NCBI RefSeq assembly: GCF_036669915.1
Contig: NC_089315.1
Location: forward strand, 12,295,255 to 12,359,254
DNA length: 64,000 bases
Direction: 5' to 3'
Source: Pocillopora verrucosa
Lineage: Eukaryota; Cnidaria; Anthozoa; Scleractinia; Pocilloporidae
The notes under the pieces are model-generated. The model was not told the origin of the DNA, ran no database searches, and saw only the letters and a list, made by a program, of their open reading frames with translations. Of this stretch, positions 1 through 64,000 are shown one piece after another. Both the position numbers and the translations under genes were made by a program. The first letter of the stretch is position 1. Each line of letters opens with the position of its first letter.

Positions 1-2260
1 GAAAGGAAAATGATAATTATCGCAACCAGAATTTATTTTATCTTTTTGCAGCAGGGCCGTATGTTTAAACATTTCCCAACCAGTTCCTCGCTTGATACTA
101 ATATGAACAAGGCGGAAGGGAAAAAACCTTGCTAAAAATAGTCTATCTGTGAAAATGTCACATTGTGATAATTTTCATCGGGTAATCCAGCATAAACCGA
201 TTGCTTCCTCCTTATTCACTCAACCTTTGGTCACTAAGCTCCTGAAAGTGTTTTTCTAATCCTCTTCAACGCTACAAAAATTATGTTATATCAGTAGCCA
301 CATGCAGTCTTTTAAAATGATCTCAGTTGCAATCAACAAAGGTGCTGCATACACTTTCAGAGTACTGGCAAGTACTTGTTTTGTGCTTATCAGTGTTAAG
401 TTTTTTACCTGAGGTTTTGTTTCTCAGAAACATTTATTACTAAATGAAAGCAATTTTGTGATAATTTGAAAGTGTACATCGTATTATGGTCATCATTGAT
501 CTGCACCAAATAAACTCAATTGCTGAATTTATACATCCCTTTGGTACTCCTCTCAAAACAGACGACTAAGTGGACTTCTGAAGAATCCTTTAAGGGTTCA
601 CTAAATGCTCTCTACCCACGCTACTCACAGTTTCCTAATGAAGGTCAAGTACCACGGACTATTTCCCTTCTTTAACAAACACACAGTACATTGTTCTCGA
701 TAAAAACCAGCGCTCTTTTAAAAAATGATTGATCTAAACTTTGTGTATCAGACGAATGAAAAACCAAACGGCTATAGCTAATAAGCGTTTATTACATAAG
801 CAAAGGGTGTTTAATTTGTGTTAGACCCTCTTGTTTGCTTTGAACACGTAATTCCATGACAATGTGATATTTGAATTGGTAATTTATTTTACCGCTGTGC
901 CAAATGAAGTTTTGCGAGACGTACAATATCGATATAAAAAATAGATCTGACAATCTGAGAAATTCCAAAATGTTTTGATAATTAATTATATTGGGTTTTG
1001 CTTCCTTCCGCGGTTTGTTAAGTGTTGTGAATGATTTCTATGTTTAGGGAGAAGGGTTATACTTATTTCTCTTCGAGGTGCGAATTATTAACGGCAAAGC
1101 ATATTGAAGTGGAAACAATATTTAAACCTGAAATGTAAAAATTTGGAGGCTATGGAATACAACATTTTGAACTGTCACAGGTCAAACAGCCAAAGTAGTG
1201 TTCGATAGATTTACAAAACAAACTGTAACATTTACGGTCTCTATTCCCGTGAGATCCCTGGGTTTTATTTTTTAATCATTGTTTGTGCTATTGTAATTTG
1301 AGTTATAAATAATCTGTCTACTTCTGTTCATTCGCCGTTCACGTAAAATTGCTTTTTGACTATCACAACATCACTTTTACTAACTTCCCATTCTGTGATG
1401 AAACTCTACCCTATTAAAATGCTTGCAAGCGAACGCGGCGAAGCAACTTACCAAATACCACACTTTATTAAACCCTAAAGCCTCGATATGCCTACATTTT
1501 ATGGTTGCGTATTTAATTTTTAATGAAATAGGAAATGAGAGTAAATCGGATTTGCTTGAATAGGCATCGACCACGCGTCCTCATCATGGCTGTGTCATGT
1601 TTCATTTGCTTGTTTACTTCATTTGAATTTAAATAACGATTGCGTGGTTCTTATAAAATCGAATCCATTTATCTCATTGTTTTTTCCCATCACGTTCAGG
1701 TTGATTCTTTTTCACGACCGGGCTTTCTCTCTACCTTTGGAATACATTGTTCAATGCGTCTCTGTGAATTGAATGCGTGCTCTGTTCATTTTGTCCGATA
1801 TTCTTGTTACGCCTGAAGTGAATGTTCTTAAGTCTTATCAAAATAACTCGTTCTTAACCATTCGAATCTGAAACTGCCATTTTAAAGACATATTTCCCCA
1901 ATTTTAACCAATCAGCGCCTAAACTGAAACAATTGGGCCCAAAATAAAAAGTGCTGACCAAGAACTGTCAAATTTTGGTCTAAATTCGGTAATATTGTGC
2001 TAAAAATATCACGCTTGACAGCTCTAAACTTAGCTGGTGAAATGCGTGGGATGTAGGAAACAGTTTTAATGATAATGCTGGAAAATTAAGCGTGAACTAG
2101 GGGAATCTAACGAGATCTTAGCCAGTACTGTGACTTTTATTTACCAAACACTGGCATAAACACATTTTCTAACAAATGTAAAACGTTTCCAGCCTGTAGA
2201 AAGGTGGTTTTTTTTCACAATGCACTCCACGACTAATACTTAACTATTTGTCCCGCTTGG
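1..2260. other. intergenic, no gene seen
   Basis: AT-rich sequence with only short, unconvincing open frames on both strands. There is an isolated CCAAT motif near 1908, but no reading frame or repeat that I can support. Confidence 0.6.
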
Positions 2261-2305
2261 CAAACAACTATCTTTCAGGTGTCTTCAAATCAGCCAATCG
2301 TATTG
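2261..2305 (+). promoter_or_regulatory. conserved promoter block with CCAAT box, small membrane gene I
   Basis: This 45-bp block starts with CAAACAAC and ends with the 25-bp core GTCTTCAAATCAGCCAATCR plus TATTG. It recurs at 6721-6765 upstream of the paralogous gene. It starts 222 bp before the ATG here and 223 bp before it there, so sequence and spacing are both kept while the flanks differ. The CCAAT pentamer is at 2294-2298. The seen fact is the conservation; a role as an NF-Y type promoter element is inference. Confidence 0.6.
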
Positions 2306-2482
2306 TCGTATTTTGGGAGGAAATAAACGACACGCTCAGATAAGCAGTTGTCCTTTGTCAGAGTGATAATTCGTGACAAAGGGACAATCTAGGCCGGCCT
2401 GAAACAAGAACGCGTGAATCAAACATAACAGTTCAAGATTAGTGTCCATTTTTACAAGGAAAGTGTTACAATTTAAACCAAA

Positions 2483-2689
2483 ATGTTTTCTTTCGTTTTC
2501 AACTTTGAGATCAACCTCAAAGACGCTTTGGAAACACCAGCGTTGATCGCTATTTTAGTGTTTGTGGTCATCTTTGCGGTAAAGCAGCGAAATCGTAGGC
2601 GTACTAGGCTGTTCATGGATAAACGCCTTAATACAAGTGCTTGTTGCTCAAAACCGATTCCTGTGGAGAATGAGGAAAAAAGTGGGAAC
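2483..2689 (+). CDS. small single-pass membrane protein I, exon 1
   Basis: First exon of a two-exon gene whose spliced product would be 143 residues. It is exactly 69 codons long and ends in phase 0 at a GTAAGT donor (2690). The N-terminus is short, followed by a hydrophobic segment at about residues 17-34 and then K-Q-R-N-R-R-R-T-R, so an N-outside, C-inside single-pass topology is likely. The rest of the exon is a polar cytoplasmic stretch with C54-C55 and an acidic end. The frame stays open 65 codons into the intron, so an unspliced 134-residue product is conceivable. The spliced model is preferred because the paralogue at 6944-7979 has the same exon length, phase and exon 2 motif. Family not recognised; no function is assigned. 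Confidence 0.7.
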
Positions 2690-3251
2690 GTAAGTGTTAA
2701 CTTGAAAAGTTACGCAGCTCGTTTTTTTCTTCTTCTGAGAAAGTTCACATTCTTACTAAGAGCTTGCAAGAGTCTTGTGAAGCGTCCATCAAGAAATTTC
2801 CAAAATCTGTGCAATAATACACTGTTCTTGGAACCACACATTTCCAGGTATAAAAACTACGAGATTTTAGTATTATATCGAGAGTAAACCCACTGTCTGT
2901 TCTTATCACTTGTTTGCGGGTTAATGTATTGATTTTGAGCGGCGAAGTAACTGATAACTCAATTGCGAGGGATAATTAGGCCACAGGCGGCTCTAGAAAC
3001 TTCCAGTGAAAGAATTCTGCGGATTAATCTCCCTCGGATCAAGTTTAGTTTACTGCAAGGATATTTTAATTCTATTTTAAGTTTTGGTCCGTTTTCTATG
3101 GACGAATGATACCTGTAATATGAAAGTTACAAAACTGGTCATTTCCAAGTAAATCCTATTCAAATGTACGATAGACTCAGGGTCCGCGCCACAAACTTGA
3201 ATTTTTAGTGGGAGGCTAAAGACGAACGCATAAGCTACAGCCAACAAGGCA

Positions 3252-3327
3252 GGGGGATGGGGGGATGCTAAGCAGGCCCCCTTTTTTTTTTCAAAACAAA
3301 TTGGGGGGGAGGGGGGGCAAGGCCCCC
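3252..3327. other. G-tract and C-tract rich patch inside intron
   Basis: Four G runs of five to seven bases lie in about 75 bp, split by a C run and a T run. It stands out against the AT-rich surroundings and lies in the intron of small membrane gene I. It could fold as a G-quadruplex or a G/C hairpin, or be low-complexity slippage; sequence alone does not decide. Confidence 0.5.
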
Positions 3328-3639
3328 AGCTCCTCCTTCTGTGCGGTACCTGAGTCGGGGGTTGAACAAACACGCATGCTCACCAGCACTCCGGCTTGAT
3401 TGCTTCTTCATTTTAGCCCGTTGAATTTATCTATCCAGTCTTTCCTTCCTATTTGGCATGTTGCTGTTTAAAGGTTACCTGACTAATGTAAATTTCTCAA
3501 CGCTTCACTAATTTCCTTGTGGCGGAATTTATTAAACAGTCGTGTTGCTGCTCCATCAAAAGAAAAACCATTTTGCTTAGCTTCCATATGGTCATCTTTC
3601 TGAGTTTTAAATGCCGACTTTCTCTCTTTACTTTTTAAG

Positions 3640-3864
3640 AATTCACCATGGTCTGGAATTATGACAGCTGACGATACAGAGCTTCAGGAAATTAATATTT
3701 TTAATGACGAACAGAGGAGAATTTCCCAAGAACACACACTCGCTGAGCACTATCATGACCATCCAAAAAGTCAAGAAGAAAGGAAGAAGTTCTCTGTGGA
3801 AAAGTCGTCCGTGCTGCCTTATTACGAAAAAAAGAAGTTCAGTATTTTAAGCAAATTGCTTTAA
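3640..3864 (+). CDS. small single-pass membrane protein I, exon 2 (terminal)
   Basis: Terminal exon after a pyrimidine-rich acceptor ending TTTTTAAG at 3639. It reads in phase 0 directly from exon 1 and encodes 74 residues beginning N-S-P-W and ending S-K-L-L before TAA. It is hydrophilic and rich in E, K, H and Q, fitting a cytosolic tail. The motif L-Q-E-I-N-I followed by a polar stretch and I-S-Q-E matches L-K-E-I-N-I ... I-S-E-D in the paralogue's exon 2 (7821-7979), which is the best evidence that this exon is real. The intron is 950 bp. Confidence 0.65.
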   Translation, partial: NSPWSGIMTADDTELQEINIFNDEQRRISQEHTLAEHYHDHPKSQEERKKFSVEKSSVLPYYEKKKFSILSKLL

Positions 3865-4092
3865 TAACATGTGAAAAACTTCAGATATTTAGAACTCTTT
3901 CGATTTCTCAAGCTAAGCGAGAGTAACTTTCTTGTAAACTAATCAAACATTTGTAAAATATTTGATGTAAGATTTGATCCGACAGAAGATTTACTATTGT
4001 TCCTCGATTAGGTCGAGGGAACTTTATCAAACAGTAAATCCTCTCTATTGCTGATGCATCCTGGAAACCATAGTCGAATACTGATTCAATTT

Positions 4093-4195
4093 TTAGATTA
4101 GTCTTTTAACTTTAGACTCGAAGGCATGGTAGTCAGTTTTAACTATTAGATTGGCCTTATAACTTAAGAATCGAAGGCATAGTAGTCAGATTTTA
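4093..4195. repeat. two-copy imperfect tandem repeat, 53-bp period
   Basis: Copies at 4093-4145 and 4146-4195 share TTAGATT, a run of CTTATAACTT type, TCGAAGGCAT and GTAGTCAG with scattered changes. It lies just downstream of the terminal exon of small membrane gene I. No function is apparent. Confidence 0.75.
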
Positions 4196-6720
4196 TAATC
4201 TATAGTTTCCGACGTGTGGTTTGTTTGGGTAATATAATCCACGTGAACACGACGTGGTGGAGAAGTATCAGAAAAAGTATTCACGTCAGTTGAAACTCCT
4301 GTGGTGTTTAAGAATCAGGACCCAAATTCAATTACGCACTGCTGACAGGTGCAGCGATATATACTATCGAGAGAAAATGAAACGAAAGTGCGATTTGTGG
4401 TTGAATTTTATCTTAAGATCTTGTTAAATGGCCCAAAGAATGTCATCGCACTTTCCTATCTTTAGAGGCAAACTGAGTCGCATTATCTTGTGAGTGGGTG
4501 ATACTCTCCTGCCGCGAACATGCTTCGTAAAAAAGTTGTTGATTGTCATTGTTTTCGATGTCGATAGCCTTTGAGAACACGGTGTGACGCTTTTTAACGT
4601 TGCATCACATCTCAAAATAATCACACAGAAAGTAATAACAAATTAAATGGAAGCCAAAAATTAATATTCTTCTCTTTTTTCCATTTACCGTCGAGGCACC
4701 AGGCTTAGAATTTCATAAATTCTTTTCGAGACAGGAGGAAAATGTCCGTGAGTAATTCAGATGATATTTAGCCGATGTTTGCATCTTTAAATTTACCGAA
4801 CAGCAAATAGAAAGTATAAAATTGTTACCACATGTCTCGTAAATTTCAAATTTGGTACAATAGTAGGGTGGTTTTAATTCTTGGTAGTTGAAATCTCGGA
4901 AGAGGGATAACAAGCTAACCGCTTTGGAAACTGAAATATACTATGACACGTATGCCGTTTAATTAAGAAGTTATGAACCCTGTAATTATTATGCTGAAAA
5001 GAAATCCAAAATTGTACTTTTTTATTCTCGCAACCGACCGATCAAATGTGCAATAAAGACACTGTTGAATTGATTATTGGCTTATAGCCAGCCTTGAAGG
5101 AAAATGTGCAAACGTAAGATACTCTACCTGTGCGAAGACTTTATTTTTCCTTTTTTTTACCACAGCTCTCGTGATCTGTCAACAGATTATTATTCATCTA
5201 TACATTCCGTTTCTTGCGGCTGGATACCACTCTTTCTACCGTACATCAATTGTACAGTCGAAAACATGCAACACGCATGAACCATATGGAACGTCAAGTT
5301 CATGAAATAATAATTTTTTACCAAAGCTGAACAAGCTGATCATGTATAAGGTGCATGGGTTTAGTTTGGCCAAACTTTCAGATAACGATCGACTACAAAG
5401 TATTAGTCTCTCTTGACATATCCAGCATATCTAGCTCTTAAACTAATAACCCTAAGCAATTATTTCAGGATAACGATGAAATTACCGAGACGTTGATGTT
5501 TTAGAAAAAACCCGATGCGGTTTAAATGAACGGCAACTCACAAAAATTGACTATCGCTGTTTCAACGAATTGTGTGATGTTAAACGATCGATCTTTCCGT
5601 GAATAAATGTTTCCTCTTTTCTTGTTCGACGTAGAATTTAAGAAAAAATAGTAGGCAAAATACGAGAGAAATTGATCCACTCCAATTTGCGGTAAAACCT
5701 CCGCTGGCAGTCGTTCGCGAGAAATAAAAACTATACTCGTAAGAAAGGCCTTATCGCATCTGTCTTCCCCAGTCCTCTGCGGCCAACTAACTGTTTGCCT
5801 GTGTTTCTACGCAACGTCACGTCTCTGAAAGCTATCAACATGAACAGAGCATTTTTAATCGCTTTTGACAAAGCCAAGGTCGCATGGAAGAACAACTGCT
5901 GTTTGTAAACACTGATGTTTTTTTGCAAAATTTTTGAGCGGCAAATGATAGTTTGACATGATAATTTATTTTACTCCATTGGAGTAAAAATGGGAACAGG
6001 CTTTAACAGAAAAGATTAAAAGCATAGTTGCACAATTAAGCAAATCATGTCATATATGTTAGGTCTGCTCTCCTGACTGGTTTATGCAAATGCTGATTTT
6101 CATCTTTTCGTTTGATGTTTTATTTTTGAGCTGTACAGAATATTATCGCTCCAAGCGATTTCGCCTTTGTAAAAAGTTGATATTAGTGATCGATTTATGG
6201 CAAATTTAACATTTTGTATTATCCCTATTATTGATCTTTGTAAATACAGGAAATTATCTCCAACCATCCCATCGCCTTCCAAAGTAGAAAACACGATATC
6301 GATTTTATAAGATGTCTTCCCGAAATAATCGAGATTATTTACATTTTTTGAATACTGAAAATTCCCCAGCCAATTAGGTTATAACTTGGATAAATAAAGA
6401 GAAGGCGCTAAAAAACGCACGGTAAGGGTTTTCAGAAACTGGCTCTAAATTTAGAAACATTTTCCTAAAAATACACCTTTGTGTACTAAAAATAGTCCGT
6501 AATAGCGCGTGGAGTGTTGATTCAAGTTTGCGTTGGTGGTGCTTTTGAAATGGAAAAGAGCTTGAAATGAGAGAAGTCTTGTATCGTGTCGAGTTCCATT
6601 CGAATAACTTTCATTTCTTACACCGCTTTTTTTCCTAGTTAAGTGGAAAATTCATTGATTATTGTTTTAGTCACTTTTGACCGTATTTCGCTCATAAAAC
6701 ACACGATTTTATTCTCAGGT
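4196..6720. other. intergenic, no gene seen
   Basis: About 2.5 kb of AT-rich sequence between the two small membrane protein genes. The open frames present are short (65 codons or fewer) and resemble no domain I know. No repeat or RNA gene was seen. Confidence 0.55.
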
Positions 6721-6765
6721 CAAACAACCAACTCGCAGATGTCTTCAAATCAGCCAATCATATTG
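6721..6765 (+). promoter_or_regulatory. conserved promoter block with CCAAT box, small membrane gene II
   Basis: Second copy of the 45-bp block at 2261-2305; the 25-bp core differs by one base. CCAAT is at 6754-6758, and the block begins 223 bp upstream of the ATG at 6944. Duplication of promoter and gene together, with retention of only this block, suggests selection on it. Confidence 0.6.
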
Positions 6766-6943
6766 AAGATAGTTTAGGAAATTGACTGATAAAGCCAAAT
6801 AAGAACAGTTTTTTTTTGTCAGAATCTTAATTCTGAAAATGAGAAGCATACATTTGAATGAAAGACTTAAGTTGGAAACTTAGTTAATCAAACTCAAGAA
6901 AAGAATTCAGTTTCACTCGCCAGCCGTAGAACTGAGAAAAAAT

Positions 6944-7150
6944 ATGTCCTGTTCTGTTACCATCACCTTTGAACTTCAGTACAAAAGCGCTTTTGAAGCA
7001 ACAAGCTTGCTCGCGGGATTTTTGGCTGTTGCTGTTTTCGTGGTAATTTATGGCTGTAGTTCATTGTCCAAGGCGCTCGATTTTAAAGCATTTGATCCTT
7101 GTTACGACAGAAAACCCACTCAGGAGGAAAATCGAGAGGAAAACAAAAAG
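6944..7150 (+). CDS. small single-pass membrane protein II, exon 1
   Basis: First exon of the paralogue of the gene at 2483-3864; the spliced product would be 121 residues. Exon 1 is again exactly 69 codons and ends in phase 0, here at AAAAAG|GTACCC. It has a short N-terminus, a hydrophobic segment at about residues 19-38 containing G25, and a polar tail ending E-E-N-R-E-E-N-K-K, which corresponds to E-N-E-E-K-S-G-N in gene I. The shared pattern is F-x-F/L-x-x-x-x-x-A-x-E-x-x before the membrane helix. The N-terminus is probably outside. Family not recognised. The donor GTACCC is weaker than in gene I. Confidence 0.65.
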
Positions 7151-7577
7151 GTACCCATAAGAAATTTTTATTGACTAGAATCCCCTTTAATCGACCATTG
7201 TTTGCTTCTTCGATGAGTCTGTTTTTGTTTTTGTATTTTTTTTTTTTTTTTTGCTGATGCAGCAGATAACCTGCTTAGAGGGAAGAATGTATCAAATACT
7301 GTACTTTTTTATGGTGGCTCTATCTTGGTGATTGCGTATTTTTCTAACCTAGTGATATGAATGAAGGGACATGATAAATTTGTGCAAAAAGGACTTGGCA
7401 ACAAAAAACGGCTTCGGAGCAGTTTGTACAAATTTTAATCTTTACCAGTGAAAAATAAGTTGTGAGTGATTTTTGTTTGGGAAAAAAACTAAAAAAATCG
7501 ACGATCGATGATCGATGTAGAAATAAGCCGCTTACTAAATGTCGTATTTGCCTTTTTGTTTAGCACATACTTTTTCA

Positions 7578-7789
7578 CCTTTCCACTCCTGAGATCTCAA
7601 CAATAATTCTCCCTACTGCATGTCTGCCACACATTTCTTACTTTGTCAATTAAAAGATCAAATGATATCTCATAGCTGGTATGTTCTTCTTTTTCTTATC
7701 ACCCTTTTGCATAATAGTGTATTGATATTGAAAGCTCAAATTAGTTTCAAGTCACATTATCACTTTGGGGAGTTAAACTTTCAACCGTG
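7578..7789. mobile_element. MITE-like repeat inside intron
   Basis: About 212 bp, related over its length to 54821-55034; both contain AGATCTCA, AATTCTCC and TACTG followed by CTGCCA. It lies in the intron of small membrane gene II. It has no coding capacity and poorly preserved ends. I recall similar short elements as abundant in coral genomes; the assignment to a MITE class is inference. Confidence 0.5.
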
Positions 7790-7820
7790 ACGTATATCGT
7801 TCCTTCTTTCTTCTCTTAAG

Positions 7821-7979
7821 ACTTCATCATGTCGAATAACTACGACCTTCCCTGCTGGACTCAAAGAAATAAATATCGAAAACAAAAGCCAAGAAAGTAT
7901 TTCCGAAGATTACAATCGCCTTTGGAGAGAAAGCATGGTCAGCCTCGGAAGTAACAGAAATCCATTTCTACCTGTCTGA
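7821..7979 (+). CDS. small single-pass membrane protein II, exon 2 (terminal)
   Basis: Terminal exon following a strong acceptor (TTCTTTCTTCTCTTAAG, AG at 7819-7820). It reads in phase 0 from the exon ending at 7150 and encodes 52 residues ending L-P-V before TGA at 7977-7979. The motif L-K-E-I-N-I with I-S-E-D eleven residues later aligns with L-Q-E-I-N-I and I-S-Q-E in exon 2 of gene I. The frame has no internal ATG near its start, so it is easily missed unless the splice is modelled. The tail is shorter than in gene I and lacks its lysine-rich end. Confidence 0.62.
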   Translation, partial: TSSCRITTTFPAGLKEINIENKSQESISEDYNRLWRESMVSLGSNRNPFLPV

Positions 7980-8884
7980 TATACAAAAGCTGAAACTCTT
8001 TCATCGCGTGCTTACAAAACCTTCAGGGATTCAACCTCACTTAAGCAATGACTTTAAAATTGTATACTTAATCGTTGTAAATTAACGCTTCGTGGTGAAC
8101 TAACAGTCTAAAATGTTTTGTATGAGATGTAACATTTTTAATTAAAATCAAGCTAAAAATGACGGACAGTTTAGTTAGTGGCATTAGCACCGTAAGAACA
8201 TTTTCTTTTTTCAGTTTGGGGTCTGTGTCCTATAAACGTTTTGGCCACCCGAATTTAGTTTTTTGAGTACAGTTTACGACGAAAGAAAAAAACAAAGGAG
8301 GATCTAAAAAGGTTCTGAACATCTCCCATAAGAAGCTTCTTCCCAAACCAGTCTCTTGATGATACATGAAGTAGGTTTAAACATGGCTTTTATTCCAACG
8401 GCATGAAATTTAAATTTTTACTTTAAACATCTGGCTTAATCTCTTTAATAGTAATACATATACCTCGCGCATGGCGAAGTTTTTGTAAAAAAAAATGAGC
8501 AGAAGTCCCTTGGGTTATCCCCCTGAGAAAAATTCGCGGAACAAGATTGGCCATCTACTGATCCACCGGCGAATTCGGAAATAGCTTCACTGAGACTACC
8601 CAAAAAAAAAGGTTTACATGAGGAATAGGTTTCTTAGCTTGATCATTTCTTCCTACAAAAAATGTGAAGGACGCTTGTTATACATATGAACTAAACAAGT
8701 GGCCTTAATACACCTCTGAGATCTCTATCGCTTAATGACAGGACGTGGGAGTGCGCAGTTCATAGGTTTAGGGCTCAGTTCTTCATCAAGCACTCAAACG
8801 TTTTTCCTCCTCTCTCACTTGCGACAGAATGTGTTGCGTTCTTAAATATGTTTTGTTTGCTTTATTTGGCTAATTAGTTTGCTA
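7980..8884. other. intergenic, no gene seen
   Basis: AT-rich sequence 3' of small membrane gene II. No convincing frame, RNA gene or repeat was found. Confidence 0.5.
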
Positions 8885-9478
8885 TTAGGAAGGCAAACGA
8901 TCTAAGCCCAATGTAGTAATTCCAGCTGTTTTCACGAATAAATACCACATTCTAGAAAAAATTATGTTGCCATCAGTTCTTATTATATTGTCATTATTTC
9001 TATACCAAGAACGCTTTATTAGAGGCTTCAGATCTCCTACTAAATCAATTTTCGCGAGATTTAGAGTAGTTCTGATTCTCCCATCATTTTTAAGTAATAA
9101 AAAGGATGTCATCAAGCCTATTGAAGTTATGGGCATAAAAACAAATTGAAGGGCGTTTTTACGTGAACCATCAATAGGGAAAAGTAGCTAATGCCAATCA
9201 AGAGGACAACCATAGTTTCGCCAGCTAATACATTGGCTGTTTTTAATACCAATATCTTCTACTAAAGGAATCGTAGGGTAAACATAACTTGTATCATATT
9301 TGCCCCTTCGGGCCCAGTTAAACGATTTCTCTCCGTAGTTACTACTTTTCAAAAACTTTTTTGTCCGTTTGTGAATCTCTCTGGAAATGCCTTCCATGGC
9401 CAAAATCCATCCATACATATAGTATGTTATTTTGCGCCTTTCAGAACGTACCGATTGACGTTGCAGATGGCAACACAA
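8885..9478 (-). pseudogene. unidentified reading frame broken by one stop
   Basis: On the minus strand a single frame runs for nearly 200 codons from about 9478 to 8885, interrupted only by one TAG at 9188-9190. In such AT-rich DNA a frame this long with one stop is unlikely by chance. The first part is rich in W, Y, R and K with several Cys (C-I-S-W-R-N-Y-G-C); the second has a short hydrophobic stretch (F-V-F-M-P-I-T-S-I-G-L-M). There is no ATG at the upstream end, so it could be an internal exon, a decayed gene or transposon debris. I do not recognise the family. Confidence 0.35.
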
Positions 9479-9883
9479 ATAACGACAGCAACATAAATTT
9501 TATTATACTCTTATGGTAAACTTGGTTACGTGGTTCTTGGTCAACCTAGCGTCGCATTTTTATTATGTACGAAAGAAAACATGAATTTTTCTTTGTCAGC
9601 TCGCCCAGTTTGGAAACATCTTTACCTTCAAAGCCGGATTGAAGAGCCAGCTTTTCGTGTTTGAATTGTCAAGAAGTCACCTTGGAATAAATTAGGAAAT
9701 GATGTGATGTGGTTGTGATGAGCGGTTTTTTAAAACCCCTTCATTTTAGTTACCTCAAAGTTCAGCTGTAACGAAGTGTTGTCGTCAATGATATACAAAT
9801 TACTTGATATTTCATAGGTTTAGTAATAACTTGGGTAAAATTTAATTTAACAACTATTTGTACAGTGCGCGAAAATTGTCATT

Positions 9884-9893
9884 TTTATTTATT
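9884..9893 (-). promoter_or_regulatory. overlapping poly(A) signals for the GPCR at 9977-11077
   Basis: Two overlapping AATAAA hexamers on the minus strand lie about 85 bp past the GPCR stop codon, a plausible 3' end signal. Confidence 0.45.
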
Positions 9894-9976
9894 TTACTTG
9901 TTACCGGCCTCCGCAGTTTTCAAATAAGCTGTAAATCTTTTGAGACTCGGTTTTACCGCAAATGAACACAGCAATT

Positions 9977-11077
9977 TTAACATTTTGTACCATCTGTCTT
10001 AATCACCGGTTTATTCCTAAATAAAATTGTTTCTTTACTCAAGACAAAGCCTGTCGAGCTAGAGCTTTTTGCCGACTTTCTCCTATTTGCTAAAAGCTTA
10101 CAGCGAAGGAGTTTTAAACTAAAAATTAATTTGAATCCATCTCGAAAATTTGAGCTTTGTAGAGCATACAATAAAGGATTTAAAAACGAATTCGAGAAAA
10201 GTAAAAACCTGGAAATTCTGTGAAATAAATACAACATGTCGTACTTTTCCTTTATAGTTTTGACATTAACGAAGTTAAGAAACATGAAGTAAACTGCAAA
10301 TGGTAGAGAGCAGGTAGCGAATACAAATGTCAACCAGATAAGAAGGCGAGCGAGTTGTTTCTTTGCTTGCCGTTCAGCCTCCGTTACCGTTGATTCCGAG
10401 AAAACTGTTTTTGTGAAATATATTCCACGGATGATTGAAAAATAACAGAAGAAGAGTGTCAAGGAGCTTATGATTCCAAACCCAACACAAGTAAATATGA
10501 TGAAAGGTTTGTGAAGGAAATAACTATCTAGACTCCAGGGACGCGTGCAAGGATATTTGGTGGACGAGATGTCGTACGTATTGGCTTGAATATCTGGTAT
10601 GCACGAGATTAAGGCAAACAACCACAGCACTGCTATCACATATTTCACTTTATCTTTGTCTATCCTTAGATTAGAGCGGAAAGGTTTGAGAAGCGCTAGA
10701 TACCTTTCAACTGCGATCGTACAAACCGTAAGAACGGCGACGTTGATAGTGATCGGAACAATTGCATTTCCCGCAAACAGTTTGCAGATGAAATCCCCAA
10801 TGAATCCTTCTAAGTCAACGTGCGCCAGAGCGAAATCGTACGAACCAGGACAGAGGAGCAATGTCAGTAAATCGGCCACGGCTAAGTTCAGGAGGAGGTA
10901 GTTCGTCGTTGTGTGCATTGATGGCGTTTTTCGCACTATGGTAATTACCATAGCGTTACCGATTACACCCAGAACGGAAATAATTGAGTACAACACCGCA
11001 AAAATAACGTCCTGAGTTGTGGTGGAAGCCTCCGCCGGATGATGATGAGAATGTTCTTTTGTGATGTTGCTTTCCAT
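9977..11077 (-). CDS. class A GPCR, orphan peptide-receptor-like (subfamily B)
   Basis: Intact 366-residue seven-helix receptor, single coding exon with ATG start. Family landmarks: N41 in TM1, N-L-A-V-A-D69 in TM2, C98 at the top of TM3 paired with C177 in loop 2, E124-R125-Y126 in place of DRY, W152 in TM4, P259 in TM6 and N300-P-L-L-Y304. The toggle tryptophan of TM6 is absent (C-S-L-P), and TM5 lacks its usual proline. The N-terminus has an N-I-T sequon and a His cluster; the C-tail is Ser-rich and ends in Cys. It should couple to G proteins at the plasma membrane; the ligand is unknown. Closest relatives here are the genes at 56622 and 60533 and the dead copies inside the tandem array. 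Assignment to a peptide receptor type is only by general resemblance. Confidence 0.93.
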   Translation of the reverse strand: MESNITKEHSHHHPAEASTTTQDVIFAVLYSIISVLGVIGNAMVITIVRKTPSMHTTTNYLLLNLAVADLLTLLLCPGSYDFALAHVDLEGFIGDFICKLFAGNAIVPITINVAVLTVCTIAVERYLALLKPFRSNLRIDKDKVKYVIAVLWLFALISCIPDIQANTYDISSTKYPCTRPWSLDSYFLHKPFIIFTCVGFGIISSLTLFFCYFSIIRGIYFTKTVFSESTVTEAERQAKKQLARLLIWLTFVFATCSLPFAVYFMFLNFVNVKTIKEKYDMLYLFHRISRFLLFSNSFLNPLLYALQSSNFRDGFKLIFSLKLLRCKLLANRRKSAKSSSSTGFVLSKETILFRNKPVIKTDGTKC

Positions 11078-12493
11078 TTCTTTTGCCTTTCAAGTTATGG
11101 GTTTTCGTGCGCCACGGCACTGCCTTCAAAAATAATCGTGTTGAGATCACAAGTCGAATTTTTGGACTGTTGTCCGATTGTTTTTTTTTTACGATTGTTT
11201 TCTCTCTTTTTGAAGTTTTATGTCTCTAAATTTAAAAAGAAAACGACACCTTAATGAATTACTGAAGTGGCACACCGGCTGCTTCGCACCTCAATTTACA
11301 GTAGAGTAAGTAAATTAGCCAAGAATTGAAATCACACGTCACCATGGCTGCGTCGAATTATGACGAATCAGAGGCAGTATGCGAAAATAAATGTTAGCGG
11401 TACGTTGCTTACGAACAAATCACATTAATAATAATACAGCAAGACATGTGTGTTGGTTGACTTACATAGTTGAATATGATGCCTATAAGAGCTGAAGCGT
11501 GCTTGCTTTGCCAAAGTAAAACTCTCAGTTGCTAAGTTGTGACTCACGAACTAAGAAAATTTACTTGACGTTCTCTTCATCGAAAGATTGGCCTAACGCA
11601 CACGCTCTTAGCGCTACTCTTCGACTTCTGGAGACAATTTTTTCGTCTCTTCAGCGGTCTGTAAGGGAAAAGTATGAAATGCAGACTGTGACAAAGGTCA
11701 CAGTCTCGCCCGTCATCTTGCAATAATACTTCCACTGCATCTGTGTTTTTTACCTTCCTTGCTTTTGCGTTCGACGTGGGAACGTCGTTTACATTTGCGT
11801 CGTACGTGTGACTGAACCAGCCTTAAGTTCCTCCACGAGAAATTTTGAGTAAACTCGTAGATGCATGCATCAGAAAAGATACTGAACTCATATCTGCGTG
11901 CACACAAGGGCTCGCATTGGCAAAGCTCTTTACTCACAGTCTGAATATGTTGAAGCCTACGTAATTATAAACAACTCGGACCCGAGAATGTGCTTTTAAA
12001 TCTCTACAGTGATTTTTGATTGAAGCTGAATTTTTCATTCAAAGAAAATCAGATTATCCGAAATCTTCTATACCAGCAGCTTCCTCCTTAAAAAATTTTT
12101 TACCTTTCAATGAGGGTGGAAAATATTCCTTGACAGACTCCCTTTGTCATGGAGCTGAAAATTTTGTTTTTATAGCTGCAAGACTGATCATTAACGAAAT
12201 TTGTTAATGCTGACGACTTTACGTGGACCCTTCGAGAGAAAATAATAAAATATTAGAGGAATCCTACTCGTAAAGGCTTCTCTTAAGGAAGTTTCTCTGG
12301 CCAACCTAGAAGTCAATCTGACAGGATGGGACCTGGACCAGCGGGAAAAAATCGTGCCGTTTTGACCAACCACCCGTGGGTCTCGGATGATAGGTAGTAA
12401 AAAGATGAACCTGAAGAAAATGACAAAAATTTGCACAACTCTTTTAATACACGCTGTGCCTCAATAACGCGTTAGCGTCGTGCAAACGCTGGC
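11078..12493. other. intergenic region upstream of the first GPCR
   Basis: Divergent spacer between the minus-strand GPCR and the next plus-strand GPCR. It holds a short perfect inverted repeat at 11683-11706 (listed separately) and otherwise only short frames with no recognisable product. Promoters are expected here but no clear TATA or initiator was picked out. Confidence 0.5.
11683..11706. repeat. perfect 10-bp inverted repeat with AAAG spacer
   Basis: AGACTGTGAC, four-base spacer AAAG, then GTCACAGTCT. The right half includes AAAGGTCA, a nuclear-receptor half-site-like sequence. It lies about 600 bp upstream of the ATG of the minus-strand GPCR. Regulatory function is a guess. Confidence 0.5.
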
Positions 12494-12709
12494 TTAACCC
12501 CTTAACCCCCAAGAGTGTCTGGCATCTAATTTCTTCTTACAATATCACCCCTGAATCACAAACTAAGGTCATGACAAAGATGGAAATGATCAACAACTAC
12601 AGAAGCTCTGAATCGTTTGGCTAATTCTCCTTGTCAGCACCATAGGAAATGTATAAAGAACAGTATGGAGAATATACATACTGATGTGTAAAGGGTGTAA
12701 AGGGTTAAC
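12494..12709. mobile_element. MITE-like element with TTAACCCYTTA termini
   Basis: About 216 bp bounded by TTAACCCCTTAACCCCCA on the left and GTGTAAAGGGTTAAC on the right, which are imperfect inverted repeats of each other. It is non-coding. I recall near-identical short elements as very numerous in stony corals, but could not search. It resembles 7578-7789 and 54821-55034 in size, ends and the internal ATTCTCC. Confidence 0.6.
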
Positions 12710-14220
12710 TGGGTCAAGATTGAATATAAAAGAGGCCAAATAAAGACGTTTTAAAAAATATTCTTCCAAGATTTCTTTTCTTTTTACTTGAGTTTGGGCG
12801 AATTTATGTGGATTAAAGCGTGCACTTGAATCTTGAAGACGTCATCGAGAGAAAGCAGCTTCATTTCGTTCATTTTAAAACTTCAAATAAAACTACAATA
12901 CAATGCGCATCGAAATTTCGAAACTACTTTCCCTGTGGATCTAGATGAAGCGGGTCGATAACGCATTAAGGAAACAAAATACTGACAGGAATAACAATTT
13001 AACGAAGGTTATAGCGATATTTTCGCGCATTGGTAATCAAAAAGAAGATCTATCATTTTATCTTCATATTCATTTTGCAAAATCCAAGATAGATAACTGA
13101 TAGCGCTAGCACTATAGGAAAAAAGTGGGGCCTCTAATCTTTTGGAAGAAAAGAGAATCACAGTACCGCATGCTTTGGTTAAGATTAGAACTCAAGGTTA
13201 TCCAGAATTAAATGCAAAAACTGCTAAAATACATTCCACGAATTTACTAATCTATCTTACCAGTCAACCGTGTTACCCTTCTAATTTGCATTCAAAAGGT
13301 GCGAGTAAACTTACATAATTTGTATTTCTTTAAAGTAGTTTGGCACAGAAAACATTTGAGTTTGTAATTCCATAACCAATCAACTCAGTAAAAGGCAAAC
13401 TATGTTCACCAGGAATTGAGGGATTTATTTAATTTGTTTTCCGGTGGTCCGCTACAGAAAGAAAATGCTTATTTTAAGCGACGTTTGTTTAACACCTTTC
13501 TGTCTGGCAAAAAGCTGTTCAAATACCTGAAAGTGGACCTCAAAGGCTCAAGGTCCGCATGTGTTATCAGTGGCACTAAATAATGCCACACTGAAGAGTG
13601 CAATCGTTGAATAGTTCGATAATATACTTTCCTGTAGTTTTGGTTACTTTTCAGATTATTTGGCGGAAATTTGTTCTAAGATGTCGGAAGAATGAAAAAG
13701 GGCCAATTGACTTTTTAATGGACTTTTCACACTCCTTTCTCTCTCAAAAAAATAATTGTTGGGTTGACAATGATGGTTTCGACGACTACGATTTTGGCTC
13801 ATTGCCTTGTAATTAATCAGGAGATTCATTTTGTAATACAAATAATGGAAATATTCATGCTCTCGCGTTTTTTCCACGGGGCGTTCGGCCGCACGAACTC
13901 TCATCAGGATAAAAAAACACCGAACAAAAGCGTAACTATTGATTTTTAATGTTGCCTTGCTACTTAATTGTTTTTATGGACACCTGTCATGGAAATCACC
14001 GGCTCATCGACTGCGGCCATCTATTAACATTTTAGTCCTTTAGGACTTCGCTCAAAACTGTTTATTCATTTATCGCTAGGACGGAACAGGGGGCGAAGAA
14101 ATTTTCTTCAAATGACCGCTTTTTCTCGTAGTTTTAAGTGATTCTTCGGAGCGTTTAGTCTCAGTGGATCATCAAAGAACGCGGTTTGTGATTTTCCGAT
14201 CTTTTTCAGTCTCTTTTACG
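12710..14220. other. intergenic region upstream of GPCR 14221
   Basis: AT-rich spacer with no supported gene. TTTTTCAG at about 14201-14208, 12 bp before the ATG, could be a 5' UTR 3' splice site, as in the array genes. Confidence 0.45.
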
Positions 14221-15255
14221 ATGGATGAAAGTTATTCAAATAGATCCCATGGACCTTCAAAAACAACTTCACAAGACATCGTTTTTGCCACGTTATACTC
14301 GTTCATGGTGTTTTTCGGCGTGGTAGGAAATGGCGTGGTGATAGCTATCGTTCGCAAAACGCCTTCGATGCGCACGACAACAAATTATCTTCTGCTAAAT
14401 TTAGCTGTGGCCGATCTATTAACATTACTTCTTTGTCCTGGTATCTATGACTTTGCTTTAAACTCTTTGAGGATAAACCCCACACTGGGTGACATCGTCT
14501 GCAAACTTTTTACTGGAAATGCCGTCGTTTGCATCACATTCGACGCGTCCGTGTTGACTCTATGCGTTATTGCCGTGGAGCGATATGTAGCAATTGTCAA
14601 ACCTTTTAAAAGTAGCAGTTGGAACATTTCGTCTAAGAACACGAAGTTGGTCATAGTCGTGATTTGGATACTGTCATTCATCTTGAGTTTCCCCGACAGT
14701 TTGTGGACAATGTACAAGAAGGATCCCAACTCGAGGTATCCATGCACTCGTCCATGGACACTGGAACACGAGTCGACTGTTAAGGCCTACATTATTGCTC
14801 ACTGTCTCGTCATGATCGTATTTCCCTCCATTTTGATTTCATTTTGTTATCTCTCGATTCTTAAAGTGCTCAAGTGGGATTTGTCAGACCCAGCGGTAGA
14901 CGAAGCTGAAAAGAACAGTATGAAAAGACTTTTAAAGCTTCTTGTCTCTTTAGCAGCGGCTTTTTGCGCGCTCTGTTTGCCGTTTGCGTGCTTCTTTATG
15001 TATGTTACTGCGATCACAGACGTTCAAATTAAGCAAGATTTCGTACAATTGTTTCTCGCTCACAGAATTGTCCGGTTATTAATATTTTTTAATTCTTTCA
15101 TAAATCCGCTGTTGTACGCTGCACAGAGCGCAAACTACAGAAAGGCAATGGATGGAATTTGCTGCTGCACTGGAGACGTTGACTCTGGGCGCCAAGCCAT
15201 GAAACTGATAAACATAACTTCACCTGCTGGAGTTGGTGAGAAAGTCTCAGTGTAA
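14221..15255 (+). CDS. class A GPCR, orphan (subfamily A, single copy)
   Basis: Intact 344-residue receptor. The frame is open further upstream, but only from a GTG, so the ATG at 14221 (M-D-E-S-Y-S) is taken as the start. Landmarks: N37, L-A-V-A-D65, C94 with C175, E120-R-Y122, W149, TM5 proline in V-F-P-S, P254 in L-C-L-P (no toggle Trp), N295-P-L-L-Y299. N7-R-S is a glycosylation sequon. After helix 8 comes C314-C-C316, a likely palmitoylation site. The tail ends V-S-V. It is the closest single-copy relative of the four array receptors (shared L-W-T after TM4, Y-P-C-T-R-P-W-T, M-K-R-L-L-K-L-L), and sits directly upstream of the array in the same orientation, so it or a sister probably seeded the array. 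Ligand unknown. Confidence 0.93.
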   Translation: MDESYSNRSHGPSKTTSQDIVFATLYSFMVFFGVVGNGVVIAIVRKTPSMRTTTNYLLLNLAVADLLTLLLCPGIYDFALNSLRINPTLGDIVCKLFTGNAVVCITFDASVLTLCVIAVERYVAIVKPFKSSSWNISSKNTKLVIVVIWILSFILSFPDSLWTMYKKDPNSRYPCTRPWTLEHESTVKAYIIAHCLVMIVFPSILISFCYLSILKVLKWDLSDPAVDEAEKNSMKRLLKLLVSLAAAFCALCLPFACFFMYVTAITDVQIKQDFVQLFLAHRIVRLLIFFNSFINPLLYAAQSANYRKAMDGICCCTGDVDSGRQAMKLINITSPAGVGEKVSV

Positions 15256-15630
15256 AGATTGTGACAGTTTTACCCGTGAGAGAGAATGATAACAAACCAG
15301 CTGCAGAACTGAATGACGAGTTAAGTTACAACAAAAAAACAATCAAAGAAAGCATTAGTCGCGTGTCATGAACTTTTTTCTGTTTTTGCAGATTGATTTA
15401 ATCGACAGAAGCTGTGGAATTTAATTCCCCTAAATATTTTTCAAAAACGACCGTAAATACTGCAATTCAACATCGCTAAAAGTGTTGAGAGATATGATTT
15501 TGTTTGCGTTGGATTTTATTTGACCATACACTTTCTTTGTCCCCAACGGAGTAACACGTATTTCACTATCTGATGTTTTCCAATAGCTACACTGATAACA
15601 AAGACTTGGTTTTAGCATGACGCTTGCCGC
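15256..15630. other. 3' flank of GPCR 14221 up to the array
   Basis: Unique sequence between the GPCR stop and the first array unit; presumably the 3' UTR. No AATAAA was noted. Homology to the other unit boundaries begins at about 15631 in an AAAAATTGGCC stretch. Confidence 0.5.
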
Positions 15631-16475
15631 AAAAATTGGCCATTAGTCTCTCCCTCTGCTTCCAATATTATGAACGCTAAAAATAATATATTTTCCCAAG
15701 CCGTGAGCAAGAGATTTATTGCAAAGAATTCTCCAGGCTTGATTTTTTAAAGCAGAGAGTGAGATTAGATTTCATTTTATGCATCTGCCGTTCAGACGGC
15801 ATACCTCATAGTGCCGAGATAAATCATTTTTAAACTCGCTAATACTTAAACAAGATAACAGCGGGTTACTTAGTGATGAGATTGAAGGGATAAAACTATC
15901 AAAACCGCAATTATGCTGAAGGAGTTTCTGCTAAGATGATAATTCCTTGAAGTTAATCCATGTTTGAAAACTCGATAATATGCTGAATACATAATATGTT
16001 TATACTGTTTTCTCACCTTGTTCTCACAAATAAGGCTTTCGTACAAAGCGATTAGCCGGTACCATTGCTACAATGTATTATACTACGAGACTCGATAAGG
16101 CTTATAGTAAGTGATGATTGATTCTAGGAGAAAGGTGGATCGTTCTACTCCCAAATTGATTTTGCTGGTGTTGATACAAATTTTTCAACACCTTTTAGAG
16201 GAATCTGTAAGTGAGAAAGCAAGCCATCCTTGGTCTGTTGTTGAATGCCGTCGTGAAAGTCAACTTTATTGAAAAAACATCATCCAATAAAAGATCAAAA
16301 TATACAAGGCGTGATAAAAGTTATCGCACACTCATAAATAAAAATCTATTGTGAAAAGATGTCCAGAGCCCCTAAGGATATAAAATATTTTACACGGTGC
16401 TTTACGAAAAAAAATTACAAATAACACGTGTCTACTTTCCAATCACATTTGCGATTGCTTCCCTGCTAAAAGGGC

Positions 16476-17940
16476 TCAACTAAAATTTGGTTGTTTTGGA
16501 ACCTTTACACATAACACTGCTGATCTTAACAAGTTAAAAGATAGTTTCTCTCTCAGCCATTGATTTACAATGCTATAATCAATCTGCTTCTTGTCAGATA
16601 GCTTCAGGGCTAGTTCGGAAAGAATTCGCTCGGTTTCTCTGCAGGAGAGGACTGAAGGAGTCATGCGCGACTTCAATGATTCGCTGGTTGTAATATTTTT
16701 TGTTATCGTTCTCATTGCTCGAGAGAGTGGTGTCAAGTTTCTGGTTTAAGTGGCTCTTTGTGAAAGGGTTAAAAACCCTGACTTCAAAAGAGACACTTTG
16801 CCAAAAAATTGCGCGCACTTACATCCAAACGAGCTTTGTCAGAGGAGTTAACTACTGGTTAACACTTCTCCTGTCAGGGTCTGAAGGTGGGGCTTGACTT
16901 CAACATCATGACATATATACATCTTTGAGAAGAGGTGCAAACAAACCTCGCACCTTGTCATGCCTCTTATGGACAAATCCGCCTTTCATACGCGACATTG
17001 CATGATCAACGTCGAATCTCTTGCCACATGGACATGTAGATGGGAGATGTTCAGATGTTCGGTGTGCAGCGGTAACTAAGGCTGAACACATCGTAAAATC
17101 CCATTTTGTTCAGGTCCAACTTCACTGACTTTAACCGAAATCATTGCAAAATAACTCGAGGCACCCTTCATCATTCCCAGGTCGTTTTCCCTCAGTTTTT
17201 CTGGGTTCATCTTCTCACAGAGCTTCTGTAGGATGGTGTTATTTAGTTCTTCTCTGGTATTGGCAAGCACCAAGATTCTCCTCTACCCATATGCATCTAA
17301 GCCAGAGGGCCCACTAGACCCCCTTGTCTTTAGGGCTGCATTTGCAATGGTAGATTCTGTTTCAAACATAACAGGGTCGACAAACGGCGGATGGTCATCC
17401 ATTAACAGTGATGGATCGGCTTCCCTTGCGTCTGGGTGTTTCCATTTAAGCTCATTTATGGTGCTTTGGGATGGAGGGAATACACCTCTATTACTCTGTT
17501 GATCCAAGAGTTTCTTAGCAGTATTTATCTTTCCTTCAAGCACAAGCTTAGCAAAGGTTTTGGCTAACTGCTCTTCGTATGGACCCTTGAGGTTTGTTAG
17601 CAATTTGGCTTGAGTCGCATTACCCTCACGAAAGAATTCATAACATATGCCAAGTTCCCATTGTGTCAAATGCCTTAAATAAAACTGGGAGTGTTCCTTT
17701 GCTTCTGACTTGAATGTTGACTTCTGGAGAAGTAAGGCAGGCATCACTATGAGGACTTTTAATGCAGTATCTTTAAACTCGATGGCATCTTAGTTCCAAA
17801 ACTCGATCCACTTTGTTGTTTCAGAGATAAATTTCTTTCCCCGCGCAGCTCTTCCCGGGAGTTTGAATAAATTCCTTCTCCAGAATACGATTTTCTCATA
17901 TATCTCATCGACCTTATGGTGGACTTCATCTTTAGTATAA
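16476..17940 (-). mobile_element. retroelement remnant with RT core missing, unit 1
   Basis: Minus-strand coding debris. Its start (about 17937) reads E-V-H-H-K-V-D-E-I, then W-R-R-N-L-F-K-L, M-P-A-L-L-L-Q-K, and G-P-S-G-L-D-A-Y-G. The 3' part has C-P-C-G-K-R-F-D-V-D-H-A-M, G-G-F-V-H-K-R-H, then V-R-V-F-N-P-F and S-F-N-L-L-R-S-A-V-L-C before TGA at 16476-16478. From memory these are the N- and C-terminal ends of a cnidarian retroelement protein that normally has a reverse transcriptase between them and a zinc-knuckle plus nuclease-like end. Here only about 50-100 residues separate the two ends. Several stops and frameshifts, including TAG after A-Y-G, make it dead. Confidence 0.7.
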
Positions 17941-19268
17941 TATTCCCATATTTCCTACTGTAACATTGACAAACGCTTGTGCTTAATCTTGCTGAACAGT
18001 CTGCACTCGCGCGGTCAACTCTGCTGGTGAAGATCGCTTTCTGCAGCTATTTCTGTAACGTAAATAATTGAGCAGAGTCCCAGGCAATGCTGTCCTTTGT
18101 CGTAATACCAGTATCAAACATAGCCAAGTTACATAAGCGACTTGATCATTAACTTCAAACTTTCTTCAATGAAAGAAAAGAAAATTTACTTTGCGCTCTT
18201 AAAAAGGTTCCTAATTTCTTAAGTTGAATACATATAGAAAGTCGTCTGTGAGTTTGAGATACAATAACGTTTGGTGAAACAGACATCTAGGTCGGTGACA
18301 TATTACAACTTTCAAGGTAAAACTGTTGCCCTAACAACTCGAATTCAAAATAAGATTCAGGTGCTCTTCGTTCGACTCAGGCTCACAAAATATGACAAGC
18401 TGATATATGAATAATTCTTCCGACCATCATCACAGATCTTTGGTCGCGACACTCGCATTTAAAACATGGATTTTTACCAGCTATCGTCGACCGTGTCGAT
18501 GTTATGGTTCAAAAAATCTCGAAAAGAAATTAAAAAACTCTTTTTTTTGGAAAAGATTAGAATATCACAACAATTGCATTTGCGTTGTGCGATTAGTATC
18601 TGATTATCTCCAGGCGTTTTATTAAAACCTTCGACTGGCTCGAAACGCACTTAAGGGACTCTTGTGTTTAAAGATATCTAAAAATTTGAATAGCATGACA
18701 ACGGAAGTGTTCTTACAAATTAGACGTATTCATTGTGTAACTTCTGCCAACTATCACCAGCCATTTTTATGAACGGTTCAACACAGCCACGAAAGCAATT
18801 AAAAATCTATTTTTGTCACATGAAACTGAAATTGAATAGCACGCATTCATTATTATGGAGAGAGATATTTGATAAATGCCGTCTCAAAAATAAGTTATTG
18901 TAGAACATTTTCACTATTTTTTAAAGACAGCATTTCGTTGTAAATCTTTTAATGTGACAGAAAATTTTACTGAAAATTTGGAGGCCTCAGAACAGTACCT
19001 GTCAGAGCGGGACGAAACGATATTTGTTTTACAAGTTTCTCCCCCGTAAAAATGCGATTGCAAGTCTCATACTTCACAATCAGTTCTTGAAAAAGACACT
19101 TAAAAATCAAACGTTAAGTCGAGGTACCCAAAATACTTTCATGAAAACGAAGGGAATTATTTATTAATTTTAAACAGTCATGTAGAAAGTTCAGATGCCA
19201 TTCTTATGATAAATTAGCTTATTTATGGTAAACACCTGTCACTTACGAGTAAGAAGACGACAAGAGAA
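17941..19268. other. unit 1 spacer between retroelement and GPCR relic
   Basis: Conserved in all four units but with no convincing coding frame. The 72-89-codon frame at 18407 changes or breaks between units, as expected for non-coding DNA. It lacks a stretch of about 18 bp near 18574 that units 2-4 have. Over about 18000-18100 its closest match is unit 4. Confidence 0.6.
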
Positions 19269-19418
19269 ATGAAAGATAACAGCACAAATGAACTTCGATC
19301 AACAGACAGTGGCACCATTACAGTTTTAGCTACTTTATACACGTTCGTTGCTGTTTTCGGCGTTGTCGGTAATACTATCGCGATAACCATAACACGAAGA
19401 ACCCCTGCTGTGAACTAA
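19269..19418 (+). pseudogene. GPCR relic, TM1 only, unit 1
   Basis: ATG start and 49 codons covering the N-terminus and TM1 (V-F-G-V-V-G-N-T-I-A-I-T-I-T-R-R-T-P) of the same dead receptor seen at 27029 and 44899. A 12-bp in-frame deletion removes A-P-D-I just before TM1. After R-R-T-P the sequence jumps to the 5' UTR exon of the next GPCR and hits TAA. It therefore forms an upstream open frame about 110 bp before the live receptor's ATG. Confidence 0.8.
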
Positions 19419-19425
19419 ACGCAAG

Positions 19426-19528
19426 GTATAGTAAAGACATTTCAAACACACGGATGCTGAACGAAATTTTTAATATTTGGTTAGGAGTCACGATTAGTTA
19501 AAGGAAGCTAACGCAAGTTTATTTTCAG
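19426..19528 (+). other. putative 103-bp 5' UTR intron, unit 1
   Basis: Donor CAAG|GTATAG and acceptor TTTATTTTCAG|G immediately before the GPCR ATG. Exactly 103 bp in all four units, with both splice sites conserved. Splicing would leave the ATG one base after the junction. Confidence 0.5.
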
Positions 19529-19529
19529 G

Positions 19530-20561
19530 ATGAACGGAAGCAACATTACCGCTTCTCCACTTATCACCACTTACGATGTCGTTTTTGCCACGTTGTACTC
19601 TTCCATTGTGTTCTTCGGCGTCACGGCAAATGGCATAATCATCACCATTGTAAGGAAAACACGAACCATGCACGCAACAACAAACTATCTGTTGATGAAC
19701 TTGGCTATAGCCGATTTTCTATCGTTGTTATTTTGTCCGGGTTTCTACGACTTTGCACTACACAAGTTTCATTTGGGCTCCGGGACACTGGGTGACATCT
19801 TTTGCAAGTTTATTGCAGGAAATGCAATCGTTTGTGTCTCTTTCGATGCCTCTGTGTTAACTCTGTGTGCCATTGCAATGGAGCGCTACCTTGGTATTGT
19901 CAAACCTTTCAACAAACGTTGGGTTCTGACGAAAAAGAATGTAAAGTTTATTATTCTTGTTATTTGGGTCACAGCTTTTTTTTCAAGCTTTCCAGATACG
20001 CTATGGACGAAGCCCAATAACGAAGACACGCCGTGGCGGTATCCCTGCACGCGTCCATGGACAGTTAAGAACCAGACTTGGAACGTCAAAGCTTACATCC
20101 TTGGCCATTCTGTCGCTCTAATTGTGCTCCCTTCAATTTTTCTTTGCTTTTGCTATATTTCAAGTTCCGCAGCACTTAAGTCAAGCGCAGGTGAACCGGA
20201 TGAAGATCCCGCTAGCAAACGGAACATGAAAAGGCTCTTAAAGCTTCTCATCTCGTTAGCTTTGGCATTTTGCTTACTCTGCCTTCCATTTGCTGTCTTC
20301 TTTTTATATGTCACCGCGCTCGCCCCTAGTCATTTAGAGCAAAGTTTTAAACCGTTGTTTCTGGCACATAGAATCGTTCGTTTTTTGCTATTTTCTAACT
20401 CATTCGTAAACCCTCTTCTTTACGCTGCTCAAAGCAAAAACTACAGAAAAGTTTTATTTCAGAAACTTCGCCTTAAAAACAACACACGTAACACAGAAAT
20501 CGAAGCCGCAGTCAGAGCCAGAGCGGAGAAACATAGAGTATATTATGAAACAGCCGTCTAA
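19530..20561 (+). CDS. class A GPCR, array copy 1
   Basis: Intact 343-residue seven-helix receptor. Landmarks: N-G-S and N-I-T sequons at the N-terminus, N34 in TM1, L-A-I-A-D62, C92 with C173, E118-R-Y120, W146, N181-Q-T in loop 2, TM5 P201, P253 in L-C-L-P (no toggle Trp), N294-P-L-L-Y298. Intracellular loop 3 is acidic then basic (E-P-D-E-D-P-A-S-K-R). The C-terminus E-T-A-V fits a class I PDZ ligand. It differs from copy 3 at about 15 positions, several in TM4 and loop 2 (F-F-S-S-F, K-P-N-N-E-D-T). It has an unusual A in M-H-A-T-T-N where all others have T. Ligand unknown; plasma-membrane signalling role inferred from family. Confidence 0.94.
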   Translation: MNGSNITASPLITTYDVVFATLYSSIVFFGVTANGIIITIVRKTRTMHATTNYLLMNLAIADFLSLLFCPGFYDFALHKFHLGSGTLGDIFCKFIAGNAIVCVSFDASVLTLCAIAMERYLGIVKPFNKRWVLTKKNVKFIILVIWVTAFFSSFPDTLWTKPNNEDTPWRYPCTRPWTVKNQTWNVKAYILGHSVALIVLPSIFLCFCYISSSAALKSSAGEPDEDPASKRNMKRLLKLLISLALAFCLLCLPFAVFFLYVTALAPSHLEQSFKPLFLAHRIVRFLLFSNSFVNPLLYAAQSKNYRKVLFQKLRLKNNTRNTEIEAAVRARAEKHRVYYETAV

Positions 20562-23509
20562 AACGATTGTCACAATAAAGAAAGATCATTTTGACATATT
20601 TGTCAAGATCGTGGTTCGTGAAAAAAAACATTTCATTCCTACTTGATGAATGGAAAGAAACACAAAGAAAGAGAAACGAATCGAAAGTGGAATGGAAGCC
20701 TATTTGCTTAACAGTCTCGATAACTTAGTTAAAATTTGTGGAACACGAAACTACAAAACACCTGTTTAGGGTGAGCTAAGCTACAAACTAAGTTTACATG
20801 TGAAAAGCGTCCTTACGGCTGCTAAGATTAACAGTCGGTCGGAGGCATCAGGTGAGGAGCGTGAAGAAGATCATATGTATTAAACTCAGTAGCGAAATAT
20901 TTCCCGAGAGGAAATCCACAAATATGCACCTTTTGTTTTTTTAGTAAACTGAATTTACCGCTGACAACTGCGAACAATGTTTTTTAAAGCCTATTTGCTT
21001 AACAATCTCGATAACTTAGTTAAAATTTGTGGAACGCGAAACTACAAAACACCTGTTTAGGGTGAGCTAAGCTACAGACTAAGTTCTTCATCAGGTGAGG
21101 AGCGTGAAGAAGATCATATGTATTAAACTCAGTCGCGAAATATTTCCCGAGAGGAAATCCACAAATATGCACCTTTTGTTCTTTTAGTAAACTGAATTTA
21201 CCGCTGACAACTGCGAACAATGTTTTTTAAATATTATTGATTTTCTAAGTTGTCAAGGAATAGAACACTGTGTTCTCAAACCCTTGAAGATTACGGACAG
21301 AAACGTTCAAAGAGATTACAGTCGAACCCAAGATAGAAAATCGTCGTTTCGTTGAATTAAGCTGTCAGCTGTAAGATTCCTAAAGAGTTGGCCATCCGGC
21401 AATACCGCCGGATTTATGGAGACGCACAACCCTCCATTGAAAGAGATTCCATACCGTCAAAAATTATCGGAATTTTTCAATGTATTTCTTAATAATAACA
21501 AGTAATGTATAATAAAGAACTCTTTGGCTTTCGTCGACAGGACAAAGAACGTTAATCTTTGCTAAATGTAGGATGTGATCATCCCTCCTACTACTGACTT
21601 GAATTTATCTCATCTTATATCACTAAAGTTAACCGGTGATCACTGAGATTACTAAATTCGCAAGTTGATTTTGCTATCCATAAGCTTTCGAACGAAATTT
21701 TCTCAAGGGTACCGTTCCATAATGACCGCTTTTCTGTGTGGCAGTCATTCCGCTACCTTTTTAGCCAATGTGCGAGCAAAGGGGCAATAGTGTTTTGTTT
21801 CTTCGAGGGACTCCCGCTTAGTTTGAGCCTCTCTAGGTGAGTTATCGATCCACAGTAAGTAGTTACGAAGCCAATCAACCTAATACTTGATCTGTGAATG
21901 TTTCTAACCTCTGTGAATTAGTAGACATTTAAAAGAGGTATCGTGAAACCACTGAAAACATGTCATTACATCGGCCCATTAAGATAAGGGTAATATCAGA
22001 GTTGACTGATGAGAATTCCAATTAAATGCACAAGACCAGCTTTAAAGTTGGGAAATTAGGAACTTGCCCTTGGGTTTGGTTTTTCATTCGGTTTTTTAAA
22101 TGCAAATTGACTCTTACCGCCGCCGCCGTAATAAGGCTGAAAAATAAAAACAGCTTCATAGTTGCGATGCTTAAAACTTCTGAAATATATCGTAAGGTTG
22201 TTATTCCTTTTTCCTTTATTTCTACTTTGTAATACTATTATTATTATTCTTTCCTTTGTCCTTCTGATGTTTGTCGTATCTGTATGTGTTTTAATTCAAA
22301 TTTGGTTTTTCGTGGAATCTTACATATAAATGGAGTATATAGGTGGGTTCAAAAGCCAATCGTAAGGCACAGCAAAGGAGAAACCAAAACAATTTCCAAT
22401 AGTTTCGAAATCAAACAATGGAAACTTGACTTGAAGAACAAAGTGATTTCTTGGTGCGAAGCATTAGAAGGTGATTTGTCACTTTTCTGTCATGAACTAA
22501 GCTGAACTTGCCACATTGAAACCTGTGAGTAGTCTTCTTTTTTTCCTTTTTTTTTTTTTTTGCTTTTCTCTTCTAAACTAACACTTGTGCAACATGCTTT
22601 CAAGTGAATAGACCGTTTTGTGGCAATCTCATATTCATTGACGCAATTTTGAATTGATGTCGAAAGTATCACATGAATGCTTTAGATTTACCGTTTCCCA
22701 AACTTCTTATCACTTTTCTGCTAAATTTTTCAACCCTGCTCATGTAAATGAATTCTTTGGTGCGGTCCACGAAGTACGCTTTAAGCAAATTCATAGGCAA
22801 CGTTCGATTTATGATCGTCAAACATGTTCTGAATTTTTTTTTTATAAAAAAAAAGACACGCTGTTGCAAACGGACTCAGAGGCGCCACGAATATCTTAAT
22901 GGAACAGGCGATCCCGGCTGCGTGATATAGATGGAAACTTGATATAGAGAACCTATAGATAGCAGGTTCAATCTTCGCACAAAAGTCCTTGAGGAATTAT
23001 TTGAATCTAAGACTGCTTTTAATAGAATTACAGGCGCCGAGTATGCTCGGTACATTAGTAGGTAAAGCAGAAAGTGCTCCAGTATATGTCATCAGAACAT
23101 TCATGATTTCTGGAGTGTTTTCCATTCAAGTCTACCCAAAAAGAAAACAGAGAAACAAAACAAATTAGTGTTCATTTTCGCGCGAGAAACATCTCTAAGC
23201 AATTCGACTTAGATAGACTGTGCGCCGACATCGCCGGGCGAAAGGCGTCAAGTATGCTGTCATTCATCTATTTCATACATGAAAATCTCCGGCTCCGAAC
23301 TTGGCCTCAGTGCGTACTGGGGAATAGTCTCCTGCCGATTCACAGCGTCACTTACACGTACCCTCAAATGAATAATTAATTAATAAATATGAATATTCCA
23401 TGCATTTCACTACCTTGTTTCCATAAGCCAAATAAAGCGTCATTTGAGCGATCCCAGATTAATTTACTTGCCATAACAATGACATTGAGATGACGGATAA
23501 TCTGAAAAA
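20562..23509. other. unit 1 3' spacer
   Basis: Non-coding 3' flank shared by all units. AATAAA at 21511-21516 is kept in units 1-3 and is a candidate poly(A) signal. It contains T-rich and A-rich runs near 22540 and 22840. The short frames here are broken differently in each unit, so none is called as a gene. It matches unit 3 best (for example the CGCTGTTGCAAACGGACTC stretch). Confidence 0.6.
20696..21230. repeat. local direct duplication in the 3' flank, unit 1 only
   Basis: 20696-20986 is repeated at 20987-21230, from AAGCCTATTTGCTTAACA to GCGAACAATGTTTTTTAA. The second copy lacks about 50 bp in its middle. Units 2-4 have one copy, so this event is recent and private to unit 1. Confidence 0.85.
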
Positions 23510-24599
23510 AAAATTGGCCATTAGTCTCTCCCTCTGCTTCCAATCTTATGAACGCTAAAAATAATATGCTTTCCCAAGCCGTGAGAAAGAGATTTATTAC
23601 AAAGAATTCTTTAGGCTTGATTTTTTAAAGCAATGAGTGAGATCAGATTTCATTTTATCCATCTACCATTCAGATTGCATACCTCACAGTGCCGAGATAA
23701 AACATGTTTAAACTCGCTGATACTTAAACAAGATAACAGCGGGTTACTTAGTGATGAGATTGAAGGGATAAAACTATCAAACCGCAATTATGCTGAAGGA
23801 GTTTCTGCTAAGATGATAATTCCTTGAAGTTAATCCATGTTTGTAAACTCGATAATATGCTGAATACATAATATGTTTATGCTGTTTTCTCACCTTGAAA
23901 AGAAAACGAATCGAAAATGTATTTCAACAACCAAGACTTTTCTCAGTCTTGTCAGGAATCTCGAATGTTTACTGCGTGTAAAAAAAAGAATCTAAGGAAA
24001 AGCATAAGTAAAGTGTGCAATGAGAATTGATTAGCAATCGAATGTTTTAATGAAATCAAGATCATGCAGCTCGCTTAAGGAGTCCTATAGCCAATGAAAA
24101 AACGACAAAAGTAACCAATCAGTTCTCACAAATAAGGCTTTCGTACAAAACGATTAGCCGGTACCATTGCTACAATGTATTATACTACGAGACCCGATTA
24201 GGCTTATAGTAAGTGATGATTGATTCTATGACAAAGTTGGGTCGTTCTACTCCCAACTTTACTTTGTTTAGTGGCGTTGACACAAACTTTTCAACACCTG
24301 TTAGAGGAATCTGTTCTATTGTAAGTGAGAAAGCTAGCCATCATTGGTCTGTTGTTGAATGCCGTCGTGAAAGTCAACTTTATTGAAAAAACATCATCCA
24401 ATAAAAGATCAAAATATACAAGGCATGATAAAAGTTATCACAAACTCATTTATAAAAATCTATTGTGAAAAAATGTCCAGAGCCCATAAGGGTAAAAAAT
24501 ATTTTACACGGTGCTTTACGAAAAAAAAATTACAAATAACACGTGTCTACTATATCTTTCCAATCACATTTGCGATTGTTCCCCTGCTAAAATCAGGGC

Positions 24600-25680
24600 T
24601 CAACTAAAATTTGGTTGTTTTGGAACCTTTTACACATAACACTGCTGATCTTAACAAGTTAAAAGATAGTTTTTATCTCAGCCATTGATTTGCAATGCTA
24701 TAATCAATCTGCTTCTTGTGAGAGTAAAAACCCTGACTTCAAAAAAGACACGTTGCCCCCTTTGCCAAAACATTGCGCGCACTTACATCCAAACGAGCTT
24801 TGTCAGAGGAGTTGGCGCTACTGGTTAACACTTCTCCTGTCACGGTCTGAAGGTGGGGCTTGACTTAAACATCATGACACACATATTTGAGAAGAGGTGC
24901 AAACAAACCTCGCACCTTGTCATGTCTCTTATGGACAAATCCGCCTTTCATACGCGACATTGCATGATCAACCTCGAATCTCTTGCCACAAGGACATGTA
25001 GATGAGAGATGTTCAGATGTTCGGTGTGCAGCGGTAACTAAGGCTGAACACATCGTAAAATCCCATTTTGTTCAGGTCCAACTTCACTGACTTTAACTGA
25101 AATAATTGCAAAATAACTCGAGGCAACCTTCATCATTCCCAGGTCGTTTTCCCTCAGTTTTTCTGGGTTCATCTTCTCACAGAGCTTCTGTGGGATGGTG
25201 TTATTTAGTTCTTCTCTGGTATTGGCAAGCACCAAGATTCTCCTCTACCCATATGCATCTAAGCCAGAGGGCTCACAAGACCCCCTTGTCTTTAGGGCTG
25301 CATTTGCAATGGTAGATTCTGTTTGAAACATAACAGGGTTGACAAACGAAGGACGGTCATCCATTAACAGTGATGGATCGGCTTCCCTTGCGTCATTTAG
25401 ACCTTTGAGGTTTGTTAGCAATTTGGCTTGAGTCGCACTACCCTCACGAAAGAATTCATAACATATACCCAGTTCCCATTGTGTCACATGCCTTAACAAA
25501 CACTGGGAGTGTTCCTTTGCTTCTGACTTGAATGTTGGCTTATGGAGAAGTACAGTAAGGCAGGCATCACTATGAGGACTTTTAATGCAGTATCTTTAAA
25601 CTCCTTTAAATTCCTTCTCCAGAATACGATTTTCTCATATATCTCATCGACCTTATGGTGGACTTCATCTTTAGTATAAT
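24600..25680 (-). mobile_element. retroelement remnant with RT core missing, unit 2
   Basis: Same minus-strand element as in unit 1 but further eroded. A deletion near 24720 removes most of the C-terminal frame (the part before V-F-N-P-F), one near 25398 joins the L-K-G-L-N segment directly to D-A-R-E-A-D-P, and one near 25606 removes the segment coding for F-I-S-E-T-T-K-W. C-P-C-G-K-R-F and G-G-F-V-H-K-R-H remain. The TAG after A-Y-G is shared with units 1 and 3. Confidence 0.68.
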
Positions 25681-27028
25681 ATTCCCATATTTCCTACTGT
25701 GACATTAACAAACACTTGTGCTTAATCTTGCTGAACAGTCTGCACTCGCGCGGTCAACTCTGCTGGTGAAGATCGCTCTCTGCAGCTATTTCTGTAACTT
25801 AAATAAGTGAGCAGAGTTCCAGGCAATGCTGTCCTTTGTCGTAATACCAGTATCAAACATAGCGAAGTTACATAAGCGAATTGATCATTAACTTCAAACT
25901 TTCTTCAATGAAAGAAAAGCAAATTTACTTTGCGCTCTTAAAAAGGTTCCTAATTTCTTAAGTTGAATACATATAGAAAGTCGTCTGTGAGTTTGAGATA
26001 CAATAACGTTTGGTGAAACAGACATCTAGGTCGGTGACATATTACAACTTTAAAGGTAAAACTGTTGCCCTAACAACTCGAATTCAAAATAAGATTCAGG
26101 TGCTCTTCGTTCGACTCAGGCTCACTAAATATGACAAGCTGATATATGAATAATTCTTCCGACCATCATCACAGATCTTTGGTCGCGACACTCGCATTTA
26201 AAACATGGATTTTTACCAGCTGTCGCCGACGGTGCCGATGTTATGGTTCAAAATATCTCGAAAAGAAATTAAAAAACTCTTTTTTTTGGAAAAGATTAGA
26301 ATATCACAACAATTGGGCATTTTTGAGAACTAAACGGCATTTGCGTTGTGCGATCAGTATCTCATTATCTCCAGGCGTTTTATTAAAACCTTCGACTGGC
26401 TCGAAACGCACTTAAGGGACTCTTGTGTTTAAAGATGGCTAAAAATTTGAATAGCATGACAACGGAAGTGTTCTTACAAATTAGACGTATTCATTATGTA
26501 ACTTCTGCCAACTATCACCAGCCATTTTTATGAACGGTTCAACACAGCCACGAAAACAATTAAAAAACTATTTTTGTCACATGAAACTGAAATTGAATAG
26601 CACGCATTCATTATTATGGAGAGAGATATTTGATAAATGCCGTCTCAAAAATAAGTTGTTGTAGAAAATTTTCAGTATTTTTTAAAGACAGCATGTCGTT
26701 GTAAATCTTTTAATGTGACAGAAAATTTTACTGAAAATTTGGAGGCCTCAGAACAGTACCTGTCAGAGCGGGACGAAACGATATTTGTTTTACAAGTTTC
26801 TCCCCCGTAAAAATGCGATTGTAAGTCTCATACTTCACAATCAGTTCTTGAAAAAGACACTTAAAAATCAAACGTTAAGTCGAGGTTCCCAAAATACTTT
26901 CATGAAACGAAGGGAATTATTTATTAATTTTAAACAGTCATGTAGAAATTTTAGATGCTATTCTTATGATAAATTAGCTTCTTTATGGTAAACACCTGTC
27001 ACTTACGAGAAAGAAGACGACAAGAGAA
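25681..27028. other. unit 2 spacer between retroelement and GPCR pseudogene
   Basis: Non-coding. Near-identical to 35701-37048 of unit 3 and clearly less like units 1 and 4, in contrast to the GPCR part of the unit. Confidence 0.6.
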
Positions 27029-27813
27029 ATGAAAGGTAACAGCACAAAAGAACTTCGATCAACAGATAGTGGCACCATTACAGCACCAGACATTGTTTTA
27101 GCTACTTTATACACGTTCGTTGCTGTTTTCGGCGTTGTCGGTAATACTATCGCGGTAACCATAATACGAAGAACCCCTTCCGATGCACACAACAAATTTA
27201 GCCGAGGCTGATATCTTGACTTTCATTCTCTGTCCTTGGGTGTACGACTCTGCTTTACCAACGTCAGCCTAAAAAGGGATTCACGGGGGATTTTATCTGC
27301 AACCTTTTTTGTGTAGGGAAAGGATGTTGTTCCGGTCACCATCTACGTCGCCGTTCTTATTGTCTGTACGATTGCTGTGGAACGGTGTTTGGCTCTTCTC
27401 AAACTCTTTAGTATCAGCTTGGGGATAAATGAAGACTAAGTAAAATATGTTTTTTTTTGTGCTGTGGTTACTCGCTTTGCTTTCTTGAATCCCAGAATTC
27501 AAGCCGATAAGCACGACATCTCGTCTTCCATACACTTATCCGTGAAAACGCTCATGGAGTTTAGATGAGTATTTCCTCCACGAGCCCTCATTATGTTCGC
27601 TAGCGCTGTTATTTTTTCCGCCTTGAAAGTTCTATGATACTTTTTATCTGTTATTCTGAGATCATTCGTAGATTGTGCTTTACGAACGAAATTTGCTCTG
27701 ATTTATCAGACACAGAAACAGAGAGAAAGACAAAGAAACAAGCAGCTCTCCTTCTCATCTTAGTGACAGTCGCCATTTTCATTTGCTCACTACCATTTCA
27801 TTTATTAATTTGA
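27029..27813 (+). pseudogene. dead class A GPCR (subfamily B), unit 2
   Basis: The most complete copy of the second GPCR of the ancestral unit. It begins M-K-G-N-S-T with an intact TM1, then a frameshift at the T-P-S/M-H-T-T position and loss of part of TM2. Recognisable further on: C-P-W-V-Y-D, T-I-A-V-E-R (TM3 end), an I-Q-A-D-K-H-D-I-S-S counterpart of I-Q-A-N-T-Y-D-I-S-S, a Y-F/E-I-I-R-R-L TM5 end, and T-E-R-K-T-K-K-Q-A-A-L-L then S-L-P-F of TM6 before TGA. There is no TM7. The I-Q-A motif and S-L-P-F place it with the receptors at 9977, 56622 and 60533, not with the live array copies. Confidence 0.85.
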
Positions 27814-29314
27814 ATTTTTGACAATTATAAATACACCTGGGTAAATGAGTCAAAATATGTTACCAGATCATTCCCCTCTAAACGATAGATCGTACGCCGG
27901 TTTACAAAAACGAATTTTCAAAGTGTGATACTTGATTAGGACCTTATCTCTTACTCATTAGTTGTTAGTTACGAATAATTTTTGACAGTTAAATATAGAA
28001 ACATTCAATTCAATTTTCACATCATCATCAGTTTGCTCTTGTAACAAGGCAAAGCAAACAATAAGAATGGCTGTTATCCTACTGGTGACAGATGAGTGTG
28101 AATACATCATTTTCGTGTCATCCGATTAACAGGGAAAATGTTACAGTTTGGTACAGTTTGGCGAATTGGTGCCAAGACTCCGTACATTCGGTCTAAACAA
28201 ACAAAAAGCTTTTGCTGTTTCCTCTTCGAAGATCGCATCACGGAAGACAATAAATTATGACCCAATCAGAAGCATATGCCCACGTCGATGTTTTTAAAGG
28301 ATTTATTATTCCCAGTTTCCACAAGGATCAGTGCGCAGATGGCCACGCAATAAAGAAATGAAATAATAAAAGCTTTTAGAAAGGAGACAAATAAATCACT
28401 CTCTGATTACATATAAAGTTTTGAACTAAGCGGGAAGGAAATTATCAATTCACTTTAGACCTGACATTTGACAGGTGAGATCTGAATAACGTGACTCTCT
28501 GAAGAGGGGGGAGTTAAAGTGAATTAAAGTCTACTAGAACATCCCAAAGTTTTTCAAAATACAAAAAATGACTCAAGAATTAGTCGCTAAGTCTTCAGTA
28601 TGAGAAACATGATGAGATAAAAATATATCGAATTTCCTAATTTTCATGATCAGTATAAGCCGATATGCACCATCTGAGCTAAATTAATGCTATTCAACTA
28701 ACATGGCTAGCGACTTACATCTGTGCCGAAAAATAACTCGCTTGTTCAGTAGCCAGTGGCATATTTACTAAAATTCACTCTAAGAAGATTAAGAACTGGT
28801 CAATTATTGAGGTGACTCCTTACAACTTTAATCACAAGTCACCGGGAAAAAAGAGAACGGCGCTAAGATGATTTATGCGCATCTTTTCATAAACATAAGG
28901 GTCTCAATGGGGTCAACTGTTAGCCGTTTTACCCCTAAAAATTTTCCTTTTATAACAATAGAAAGCTATTAACCGTAAGCCGTGGAACTAGCCAAATTTT
29001 TAACCGCTACCCGTCAAAGCCATTACCCTGGCCCATTGACATCCTAATACGTCAAAATTTATTGCACAATTTTCGGCGGGAAATTAAGGACAATGGGATG
29101 TTGAAAATGTAAATCAAATAAATGAAATCCAGACCAATTTGAAAGTGTAATTTCCGTGCCATTCTGTATTTTTAACTCAAAAGTTCGAGGGACTGTCCGA
29201 CTCACTTGTTTTGTTACAACCTCTTGCTTACCACGGTTCGTTTTAAACGCTGCCGCAAGAATTGTTTAAGACTCGATCCGGCTACGATCGGTTTTGCTGC
29301 GAACTAAACGCAAG
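27814..29314. other. unit 2 spacer between dead and live GPCR
   Basis: Present only in the long units (2 and 4). Contains a short MITE-like element at 28904-29039. The end (about 29220-29314) is the putative 5' UTR exon of the live GPCR, with an open frame but no ATG before an in-frame stop. Confidence 0.55.
28904..29039. mobile_element. short MITE-like element, unit 2
   Basis: About 136 bp with TCAATGGG at one end and CCCATTGA at the other, and internal GTTAGCCG / CGTAAGCCG and TTTTACCCCT motifs. Non-coding. The same element is at 46402-46539 in unit 4, where the left end is decayed. Confidence 0.5.
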
Positions 29315-29417
29315 GTATAGTAAAGACATTTCAAACACACGTATGCTGAACGAAATTTTTAATATTTGGTTAAGAGTCACGATTAATAAGAGGAAGCTAA
29401 CGCAAGTTTATTTTCAG
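29315..29417 (+). other. putative 103-bp 5' UTR intron, unit 2
   Basis: CAAG|GTATAG donor and TTTATTTTCAG|G acceptor, with the ATG at the second exon base. Same length as in the other three units. Confidence 0.5.
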
Positions 29418-29418
29418 G

Positions 29419-30456
29419 ATGAACGGAAACAACATTACCGCTTCTCCACTTATCACCACTCATGATGTCGTTTTTGCCACGTTGTACTCTTCCATCGTGT
29501 TCTTCGGCGTCACGGCAAATGGCATAATCATCACCATTGTACGGAAAACACGAACCATGCACACAACAACAAACTATCTGTTGTTGAACTTGGCTATAGC
29601 CGATTTTCTAACGTTGTTATTTTGTCCGGGTTTCTACGACTTTGCACTACACAAGTTTCAATTGGGTTCCGGGACACTGGCTGACATCTTTTGCAAGTTT
29701 ATTGCAGGAAATGCAATCATTTGTGTCTCTTTCGATGCCTCTATGTTAACTCTGTGTGCCATTGCAATGGAGCGCTACCTTGGTATTGTCAAACCTTTCA
29801 ACAAACGTTGGGCTCTGACGAAAAAGAATGTAAACTTTATCATTCTTGTTATTTGGGTCACAGCTGCTTTTTCAAGCTTTCCAGATACGCTATGGACGAA
29901 GCGCAATAACGATGACATATTGTCGCCATGGCGGTATCCCTGCACGCGTCCATGGACAGTTAAGAACCAGACTTGGAACGTCAAAGCTTACATCCTTGGC
30001 CATTCTGTCGCTCTAATTGTGCTCCCTTCAATTTTTCTTTGCTTTTGCTATATTTCAAGTTCCGCAGCACTTAAGTCAAGCGCAGGTGAACCGGATGAAG
30101 ATCCCGCTAGCAAACGGAACATGAAAAGGCTCTTAAAGCTTCTCATCTCGTTAGCTTTGGCATTTTGTTTACCCTGCCTTCCATTTGCTGTCTTCTTTTT
30201 ATATGTCACCGCACTCGCCCCTAGTCATTTAGAGCAAAGTTTTAAACCGTTGTTTCTGGCACATAGAATCGTTCGCTTTTTGATATTTTCTAACTCATTC
30301 ATAAACCCTCTTCTTTACGCTGCTCAAAGCAAAAACTACAGAAAAGTTCTGTTTCAGAAACTTCGCCTCAAAAACAACACACCTAACACAGAAAACAAAG
30401 CCGCAGTCAGAGCCAGAGCGGAGAAACATAGAATATATCATGAAACAGCCGTTTAA
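29419..30456 (+). CDS. class A GPCR, array copy 2
   Basis: Intact 345-residue receptor, two residues longer than copies 1 and 3 because loop 2 reads N-N-D-D-I-L-S-P-W-R, a length shared with copy 4. Landmarks as for its siblings: C92 with C175, E-R-Y at 118-120, TM6 proline at 255 in P-C-L-P (C of the usual L-C-L-P region preceded by P, unique to this copy), N296-P-L-L-Y300, C-terminal E-T-A-V. The first sequon is lost (M-N-G-N-N) but N-I-T is kept. In loop 1 it has T-L-A-D where the others have T-L-G-D. The tail has T-P-N-T-E-N-K instead of T-R-N-T-E-I-E. Ligand unknown. Confidence 0.94.
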   Translation: MNGNNITASPLITTHDVVFATLYSSIVFFGVTANGIIITIVRKTRTMHTTTNYLLLNLAIADFLTLLFCPGFYDFALHKFQLGSGTLADIFCKFIAGNAIICVSFDASMLTLCAIAMERYLGIVKPFNKRWALTKKNVNFIILVIWVTAAFSSFPDTLWTKRNNDDILSPWRYPCTRPWTVKNQTWNVKAYILGHSVALIVLPSIFLCFCYISSSAALKSSAGEPDEDPASKRNMKRLLKLLISLALAFCLPCLPFAVFFLYVTALAPSHLEQSFKPLFLAHRIVRFLIFSNSFINPLLYAAQSKNYRKVLFQKLRLKNNTPNTENKAAVRARAEKHRIYHETAV

Positions 30457-33149
30457 AACGATTGTCACAATAAAGAAAGATCATTTTGACATATTTGTCA
30501 AGATCGTGGTTCGTGAAAAAAACATTTCATTCCTACTTGATGAATGGAAAGAAACACAAAGAAAGAGAAACGAATCGAAAGTGGAATGGAAGCCTATTTG
30601 CTTAACAGTCTCGATAACTTAGTTAAAATTTGTGGAACACGAAACTACAAAACACCTGTTTAGGGTGAGCTAAGCTACAGACTAAGTTTACATGTGAAAA
30701 GCGTCCTTACAACTGCTAAGATTAACAGTCGGTCGGAGGCATCAGTTGAGGAGCGTGAAGAAGATCATATGTATTAAACTCAGTAGCGAAATATTTCCCG
30801 AGAGTAAATCCACAAGTATGCACCTTTTGTTTTTTTAACAAACTGAATATACCACGGACAACTGCGAACAATGTGATTAAATATTATTGATTTTCTAAGT
30901 TGTCAAGAAATAGAACACTGTGTTCTTAAACCCTTGAAGATTACGGATAGAAACGTTCAAAGAGATTACAGTCGAACCCAAGATAGAAAATCGTCTATGC
31001 AATAATGTTTCGTTGAATTTAGCTGTCAGTTGTAAGATTCCTTAAGAGTTGGCCATCCGGCAATACCGCCGGATTTATGGAGACGCATAACCGTCCATTG
31101 GAAGAGATTCAATACCGTCAAAAATTATCTGAATTTTTCAATGTATTTCTTAATAATAACAAATAATGTACAATAAAGAACTCTTTGGCTTTCGTCGACA
31201 GGTCAAAGAATGCTAATCTTTGCTAAGTGTAGCATGTGATCATCCCTCCTACTACTGACTTGAATTTATCTTATATCACTAAAGTTAACCGGTGATCACT
31301 GAGATTACTAAATTCGCAAGTTGATTTTGCTATCCAGAAGCTTTCGAACGAAATTTTCTCAAGGGCACCGTTCCCTAAAGACCGCTTTTCTGTGTGGTAG
31401 TCATTCCGCTACCTTTTTAGCCAATGTGCGAGCAAAGGGGCAATAGTGTTTTGTTTCTTCGAGGGACTCCCGCTTAGTTTGAGCCTCTCTCTAGGTGAGG
31501 TATCGATCCACAGTAAGTAGTTACGAAGCCAATCAACCTAATATTTGATCTGTAAATGTTTCTAACCTCTGTGAATTAGTAGACATGTAGAATAGGTATC
31601 ATGAAACCACTGAAAACATGTCATTACATCGGCCCATTAAGATAAGGGTAATATCAGAGGTGACTGATGAGAATTCAAATTAAATGCACGAGACCAGCTT
31701 TGAACTTGGGAAATTAGGAACTTGCCCTTGGGTTTGGTTTTTCATTTGGTTTTTTAAATGCAAATTGACTCTTACCGCCTTGGGTAATAAGGCTGAAAAA
31801 TAAAAACAGCTTCATAGTTGCGATGCTTAAAAAACTTCTGAAATATATCGTAAGGTTCCTATTCCTTTTTCCCTTTATTTCTACTTTTTAATACTATTAT
31901 CATTATTCTTTTCTTTGTCCTTCTGATGTTTGTCGAATCTGTATGTGTTTTAATTCAAATTTGGTTTTTCGTGGAATCTTACATATAAATGAAGTATATA
32001 GGTGGGTTCAAAAGCCAATCGTAAGGCACAGCAAAGGAGAAACCAAAACAATTTTCAATATTTTCGAAATCAAACAATGGAAACTTGACTGGAAGAACAA
32101 AGTGATTTCTTGGTGCGAAGCATTAGAAGATGATTTGTCACTTTTCTGTCATGAACTAAGCTGAACTTGCCACATTGGAACCTGTGAGTAGTCTTCTTTT
32201 TTTCCTTTTTTTTTCTATTTTTTTTTTTTGGTTGCTTTTCTCTTTTAAACAAACACTTGTGCAGCATGCCTTCAAGTGAATAGACCGTTTTGTCGCAATC
32301 TCATATTCATTGACGCAATTTTGAAATGATGTCGAAAGTATCACATGAATGCTTTAGATTTACCGTTTCCCAAACTTCTTATCACTTTTCTGCTAAACTT
32401 TTTTACCCTGCTCATGTAAATGAATTCTTTGGTGCGGTCCACGAAGTACGCTTTAAGCAAATTCATAGGCAACATTCGATTTATGATCGTCAAACATCTT
32501 CTTAAATTTTTTTTCAATAAAAAAAGAGACACTGTTGCAAAAGGACTCAGAGGCGCCACGAATATCTTTATGGGACAGGTGATCCCGGCTGCCTGATATA
32601 AATAGTAGGTTCAATCTTCGCACAAAAGTCGTTGAAGAATTATTTGAAACTAAGACTGCTTTTAATGGAATTACAGGCGCCGAGTATGCCGGTACATTAT
32701 TACGTAAAGCAGAAAGTGCTCCAACATATGTCATCAGAACATTCATGATTTCTGGAGTGTTGTCCATTCAAGTCTACCCAAAAAGAAAACAGAAAAAAAA
32801 CCAAATTAGTGTTCATTTTCGCGCGAGAAACATCTTTAAGTACTTCGACTTAGACAGACTGTGCGCCGACATCGCCGGGCGAAAGGCGTCAAGTATTCTG
32901 TCATTCATCTATTTCATATATGAAAATCTCCGACTCCGAACTTGGCCTTAGTGCGTAATGGGGAATAGTCTCCTGCCGATTCACAGCGTCACTTACACGT
33001 ACCCTCAAATGAATAATTAATTAATAAATATGAATATTCCGTGCATTTCACTACCTTATTTCCACAAGCCAAATAAAGCGTCATTTGAGCCATCCCAGAT
33101 TAATTTACTTGCCATAACAATGACATTGATATGACGGAAAATTTAAAAA
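30457..33149. other. unit 2 3' spacer
   Basis: Non-coding 3' flank with a candidate AATAAA about 720 bp past the stop. It resembles unit 4 most (for example AGAGACACTGTTGCAAAAGG near 32526). A T-rich run lies near 32195-32230. No gene seen. Confidence 0.6.
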
Positions 33150-34228
33150 AAAAAAAGGCCATTAGTCTCTCCCTCTGCTTCCAATCTTATGAGCGTTAAA
33201 AATAATATATTTTGCCTGGCCGTGAGCAAGAGACTTATTACAAAGAATTCCCCAGGCTTGATCTTTTGAAGCAATGAGTGAGATCAGATTTCATTTTATC
33301 CATCCACATTGCATACCTCATAGTGACAAGATAAATCATGTTTAAACTCGCTGATACTTAGACAAGATAACAACGGGTGACTTAGTGGTGAGATTGAAGG
33401 GATAAAACTATCAAAATCGCAATTATGCCGAAGCAGTTTCTGCTAAGATGATAATTCCTTGAAGTTAATCCATGTTTGTAAACTCGATAATATGCTGAAT
33501 ACATAATATGTTTATACTGTTTTCTCACCTTGAAAAGAAAACGAATCGAAAATGTATTTCAACAACCAAGACTTTTCTCAGTCTTGTCAGGAATCTCGAA
33601 TGTTTACTGCGTGTAAAAAAAAGAATCTAAGGAAAAGCATAAATAAAGTGTGCAATGAGAATTGATTAGCAATCGAATGTTTTAATGAAATCAAGACCAT
33701 GCAGCTCGCTTAAGGAGTCCTATAGCCAATGAAAAAACGACAAAATTAACCAATCAGTTCTCACGAATAAGGCTCTTGAACAAAGCGATTAGCCGGTACT
33801 ATTACTGCAATGTATCATACTACGAGACCCGATAAGGCTTATAGTAAGTGATGATTGATTCTTTGACAAAGTTGGGTCGTTCTACTCCCAAATTAATTTT
33901 GCTCAGTGGCGTTGGTACAAACTTTTCAACACCTGTTAGAGGAATCTGTTCTCTTTTAAGTGACAAAACAATCCATCATTGGTCTGTTGTTGAATGCCGT
34001 CGTGAAAGTCAACTTTATTGAAAAAACATCATTCAATAAAAGATCAAAATATACAAGGCATGATAAAAGTTATCACAAATTCATTTATAAAAATCTATTG
34101 TGAAAAGATGTACAGAGCCTTCAAGGGTAAAAAATGTTTTACACGGTGCTTTACGAAAAAAAAATTACAAATAACACGTGTCTACTTTCCAATCACATTT
34201 GCGATTGCTTCCCTGCTAAAATCAGGGC

Positions 34229-35700
34229 TCAACTAAAATTTGGTTGTTTTGGAACCTTTACACATAACACTACTGATCTTAACAAGTTAAAAGATAGTTT
34301 TTCTCTCAGCCATTGATTTGCAATGCTATAATCAATCTGCTTCTTGTCAGATAGCTTCAGGGCTAGTTCGGAGAGAATTCGCTCGGTTTCTCTGCAGGAG
34401 AGGACTGAAGGAGTCATACGCGACTTCAGTGACTCGCTGGTTGTAGTATAGTTTTTTATCGTTCTCATTGCTCGAGAGAGTGGTGTCAAGTGTCTGGTTT
34501 AAGTGCCTCTTTGTGAAAGGGTTAAAAAACCTGACTTCAAAAAAGACATGTTGCCCCCTTTGCCAAAAAATTGCGCGCACTTACATCCAAACGAACTTTG
34601 TCAGAGGAGTTGGCGCTACTGGTTAACACTTCTCCTGTCAGGGTCTGAAGGTGGGGCTTGACTTAAACATCATGACATACATCTTTGAGAAGAGGTGCAA
34701 ACAAACCTCGCACCTTGTCATGTCTCTTATGGACAAATCCGCCTTTCATACGCGACATTGCATGATCAACGTCGAATCTCTTGCCACAAGGACATGTAGA
34801 TGGGAGATGTTCAGATGTTTGGTGAGCAGCGGTAACTAAGGCTGAACACATCGTAAAATCCCATTTTGTTCAGGTCCAACCTCACTGACTTTAACTGAAA
34901 TAATTGCAAAATAACTCGAGGCACCCTTCATCATTCCCAGGTCGTTTTCCCTCAGTTTTTCTGGGTTCATCTTCTCACAGAGCTTCTGCAGGATGGTGTT
35001 ACTTAGTTCTTCTCTGGTATTGGCAAGCACCAAGATTCTCCTCTACCCATATGCATCTAAGCCAGAAGGCCCAATAGACCCCCTTCTCTTTAGGGCTGCA
35101 TTTGCAATGGTAGATTCTGTTTGAAACATAACAGGGTCGACAAACGGCGGATGGTCATCAATTAACAGTGATGGATCGGCTTCCCTTGCGTCTGGGTGTT
35201 TCCGTTTAGCTTATTTATGGTGCTTTGGGATGGAGGGAATACACCCCAATTACTCTGTTGATCCAAGAGTTTCTTAGCAGTATTCATCTTTCCTTCAAGC
35301 ACAAGCTTAGCAAAGGTTTTGGCTAACTGCTCTTCATTTAGACCCTTGAGGTTTGTTAGCAATTTGGCTTCAGTCGCACTACCCTCACGAAAGGATTCAT
35401 AACATATACCAAGTTCTCATTGTGTCAAATGCCTTAACAAACACTGGGAGTGTTCCTTTGCTTCTGACTTGAATGTTGGCTTCTGGAGAAGTAAGGCAGG
35501 CATCACTATGAGGACTTTTAATGCAGTATCTTTAAACTCGATAGCATCTTAGTTCCAAAACTCGATCCACTTTGTTGTTTCAGAGATAAATTTCTTTCCC
35601 CGCGCAGCTCTTCCCGGGAGTTTGAATAAATTCCTTCTCCAGAATACGATTTTCTCATGTATCTCATCGACCTTATGGTGGACTTCATCTTTAGTATAAT
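34229..35700 (-). mobile_element. retroelement remnant with RT core missing, unit 3
   Basis: C-terminal frame intact over 86 codons (34229-34489). The N-terminal part is frameshifted at about 35210 (one base lost in the K-W-K/R-K-H stretch). C-P-C-G-K-R-F-D-V-D-H-A-M and G-G-F-V-H-K-R-H are intact. Shares TAG after A-Y-G with units 1 and 2, and TGGTCATCAATTAAC with unit 4. Confidence 0.7.
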
Positions 35701-37048
35701 CTTCCCATATTTCCTACTGTGACATTAACAAACACTTGTGCTTAATCTTGCTGAACAGTCTGCACTCGCGCGGTCAACTCTGCTGGTGAAGATCGCTCTC
35801 TGCAGCTATTTCTGTAACTTAAATAAGTGAGCAGAGTTCCAGGCAATGCTGTCCTTTGTCGTAATACCAGTATCAAACATAGCGAAGTTACATAAGCGAC
35901 TTGATCATTAACTTCAAACTTTCTTCAATGAAAGAAAAGCAAATTTACTTTGCGCTCTTAAAAAGGTTCCTAATTTCTTAAGTTGAATACATATAGAAAG
36001 TCGTCTGTGAGTTTGAGATACAATAACGTTTGGTGAAACAGACATCTAGGTCGGTGACATATTACAACTTTAAAGGTAAAACTGTTGCCCTAACAACTCG
36101 AATTCAAAATAAGATTCAGGTGCTCTTCGTTCGACTCAGGCTCACTAAATATGACAAGCTGATATATGAATAATTCTTCCGACCATCATCACAGATCTTT
36201 GGTCGCGACACTCGCATTTAAAACATGGATTTTTACCAGCTATCGCCGACGGTGCCGATGTTATGGTTCAAAATATCTCGAAAAGAAATTAAAAAACTCT
36301 TTTTTTTGGAAAAGATTAGAATATCACAACAATTGGGCATTTTTGAGAACTAAACGGCATTTGCGTTGTGCGATCAGTATCTCATTATCTCCAGGCGTTT
36401 TATTAAAACCTTCGACTGGCTCGAAACGCACTTAAGGGACTCTTGTGTTTAAAGATGGCTAAAAATTTGAATAGCATGACAACGGAAGTGTTCTTACAAA
36501 TTAGACGTATTCATTATGTAACTTCTGCCAACTATCACCAGCCATTTTTATGAACGGTTCAACACAGCCACGAAAACAATTAAAAAACTATTTTTGTCAC
36601 ATGAAACTGAAATTGAATAGCACGCATTCATTATTATGGAGAGAGATATTTGATAAATGCCGTCTCAAAAATAAGTTGTTGTAGAAAATTTTCAGTATTT
36701 TTTAAAGACAGCATGTCGTTGTAAATCTTTTAATGTGACAGAAAATTTTACTGAAAATTTGGAGGCCTCAGAACAGTACCTGTCAGAGCAGGACGAAACG
36801 ATATTTGTTTTACAAGTTTCTCCCCCGTAAAAATGCGATTGTAAGTCTCATACTTCACAATCAGTTCTTGAAAAAGACACTTAAAAATCAAACGTTAAGT
36901 CGAGGTTCCCAAAATACTTTCATGAAACGAAGGGAATTATTTATTAATTTTAAACAATCATGTAGAAAGTTCAGATGCCATTCTTATGAAAAATTAGCTT
37001 CTTTATGGTAAACACCTGTCACTTACGAGAAAGAAGACGATAAGAGAA
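35701..37048. other. unit 3 spacer between retroelement and GPCR relic
   Basis: Non-coding; almost base-for-base equal to the same stretch of unit 2 (25681-27028), although the flanking GPCR relic and live GPCR are of the unit 1 type. This marks an exchange breakpoint near 37 kb. Confidence 0.6.
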
Positions 37049-37210
37049 ATGAAAGATAACAGCACAAAAGAACTTCGATCAACAGATAGTGGCACCATTA
37101 GAGTACCAGACATTGTTTTAGCTACTTTATACACGTTTGTTGCTGTTTTCGGTGTTGTCGGTAATACTATCGCGATAACCATAACACGAAGAACCCCTGC
37201 TGTGAACTAA
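37049..37210 (+). pseudogene. GPCR relic, TM1 only, unit 3
   Basis: ATG and 53 codons of the dead receptor's N-terminus and TM1, then the same junction as unit 1 into the live receptor's 5' UTR exon and a TAA at 37208-37210. Unlike unit 1, it keeps the V-P-D-I segment before TM1. Confidence 0.8.
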
Positions 37211-37217
37211 ACGCAAG

Positions 37218-37320
37218 GTATAGTAAAGACATTTCAAACACACGCATGCTGAACGAAATTTTTAATATTTGGTTAAGAGTCACGATTAGTTAAAGGAAGC
37301 TGACGCAAGTTTATTTTCAG
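37218..37320 (+). other. putative 103-bp 5' UTR intron, unit 3
   Basis: CAAG|GTATAG donor and TTTATTTTCAG|G acceptor directly before the ATG, as in the other units. Confidence 0.5.
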
Positions 37321-37321
37321 G

Positions 37322-38353
37322 ATGAACGGAAGCAACATTACCGCTTCTCCACTTATCACCACTTACGATGTCGTTTTTGCTACATTGTACTCTTCCATCG
37401 TGTTCTTCGGCGTCACGGCAAATGGCATAATCATCACCATTGTACGGAAAACACGAACCATGCACACAACAACAAACTATCTGTTGATGAACTTGGCTAT
37501 AGCCGATTTTCTATCATTGTTATTTTGTCCGGGTTTCTACGACTTTGCACTACACAAGTCTCATTTGGGCTCCAGGACACTGGGTGACATCTTTTGCAAG
37601 TTTATTGCAGGAAATGCAATCATTTGTGTCTCTTTCGATGCCTCTGTGTTAACTCTGTGTGCCATTGCAATGGAGCGCTACCTTGGTATTGTCAAACCTT
37701 TCAACAAACGTTGGGCTCTGACCAAAAAGAATGTAAACTTTATTATTCTTGCTATTTGGGTCACAGCTGTTTTTTCAAGCCTTCCAGATACGCTATGGAC
37801 GAAGCACAATAACGAAGACACGCCGTGGCGGTATCCCTGCACGCGTCCATGGACAGTTAAGAACCAGACTTGGAACGTCAAAGCTTACATCCTTGGCCAT
37901 TCTGTCGCTCTAATTGTGTTCCCTTCAATTTTTCTTTGCTTTTGCTATATTTCAAGTTCCGCAGCACTTAAGTCAAGCGCAGGTGAACCGGATGAAGATC
38001 CCGCTAGCAAACGGAACATGAAAAGGCTCTTAAAGCTTTTCATCTCGTTAGCTTTGGCATTTTGCTTACTCTGCCTTCCATTTGCTGTCTTTTTTTTAAA
38101 TGTCACCGCACTCGCCCCTAGTCATTTAGAGCAAAGTTTCAAACCGTTGTTTCTGGCACATAGAATCGTTCGTTTTTTGATATTTTCTAACTCATTCGTA
38201 AACCCTCTTCTTTACGCTGCTCAAAGCAAAAACTACAGAAAAGTTTTATTTCAGAAACTTCGCCTTAAAAACAACACACGTAACACAGAAATCGAAGCCG
38301 CAGTCAGAGCCAGAGCGGAGAAACATAGAATATATTATGAAACAGCCGTCTAA
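37322..38353 (+). CDS. class A GPCR, array copy 3
   Basis: Intact 343-residue receptor, nearest to copy 1. Landmarks at the same positions: C92-C173, E118-R-Y120, W146, P253, N294-P-L-L-Y298, E-T-A-V end. Private changes: H-K-S-H-L-G-S-R-T in loop 1, A-I-W and A-V-F-S-S-L-P in TM4, I-V-F-P-S in TM5, L-F-I-S and F-F-L-N-V-T at TM6. The last change creates an N-V-T sequon at the outer end of TM6 that no sibling has. Ligand unknown. Confidence 0.94.
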   Translation: MNGSNITASPLITTYDVVFATLYSSIVFFGVTANGIIITIVRKTRTMHTTTNYLLMNLAIADFLSLLFCPGFYDFALHKSHLGSRTLGDIFCKFIAGNAIICVSFDASVLTLCAIAMERYLGIVKPFNKRWALTKKNVNFIILAIWVTAVFSSLPDTLWTKHNNEDTPWRYPCTRPWTVKNQTWNVKAYILGHSVALIVFPSIFLCFCYISSSAALKSSAGEPDEDPASKRNMKRLLKLFISLALAFCLLCLPFAVFFLNVTALAPSHLEQSFKPLFLAHRIVRFLIFSNSFVNPLLYAAQSKNYRKVLFQKLRLKNNTRNTEIEAAVRARAEKHRIYYETAV

Positions 38354-41019
38354 AACGATTGTCACAATAAAGAAAGATCATTTTGACATATATGTCAAGA
38401 TCGTGGTTCATGAAAAAAACATTTCATTCCTACTTGATGAATGGAAAGAAACACAAAGAAAGAGAAACGAATCGAAAGTGGAATGGAAGCCTATTTGCTT
38501 AACAGTCTCGATAACTTAGTTAAAATTTGTGGAACACGAAACTACAAAACATCTGTGTAGGGTGAGCTAAGCTACAGACTAAGTTTACATGTGGAAAGCG
38601 TCCTTACGGCTGCTAAGATTAACAGTCGGTCGAAGGCATCAGGTGAGGAACGTGAAAAAGATCATATGTATTAAACTCAGTCGCGAAATATTTCCCGAGA
38701 GGAAATCCACAAATATGCACCTTTTGTTTTTTAGCAAACTGAATATACCGCTGACAACTGCGAACAATGCGATTAAATATTATTGATTTTCTAAGTTGTC
38801 AAGAAATAGAACACTGTGTTCTCAAACCCTTGAAGATTATGGACAGAAACGTTCAAAGAGATTACAGTCGAACCCAAGATAGAAAATCGTCTATGCAAAT
38901 AATGTTTCGTTGAATTAAGCTGTCAGCTGTAAGATTCCTAAAGAGTTGGCCATCCGGCAATACCGCCGGATTTATGTAGAAGCACAACCCTCCATTGGAA
39001 GAGATTCCATACCGTCAAAAATTATCGGAATTTTTCAATGTATTTCTTAATAATAACAAGTAATGTATAATAAAGAACTCTTTGGCTTTCGTCGACGGGA
39101 CAAAGAACGCTAATCTTTGCTAAATGTAGCATGTGATCATCCCTCCTACTACTGACTTGAATTTATCTCATCTTATATCACTAAAGTTAACCGGTGATCA
39201 CTGAGATTACTAAATTCGCAAGTTGATTTTGCTATCCATAAGCTTTCGAACGAAATTTTCTCAAGGGCACCGTTCCCTAATGACCGCTTTTCTGTGTGGC
39301 AGTCATTCCGCTACCTTTTTAGCCAATGTGCGAGCAAAGGGGCAATAGTGTTTTGTTTCTTCGAGGGACTCCCGCTTAGTTTGAGCCTCTCTCTAGGTGA
39401 GGTATCGATCCACAGTAAGTAGTTACGAAGCCAATCAACCTAATACTTGATCTGTGAATGTTTCTAACCTCTGTGAATTAGTAGACATTTAGAATAGGTA
39501 TCGTGAAACCACTGAAAACATGTCATTACATCGGACCATTAAGATAAGGGTAATATCAGAGTTGACTGATGAGAATTCCAATTAAATGCACAAGACCAGC
39601 TTTGAACTTGGGAAATTAGGAGCTTGCCTTTGGGTTTGGTTTTTCATTCGGTTTTTTAAATGCAAATTGACTCTTACCGCCGCCGCCGTAATAAGGCTGA
39701 AAAATAAAAACAGCTTCATAGTTGCGATGCTTAAAACTTCTGAAATATATCTTAAGGTTGTTCTTCCTTTTTCCTTTATTTCTACTTTGTAATACTATTA
39801 TTATTATTCTTTCCTTTGTCGTTCTGATGTTTGTCGTATCTGTATGTGTTTTAATTCAAATTTGGTTTTTCGTGGAATCTTACATATAAATGGAGTATAT
39901 AGGTGGGTTGAAAAGCCAATCGTAAGGCACAGGAAAGGAGAAACCAAAACAATTTTCAATAGTTTCGAAATCAAACAATGGAAACTTGACTTGAAGAACA
40001 AAGTGATTTCTTGGTGCGAAGCGTTAGAAGGTGATTTGTCACTTTTCTGTCATGAACTAAGCTGAACTTGCCACATTGAAACCTGTGAGTAGTCTTCTTT
40101 TTTTCCTTTTTTTTTTTTAACACTTGTGCAACATGCTTTCAAGTGAATAGACCGTTTTGTGGCAATCTCATATTCATTGACGCAATTTTGAATTGATGTC
40201 GAAAGTATAACATGAATGCTTTAGATTTACCGTTTCCCAAACTTCTTATCACTTTTCTGCTAAATTTTTCAACCCTGCTCATGTAAATGAATTCTTTGGT
40301 GCGGTCCACGAAGTACGCTTTAAGCAAATTCATAGGCAACGTTCGATTTATGATCGTCAAACATGTTCTGAATTTTTTTTTTATAAAAAAAAAGACACGC
40401 TGTTGCAAACGGACTCAGAGGCGCCACGAATATCTTAATGGAACATGCGATCCCGGCTGCCAGATATAAATAGTAGGTTCAATCTTCGCACAAAAGTCCT
40501 TGAGGAATTATTTGAATCTAAGACTGCTTTTAATAGAATTACAGGCGCCGAGTATGCTCGGTACATTAGTAGGTAAAGCAGAAAGTGCTCCAGTATATGT
40601 CATCAGAACATTCATGATTTCTGGAGTGTTGTCCATTCATGTCTACCCAAAAAGAAAACAGATAAACAAAACAAATAAGTGTTCATTTTCGCGCGAGAAA
40701 CATCTCTAAGCAATTCGACTTAGATAGACTGTGCGCCGACATCGCCGGGCGAAAGGCGTCAAGTATTCTGTCATTCATCTATTTCATGCATGAAAATCTC
40801 CGGCTTCGAACTTGGCCTCAGTGCGTAATGGGGAATAGTCTCCTGCCGATTCACAGCGTCACTTACACGTACCCTCAAGTGAATAATTAATTAATAAATA
40901 TGAATATTCCATGCATTTCACTACCTTGTTTCCATAAGCCAAATAAAGCGTCATTTGAGCGATCCCAGATTAATTTACTTGCCATAACAATGACATTGAG
41001 ATGACGGATAATCTGAAAA
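38354..41019. other. unit 3 3' spacer
   Basis: Non-coding; AATAAA about 715 bp past the stop. Closest to unit 1. A poly(T) run near 40106 is shorter than in the siblings. No gene seen. Confidence 0.6.
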
Positions 41020-42090
41020 AAAAATTGGCCATTAGTCTCTCCCTCTGCTTCCAATCTTATGAGCGCTAAAAGTAATATGCTTTCCCAAGCCGTGAGAAAG
41101 AGATTTATTACAAAGAATTCTCCAGGCTTGATTTTTTAAAGCAATGAGTGAGATCAGATTTCATTTTATCCATCTACCATTCAGATTGCATACCTCACAG
41201 TGCCGAGATAAAACATGTTTAAACTCGCTGATACTTAAACAAGATAACAGCGGGTTACTTAGTGATGAGATTGAAGGGATAAAACTATCAAACCGCAATT
41301 ATGCTGAAGGAGTTTCTGCTAAGATAATAATTCCTTGAAGTTAATCCATGTTTGTAAACTCGATAATATGCTGAATACATAATATGTTTATGCTGTTTTC
41401 TCACCTTGAAAAGAAAACGAATCGAAAATGTATTTCAACAACCAAGACTTTTCTCAGTCTTGTCAGGAATCTCGAATGTTTACTGCGTGTAAAAAAAAGA
41501 ATCTAAGGAAAAGCATAAGTAAAGTGTGCAATGAGAATTGATCAAGACCATGCAGCTCGCTTAAGGAGTCCGATAGCCAATGAAAAAACGACAAACTGGA
41601 AGTAACCAATCAGTTCTCACAAATAAGGCTTTCGTACAAAGCGATTAGCCGGTACCATTGCTACAATGTATTATACCACGAGACCCGATTAGGCTTATAG
41701 TAAGTGATGATTGATTCTATGACAAAGTTGGGTCGTTCTACTCCCAAATTGATTTTGCTCAGTGGCGTTGATACAAACTTTTCAACACCTGTTAGAGGAA
41801 TCTGTTCTATTGTAAGTGAGAAAACAAGCCATCATTGGTCTGTTGTTGAATGCCGTCGTGAAAGTAAACTTTATTGAAAAAACATCATCCAATAAAAGAT
41901 CAAAATATACAAGGCATGATAAAAGTTATCACAAACTCATGTATAAAAATCTATTATGAAAAGATGTCCAGAGCCCATAAGGGTAAAAAATATTTTACAC
42001 GGTGCTTTACGAAAAAAAAATTACAAATAACACGTGTTTACTCTATCTTTCCAATCACATTTGCGATTGCTTCCCTGCTAAAATCAGGGC

Positions 42091-43560
42091 TCAACTAAAA
42101 TTTGGTTGTTTTGGAACCTTTTACACATAACACTGCTGATCTTAACAAGTTAAAAGATAGTTTTTATCTCAGCCATTGATTTGCAGTGCTATAATCAATC
42201 TGCTTCTTGTCAGATAGCTTCAGGGCTAGTTCGGAAAGAATTCGCTCGGTTTCTCTGCAGGAGAGGACTGAAGGAGTCATATGCGACTTCAATGACTCGC
42301 TGGTTGTAGTATAGTTTTTTATCGTTCTCATTGCTCGAGAGAGTGGTGTCAAGTGTCTGGTTTAAGTGGCTCTTTGTGAAAGGGTTAAAAACCCTGACTT
42401 CAAAAAAGGCACTTTGCCCCCTTTGCCAAAAAGTTGCGCGCACTTACATCCAAACGAGCTTTGTCAGAGGAGTTGGCGCTGCTGGTTAACCCTTCTCCTG
42501 CCAGGCTTGACTTAAACAACATGACACACATCTTTGAGAAGAGGTGCAAACAAACCTCGCACCTTGTCATGTCTCTTATGGACAAATCCGCCTTTCATAC
42601 GCGACATTGCATGATCAACGTCGAATCTCTTGCCACAAGGACATGTAGATGGGAGATGTTCAGATGTTTGGTGAGCAGTGGTAACTAAGGCTGAACACAT
42701 CGTAAAATCCCATTTTGTTCAGGTCCAACCTCACTGACTTTAACTGAAATAATTGCAAAATAACTCGAGGCACCCTTCATCATTCCCAGGTCGTTTTCCC
42801 TCAGTTTTTCTGGGTTCATCTTCTCACAGAGCTTCTGTAGGATGATGTTATTTAGTTCTTCTCTGGTATTGGCAAGCACCAAGATTCTCCTATACCCATA
42901 TGCATCTAAGCCAGAGGGCCCAGTAGACCCCCTTGTTTTTAGGGCTGCATTTGCAATGGTAGATTCTGTTTGAAACATAACAGGGTCGACAAACGGCGGA
43001 TGGTCATCAATTAACAATGATGGATCGGCTTCCCTTGCGTCTGGATGTTTCCGTTTTAGCCCATTTATGGTGCTTTGGGATGGAGGGAATACACCTCTAT
43101 TACTCTGTTGATCCAAGAGTTTCTTAGCAGTATTTATCTTTCCTTCAAGCACAAGCTTAGCAAAGGTTTTGGCTAACTTCTCTTCATTTAGATCCTTGAG
43201 GTTTGTTAGCAATTTGGCTTCAGTCGCACTACCCTCACGAAAGGATTCATAACATATACCAAGTTCCCATTGTGTCAAATGCCTTAACAAACACTGGGAG
43301 TGTTCCTTTGCTTCTGACTTGAATGTTGGCTTCTGGAGAAGTAAGGCAGGCATCACTATGAGGACTTTTCATGCAGTATCTTTAAACTCGATGGCATCTT
43401 AGTTCCAAAACTCGATCCACTTTGTTGTTTCAGAGATAAATTTCTTTCCCCGCGCAGCTCTTCTCGGGAGTTTGAATAAATTCCTTCCCCAGAATACGAT
43501 TTCCTCATATATCTCATCGACCTTATGGTGGACTTCATCTTTAGTATAATCTTCCCATAT
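42091..43560 (-). mobile_element. retroelement remnant with RT core missing, unit 4
   Basis: Best preserved copy: 223 codons are open from 43356 to 42685, running from M-P-A-L-L-L-Q-K through P-P-F-V-D-P-V-M-F, G-P-S-G-L-D-A-Y-G-Y-R-R-I-L-V to L-R-E-N-D-L-G-M-M-K-G-A-S-S-Y-F. The codon that is TAG in units 1-3 is TAT here. The C-terminal part has C-P-C-G-K-R-F-D-V-D-H-A-M, G-G-F-V-H-K-R-H, A-R-L-D-V and V-R-V-F-N-P-F in other frames. No reverse transcriptase motif (YxDD) lies between them. Still non-functional. Confidence 0.72.
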
Positions 43561-44898
43561 TTCCTACTGTGACATTGACAAACGCTTGTGCTTAATCTTG
43601 CTGAACAGTCTGCACTCGCGCGGTCAACTCTGCTGGTGAAGATCGCTTTCTGCAGCTATTTCTGTAACGTAAATAATCGAGCAGAGTCCCAGACAATGCT
43701 GTCCTTTGTCGTAATACCAGTATCAAACATAGCGTAGTTACATATGCGACTTGATCATTAACTTCAAACTTTCTTCAATGAAAGAAAAGCAAATTTACTT
43801 TGCGCTCTTAAAAAGGTTCCTAATTTCTTAAGTTGAATACATATAGAAAGTCGTCTGTGAGTTTGAGATACAATAACGTTTGGTGAAACAGACATCTAGG
43901 TCGGTGACATATTATAACTTTAAAGGTAAAACTGTTGCCCTAACAACTCGAATTCAAAATAAGATTCAGGTGCTCTTCGTTCGACTCAGACTCACTAAAT
44001 ATGGCAAGCTGATATATGAATAATTCTTCCGACCATCATCACAGATCTTTGGTCGCGACACTCGCATTTAAAACATGGATTTTTTACCAGCTATCGCCGA
44101 CCGTGTCGATGTTATGGTTCAAAAACTCTCGAAAAGAAATTAAAACACTCTTTTTTTTGGAAAAGATTAGAATATCACAACAATTGGGCATTTTTGAGAA
44201 CTAAACGGCATTTGCGTTGTGCGATCAGTATCTGATTATCTCCAGGCGTTTTATGAAAACCTTCGACTGGCTTGAAACGCAATTAAGGGACTCTTGTGTT
44301 TAAAGATGGCTAAAAATTTGAATAGCATGACAACTGAAGAGTTCTTACAAATTAGACGTATTCATTGTGTAACTTCTGCCAACTATCACCAGCCATTTTT
44401 ATGAACGGTTCAACACAGCCACGAAAGCAATTAAAAAACTATTTTTGTCACTGAAATTGAAATTGAATAGCACGCATTCATTATTATAGAGAGAGATATT
44501 TGATAAATGCCGTCTCAAAAATAAGTTATTGTAGAAAATTTTCAGTATTTTTTAAAGACAGCATGTCGTTGTAAATCTTTTAATGTGACAGAAAATTTTA
44601 CTGAAAATTTAGAGGCCTCCGAACAGTACCTGTCAGAGCGGGACGAAACGATATTTGTTTTACAAGTTTCTCCCCCGTAAAAATGCGATTGTAAGTCTCA
44701 TACTTCACAATCAGTTCTTGAAAAAGACACTTAAAAATCAAACGTTAAGTCGAGGTTCCCAAAATACTTTCATGAAACGAAGGGAATTATTTATTAATTT
44801 TAAACAGTCATGTAGAAAGTTTAGATGTCATTCTTATGATAAATTAGCTTCTTTATGGTAAACACCTGTCACTTACGAGAAAGAAGACGACAAGAGAA
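43561..44898. other. unit 4 spacer between retroelement and GPCR pseudogene
   Basis: Non-coding; here unit 4 is most like unit 1 (for example GTAACGTAAATAAT near 43665) and not like unit 2, its partner in the GPCR region. Confidence 0.6.
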
Positions 44899-45308
44899 AT
44901 GAAAGGTAACAGCACAAAAGAACTTCGATCAACAGATAGTGGCACCATTACAGCGCCAGACATTGTTTTAACTACTTTATACACGTTCGTTGCTGTTTTC
45001 GGCGTTGTCGGTAATACTATCGTGATAACCATAACACGAAGAACCCCTTCAATGCACACAACAAAAAACTATCTCTTCTTAAATTTAGCCGAGGCTGATA
45101 TCGTGCCTTTCGTTCTCTGTCCTTGGGTGTACGACTCTGCTTTACCAACGTCAGCCTAAAAAGGGATTCACGGGGGATTTTATCTGCAAACTTTTTTGTT
45201 TCTGACACAGAAACAGAGAGAAAGACAAAGAAACAAGTAGCTCTCCTTCTCATCTTAGTGACAGTCGCCATTTTCATTTGCTTCCTACCATTTTATTTAT
45301 TAACTTGA
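44899..45308 (+). pseudogene. dead class A GPCR with internal deletion, unit 4
   Basis: Same dead receptor as 27029-27813 but with about 430 bp removed from after TM2 to before TM6, joining the D-F-I-C-K-like region to T-E-R-K-T-K-K-Q. The 5' part is better kept than in unit 2: M-H-T-T-K-N-Y-L-F-L-N-L-A-E-A-D is readable, where A-E-A-D replaces A-V-A-D. A TAA follows P-T-S-A at 45157-45159. The TM6 end reads C-F-L-P-F before TGA. Confidence 0.85.
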
Positions 45309-46817
45309 ATTTTTGACAATTATCAACTCACCTGGGTAAATGAGTCAAAATATGTCACCAGATTATTCCCCTCTAAACGATAGATAATATGCCGGTTTAC
45401 AAAAACGAATTTTCAAAGTGTGATACTTGAATAGGACCTTATCTCTTACTCATTAGTTGTTAGTTACGAATAATTTTTGACAGTTAAATATAAAAACATT
45501 CAAGTCAATTTTCACACCATCATCAGTTTGCTGTTGTAACAAGGCAAAGCAAACAATAAGAATGGCTGTTATCCTACTGGTGACAGATGAGTGTTAATAC
45601 ATCATCTTCGTGTCATCGGATTAACAGGGAAAATGTTACAGTTTGCTACAGTTTGGCGAATTAGTGCCAAAACTCCGTACATTCGGTCTAAACAAACAAA
45701 AAGCTTTTGCAGTTTCCTCTTCGAAGATCGCATCACGGAAAACAATAGATTATGACCCAATCAGAAGCATATGCCTACGTCGATGTTTTTAAAGGATTTG
45801 TTATTCCCAGCTTCCACAAGGATCAGGCGCAGATGGCCACGCAATAAAGAAATGAAATAATAAAAGCTTTTAGAAAGGATACACAAATAAAACACTCTCT
45901 CATTACATATAAAGTTTTGAACTAAGCGGGAAGGAAATTATCAATTCACTTTAGACCTGACATTTGACAGGTGAGATCTGAATAACGTGACTCTGTGAAG
46001 AGGGGGGAGTTAAAGTGAATTAAAGTCTACTAGAACATCCCAAAGTTTTTCAAAATACAAAAAATGACTCAAGAATCAGTCGCTAAGTCTTCAGTATGAG
46101 AAACATAATGAGATAAAAATATATCGAATTTTCCTAATTTTCATGATCAGTATAAGCCGATATGCATCATCTGTGCGAAATTAATGCTATTCAACTAACA
46201 TGGCTAGCGGCTTAAGTCTGCGCCGAAAAATAACTCGCTTGTTCAGTAGCCAGTGGTGTATTTACAAGAATTCACTCTAAGAAGATGAAGAACTGGTCAA
46301 TTATTGAGGTGATTCCTTACAACTTTAATCACAAGTCACCGGGAAAATCGAGAGATCGGTGCTAAGTTGATTTATGCGTATCTTTTCATAAACATAAGGG
46401 TCTAAACGGGGTCAACTGTTAGCCTTTTTACCCCTAAAAAATTTTCCTTTTATAACAATAGCAAGCTATTAACCGTAAGCCGTAGAACTAGCCAAATTTT
46501 TAAACACTAGCCGTCAAAGCCATTACCCCGGCCCATTGACACCCTTATACGTCAAAATTTATTGCACAATTTTCGGCGGGAAATTAAGGACAATGGGATG
46601 TTGAAAAATGTAAATCAAATAAATGAAATCCAGACCAATTTAAAAGTGTAATTTCCGTGCTATTCTGTATTTTTTTAACTCAAAAGTTCGAGGGACTGTC
46701 CGACTCACTTGTTTTGTTACAACCTCTTGCTTACCACGGTTCGTTTTAAACGCTGCCGCAAGAATTGTTTAAGACTCGATCCGCCTACGATCGGTTTTGC
46801 TGTGAACTAAACGCAAG
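45309..46817. other. unit 4 spacer between dead and live GPCR
   Basis: Counterpart of 27814-29314. It holds the decayed MITE-like element at 46402-46539 and, at its end, the putative 5' UTR exon. No coding frame supported. Confidence 0.55.
46402..46539. mobile_element. short MITE-like element, unit 4
   Basis: Second copy of the 28904-29039 element, carried along by the unit duplication. The left end has mutated (TCTAAACGGG) while CCCATTGA is kept on the right. Confidence 0.45.
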
Positions 46818-46920
46818 GTATAGTAAAGACATTTCAAACACACGCATGCTGAACGAAATTTTTGACATTTGGTTAAGAGTCTCGATTAATTAAAGAAAGC
46901 TAACGCAAGTTTATTTTCAG
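46818..46920 (+). other. putative 103-bp 5' UTR intron, unit 4
   Basis: CAAG|GTATAG donor and TTTATTTTCAG|G acceptor; same length as in units 1-3 despite substitutions inside. Confidence 0.5.
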
Positions 46921-46921
46921 G

Positions 46922-47959
46922 ATGAACGGAAGCAACATTACCACTTCTCCACTTATCACCACTCACGATGTCGTTTTTGCTACATTGTACTCTTCCATCG
47001 TGTTCTTCGGCGTCACGGCAAATGGCATAATCATCACCATTGTAAGGAAAACACGAACCATGCATACAACAACAAACTATCTGTTGATGAACTTGGCTAT
47101 AGCCGATTTTCTAACGTTGTTATTTTGTCCGGGTTTCTACGACTTTGCACTACACAAGTTTCAATTGGGTTCCGGGACACTGGGTGACATCTTTTGCAAG
47201 TTTATTGCAGGAAATGCAATCGTTTGTGTCTCTTTCGATGCCTCTGTGTTAACTCTGTGTGCCATTGCAATGGAGCGCTACCTTGGTATTGTCAAACCTT
47301 TCAACAAACGTTGGGCTCTGACCAAAAAGAATGTAAAGTTTATTATTCTTGTTATTTGGGTCACAGCTGCTTTTTCAAGCTTTCCAGATACGCTATGGAC
47401 GAAGCACAATAACGATGACATATTGTCGCCACGGCGGTATCCCTGCACGCGTCCATGGACAGTTAAGAACCAGACTTGGAACGTCAAAGCTTACATCCTT
47501 GGCCATTCTGTCGCTCTAATTGTGCTCCCTTCAATTTTTCTTTGCTTTTGCTATATTTCAAGTTCCGCAGCACTTAAGTCAAGCGCAGGTGAACCGGATG
47601 AAGATCCCGCTAGCAAACGGAACATGAAAAGGCTCTTAAAGCTTCTAATCTCGTTAGCTTTGGCATTTTGCTTACTCTGCCTTCCATTTGCTGTCTTCTT
47701 TTTATATGTCACCGCACTCGCCCCTAGTCATTTAGAGCAAAGTTTCAAACCGTTGTTCCTGGCACACAGAATCGTTCGTTTTTTGATATTTTCTAACTCA
47801 TTCATAAACCCTCTTCTTTACGCTGCTCAAAGCAAAAACTACAGAAAAGTTCTGTTTCAGAAACTTGGTCTTAAAAACAACACACGTAACACAGAAAACG
47901 AAGCCGCAGTCAGAGCCAGAGCGGAGAAACATAGAATATATTATGAAACAGCCGTTTAA
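46922..47959 (+). CDS. class A GPCR, array copy 4
   Basis: Intact 345-residue receptor with the long loop 2 of copy 2 (N-N-D-D-I-L-S-P) but followed by R-R-Y-P-C where all the others have W-R-Y-P-C. Landmarks: C92-C175, E118-R-Y120, P255 in L-C-L-P, N296-P-L-L-Y300, E-T-A-V end. The N-terminus reads N-G-S-N-I-T-T. The tail has L-G-L-K-N-N instead of L-R-L-K-N-N. Ligand unknown. Confidence 0.94.
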   Translation: MNGSNITTSPLITTHDVVFATLYSSIVFFGVTANGIIITIVRKTRTMHTTTNYLLMNLAIADFLTLLFCPGFYDFALHKFQLGSGTLGDIFCKFIAGNAIVCVSFDASVLTLCAIAMERYLGIVKPFNKRWALTKKNVKFIILVIWVTAAFSSFPDTLWTKHNNDDILSPRRYPCTRPWTVKNQTWNVKAYILGHSVALIVLPSIFLCFCYISSSAALKSSAGEPDEDPASKRNMKRLLKLLISLALAFCLLCLPFAVFFLYVTALAPSHLEQSFKPLFLAHRIVRFLIFSNSFINPLLYAAQSKNYRKVLFQKLGLKNNTRNTENEAAVRARAEKHRIYYETAV

Positions 47960-50487
47960 GACGATTGTCGCAATAAAGAAAGATCATTTTCACATATTTG
48001 TCAAGAGTGTGGTTCGTGAAAAAAACATTTCATTCTTACTTGACGAATGGAAAGAAAGACAAAGAAAGAGAAACGAATCGAAAGTGGAATCGAAGCCTAT
48101 TTGCTTAACAGTCTCGATAACTTAGTTAAAATTTGTGGAACACGAAACTACAAAACACCTGTTTAGGGTGAGTTAAGCTACAGACTAAGTTTACATGCGA
48201 AAAGCGTCCCTACGACTGCTAAGATTAACAGTTGGTCGGAGGCATCAGATGAGGAGCTTGAAGAAGATCATATGTATTAAACTCAGTTGCGAAATATTTC
48301 CAGAGAGGAAATCCACAAGTATGCACCTTTTGTTTTTTTAGCAAACTAAATATACCGCTGACAACTGCGAACAATGAGATAACAGTCGAACCCAAGATAG
48401 AAAATCGTCTGATGCAAATAATGTTTCGTTGAATTAAGCTGTCAGTTGTAAGATTCCTCAAGAATTGGCCATCCGGCAATACCGCCGGATTTATGGAGAC
48501 GCACAACCGTCCATTGGAAGAGATTCAATAACGTCAAAAATTATCGGAATTTTTCAATGTATTTCTTAATAATAACAAGTAATGTATAATTAAGAACTGT
48601 TTGGCTTTCTTCGACAGGTCAAAGAATGCTAATCTTTGCTAAGTGTAGCATGTGATCATCCCTCCTACTACTGACTTGATTTATCTCATCTTATATCACT
48701 AAAGTTAACCAGTGATCACTGAGATTACTAAATTCGCAAGTTGATTTTGCTATCCTTAAGCTTTCGAACGAAATTTTCTCATGGGCATCGTTCCCTAATG
48801 ACCGCTATTCTGTGTGGCAGTCATTCCGCTACCTTTTAGCCAATGTGCGAGCAAAGGGGTAATGGTGTTTTGTTTCTTCGAGGGACTCCCTCTTAGTTTG
48901 AGCCTCTCTTTAGGTGAGGTATCGATCCAAAGTAAGTAGTTACGAAGCCAATCATCCTAATATTTGATCTGTGAATGTTTCTAACCTCTGTGAATTAGTA
49001 GACATGTAGAAGAGGTATGGTGAAACCACTGAAAACATGTCATTACATCGGCCCATTAAGATAAGGGTAATATCAGAGGTGACTGATGAGAATTCAAATT
49101 AAATGCACGAAACCAGCTTTGAACTTGGGAAATTAGGAACTTGCCCTTAGGTTTGGTTTTTCATTTGGTTTTTTAAATGCAAATTGACTCTTACCGCCTT
49201 GAGTAATGAGGCTGAAAAATAAAAACAGCTTCATAGTTGCGATCTTTAAAACTTCTGAAATATATCGTAAGGTTCCTATTCCTTTTTCCTTTATTTCTAC
49301 TTTTTAATACTATTATCATTATTCTTTTCTTTGTCCTTCTGATGTTTGTTGTATCCATATGTGTTTTAATTCAAATTTGGTTTATCGTGGAATCTTAAAT
49401 ATAAATGAAGTAGATAGGTGGGTTCAAAAGCTAATCGTAAGGCACAGCAAAGGAGAAACCAAAACAATTTTCAACAGTTTCGAAATCAAACAATGGAAAC
49501 TTGACTTGAAGAACAAAGTGATTCCTTGGTGCGAAGCATTAGTAGGTGATTTGTCACTTTTCTGTCATGAACTAAGCTGTGAGTACTCTTCTATTTTTGC
49601 TTTTTTTTTCTTTTTTAAACAAACACTTGCGCAGCATGCTTTCAAGAGAATAGACCGTTTTGTCGCAATCTCATATTCATTGACGCAATTTTGAAATGAT
49701 GTCGAAAGTATAACATGAATGCTTTAGATTTACCGTTTCCCAAACTTCTTATCACTTTTCTGATAAATTTTTCAACCCTGCTCATGTAAATGAATTCTTT
49801 GGTGCGGTCCACGAAGTACGCTTTAAGCAAATTCATAGGCAACATTCGATTTATGATCGTCAAACATGTTCTGAATTTTTTTTCAATAAAAAAAGAGACA
49901 CTGTTGCAAAAGGACTCAGAGGCGCCACGAATATCTTAATGGACAGGTGATCCCGGCTGCCTGATATAAATAGTAGGTTCAATCTTCGCACAAAAGTCGT
50001 TGAGGAATTATTTGAAACTAAGACTGCTTTTAATGGAATTACAGGCGCCGAGTATGCTCGGTACATTAGTAAGTAAAGCAGAAAGTGCTCCAACATATGT
50101 CATCAGAAAATTCATGATTTCTGGAGCGTTGTCCATTCAGGTCTACTCGAAAAACAAAACAAATTAGTGTTAATTTTCACGCGAGAAACAACTTTAAGTA
50201 CTTCGACTTAGACAGACTGTGCGCCGACATCGCCGAGCGAAAGGCGTCAAGTATTCTGTCATTTATCTATTTCATACATGAAAATCTCCGGCTCCGAACT
50301 TGGCCTCAGTGCGTACTTGGGAATAGTCTCCTGCCGATTCACAGCGTCACTTACACGTACCCTCAAATGAATAATTAATTAATAAATATGAATATTCCAT
50401 GCATTTCACTACCTTGTTTCCATAAGCCAAGCTATGCCACATTAATTTACTTGCTATAACAATGACATTGAGATGGCGGAAAATTAA
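47960..50487. other. unit 4 3' spacer
   Basis: Non-coding. The AATAAA kept in units 1-3 is mutated here (TATAATTAAG near 48587). About 80 bp seen in the other units are missing near 48376. The 111-codon frame at 49359 is broken in the siblings and is not called. Confidence 0.55.
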
Positions 50488-50799
50488 ACTTTTTTATTTG
50501 TGTATTTTTGAACGACTTCCTGGAGAGGGAAATAATTTTTTTCTTTGATCTCCACACGCAATATATTTCATCGACTTCATCAGCGTTAACCAATAAATTT
50601 ATTAAATTGGTTACGTGAGAGTAATATCGAGCAACCATATCGGCTCTGCAATGGTTTTTGCTCGGTGATCAAAGTAGCATAGCTTTGACATAAAATAAAA
50701 ACTCGGTTATTAACAGACGTAAAACTGCATGTATGTTCAAAACAAAAGAATACATGGAAGTCACCTCTACAAGTGCGAGAGAAATGAACAGAATCCCCC
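50488..50799. other. unique sequence after the array
   Basis: Flank between the array end and the 3' end of the minus-strand GPCR. No gene seen. Confidence 0.5.
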
Positions 50800-51837
50800 C
50801 TAAATACCCAGTTCTAAATGTTCTTGATTATTTTCTGCTACTCTGTTTGAACGTGTTTGTAAAAATCGTCGGCTGATTATCCTCAGTCCTTGCCTGTAGT
50901 TAGAACTTTGCGCTGCATAAAGAAGGGGATTAATAAATGAATTAAGAATGAGAAAAAATCGAACCATTCGGTGTGTAAGGTGAAGAGACCCGTAGTTTTG
51001 ATGCAGTTTACTCTTTGTGATAATGGAGACGTAAATAAAGAACACTGCATATGGAATACAACAAACAGCAAAAGCTACTGCGAGAGACATAAGTAACTTT
51101 AAAAGGCGTTTCTTGGATTTTTCCGCCTTCCCACTTTCAGCGGTGTTTTCACAACAGATATTCTTTTTAAAATGTATTCCATAGAAAATAGAGCAGTAAC
51201 AAAACAAAATCACAACTGTAGGCATCACAATACACAGGTTGCAAAATACAATGATATAAGTTCTTTTAAACGGCGTGAGTCGATCGAGGGTCCATGGTCG
51301 ATTACAAGGATATGCTCTCGCCTCTGGATCGTAGTCGTTCGATAAAAATCCTGGTATACATAGAAGCAAGGCTGATACCCACGTTACGACGATTGCATAA
51401 CGGACGTTTCCTTTACCAAGTCTTGCATTTGTGTTAAATGGTTTCACAAGTGAAAAGTACCTTTCCACAGCTATGACCGTCAAGGTGAAAATAGACTCAA
51501 GAACAGTAACAGAGAGAACTGCGTTTCCCGCAAATACCTTGCAAATAAAATCTCCGGTAGTTTGACTCAGTCTTACGTTATGTAAAGAAAAATCGTAAAA
51601 TCCCGGACAGAATAACAACGATAGTAAATCGGATAGGGCTAAGTTTACCAGCAAATAGTTCGTTGTTGTATGCATTGATGGCGTTTTGCACACGATAGCG
51701 ATCACAATACTGTTGCCAATCACACCAAAAAACACAATGATTGAGTAAATCGTTGCGAAAACAATGTTTTCAGGTGTAACTCCGTGTATATTTTCTCCGT
51801 CGATGGTAAAATTAGTTTCATTACTTGCGGAACTCAT
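50800..51837 (-). CDS. class A GPCR, orphan (subfamily A-like, single copy)
   Basis: Intact 345-residue receptor with ATG at 51837. Landmarks: N6-E-T and N9-F-T sequons, N42, L-A-L-S-D70, C99 with C178, E125-R-Y127, W153, TM5 proline in I-V-M-P-T, P262 in C-C-I-P (no toggle Trp), N303-P-L-L-Y307. It is intermediate between the two subfamilies: TM5 proline, R-L-L-K-L-L and A-A-Q-S as in the array receptors, but Y-G-I-H-F-K-K at the end of TM5 like the other group. R1.59-type position is C in V-C-K-T-P-S-M where the others have R-K or W-K. The C-terminus is L-G-I. Faces the array tail to tail. Ligand unknown. Confidence 0.93.
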   Translation of the reverse strand: MSSASNETNFTIDGENIHGVTPENIVFATIYSIIVFFGVIGNSIVIAIVCKTPSMHTTTNYLLVNLALSDLLSLLFCPGFYDFSLHNVRLSQTTGDFICKVFAGNAVLSVTVLESIFTLTVIAVERYFSLVKPFNTNARLGKGNVRYAIVVTWVSALLLCIPGFLSNDYDPEARAYPCNRPWTLDRLTPFKRTYIIVFCNLCIVMPTVVILFCYCSIFYGIHFKKNICCENTAESGKAEKSKKRLLKLLMSLAVAFAVCCIPYAVFFIYVSIITKSKLHQNYGSLHLTHRMVRFFLILNSFINPLLYAAQSSNYRQGLRIISRRFLQTRSNRVAENNQEHLELGI

Positions 51838-54820
51838 CGCTCTTCGGAAAGGAACAACCCCGAGTGTTACTTAATATTCCCAACAGCTTGACAAGTATTC
51901 TCCCCTTAAGATTCACAAGAGAGGCTTTCAATTGTTTAAGCTTACCTTTTATTCACACAAGATTTCGAAAGTCCAGCTGTGTAAATACTTTGTTCCCATG
52001 ATTCTACAGGTGAATCGAATTTCCTAATATATTAGCATTCAATTTGTCGATCAGTTCCGTGTCTAAAATTAGAGAGTATCCCAGGTTAAATTCATTGACA
52101 TCAGAGAGTTTTCTCGTTACAATTATCTTAAACGTTAGCCTACGGCTTCCACTGATCTAAAGCGTTTAGAACTCATAGTTTAAGTTCAATATTGCCTGAA
52201 GGTTTTTAAGTAAGCATACCGCTCCTTGATAGCAACCGTTTGTAATAAATACGAAAACAAGTGGGTGTTTAGGCTTACTATGACGTCAGTTACGGCGCCT
52301 GGCATGTTTACAAACCTTTGTTTGATTGTGCCGACTTGCCTGTTCCGAAATTTCACCTTCAATTAAAGAAAAAAACTAGAGAAAAGACCCTGAAAATATT
52401 GGACATAGTACAATTTGGCAGACGGCGTGACAGCTTTAGCTCAGCTCTACGCTCTTTACTGTCATAGAGCACGCTCTTTCAATCAGTGACAACGCACGTT
52501 TCATCCGAAATTTAATATAAATTTGAATATACCAGCCTGAGAGTCAAGCGCGTCAATGGCAGTGGTTTATTCATTTTTTCAAGCAGATATGGAGATTCAT
52601 AAAAGCCACGCCACTTAGATTCAAACCCGAGAAGAAGCTGATTCGTTTGCAATATTGGATTCAAATGTTTCAATGATAATAGAATCCATGCGCTGCGCAA
52701 GGTTCTACTATAGGCAGTGATTAAGCTTCTGTGAATGTTAATCCCCGGAAAACCTTAAGATATTTTTCTTTTCTCCTTGCTTTCTTTTCTTCAAAATCAC
52801 CAGCCTTATCCATCGAACCCTTCTCTGTAAGAGCTTACAATTAGCATCTAAATGTCAGCGTAGGTGAACGACGCAATCTTTCTTTTCCACACGTTGTTAA
52901 TGGAAGCAACTCTGGCTACAAAAAACCGAATTATTTGAATCAGTTTGAAATATAATGTGGTCTTATTAATTTTTTTCGAGGTCCGCAACACACAAGGGTA
53001 AACACATGAAGACATTAAGAGAAAAGCCATTTCAAAATAAACAAACGGCATGAAATGTCTACAAACTTTAATTTTGACGAAAACGTTACTACGTGATGTT
53101 TTCTTTTTTAATTAATTGCATCGTAAAAATTATTCACAACATTAGGTATAAAAGTTTAATGATATTACTCCTGTCATTCTACCCTTAAAAGGGCTCATTT
53201 GCGAACACTTCTCTGTGATGATTGTACAAACTCGGATTTCTGTGGTGTGACAGACCCAAACGAATTTTTTCCCATTTTCTGGAAATTTCATTGCAAGAAG
53301 AAAAATTTCACCTGTCTTTTACTTGATGGATTTTTGTTTTTCTTTGCCTCGCAAATAAAACTTCCCCATCTTAGGACTTTAGTTTTGCACAACCCCTGTT
53401 TTTCACTGCTCGACTGCGTCAGACACCCAGTAAAATGTTCATCACCATCAGTACGTGCAGAGTGTCGGTCTTCTTGGCTTTTTGGGTCTCAAACGGTTTT
53501 TGGGTTGCTCTACAGCCCAGTCCATTTCAATTCTTCAAGGGCGCTTCCTTACGCCCCACGGCGCGTTCGATATGTCTTGGTTGTTCTATCGGAGGAATAG
53601 CCTTTTCTGCTACTTTTTCTACTATCTATGGATGGAATGGTTTCATTTCGTTACAGAATATCAATGATGATCCATTTAATTGCGATTCAAGGGAGAAATA
53701 TCTACGAAAGAGCGTTACATTATGTTTTGATGTCGCCACCGCATTATTATCATGTCGCCGGAACATCAACTCATGTTCTCTTGTTTGCGCCAACTCATTA
53801 AGCTTTGTTGTATGACACTAAGTTGGATTGGATTCATGTAATAACCAAAGCTAACGAGAATCTTTTTCTATAGTTTTCATGCGAAGTAGTTTCTCTTTCA
53901 GTTATTTCTTTTAGTCCATCACAGAAAAAAAAACGCCGATCATTCTCTTTCTGGGTAATAATGTTGACATCCACTTTATGCATTAGTTAAGAGTCATAGA
54001 GGCTAGGTTATGTTGTCTTTATGGACAATGCCTTTTCCTCTCACAGTGCCTCTCTCTACACAGACAGAGTATTCGGGAAATCCTGAAGAATTACACGTGG
54101 GTAACCCAGTTAAATGGGCTGCCATCTCGTTCACGGAAACTTACCTTTTAAAACACTTCTGCTCACTTAATAGAATTCGCTTCTGCAGGACGGCCACATC
54201 TACCTCGTAAGCTGACTTAATCCACCTTCACCTCAAGCCTAATTTTTTTTATAAAATGATGCCTCTTCTCATTTTCCCTTCATCACTTTTAATATGCAAT
54301 ACAAAGCTGGAGAAACAACAGGCATGTTCCCAAATCTACATGGATGAGGTTAATCTATTCTTCGTGTAAAAAAGAAATATTTGCATTTTAACAATTGCTT
54401 TCATCGGCTGTCTCAACAGAAAGGCTTATTATCTCTGGATTTCCAGCAGAGATGAGTAAATGCGAGATGTATTGCGTTGTCAGTTAGACCACTGAGGTGA
54501 ATGTTTCAGAATGTCTTGCCAGGACAATATAAAAAGGCATGAAGAGTTTTTATGGTATTTCAGTCATAACGAGCAAGTGATTTGAAGTTATTTTCGATCT
54601 TAAATCATTAAAAGTAGATTTTTCTGCGCTTTTCTTTTAAATTATACAAACACAGATTGTCGAGACAGACAAAAGCAAGGGTTTATTTTTGTTGACGTAT
54701 TTAGGTAATTGGAAAATATATTAAATGAGGTGGTAAATAAGCTGAGCTAGTTGTGAATATAATTACGATGATTAGTAAGACCATAAAAATATAAAATAGG
54801 ATTAAATTAAAGTTCTGCTG
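51838..54820. other. intergenic, with a cluster of overlapping open frames at 53199-53815
   Basis: Mostly featureless. Between 53199 and 53815 all three plus-strand frames are open for 70-133 codons over a GC-richer patch. One (53435-53815) is hydrophobic with G-C-S-I-G-G-I-A-F-S-A-T-F. None resembles a domain I know, and openness in three frames points to low stop density more than to coding. Could contain a short exon. Confidence 0.35.
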
Positions 54821-55034
54821 GTTAACACTTTATCTCCCAAGATCTCATTAGTAATTCTCCTTACTGTCTGCCATACTATTCATATGATGTTATTTTGGAG
54901 AGATTGGAATTGGATCAACCACTAATCCCCTAATTGATATTTTTCTTTATTCTCATCACTTTTCTGCTTGATATTGTACTGATAGTGTAAGAAGAAATTC
55001 TGTCATAGTCACTGGTGGGACTTAAAGGGTTGAC
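54821..55034. mobile_element. MITE-like repeat
   Basis: About 214 bp from GTTAACACTTTATCTCCCA to GGGACTTAAAGGGTTGAC; the ends are imperfect inverted repeats. Related to the element in the intron at 7578-7789 and similar in ends to 12494-12709. Non-coding. Confidence 0.6.
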
Positions 55035-55267
55035 ACCATTCAAAGCTCATGCATTACAAGATTTGATATTTCATCAGATAATTTCATAATGCAAGACCCA
55101 ACAACTGTCTCTAATGGAAATAAGACTAAAGGCAGGAGCTTTACATTTAAGCATTGTAAAGAGAGCATGTCCTTGTTATTATACTCGCGGACATGCAAAT
55201 AAAATAATCGTTAATAAATGGAGGAGCGACCGGGATCAGTTCTTATTTACAGTAGAGCATGCTATAG

Positions 55268-56525
55268 GGGGCGTTTGGCCTTCTGCTGGCCAAACTGAAA
55301 GCGTATGGTTTTACAGATGATGCCTTGGAACTTATGACAGCCTATCTTTTAGGTAGAAGACAAAGTGTTAAACTTGAGGGAGTATATTCTCCGCGGAGAA
55401 CTGTAACAACCGGAGTACCACAGGGATCCTTGTTAGGTCCACTCTTATTTAATATGTACATTAATGATCTTAATTACTTCGTTTCTAATGCGTCCTTAAG
55501 GCTGTATGCTGATGACACGACGGAATATGCCTCGGATGTCTCACCGACAGTTCTGCAGTGTGTTATTAACTCTGACCTCAGCGTGCTATTAAGATGGTTC
55601 GGATTAAATTACTTAAAGATTGATGCCGCTAAAACGCAAACTGTTGCCATCGGGCCGTCATTATATGAATATGAATTTCATCTCAATAATGTGAAGGTTG
55701 AGAAGCAAGACGCACTTGAGATCTTAGGGGTAGTCTTAGACAGTAAACTAACCATTAAGGCGCACATAAAGGAACAGCTGAAAAAAGCATGCGCGAAGGC
55801 TTCGGCCTTGTGGGAACTACGCAAGTTTATTCTGAAGTATGTAATGATGCGTCTCTAAAAGGCATATGTTCTCCCACATCTTGAGTATTGCAGCCCTCTT
55901 TTGCTGGGTATAGGTAATGCTGAGACTACCAAAATGGAGAACACTAATTACTATTTATTAAGAAGTATCTTAGGCTTTCCGAAGTCTGTTTCATACGACT
56001 ACCTCCTAAAAAAAATAAAATCAAGTCTTTGGAACAACGCAGGCAATTCCACTCGCTATTTATGTTATACAAGTGCTTGTATAGCCACGGAGCACCCTAT
56101 ATTAGTAAGTAAGTTTTTCAACCTTAAGAATGTTAGATATAACTTACATGGGCTCAGCGCCAGGTTGGAACTTCCCACATTCAACTTGGAGCACATGCAT
56201 AGATCTTTTACCTTTTTAGTCAGTAAACTATGGAATGCGTTGCCTCCAACGGTTAGAGAGTCCGAAGACACTGTATCTTTTAAGCGGGCTCTTAATGTTC
56301 ATATGACTTGAAGAGATTTTTAAATTTTTAAAGTTGTTAAATTTTGTACATAGATTATTACTAGTTAGTATTTAGGTAGTATTTATTAATTAATTGATTA
56401 ATTTTATCCTTTTACATTTTGTACAATTTTATTGTTTTACATTAATACTCACGTACACGTTTTAACGAGCACTCAGGAGCTCCTTGGTGTTACGTGTATA
56501 AATAAAGTATTGTATTGTGTTGTAA
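55268..56525 (+). mobile_element. 5'-truncated LINE-type reverse transcriptase fragment
   Basis: One frame runs from 55268 to 56311, broken by a single TAA at 55856-55858 within what should read L-x-K-A-Y-V-L-P-H-L-E-Y-C. It keeps the 3' half of a non-LTR reverse transcriptase: L-A-K-L-K-A-Y-G-F, G-V-P-Q-G-S-L-L-G-P-L-L-F, the catalytic Y-A-D-D, then I-L-G-V-V-L-D and the thumb. A terminal region has S-K-L-W-N-A-L-P-P. The 3' end has AATAAA at 56501-56506 and a short TATTG-rich tail. CR1/L2/jockey-like by these motifs. Truncated at the 5' side by a typical incomplete insertion. Not functional. Confidence 0.88.
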
Positions 56526-56621
56526 TTATAGTCCCTCTAAATGGGTTAGATGAATATGGTGATTGCTTCGAATGCGGCGACAGTTTTACCTAGTCAGTGG
56601 AACAAAACTGTTCCTCTAACC

Positions 56622-57680
56622 TTACAGTTTAGCAGGTCCATCTAGTTCTACACAATATGACTGATGAGATGTTCTTCTGAAGTCTTTAAAGGCTCTAAAG
56701 AGCATGCAGCTCTCGAAGATTTTCTTGAAACCGTCCCTAAAGTTGGTGCTTTGCAGAGCATAAAGTAATGGATTGAAAAAGGAGTTCGAAAAAAGACAGA
56801 GGCGACATAGTCTGTGAAGTAGATGGAGTGTATTGTAATTATCCTGGACGAATGCTTGTTTAGAGGAGATTAAAAATATGAAAAATACCGCAAATGGCAA
56901 CGAACAGAGGGCGAAAATGATGGTGAGCCAAATGAGAAGTTTAGCCAGTCGTTTCTTTTCTAGTTTTTCACGGCTTCCCGTTGCAGACGACTCGGAGCAA
57001 ATTGTTTTCGTGAAGTATAAGCCACGGATGATTTCAAAGTAGCAGAATAGTAGGACGATAAAACTCACTGCACCATATCCAACACACGTAAAGATGATAA
57101 AGGGTTTGTGAAAAGCGTATTCATCTAAACTCCAAGGGCGTTTGCAAGGATATTTTGAATAAGACGAAGTGGAGTTGTACGTATTGGCTTGAATATCTGG
57201 AATGCACGACAACAAGCTTAGCAACCACAGTCCAGATATGAAATATTTAACCCGATCCTCGTTGATTCTCAAATTAGAGTGAAAAGGTTTGAGAAGCGCC
57301 AGATACCTTTCCACAGCAATCGTGCAGACCGTAAGAACGGCTGCGTTGATGGTGATTGGAACGATAGCATTTCCCGCAAACAGCTTGCAGATCAAATCTC
57401 CCGAGAATCCATGTAAATGAACGTTCTGAAGCGCATAGTCGTACAATCCGGGGCAAAACAACAACGTTAACAAGTCTGCCAAAGCTAAGTTCATTAGCAG
57501 ATAGTTTGTTGTTGTGTGACTTAATTTGGTTTTGCGTATTATAGTGATCACGATTGAGTTTCCTATCACTCCAAAGAAAACTATCAATGAGTACAAGGAG
57601 GCGAAAACTACATCTTGAGTTGAAATCGTTGCTTCGGTAGAATTTCTCAGCGCCGTACTCGTGTTATTACTTCCAAGCAT
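56622..57680 (-). CDS. class A GPCR, orphan (subfamily B)
   Basis: Intact 352-residue receptor. Landmarks: three N-terminal sequons (N5-N-T, N6-T-S region and N12-S-T), N41, L-A-L-A-D69, C98 with C179, E124-R-Y126, W152, I-Q-A-N-T-Y after TM4, P262 in C-S-L-P (no toggle Trp, no TM5 proline), N303-P-L-L-Y307. Very close to the receptor at 9977 in TM2-TM4 (F-A-G-N-A-I-V-P-I-T-I-N). It has T-K-L-S-H in loop 1 where the relatives have T-P-S-M-H. The stop codon is only about 95 bp from the end of the LINE fragment, so the LINE may supply its 3' UTR. Ligand unknown. Confidence 0.93.
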   Translation of the reverse strand: MLGSNNTSTALRNSTEATISTQDVVFASLYSLIVFFGVIGNSIVITIIRKTKLSHTTTNYLLMNLALADLLTLLFCPGLYDYALQNVHLHGFSGDLICKLFAGNAIVPITINAAVLTVCTIAVERYLALLKPFHSNLRINEDRVKYFISGLWLLSLLSCIPDIQANTYNSTSSYSKYPCKRPWSLDEYAFHKPFIIFTCVGYGAVSFIVLLFCYFEIIRGLYFTKTICSESSATGSREKLEKKRLAKLLIWLTIIFALCSLPFAVFFIFLISSKQAFVQDNYNTLHLLHRLCRLCLFSNSFFNPLLYALQSTNFRDGFKKIFESCMLFRAFKDFRRTSHQSYCVELDGPAKL

Positions 57681-60532
57681 TTCTGATCGAACGCAGCTGT
57701 CTCAGTCTTTCTAACAATAAATGAGACTCCAATACTAAGAACTAGATTTTACCTAATCCATCGAATTGTAGCAAGATCGCTATCGGCTTACTTAGATCCG
57801 CAACGATGGCTTTCACATGATGAATGCGAGAGAAAAAGATAGGCAAATATAATACCACCGCATGCGATGCTCTTTGAGTCGGCCAAATAAAGTGTGGAAC
57901 ATGCAAATTACCGCTTCATTAAACTTGAGACCAATGAGGTTTGTCTTCCCTTTGCTGCGACGCAGGTGATGAAATAGGGTTTCCGGAGTGAAAATAACGT
58001 AATAAATATTTCATCAAGACACCATTCAAAGTTGTAAATTAATGCTTTGAAGAGGTAAAATGCTCTGTCTCAATATCATTGTAAAAGCATAAGAAGGTTT
58101 AAATAATTGCCGGAAATCAACGGAATGGCTGTGTTGAAGGGTTCTGAAAGGAAAAACTCAAAACCTAAAGCAACCACTCATAGAGTATGATGCGATAACA
58201 TACGATGTCTTGACAAATATAACTGACAACTAAAACAACTAAAGGTGGGTATCATTTCGGAAATTTGAAGTCAGATGACGTTTGTATTGAATTACGTCAG
58301 GTGTTTTTCAGTCGATTGTCTATAAATTTTGTCCCTATTTGTATTTTCAGGATTGGAAAGTTACCATGAGTTATTAATTTAAAATACTTCATCAGAACTC
58401 GGCTGAACATGCCATATTTAAAGAGAAATGCAAACGTGTGGTATAAATTCAAGTAAAGTAGCTGACAGGTGAATTAAAAAAAAAGCTAACTTCAGAAACT
58501 CCCACTTTCAATTTCAAAAGTTTAATCTAGCCTAGAACAAATAGTTTTAAGTGTTAATGGCCGGTAAAATGCGCTTTTAACAGATGAGTTCAGGTCCCCT
58601 GACATGATAATTAAAAAAATAACGTCCAATAACGGAACATTTGCTCTTCAGAGAGCAGGTGTTAAAGGTTCCTCAAAGCCTTTTCACCTGTAAGATCTAC
58701 AAACTGTTTCTCCTAACCGATGACAGTAAATTTCTCTTTTGGTTAGTCGTGGGAATTTGACACAATTCTCTCGTTGACACTTTGTTTGGTACAATTTTCA
58801 ATTGAGAGTCGAAAGTAATCTGGGAACAGTTTGGTTTTGCTTTACTACGCTTAATGATTGGTCCTGAAAAATCTCACCTTTTCAACCAATCAGATACAAA
58901 ACTGAAAATCAATCACCACTTGACAACTCGTGTTTTCACGCGCCATGAGTAGTTTCCTCGCTTAACTAAGTTTTCATTGACTCCGGTGGTAGTTCCCTTG
59001 CCCTTATTTACAAATCAGATTCAGAACTAAAACCAATCATGGCTTTGCTACTCGTGTTTTCTTATTGGAGTTCCCATTAGCTCCTTGTGATATTTTTCGT
59101 CATGCTGGTTGGTTGCTTCGATAAGTTTCTATCGAAATAAACACAACTCGTAAGAACACCCTGTGATTCTACACGCCAACTCGTCTCATAAGATATACAT
59201 CCCGCCGAGTCAGAAAGGTATGATAAACGTCTTATGTACAAAATCTGGCGATGGAAGGCTAAACTAAATTAAATTTGTTTAAAAACAATGAATATATATT
59301 TATGAATAAATGGTATATTTTTTATTATCGTTTTGCGTTGCTATCGAAATGGTGCCACGCGTAATGTTTTTCCGATATCGGTATTCCTCCGCGTCTCTTG
59401 ATGTTTGTATTCAAATCAGACACAAACCAGTAATAGCAAGCCACCTGCAGATTTTATGGGTTTTCACTGTCTTTAAGCATGACACTTCCTTCAGACTGCT
59501 TTTAAAATCTCATCTGTATATCCAAGACCTGTCTCTTGGAACCCGCTTTCCGAATTTAATTAGCATATTCCGGTTATTTATTTATTTTTTTTTTTTTTTG
59601 CCTATTGCAACCAGTACGCTAGATATTCCACTTTCTCTTCGTTTAATTTTCTTTTAGTTTGGCTTTCCTTTTTTAAGTCTTCTCCAGTACATGCTCGTGT
59701 TTTGTTTACGGATAAAGATCCAGTTTAATTTTTTTTCGTTAATAAAATTTTAAGGACAAATACTCATTAGGCGTCACGAGAGCTCTTTGGGTATACAGCT
59801 GAAGAAACTCAGTGCAATCGACCATTATTGTTTTATGCCTTTCAAAAGACAATTTACACCGTTGCTTAAAATATAACGAGTACAAGAGAGCTGTATACCA
59901 CGCTTTTGTTCTATAATAGAAGCTTTGTTACTACGCCGTACTCGAACGCGTGATAAGGCTTAACTATTCATTTCAATGATAAAGAAAACTTTTTTTGTAG
60001 ATATTCTGATCGTATTTATGGTGCCTCTTGGCAAAAAATTTTGGACGTGAGGCAACTGAAATCTTTAAATGTGTCTGTATGCATTAATTCATGAAACAAA
60101 TAGCCCATATGCTCTAATATCGGCACGAAACTCAATATTTGTTATTCATGACTTCAAACAATTAATGACCGAAGATAAAATGAGGAAACTTCTTCGTGAG
60201 GTTATTCCGAACTGATGATCAATCATTAGTTTAAATATATCCGGCTGCAACGTAACACTTAGCATTTCGTTTTCGGCGAGAAATTTACATTTTAACCTGC
60301 ATTCAACTCGTATATGTAAACAACAACTTGAAGGCTGTCGACTTTTGGCCTGACAAGCCAACAGCAGTGTTTTCACTAAAGTACCGAATATTCAGTAAAA
60401 TGATAAGGTCTCCCTCATCATTTTTTCAGCTGAAAACAGGAGAGGGAAGACGCTTTTCCAAAAAGCTTAGAATCGTCAGTTCGAAAACAGCTTTCGTGGT
60501 TTTCTAATTAAGAGATCCAACCACGTGGATAA
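57681..60532. other. divergent spacer between two GPCRs
   Basis: Nearly 2.9 kb upstream of both the minus-strand receptor at 56622 and the plus-strand receptor at 60533, so it should hold both promoters. Contains the imperfect repeat at 58880-59100 and a T-run near 59582. The 115-codon frame at 59310 crosses the T-run and is not called. Confidence 0.5.
58880..59100. repeat. two imperfect copies of a CCAAT-rich sequence, about 125-bp period
   Basis: CAATCAGATACAAAACTGAAAA ... CAATCACCACTTG ... ACTCGTGTTTTC near 58888 recurs as AAATCAGATTCAGAACTAAAACCAATCATGG ... ACTCGTGTTTTC near 59013. Two CCAATCA motifs lie within it, and an inverted ATTGG just before and in the second copy. I recall similar repeated sequence from coral genomes. 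Confidence 0.5.
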
Positions 60533-61600
60533 ATGATCAACGCAAGCTTGTCTAGCTCTGAAGCTGATGGTCCCTTAACCACAGCGGACATCGTTTTTGC
60601 GGTGATTTACTCGCTGATCGTTCTTCCAGGTATTGTGGGAAACTCCATCATTATAACAATTGTGTGGAAAAACTCTTCAATGCACACAACTACAAACTAT
60701 CTGCTGATGAATTTGGCTGTGGCCGACCTGATCACATTGTTACTCTGTCCCGGTTTGTACGATTTTGCCATAACGAAAGTTCACCTACAGGGTATCACCG
60801 GAGACTTGATCTGCAAGTTGTTTGTGGGAAATGCTATTGTTCCTATAACCATGAACGCAGGCGTGCTTACAGTCTCTACCATCGCCGTGGAGAGATATAT
60901 GGCGCTTGTGAAACCGTTTCGCACTGCAAAGCTGACTAAAGAATCTGTGAAATATGTTATAGCAGTTCTGTGGCTGTTAGCCCTACTATCGTGCATACCA
61001 GATATTCAAGCCAATACATACAACATCTCGTCAACCAAATATCCTTGCAAGCGTCCCTGGAGTTTGGATGAGTATTTCCTTCACAAACCCTTCATCATCT
61101 TCACCTGTTCTGGGTTTGGCCTCATGAGTTCCTCGATACTCATCTTCTGTTATTTTGAAATCATTCGTGGATTGTACTTCACCAGAACAATTTGCTCGGA
61201 ATCGACATGCAATGTTGAAGAAAGGAAAGCGAAGAAACAATTAGCTCGTCTTGTAATTTGGTTGGCAATCGTCTTTGCTGCGTGTTCGCTGCCATTCTCC
61301 GTATATTTCATTTTCTTGGTATCGGCCGACAGAAAAACTGTCGAGGAGAACTACGATGTTTTGTTTGAACTTCACAGAACCTCTCGGGTTTTACTGTTTT
61401 CAAACTCTTTCTTCAACCCCTTGTTATATGCCTTACAGAGTTCCAATTATCGAGACGGATTTAAGTTAATTTGTAGTGTCAATTCTGGAATGCCTTGTTG
61501 CAAGCGTACAAATGCTGTGAGAAGTTTAAGCCTAACTCAAAGAGGGGAGACTTTACACCCATCCCAAGGAGTTTTTGTCAAAAAGGAGATGGCGGTTTAA
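60533..61600 (+). CDS. class A GPCR, orphan (subfamily B)
   Basis: Intact 355-residue receptor. Landmarks: N3-A-S sequon, N37, L-A-V-A-D65, C94 with C172, E120-R-Y122, W147, N164-I-S sequon just before loop 2 cysteine, P254 in C-S-L-P (no toggle Trp), N295-P-L-L-Y299. TM5 lacks its proline. Nearest to the receptors at 9977 and 56622 (shared P-D-I-Q-A-N-T-Y, S-L-D-E-Y-F-L-H-K-P-F-I-I-F-T-C). The C-tail has S-G-M-P-C-C-K with a likely palmitoylated pair and ends E-M-A-V. Ligand unknown. Confidence 0.93.
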   Translation: MINASLSSSEADGPLTTADIVFAVIYSLIVLPGIVGNSIIITIVWKNSSMHTTTNYLLMNLAVADLITLLLCPGLYDFAITKVHLQGITGDLICKLFVGNAIVPITMNAGVLTVSTIAVERYMALVKPFRTAKLTKESVKYVIAVLWLLALLSCIPDIQANTYNISSTKYPCKRPWSLDEYFLHKPFIIFTCSGFGLMSSSILIFCYFEIIRGLYFTRTICSESTCNVEERKAKKQLARLVIWLAIVFAACSLPFSVYFIFLVSADRKTVEENYDVLFELHRTSRVLLFSNSFFNPLLYALQSSNYRDGFKLICSVNSGMPCCKRTNAVRSLSLTQRGETLHPSQGVFVKKEMAV

Positions 61601-63549
61601 TTTCTAATTTTTAATTGATGATTAACGGTAAAACTTAAAGCCAAAAATATCAGCCTTTTCCGCACCCAGAGAATCTTTCACTGCTAGTTATTTTAAGATA
61701 CCTTTTTTACTTTCGAACCGCTCGCCACAACTTGCTTGCGATCTCATTACACTCAAGGATGAGATTAAAGATTATTCATTTCGAACTAACAACCCAACAA
61801 AGACCCTTACGGATACGATATAATATTTGCATATCTTATGTCAAATTCGACAAATAAAATTTACGTTTGGGAAACTTAATGGAAATATGATGATGAAATC
61901 GTGTTGCTTCCAAAAACGTCTCCACCCAAACTCACTGAGAAGATATTGATGTGTTAATTTTTTATTGACTTCTGACGAGGGAGCTAATTTTTTCAACGTG
62001 TGTTAACTAAAATGACAAATATTTTCCTTGCAAATTCTAAATTATGGCATCAATGGGGAGAATCTGACAGAGAGCGAAAAAAAAAACGTTTTAGTGATGA
62101 ATCAGGTCTCCCTTTCGCAAGGGTTAAATCTTTTATGTCATAAAGTTTTATTTGTAGATGGCGTTCTCCAAGAAAGTAGATCTATAAACTCTCCGATTTA
62201 TTAGATATTTATGTGCCTCTAAACTCATTTTAGTAGAGCTCTTGAACGTGAAGGTTTTGTCACCTAATGACAGCATAAATAGCATATTCAATTTGAGATA
62301 ATTGCAAGTTTAGTTTTATTCAGGCTGAATAAATATTAATTTCCTCTCTGTTGTGTTTTACCAGAAAATGGAACAAGTAAATCATTATGGTTTCTCAATA
62401 AAAGTAGAAGCTGTGTTAACACAACTTTTGCAGCGATACACGAAGATTGAGTTCGTTACACTTTTTATTGGGGGTAGGAAGAATAGCAAAGCATGCTTGG
62501 GGTATGGCTTTGAGCCCAGAATATTTTTAGAACACAAATGCTATGGATTTATAGAAAAAGGATGAAAAGTTCTCCTTCTTCCTAAAACGAAGACTGTGAA
62601 TTACGAAGAGACAAGAGGATAACGGATAATACCATTCCAAAATGGATTACTACATTCACAAAAAACGCATCAGAACTGGTTCAACTTAACGCTCACGTTG
62701 TCACGGAAAATGTCTGCTTCGATGACAAAAAGACAACGAATTCGTGATAGCCCCACAATATCAATTTAATAAACCCAAAAAAAATATAAAACCAATTCTT
62801 GCTTAACAAGCAGCTATTTTATTTTAATTGTGTGCGAAGGTATTTTTACAGAACCTTTATTTCGTTATTTCAAGAAGGCCAAATTAGGCACGAAAATTAA
62901 ATTCCGCATATGTTTGTCTGCCAAATACAATTTTGTTGAAATTTAATGATGGATAATTTGTAACATCTAAAAAACGATTCGGTAAAAAACGGCTGGTTTT
63001 ATTACCCCCTTTTTCTGTTTTTACGATTTTAAGAAGAAATTACTTTCTAAATTTTTTAGCTTCTCGGAAAATGAAATTCTCATTTTCATTTCATTTTTAA
63101 ATGCAAAAATAAAATTGTGCACCAGCTAAATTAGCGAGAAATGCGTTACTATGCAAATATCTAGAATACACGAAAATTCAGTCAAAGCCTTAAGCGTTAG
63201 TTTTCTAAGTTCAGTAGCGTTAAAAAAATCAGTCGCTCTAAAAAGGTAAATGGCTATTGAAATTTTTTCGTTTCAAATCGGTGGTTTGATCATACTGCTC
63301 GTTTTTGACAATAAAAGCTTGAAATATTTCATTATTAAGGATTTCATCATTCTCTCTTGGTAGCAATACAGCTCTTCTGTTGTTAATCAATTTTGACAAC
63401 AAATGAGAACTCTTCTGCTCCATCTCACGCGGCCGCAACAGACGAAAGTTGACAACTTGAAATAGTCAGCAATAATCGGCACAGGATTACACAAACAGAT
63501 CATGAACGGTATCTCTTTTTGCGCTTTTTAGTAAGGCTTTCGTGTTTAT
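61601..63549. other. 3' flank of the last GPCR and intergenic DNA
   Basis: No further gene supported. The 70-codon frame at 62353 and the 66-codon minus frame at 63238 match nothing I know. Confidence 0.5.
61853..61858 (+). promoter_or_regulatory. candidate poly(A) signal for GPCR 60533
   Basis: AATAAA about 253 bp after the stop codon, the first one downstream that I see. Confidence 0.4.
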
Positions 63550-63751
63550 CAGGGTAATTTAGTGTTATCAGCTGAGTTGATAACGTAAATTGACCACCGT
63601 AAAGAGTTTAAAGGCTGATGTTTCGAGCGCAGCTCCTTTTTCTGCATTTCAAACCACACACAAAGGGTTAACGCTCGAAACGTCAGCCTTTAAACTCTTC
63701 ACGGTGGCCAATTTACGTTATCAACTCAGTTGGTAATACTAAATTACCCTG
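63550..63751. mobile_element. palindromic MITE-like element
   Basis: Two arms of about 80 bp (63550-63629 and 63672-63751) are inverted copies with a handful of mismatches, separated by 42 bp. Ends are CAGGGTAATTTAGTG and its complement. TTAT flanks both sides, a possible 4-bp target duplication. Non-coding; a foldback element or MITE. Confidence 0.85.
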
Positions 63752-63888
63752 TTATACTCTCCCACCGAAGCAGCACCACAGTTTCTTTAGAAACCTACCC
63801 CCTTTTTTCAAGTTTATCGTCCAGTCACCCACGTTATATAGTGACGCAAACCTGCGCAAAACGCAGGGACTGGGATCAAAAGTTGAGG

Positions 63889-64000
63889 CCAGCCGGCTCC
63901 ACACCCCAGGTACCTAGGTGCTCGCTCTTGCGAGAAGGCCAACCAGCCGGCTCCACACCCCAGGTACCTAGGTGCTTGCTCTTGCGAGAAGGCCAACGTT
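63889..64000. repeat. 54-bp minisatellite running off the window
   Basis: CCAGCCGGCTCCACACCCCAGG ... TTGCGAGAAGGCCAA occurs twice with one substitution (CTCGCT to CTTGCT) and a period of 54 bp; the second copy reaches the window edge. Much more GC-rich than its surroundings, and each copy contains the palindrome GGTACCTAGGTG-like core. Confidence 0.85.

Follow-up and report, generated by a model that had tools for sequence, protein, structure and literature searches.

Among the gene families amplified in corals, the rhodopsin-like GPCR is the commonest domain (34 of 192 orthogroups), and tandem clusters were found to hold 29.9% and 32.6% of the genes, with expansions at the genus or species level (Noel et al. 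2023, PMC10236652). GPCR expansion is likewise reported in PMC12005167, and hexacorals are described as having expanded their peptide-type class A receptors late and on a large scale (Thiel et al. 2024, PMC11087051). On the basis mainly of exon/intron structure, corals have been judged to undergo gene conversion very rarely (PMC10236652); for gene expansion in Acropora, NAHR, unequal crossover or break-induced replication has been proposed, and haplotype copy numbers differ (PMC12314368). Sea anemone toxin families show concerted-like evolution, for which the choice between conversion and lineage-specific duplication was left open (PMC6802032).

The array described here, probably of a stony coral, resembles the coral GPCR families of PMC10236652 in consisting of tandemly duplicated rhodopsin-like GPCRs. 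It differs from the picture drawn there in having mosaic units and a strong tract of near identity, found by comparing DNA that is mostly noncoding. As in the Acropora proposal, unequal crossover is considered a possible engine of expansion, although that case concerns TPR-CHAT genes in megabase regions (PMC12314368) and the present array covers 35 kb with four units and repeat-free joins. With the anemone toxins it shares that conversion or unequal crossover between copies is considered, here in a probable cnidarian, whereas the gene family differs (PMC6802032). Coral tandem GPCR expansion is already known, and the modestly interesting part here is the exchange between copies, which is noteworthy because gene conversion is deemed very rare in PMC10236652. 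No class is amplified more often in the coral genomes of that study than receptors, and the array bears on how their copies arise and then either stay alike or diverge.

Layout of the array and its receptors

The window, that is, the whole 64-kb stretch of DNA analysed (C4:12295255-12359254), contains four direct head-to-tail units, which appear in self-BLAST within the window as direct diagonals at offsets of ~7.9, 9.6, 17.5 and 25.6 kb. The diagonals confirm the direct four-unit tandem array of the original prediction, in which the unit starts were placed correctly to within a base and the short-long-short-long alternation of sizes was rightly recognized:

15631..23509, plus strand: U1, short unit, 7879 bp (self-BLAST, MAFFT)
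23510..33149, plus strand: U2, long unit, 9640 bp (self-BLAST, MAFFT)
33150..41019, plus strand: U3, short unit, 7870 bp, mosaic
41020..50487, plus strand: U4, long unit, 9468 bp, without 392 bp present in the relic receptor of U2

In the four-unit MAFFT alignment, unit pairs are 95.6-96.8% identical over 7190-9028 compared bases, and U1 and U2 diverge by 4.1%. On this sequence evidence, length and identity are too great for chance to be an issue. The units were also said to open alike; the unit at 33150 begins AAAAAAAGGCC, not AAAAATTGGCC. Among the best-scoring candidates of a search of the genome (353 Mb in 52 contigs), the 7 pieces that match the first 601 bases of U1 fall exclusively on the four unit starts of the array, and the terminal 2.2 kb of U1 has four matches, each within the window. 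Runs of A form the joins between units, and the flanks outside the array resemble the units in receptor coding sequence only. Both the outer ends and the joins were inspected, and a transposon-flanked origin was rejected since no repeat was found at them. Two minus-strand ORFs (17283-17747 in U1 and 42685-43356 in U4) were set aside, with Pfam matches below the cut-off (best E 0.02 and 0.15); the ORF list of the window holds no minus-strand counterpart of at least 150 aa in U2 or U3, and nothing reached the gathering threshold in Rfam.

Each unit carries one intact receptor, and the lengths of the four proteins alternate, both as predicted:

19530..20561, plus strand: U1 receptor, intact class A GPCR, 343 aa (ORF, PF00001)
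29419..30456, plus strand: U2 receptor, intact class A GPCR, 345 aa (ORF, PF00001, structure match, AlphaFold2 model)
37322..38353, plus strand: U3 receptor, intact class A GPCR, 343 aa (ORF, PF00001)
46922..47959, plus strand: U4 receptor, intact class A GPCR, 345 aa (ORF, PF00001)

The four reading frames are open and score 155.9 (U1), 148.6 (U2), 153.9 (U3) and 156.8 (U4) bits against PF00001, all above the curated cut-off of 30.5, and are by Pfam full-length class A (rhodopsin-like) GPCRs. The residues E118-R119-Y120, N296-P-L-L-Y300, C92 and C175 are invariant in all nine receptors of the window; we take them to be the E/DRY motif, the NPxxY motif and the TM3-ECL2 cysteine pair that mark class A. 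An AlphaFold2 model of the U2 receptor (mean pLDDT 74.8) puts predicted helices at places where seven would be expected. Within the best 60 of 716 solved-structure matches, the U2 receptor matches neuropeptide Y receptor 2 (NPY2R) best (E 1.5e-25), followed by NPFF, ghrelin, somatostatin and galanin receptors and then by aminergic receptors and rhodopsin. This best match, made by sequence, is a likeness to the hexacoral neuropeptide receptors (PMC11087051), and our best guess is that the ligand of the array receptors would be a peptide. Its name is withheld because one-to-one orthology between cnidarian and bilaterian peptide receptors is nearly absent according to the same study (PMC11087051). 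The product of each copy is predicted to be a receptor in the plasma membrane that couples to G proteins.

The difference between 343 and 345 residues is one in-frame 6-bp indel common to U1 and U3 versus U2 and U4, which in the model falls between long helices four and five, in a loop predicted with low confidence (residues 166-170 in U2). Clustering of amino-acid differences near this indel in extracellular loop 2 was suggestive by eye and not significant (P 0.15). All four array receptors end in a C-terminal ETAV, which presumably resembles a class I PDZ ligand.

The short units, the dead receptor and probable constraint on the intact one

A block of ~2.1 kb in U2, 1.75 kb of which is found in U4, is missing from U1 and U3 at the identical base. 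The deletion point has one shared T, i.e. 1 base of microhomology, and lies within a second, dead receptor:

27179..29294: long-unit block of U2, absent from U1 and U3 (gap points 19405/19406 and 37197/37198)
27029..27798, plus strand: relic receptor in U2, a pseudogene with several stops and frameshifts, best match the receptor at 9977
44899..45293, plus strand: relic receptor at the same place in U4, with an internal loss of 392 bp
19239..19405, plus strand: 5' stub of the relic receptor in U1, ending at the deletion
37049..37197, plus strand: 5' stub of the relic receptor in U3, ending at the same base as the U1 stub

The dead receptor begins 5' of the deletion point in all four units; its homology continues past the point in U2 and U4 but ends there in U1 and U3. 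Because the relic is cut in the short units and continuous in the long ones, the long form is ancestral and the short form derived. As read from the aligned units, this shows that the short form arose once, by a deletion of ~2.1 kb through the neighbouring dead receptor. That the long units gained the 2.1 kb by insertion is rejected, since receptor homology spans the point in the long units and is severed in the short ones. The original prediction had treated long as a type diverging beside short; the relic receptor identifies it as the ancestral state.

The intact receptors contrast with the relic. Across 1038 coding columns the alignment has a single gap, of 6 bp and in frame, whereas the 7182 noncoding columns have 60 (P 0.0017); 8.7 coding gaps would be expected at the noncoding rate, and P is 0.014 after merging neighbouring gaps. 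Moreover, dN is lower than dS in six of six pairs by both NG86 (dN 0.018-0.031, dS 0.039-0.071) and YN00 (synonymous divergence 0.03-0.06). The best reading is that the receptor frame is under constraint, and the dN/dS ratios of 0.27-0.54 (NG86) and 0.40-0.80 (YN00) mean that the constraint on amino acids is weak. The same ratios, which reach from 0.27 to 0.80 by pair and method, and the finding that 33 of the 52 ungapped variable codons alter the amino acid would also suit copies that are neutral and transient and lack any function of their own. We consider this unlikely, as the receptors are open in all four units, the coding frame is depleted of gaps, and the neighbouring relic has decayed within the very units where the array receptors stay open. 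A tandem receptor expansion is upheld, and its having been caught early is true only in a relative sense (dS 0.04-0.07 by NG86 and 0.03-0.06 by YN00).

Mosaic relationships among the units and their probable history

A clean duplication of a short-long block would leave U1-U3 and U2-U4 equally divergent everywhere. Among the 98 sites that divide the units two against two, 66 group U1+U3 versus U2+U4, and the other two groupings have 14 and 18 sites. The groupings occupy separate tracts, with 21 switches versus 48 expected (0 of 20000 shuffles as low). U1+U3 is favoured by 9 of 11 sites in columns 0-1551 and by 47 of 50 from column 7229 on, U1+U2 by 7 of 7 in columns 1693-2580, and U2+U3 by 13 of 13 in columns 2606-3558. 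In this alignment, different tracts of the units are shown to have different closest partners.

Divergence between units two apart is also uneven, ranging from 2.0 to 7.8% by tract. From column 7229 on, in the 3' third, U1-U3 differ at 56/2808 bases (2.0%) and U2-U4 at 136/2676 (5.1%; Fisher 4e-10); in columns 0-1200 the values are 73/940 (7.8%) and 26/1168 (2.2%; Fisher 3e-9). Separate pairwise alignments again gave 56/2808 and 73/940 for U1-U3, with 126/2677 (4.7%) and 26/1168 for U2-U4 (Fisher 2e-8 and 3e-9); they are a better check than a --localpair realignment, which had the same length as the first alignment and is hence a weak one. The noncoding tracts were compared unrooted. Weighing against the history favoured below, divergence is low in every pair in the unit middle (columns 1600-4082; 2.1-4.4% outside the U2-U3 tract described below), and inside the receptor the six pairs are alike (2.3-3.8%) and uninformative on grouping. 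The receptor tree is (R2,(U4,(U2,(U1,U3)))), in which R2 is the flanking receptor at 14164: U1+U3 form a clade (98/96), U2+U4 form none, and the fork separating U4 from U2 has support of 91/78. The duplicated short-long pair proposed originally is supported as far as the majority grouping, the shared deletion and the shared indel go, and a single clean duplication is not supported, given the unevenness of divergence and the separate tracts of the groupings.

Two kinds of tract stand out. Alone in the array, some 5 kb around the joins of U1 with U2 and of U3 with U4 seem to be sisters two units apart, and a second tract makes U2 and U3 almost identical:

19406..24703: sister stretch spanning the join of U1 and U2, with ~2% divergence at either end and a blurred left edge
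37198..42194: apparent sister of 19406..24703, across the U3/U4 join
25691..26770: near-identical tract, U2 side, 2/1049 bases differing
35711..36790: near-identical tract, U3 side, 2/1049 bases differing

The sister stretches differ at 93/4167 bases (2.2%), and the long-only sequence of U2 and U4 differs about twice as much, at 74/1708 (4.3%). In the outer parts of the units, U1-U3 and U2-U4 are no closer than other pairs. The left edge is blurred because U1 and U3 differ at 9 sites just before the deletion (columns 3850-4082). U3 is mosaic, with a U2-like piece upstream of the deletion and a U1-like piece from about the deletion onward. The ~2% sister divergence falls within the range of heterozygosity given for two corals, 2.3% and 1.14% (PMC10236652).

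Tracts neighbouring the near-identical one diverge by 3-4% between U2 and U3, and the near-identity is therefore bounded by normal divergence, the mark by which concerted evolution through gene conversion between copies is recognized. The longest runs of identical polymorphic sites are 26 for U2-U3 and 23 for U2-U4, and none of 2000 column shuffles was as extreme. A U1-U2 run of 14 such sites lies in columns 7385-7599 (global P 0.016) and suggests a further exchange, which is left out of the simple history.

We consider it probable, on these relationships, that tandem duplication was followed by unequal crossover or ectopic conversion between units, leaving the copies mosaic. The three layers of divergence (about 5%, 2% and 0.2%), with the deletion as a tracer, make the order of events partly readable. 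A first tandem duplication would have joined short A-rich ends by microhomology, the units would then have drifted apart to about 5%, and one of them would have lost 2.1 kb. Misaligned arrays may then have exchanged, most simply by crossover of a three-unit with a two-unit haplotype, whereby a second copy of the stretch from the U1 deletion to the start of U2 would have become the end of U3 and the start of U4; ectopic conversion of about 5 kb would leave the same trace. Later, a recent conversion over ~1.05 kb may have made U2 and U3 nearly identical. The alternation of sizes would follow from this exchange, through which the stretch with the deletion came to lie a second time two units further along.

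The alternative of a clean short-long block duplication, in which the start of U1 or U3 and the end of U2 or U4 were later overwritten by copies now gone, draws on the 66 of 98 sites, the deletion and the 6-bp coding indel that unite U1 with U3. We regard it as improbable: it requires at least two extra overwritings from donors outside the array, leaves the 2.0 to 7.8% range at the two-unit offset and the excess of the long-only divergence of U2-U4 over that of the sister stretch to be accommodated, and sits poorly with a receptor tree without a U2+U4 clade. It is similarly improbable that the assembly falsely joined, inside U3, two haplotypes with two- or three-unit arrays, for although a chimeric join there would give the same picture and 2.0-2.2% is possible between coral alleles at the heterozygosity cited above (PMC10236652), simple stacking of haplotypes would yield uniform low divergence over 17.5 kb and not the uneven pattern observed, leftover copies of the unit start and end were not found elsewhere among the best-scoring candidates of the genome search, and the array lies in a 31.4 Mb contig; in any case, the 4.1% difference between U1 and U2 makes it likely that an array of two or more units really exists.

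Whether exchange of misaligned units, within and between haplotypes, keeps the tandem GPCR arrays of this genome changing and makes their copies mosaic is in our judgement an even question. If it does, a deletion suffered once would spread to other array positions, and, provided that the genome is a coral's, the claim that gene families of corals are nearly free of conversion would have a local counter-example. Whole-gene trees of such arrays can mislead because adjacent tracts of one unit differ in their closest partner.

The surrounding receptor cluster

Nine intact class A receptors lie in the window, at 9977 (minus strand), 14164 (plus), the four array positions, 50800 (minus), 56622 (minus) and 60533 (plus). 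Those next to the array are:

14164..15255, plus strand: R2, intact receptor, likely ATG at 14221, 53-56% amino-acid identity to the array receptors
50800..51837, minus strand: R7, intact receptor (ORF, Pfam, tree)

In a tree of 30 receptors (the 9 of the window and 21 of 117 scored genome hits), R2 is the closest relative of the array receptors. The 117 scored hits lie on 13 contigs numbered between C1 and C14, with none on C7; scleractinians typically have 14 chromosomes (2n=28; PMC12005167). A tenth receptor lies 14.5 kb past the window, so that nine intact receptors in 64 kb and one beyond form a tandem cluster; these ten group in one clade (100/100) with two others, on C10 and at C4:26.2 Mb. 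The tenth is a copy of the 60533 receptor with 98% protein identity. This duplication of ~4 kb, which pairs 60016-64148 with 78017-82264 (window numbering) at a distance of 18 kb, is separate from the array and young.

Duplication around the 60533 receptor

Approximately 4 kb including the intact class A receptor at 60533, which lies outside the four-unit array, is duplicated, with the second copy located 18 kb downstream at around 98% identity. This is a second, young duplication.

60016-64148, copy in the window
C4:12373271-12377518, copy beyond the window on the same contig (L039)

A 214-bp imperfect palindrome, whose reverse complement matches it at 82%, was identified at 63544-63757. Among the genome-wide receptor matches, further dense clusters occur at 6.7-7.8 Mb of contig C10 and 12.75-12.81 Mb of contig C9.

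Features of the array units

All four array receptors terminate in ETAV (ends 20561, 30456, 38353, and 47959), a tail that resembles a PDZ-binding one. The first unit (U1) carries a local tandem duplication of about 245 bp at 20696-21231 (82% between copies), which is absent from the other units.

Open stretches and reverse-transcriptase fragment

17283-17747, minus strand, open stretch in U1
42685-43356, minus strand, open stretch in the fourth unit (U4)
55325-55858, plus strand, reverse-transcriptase fragment (PF00078, E 2.9e-11)

The two open stretches are akin to each other, and a Pfam search of both returned nothing above the cut-off; our impression is that they may resemble a mobile element. 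The reverse-transcriptase fragment is flanked by receptor genes.
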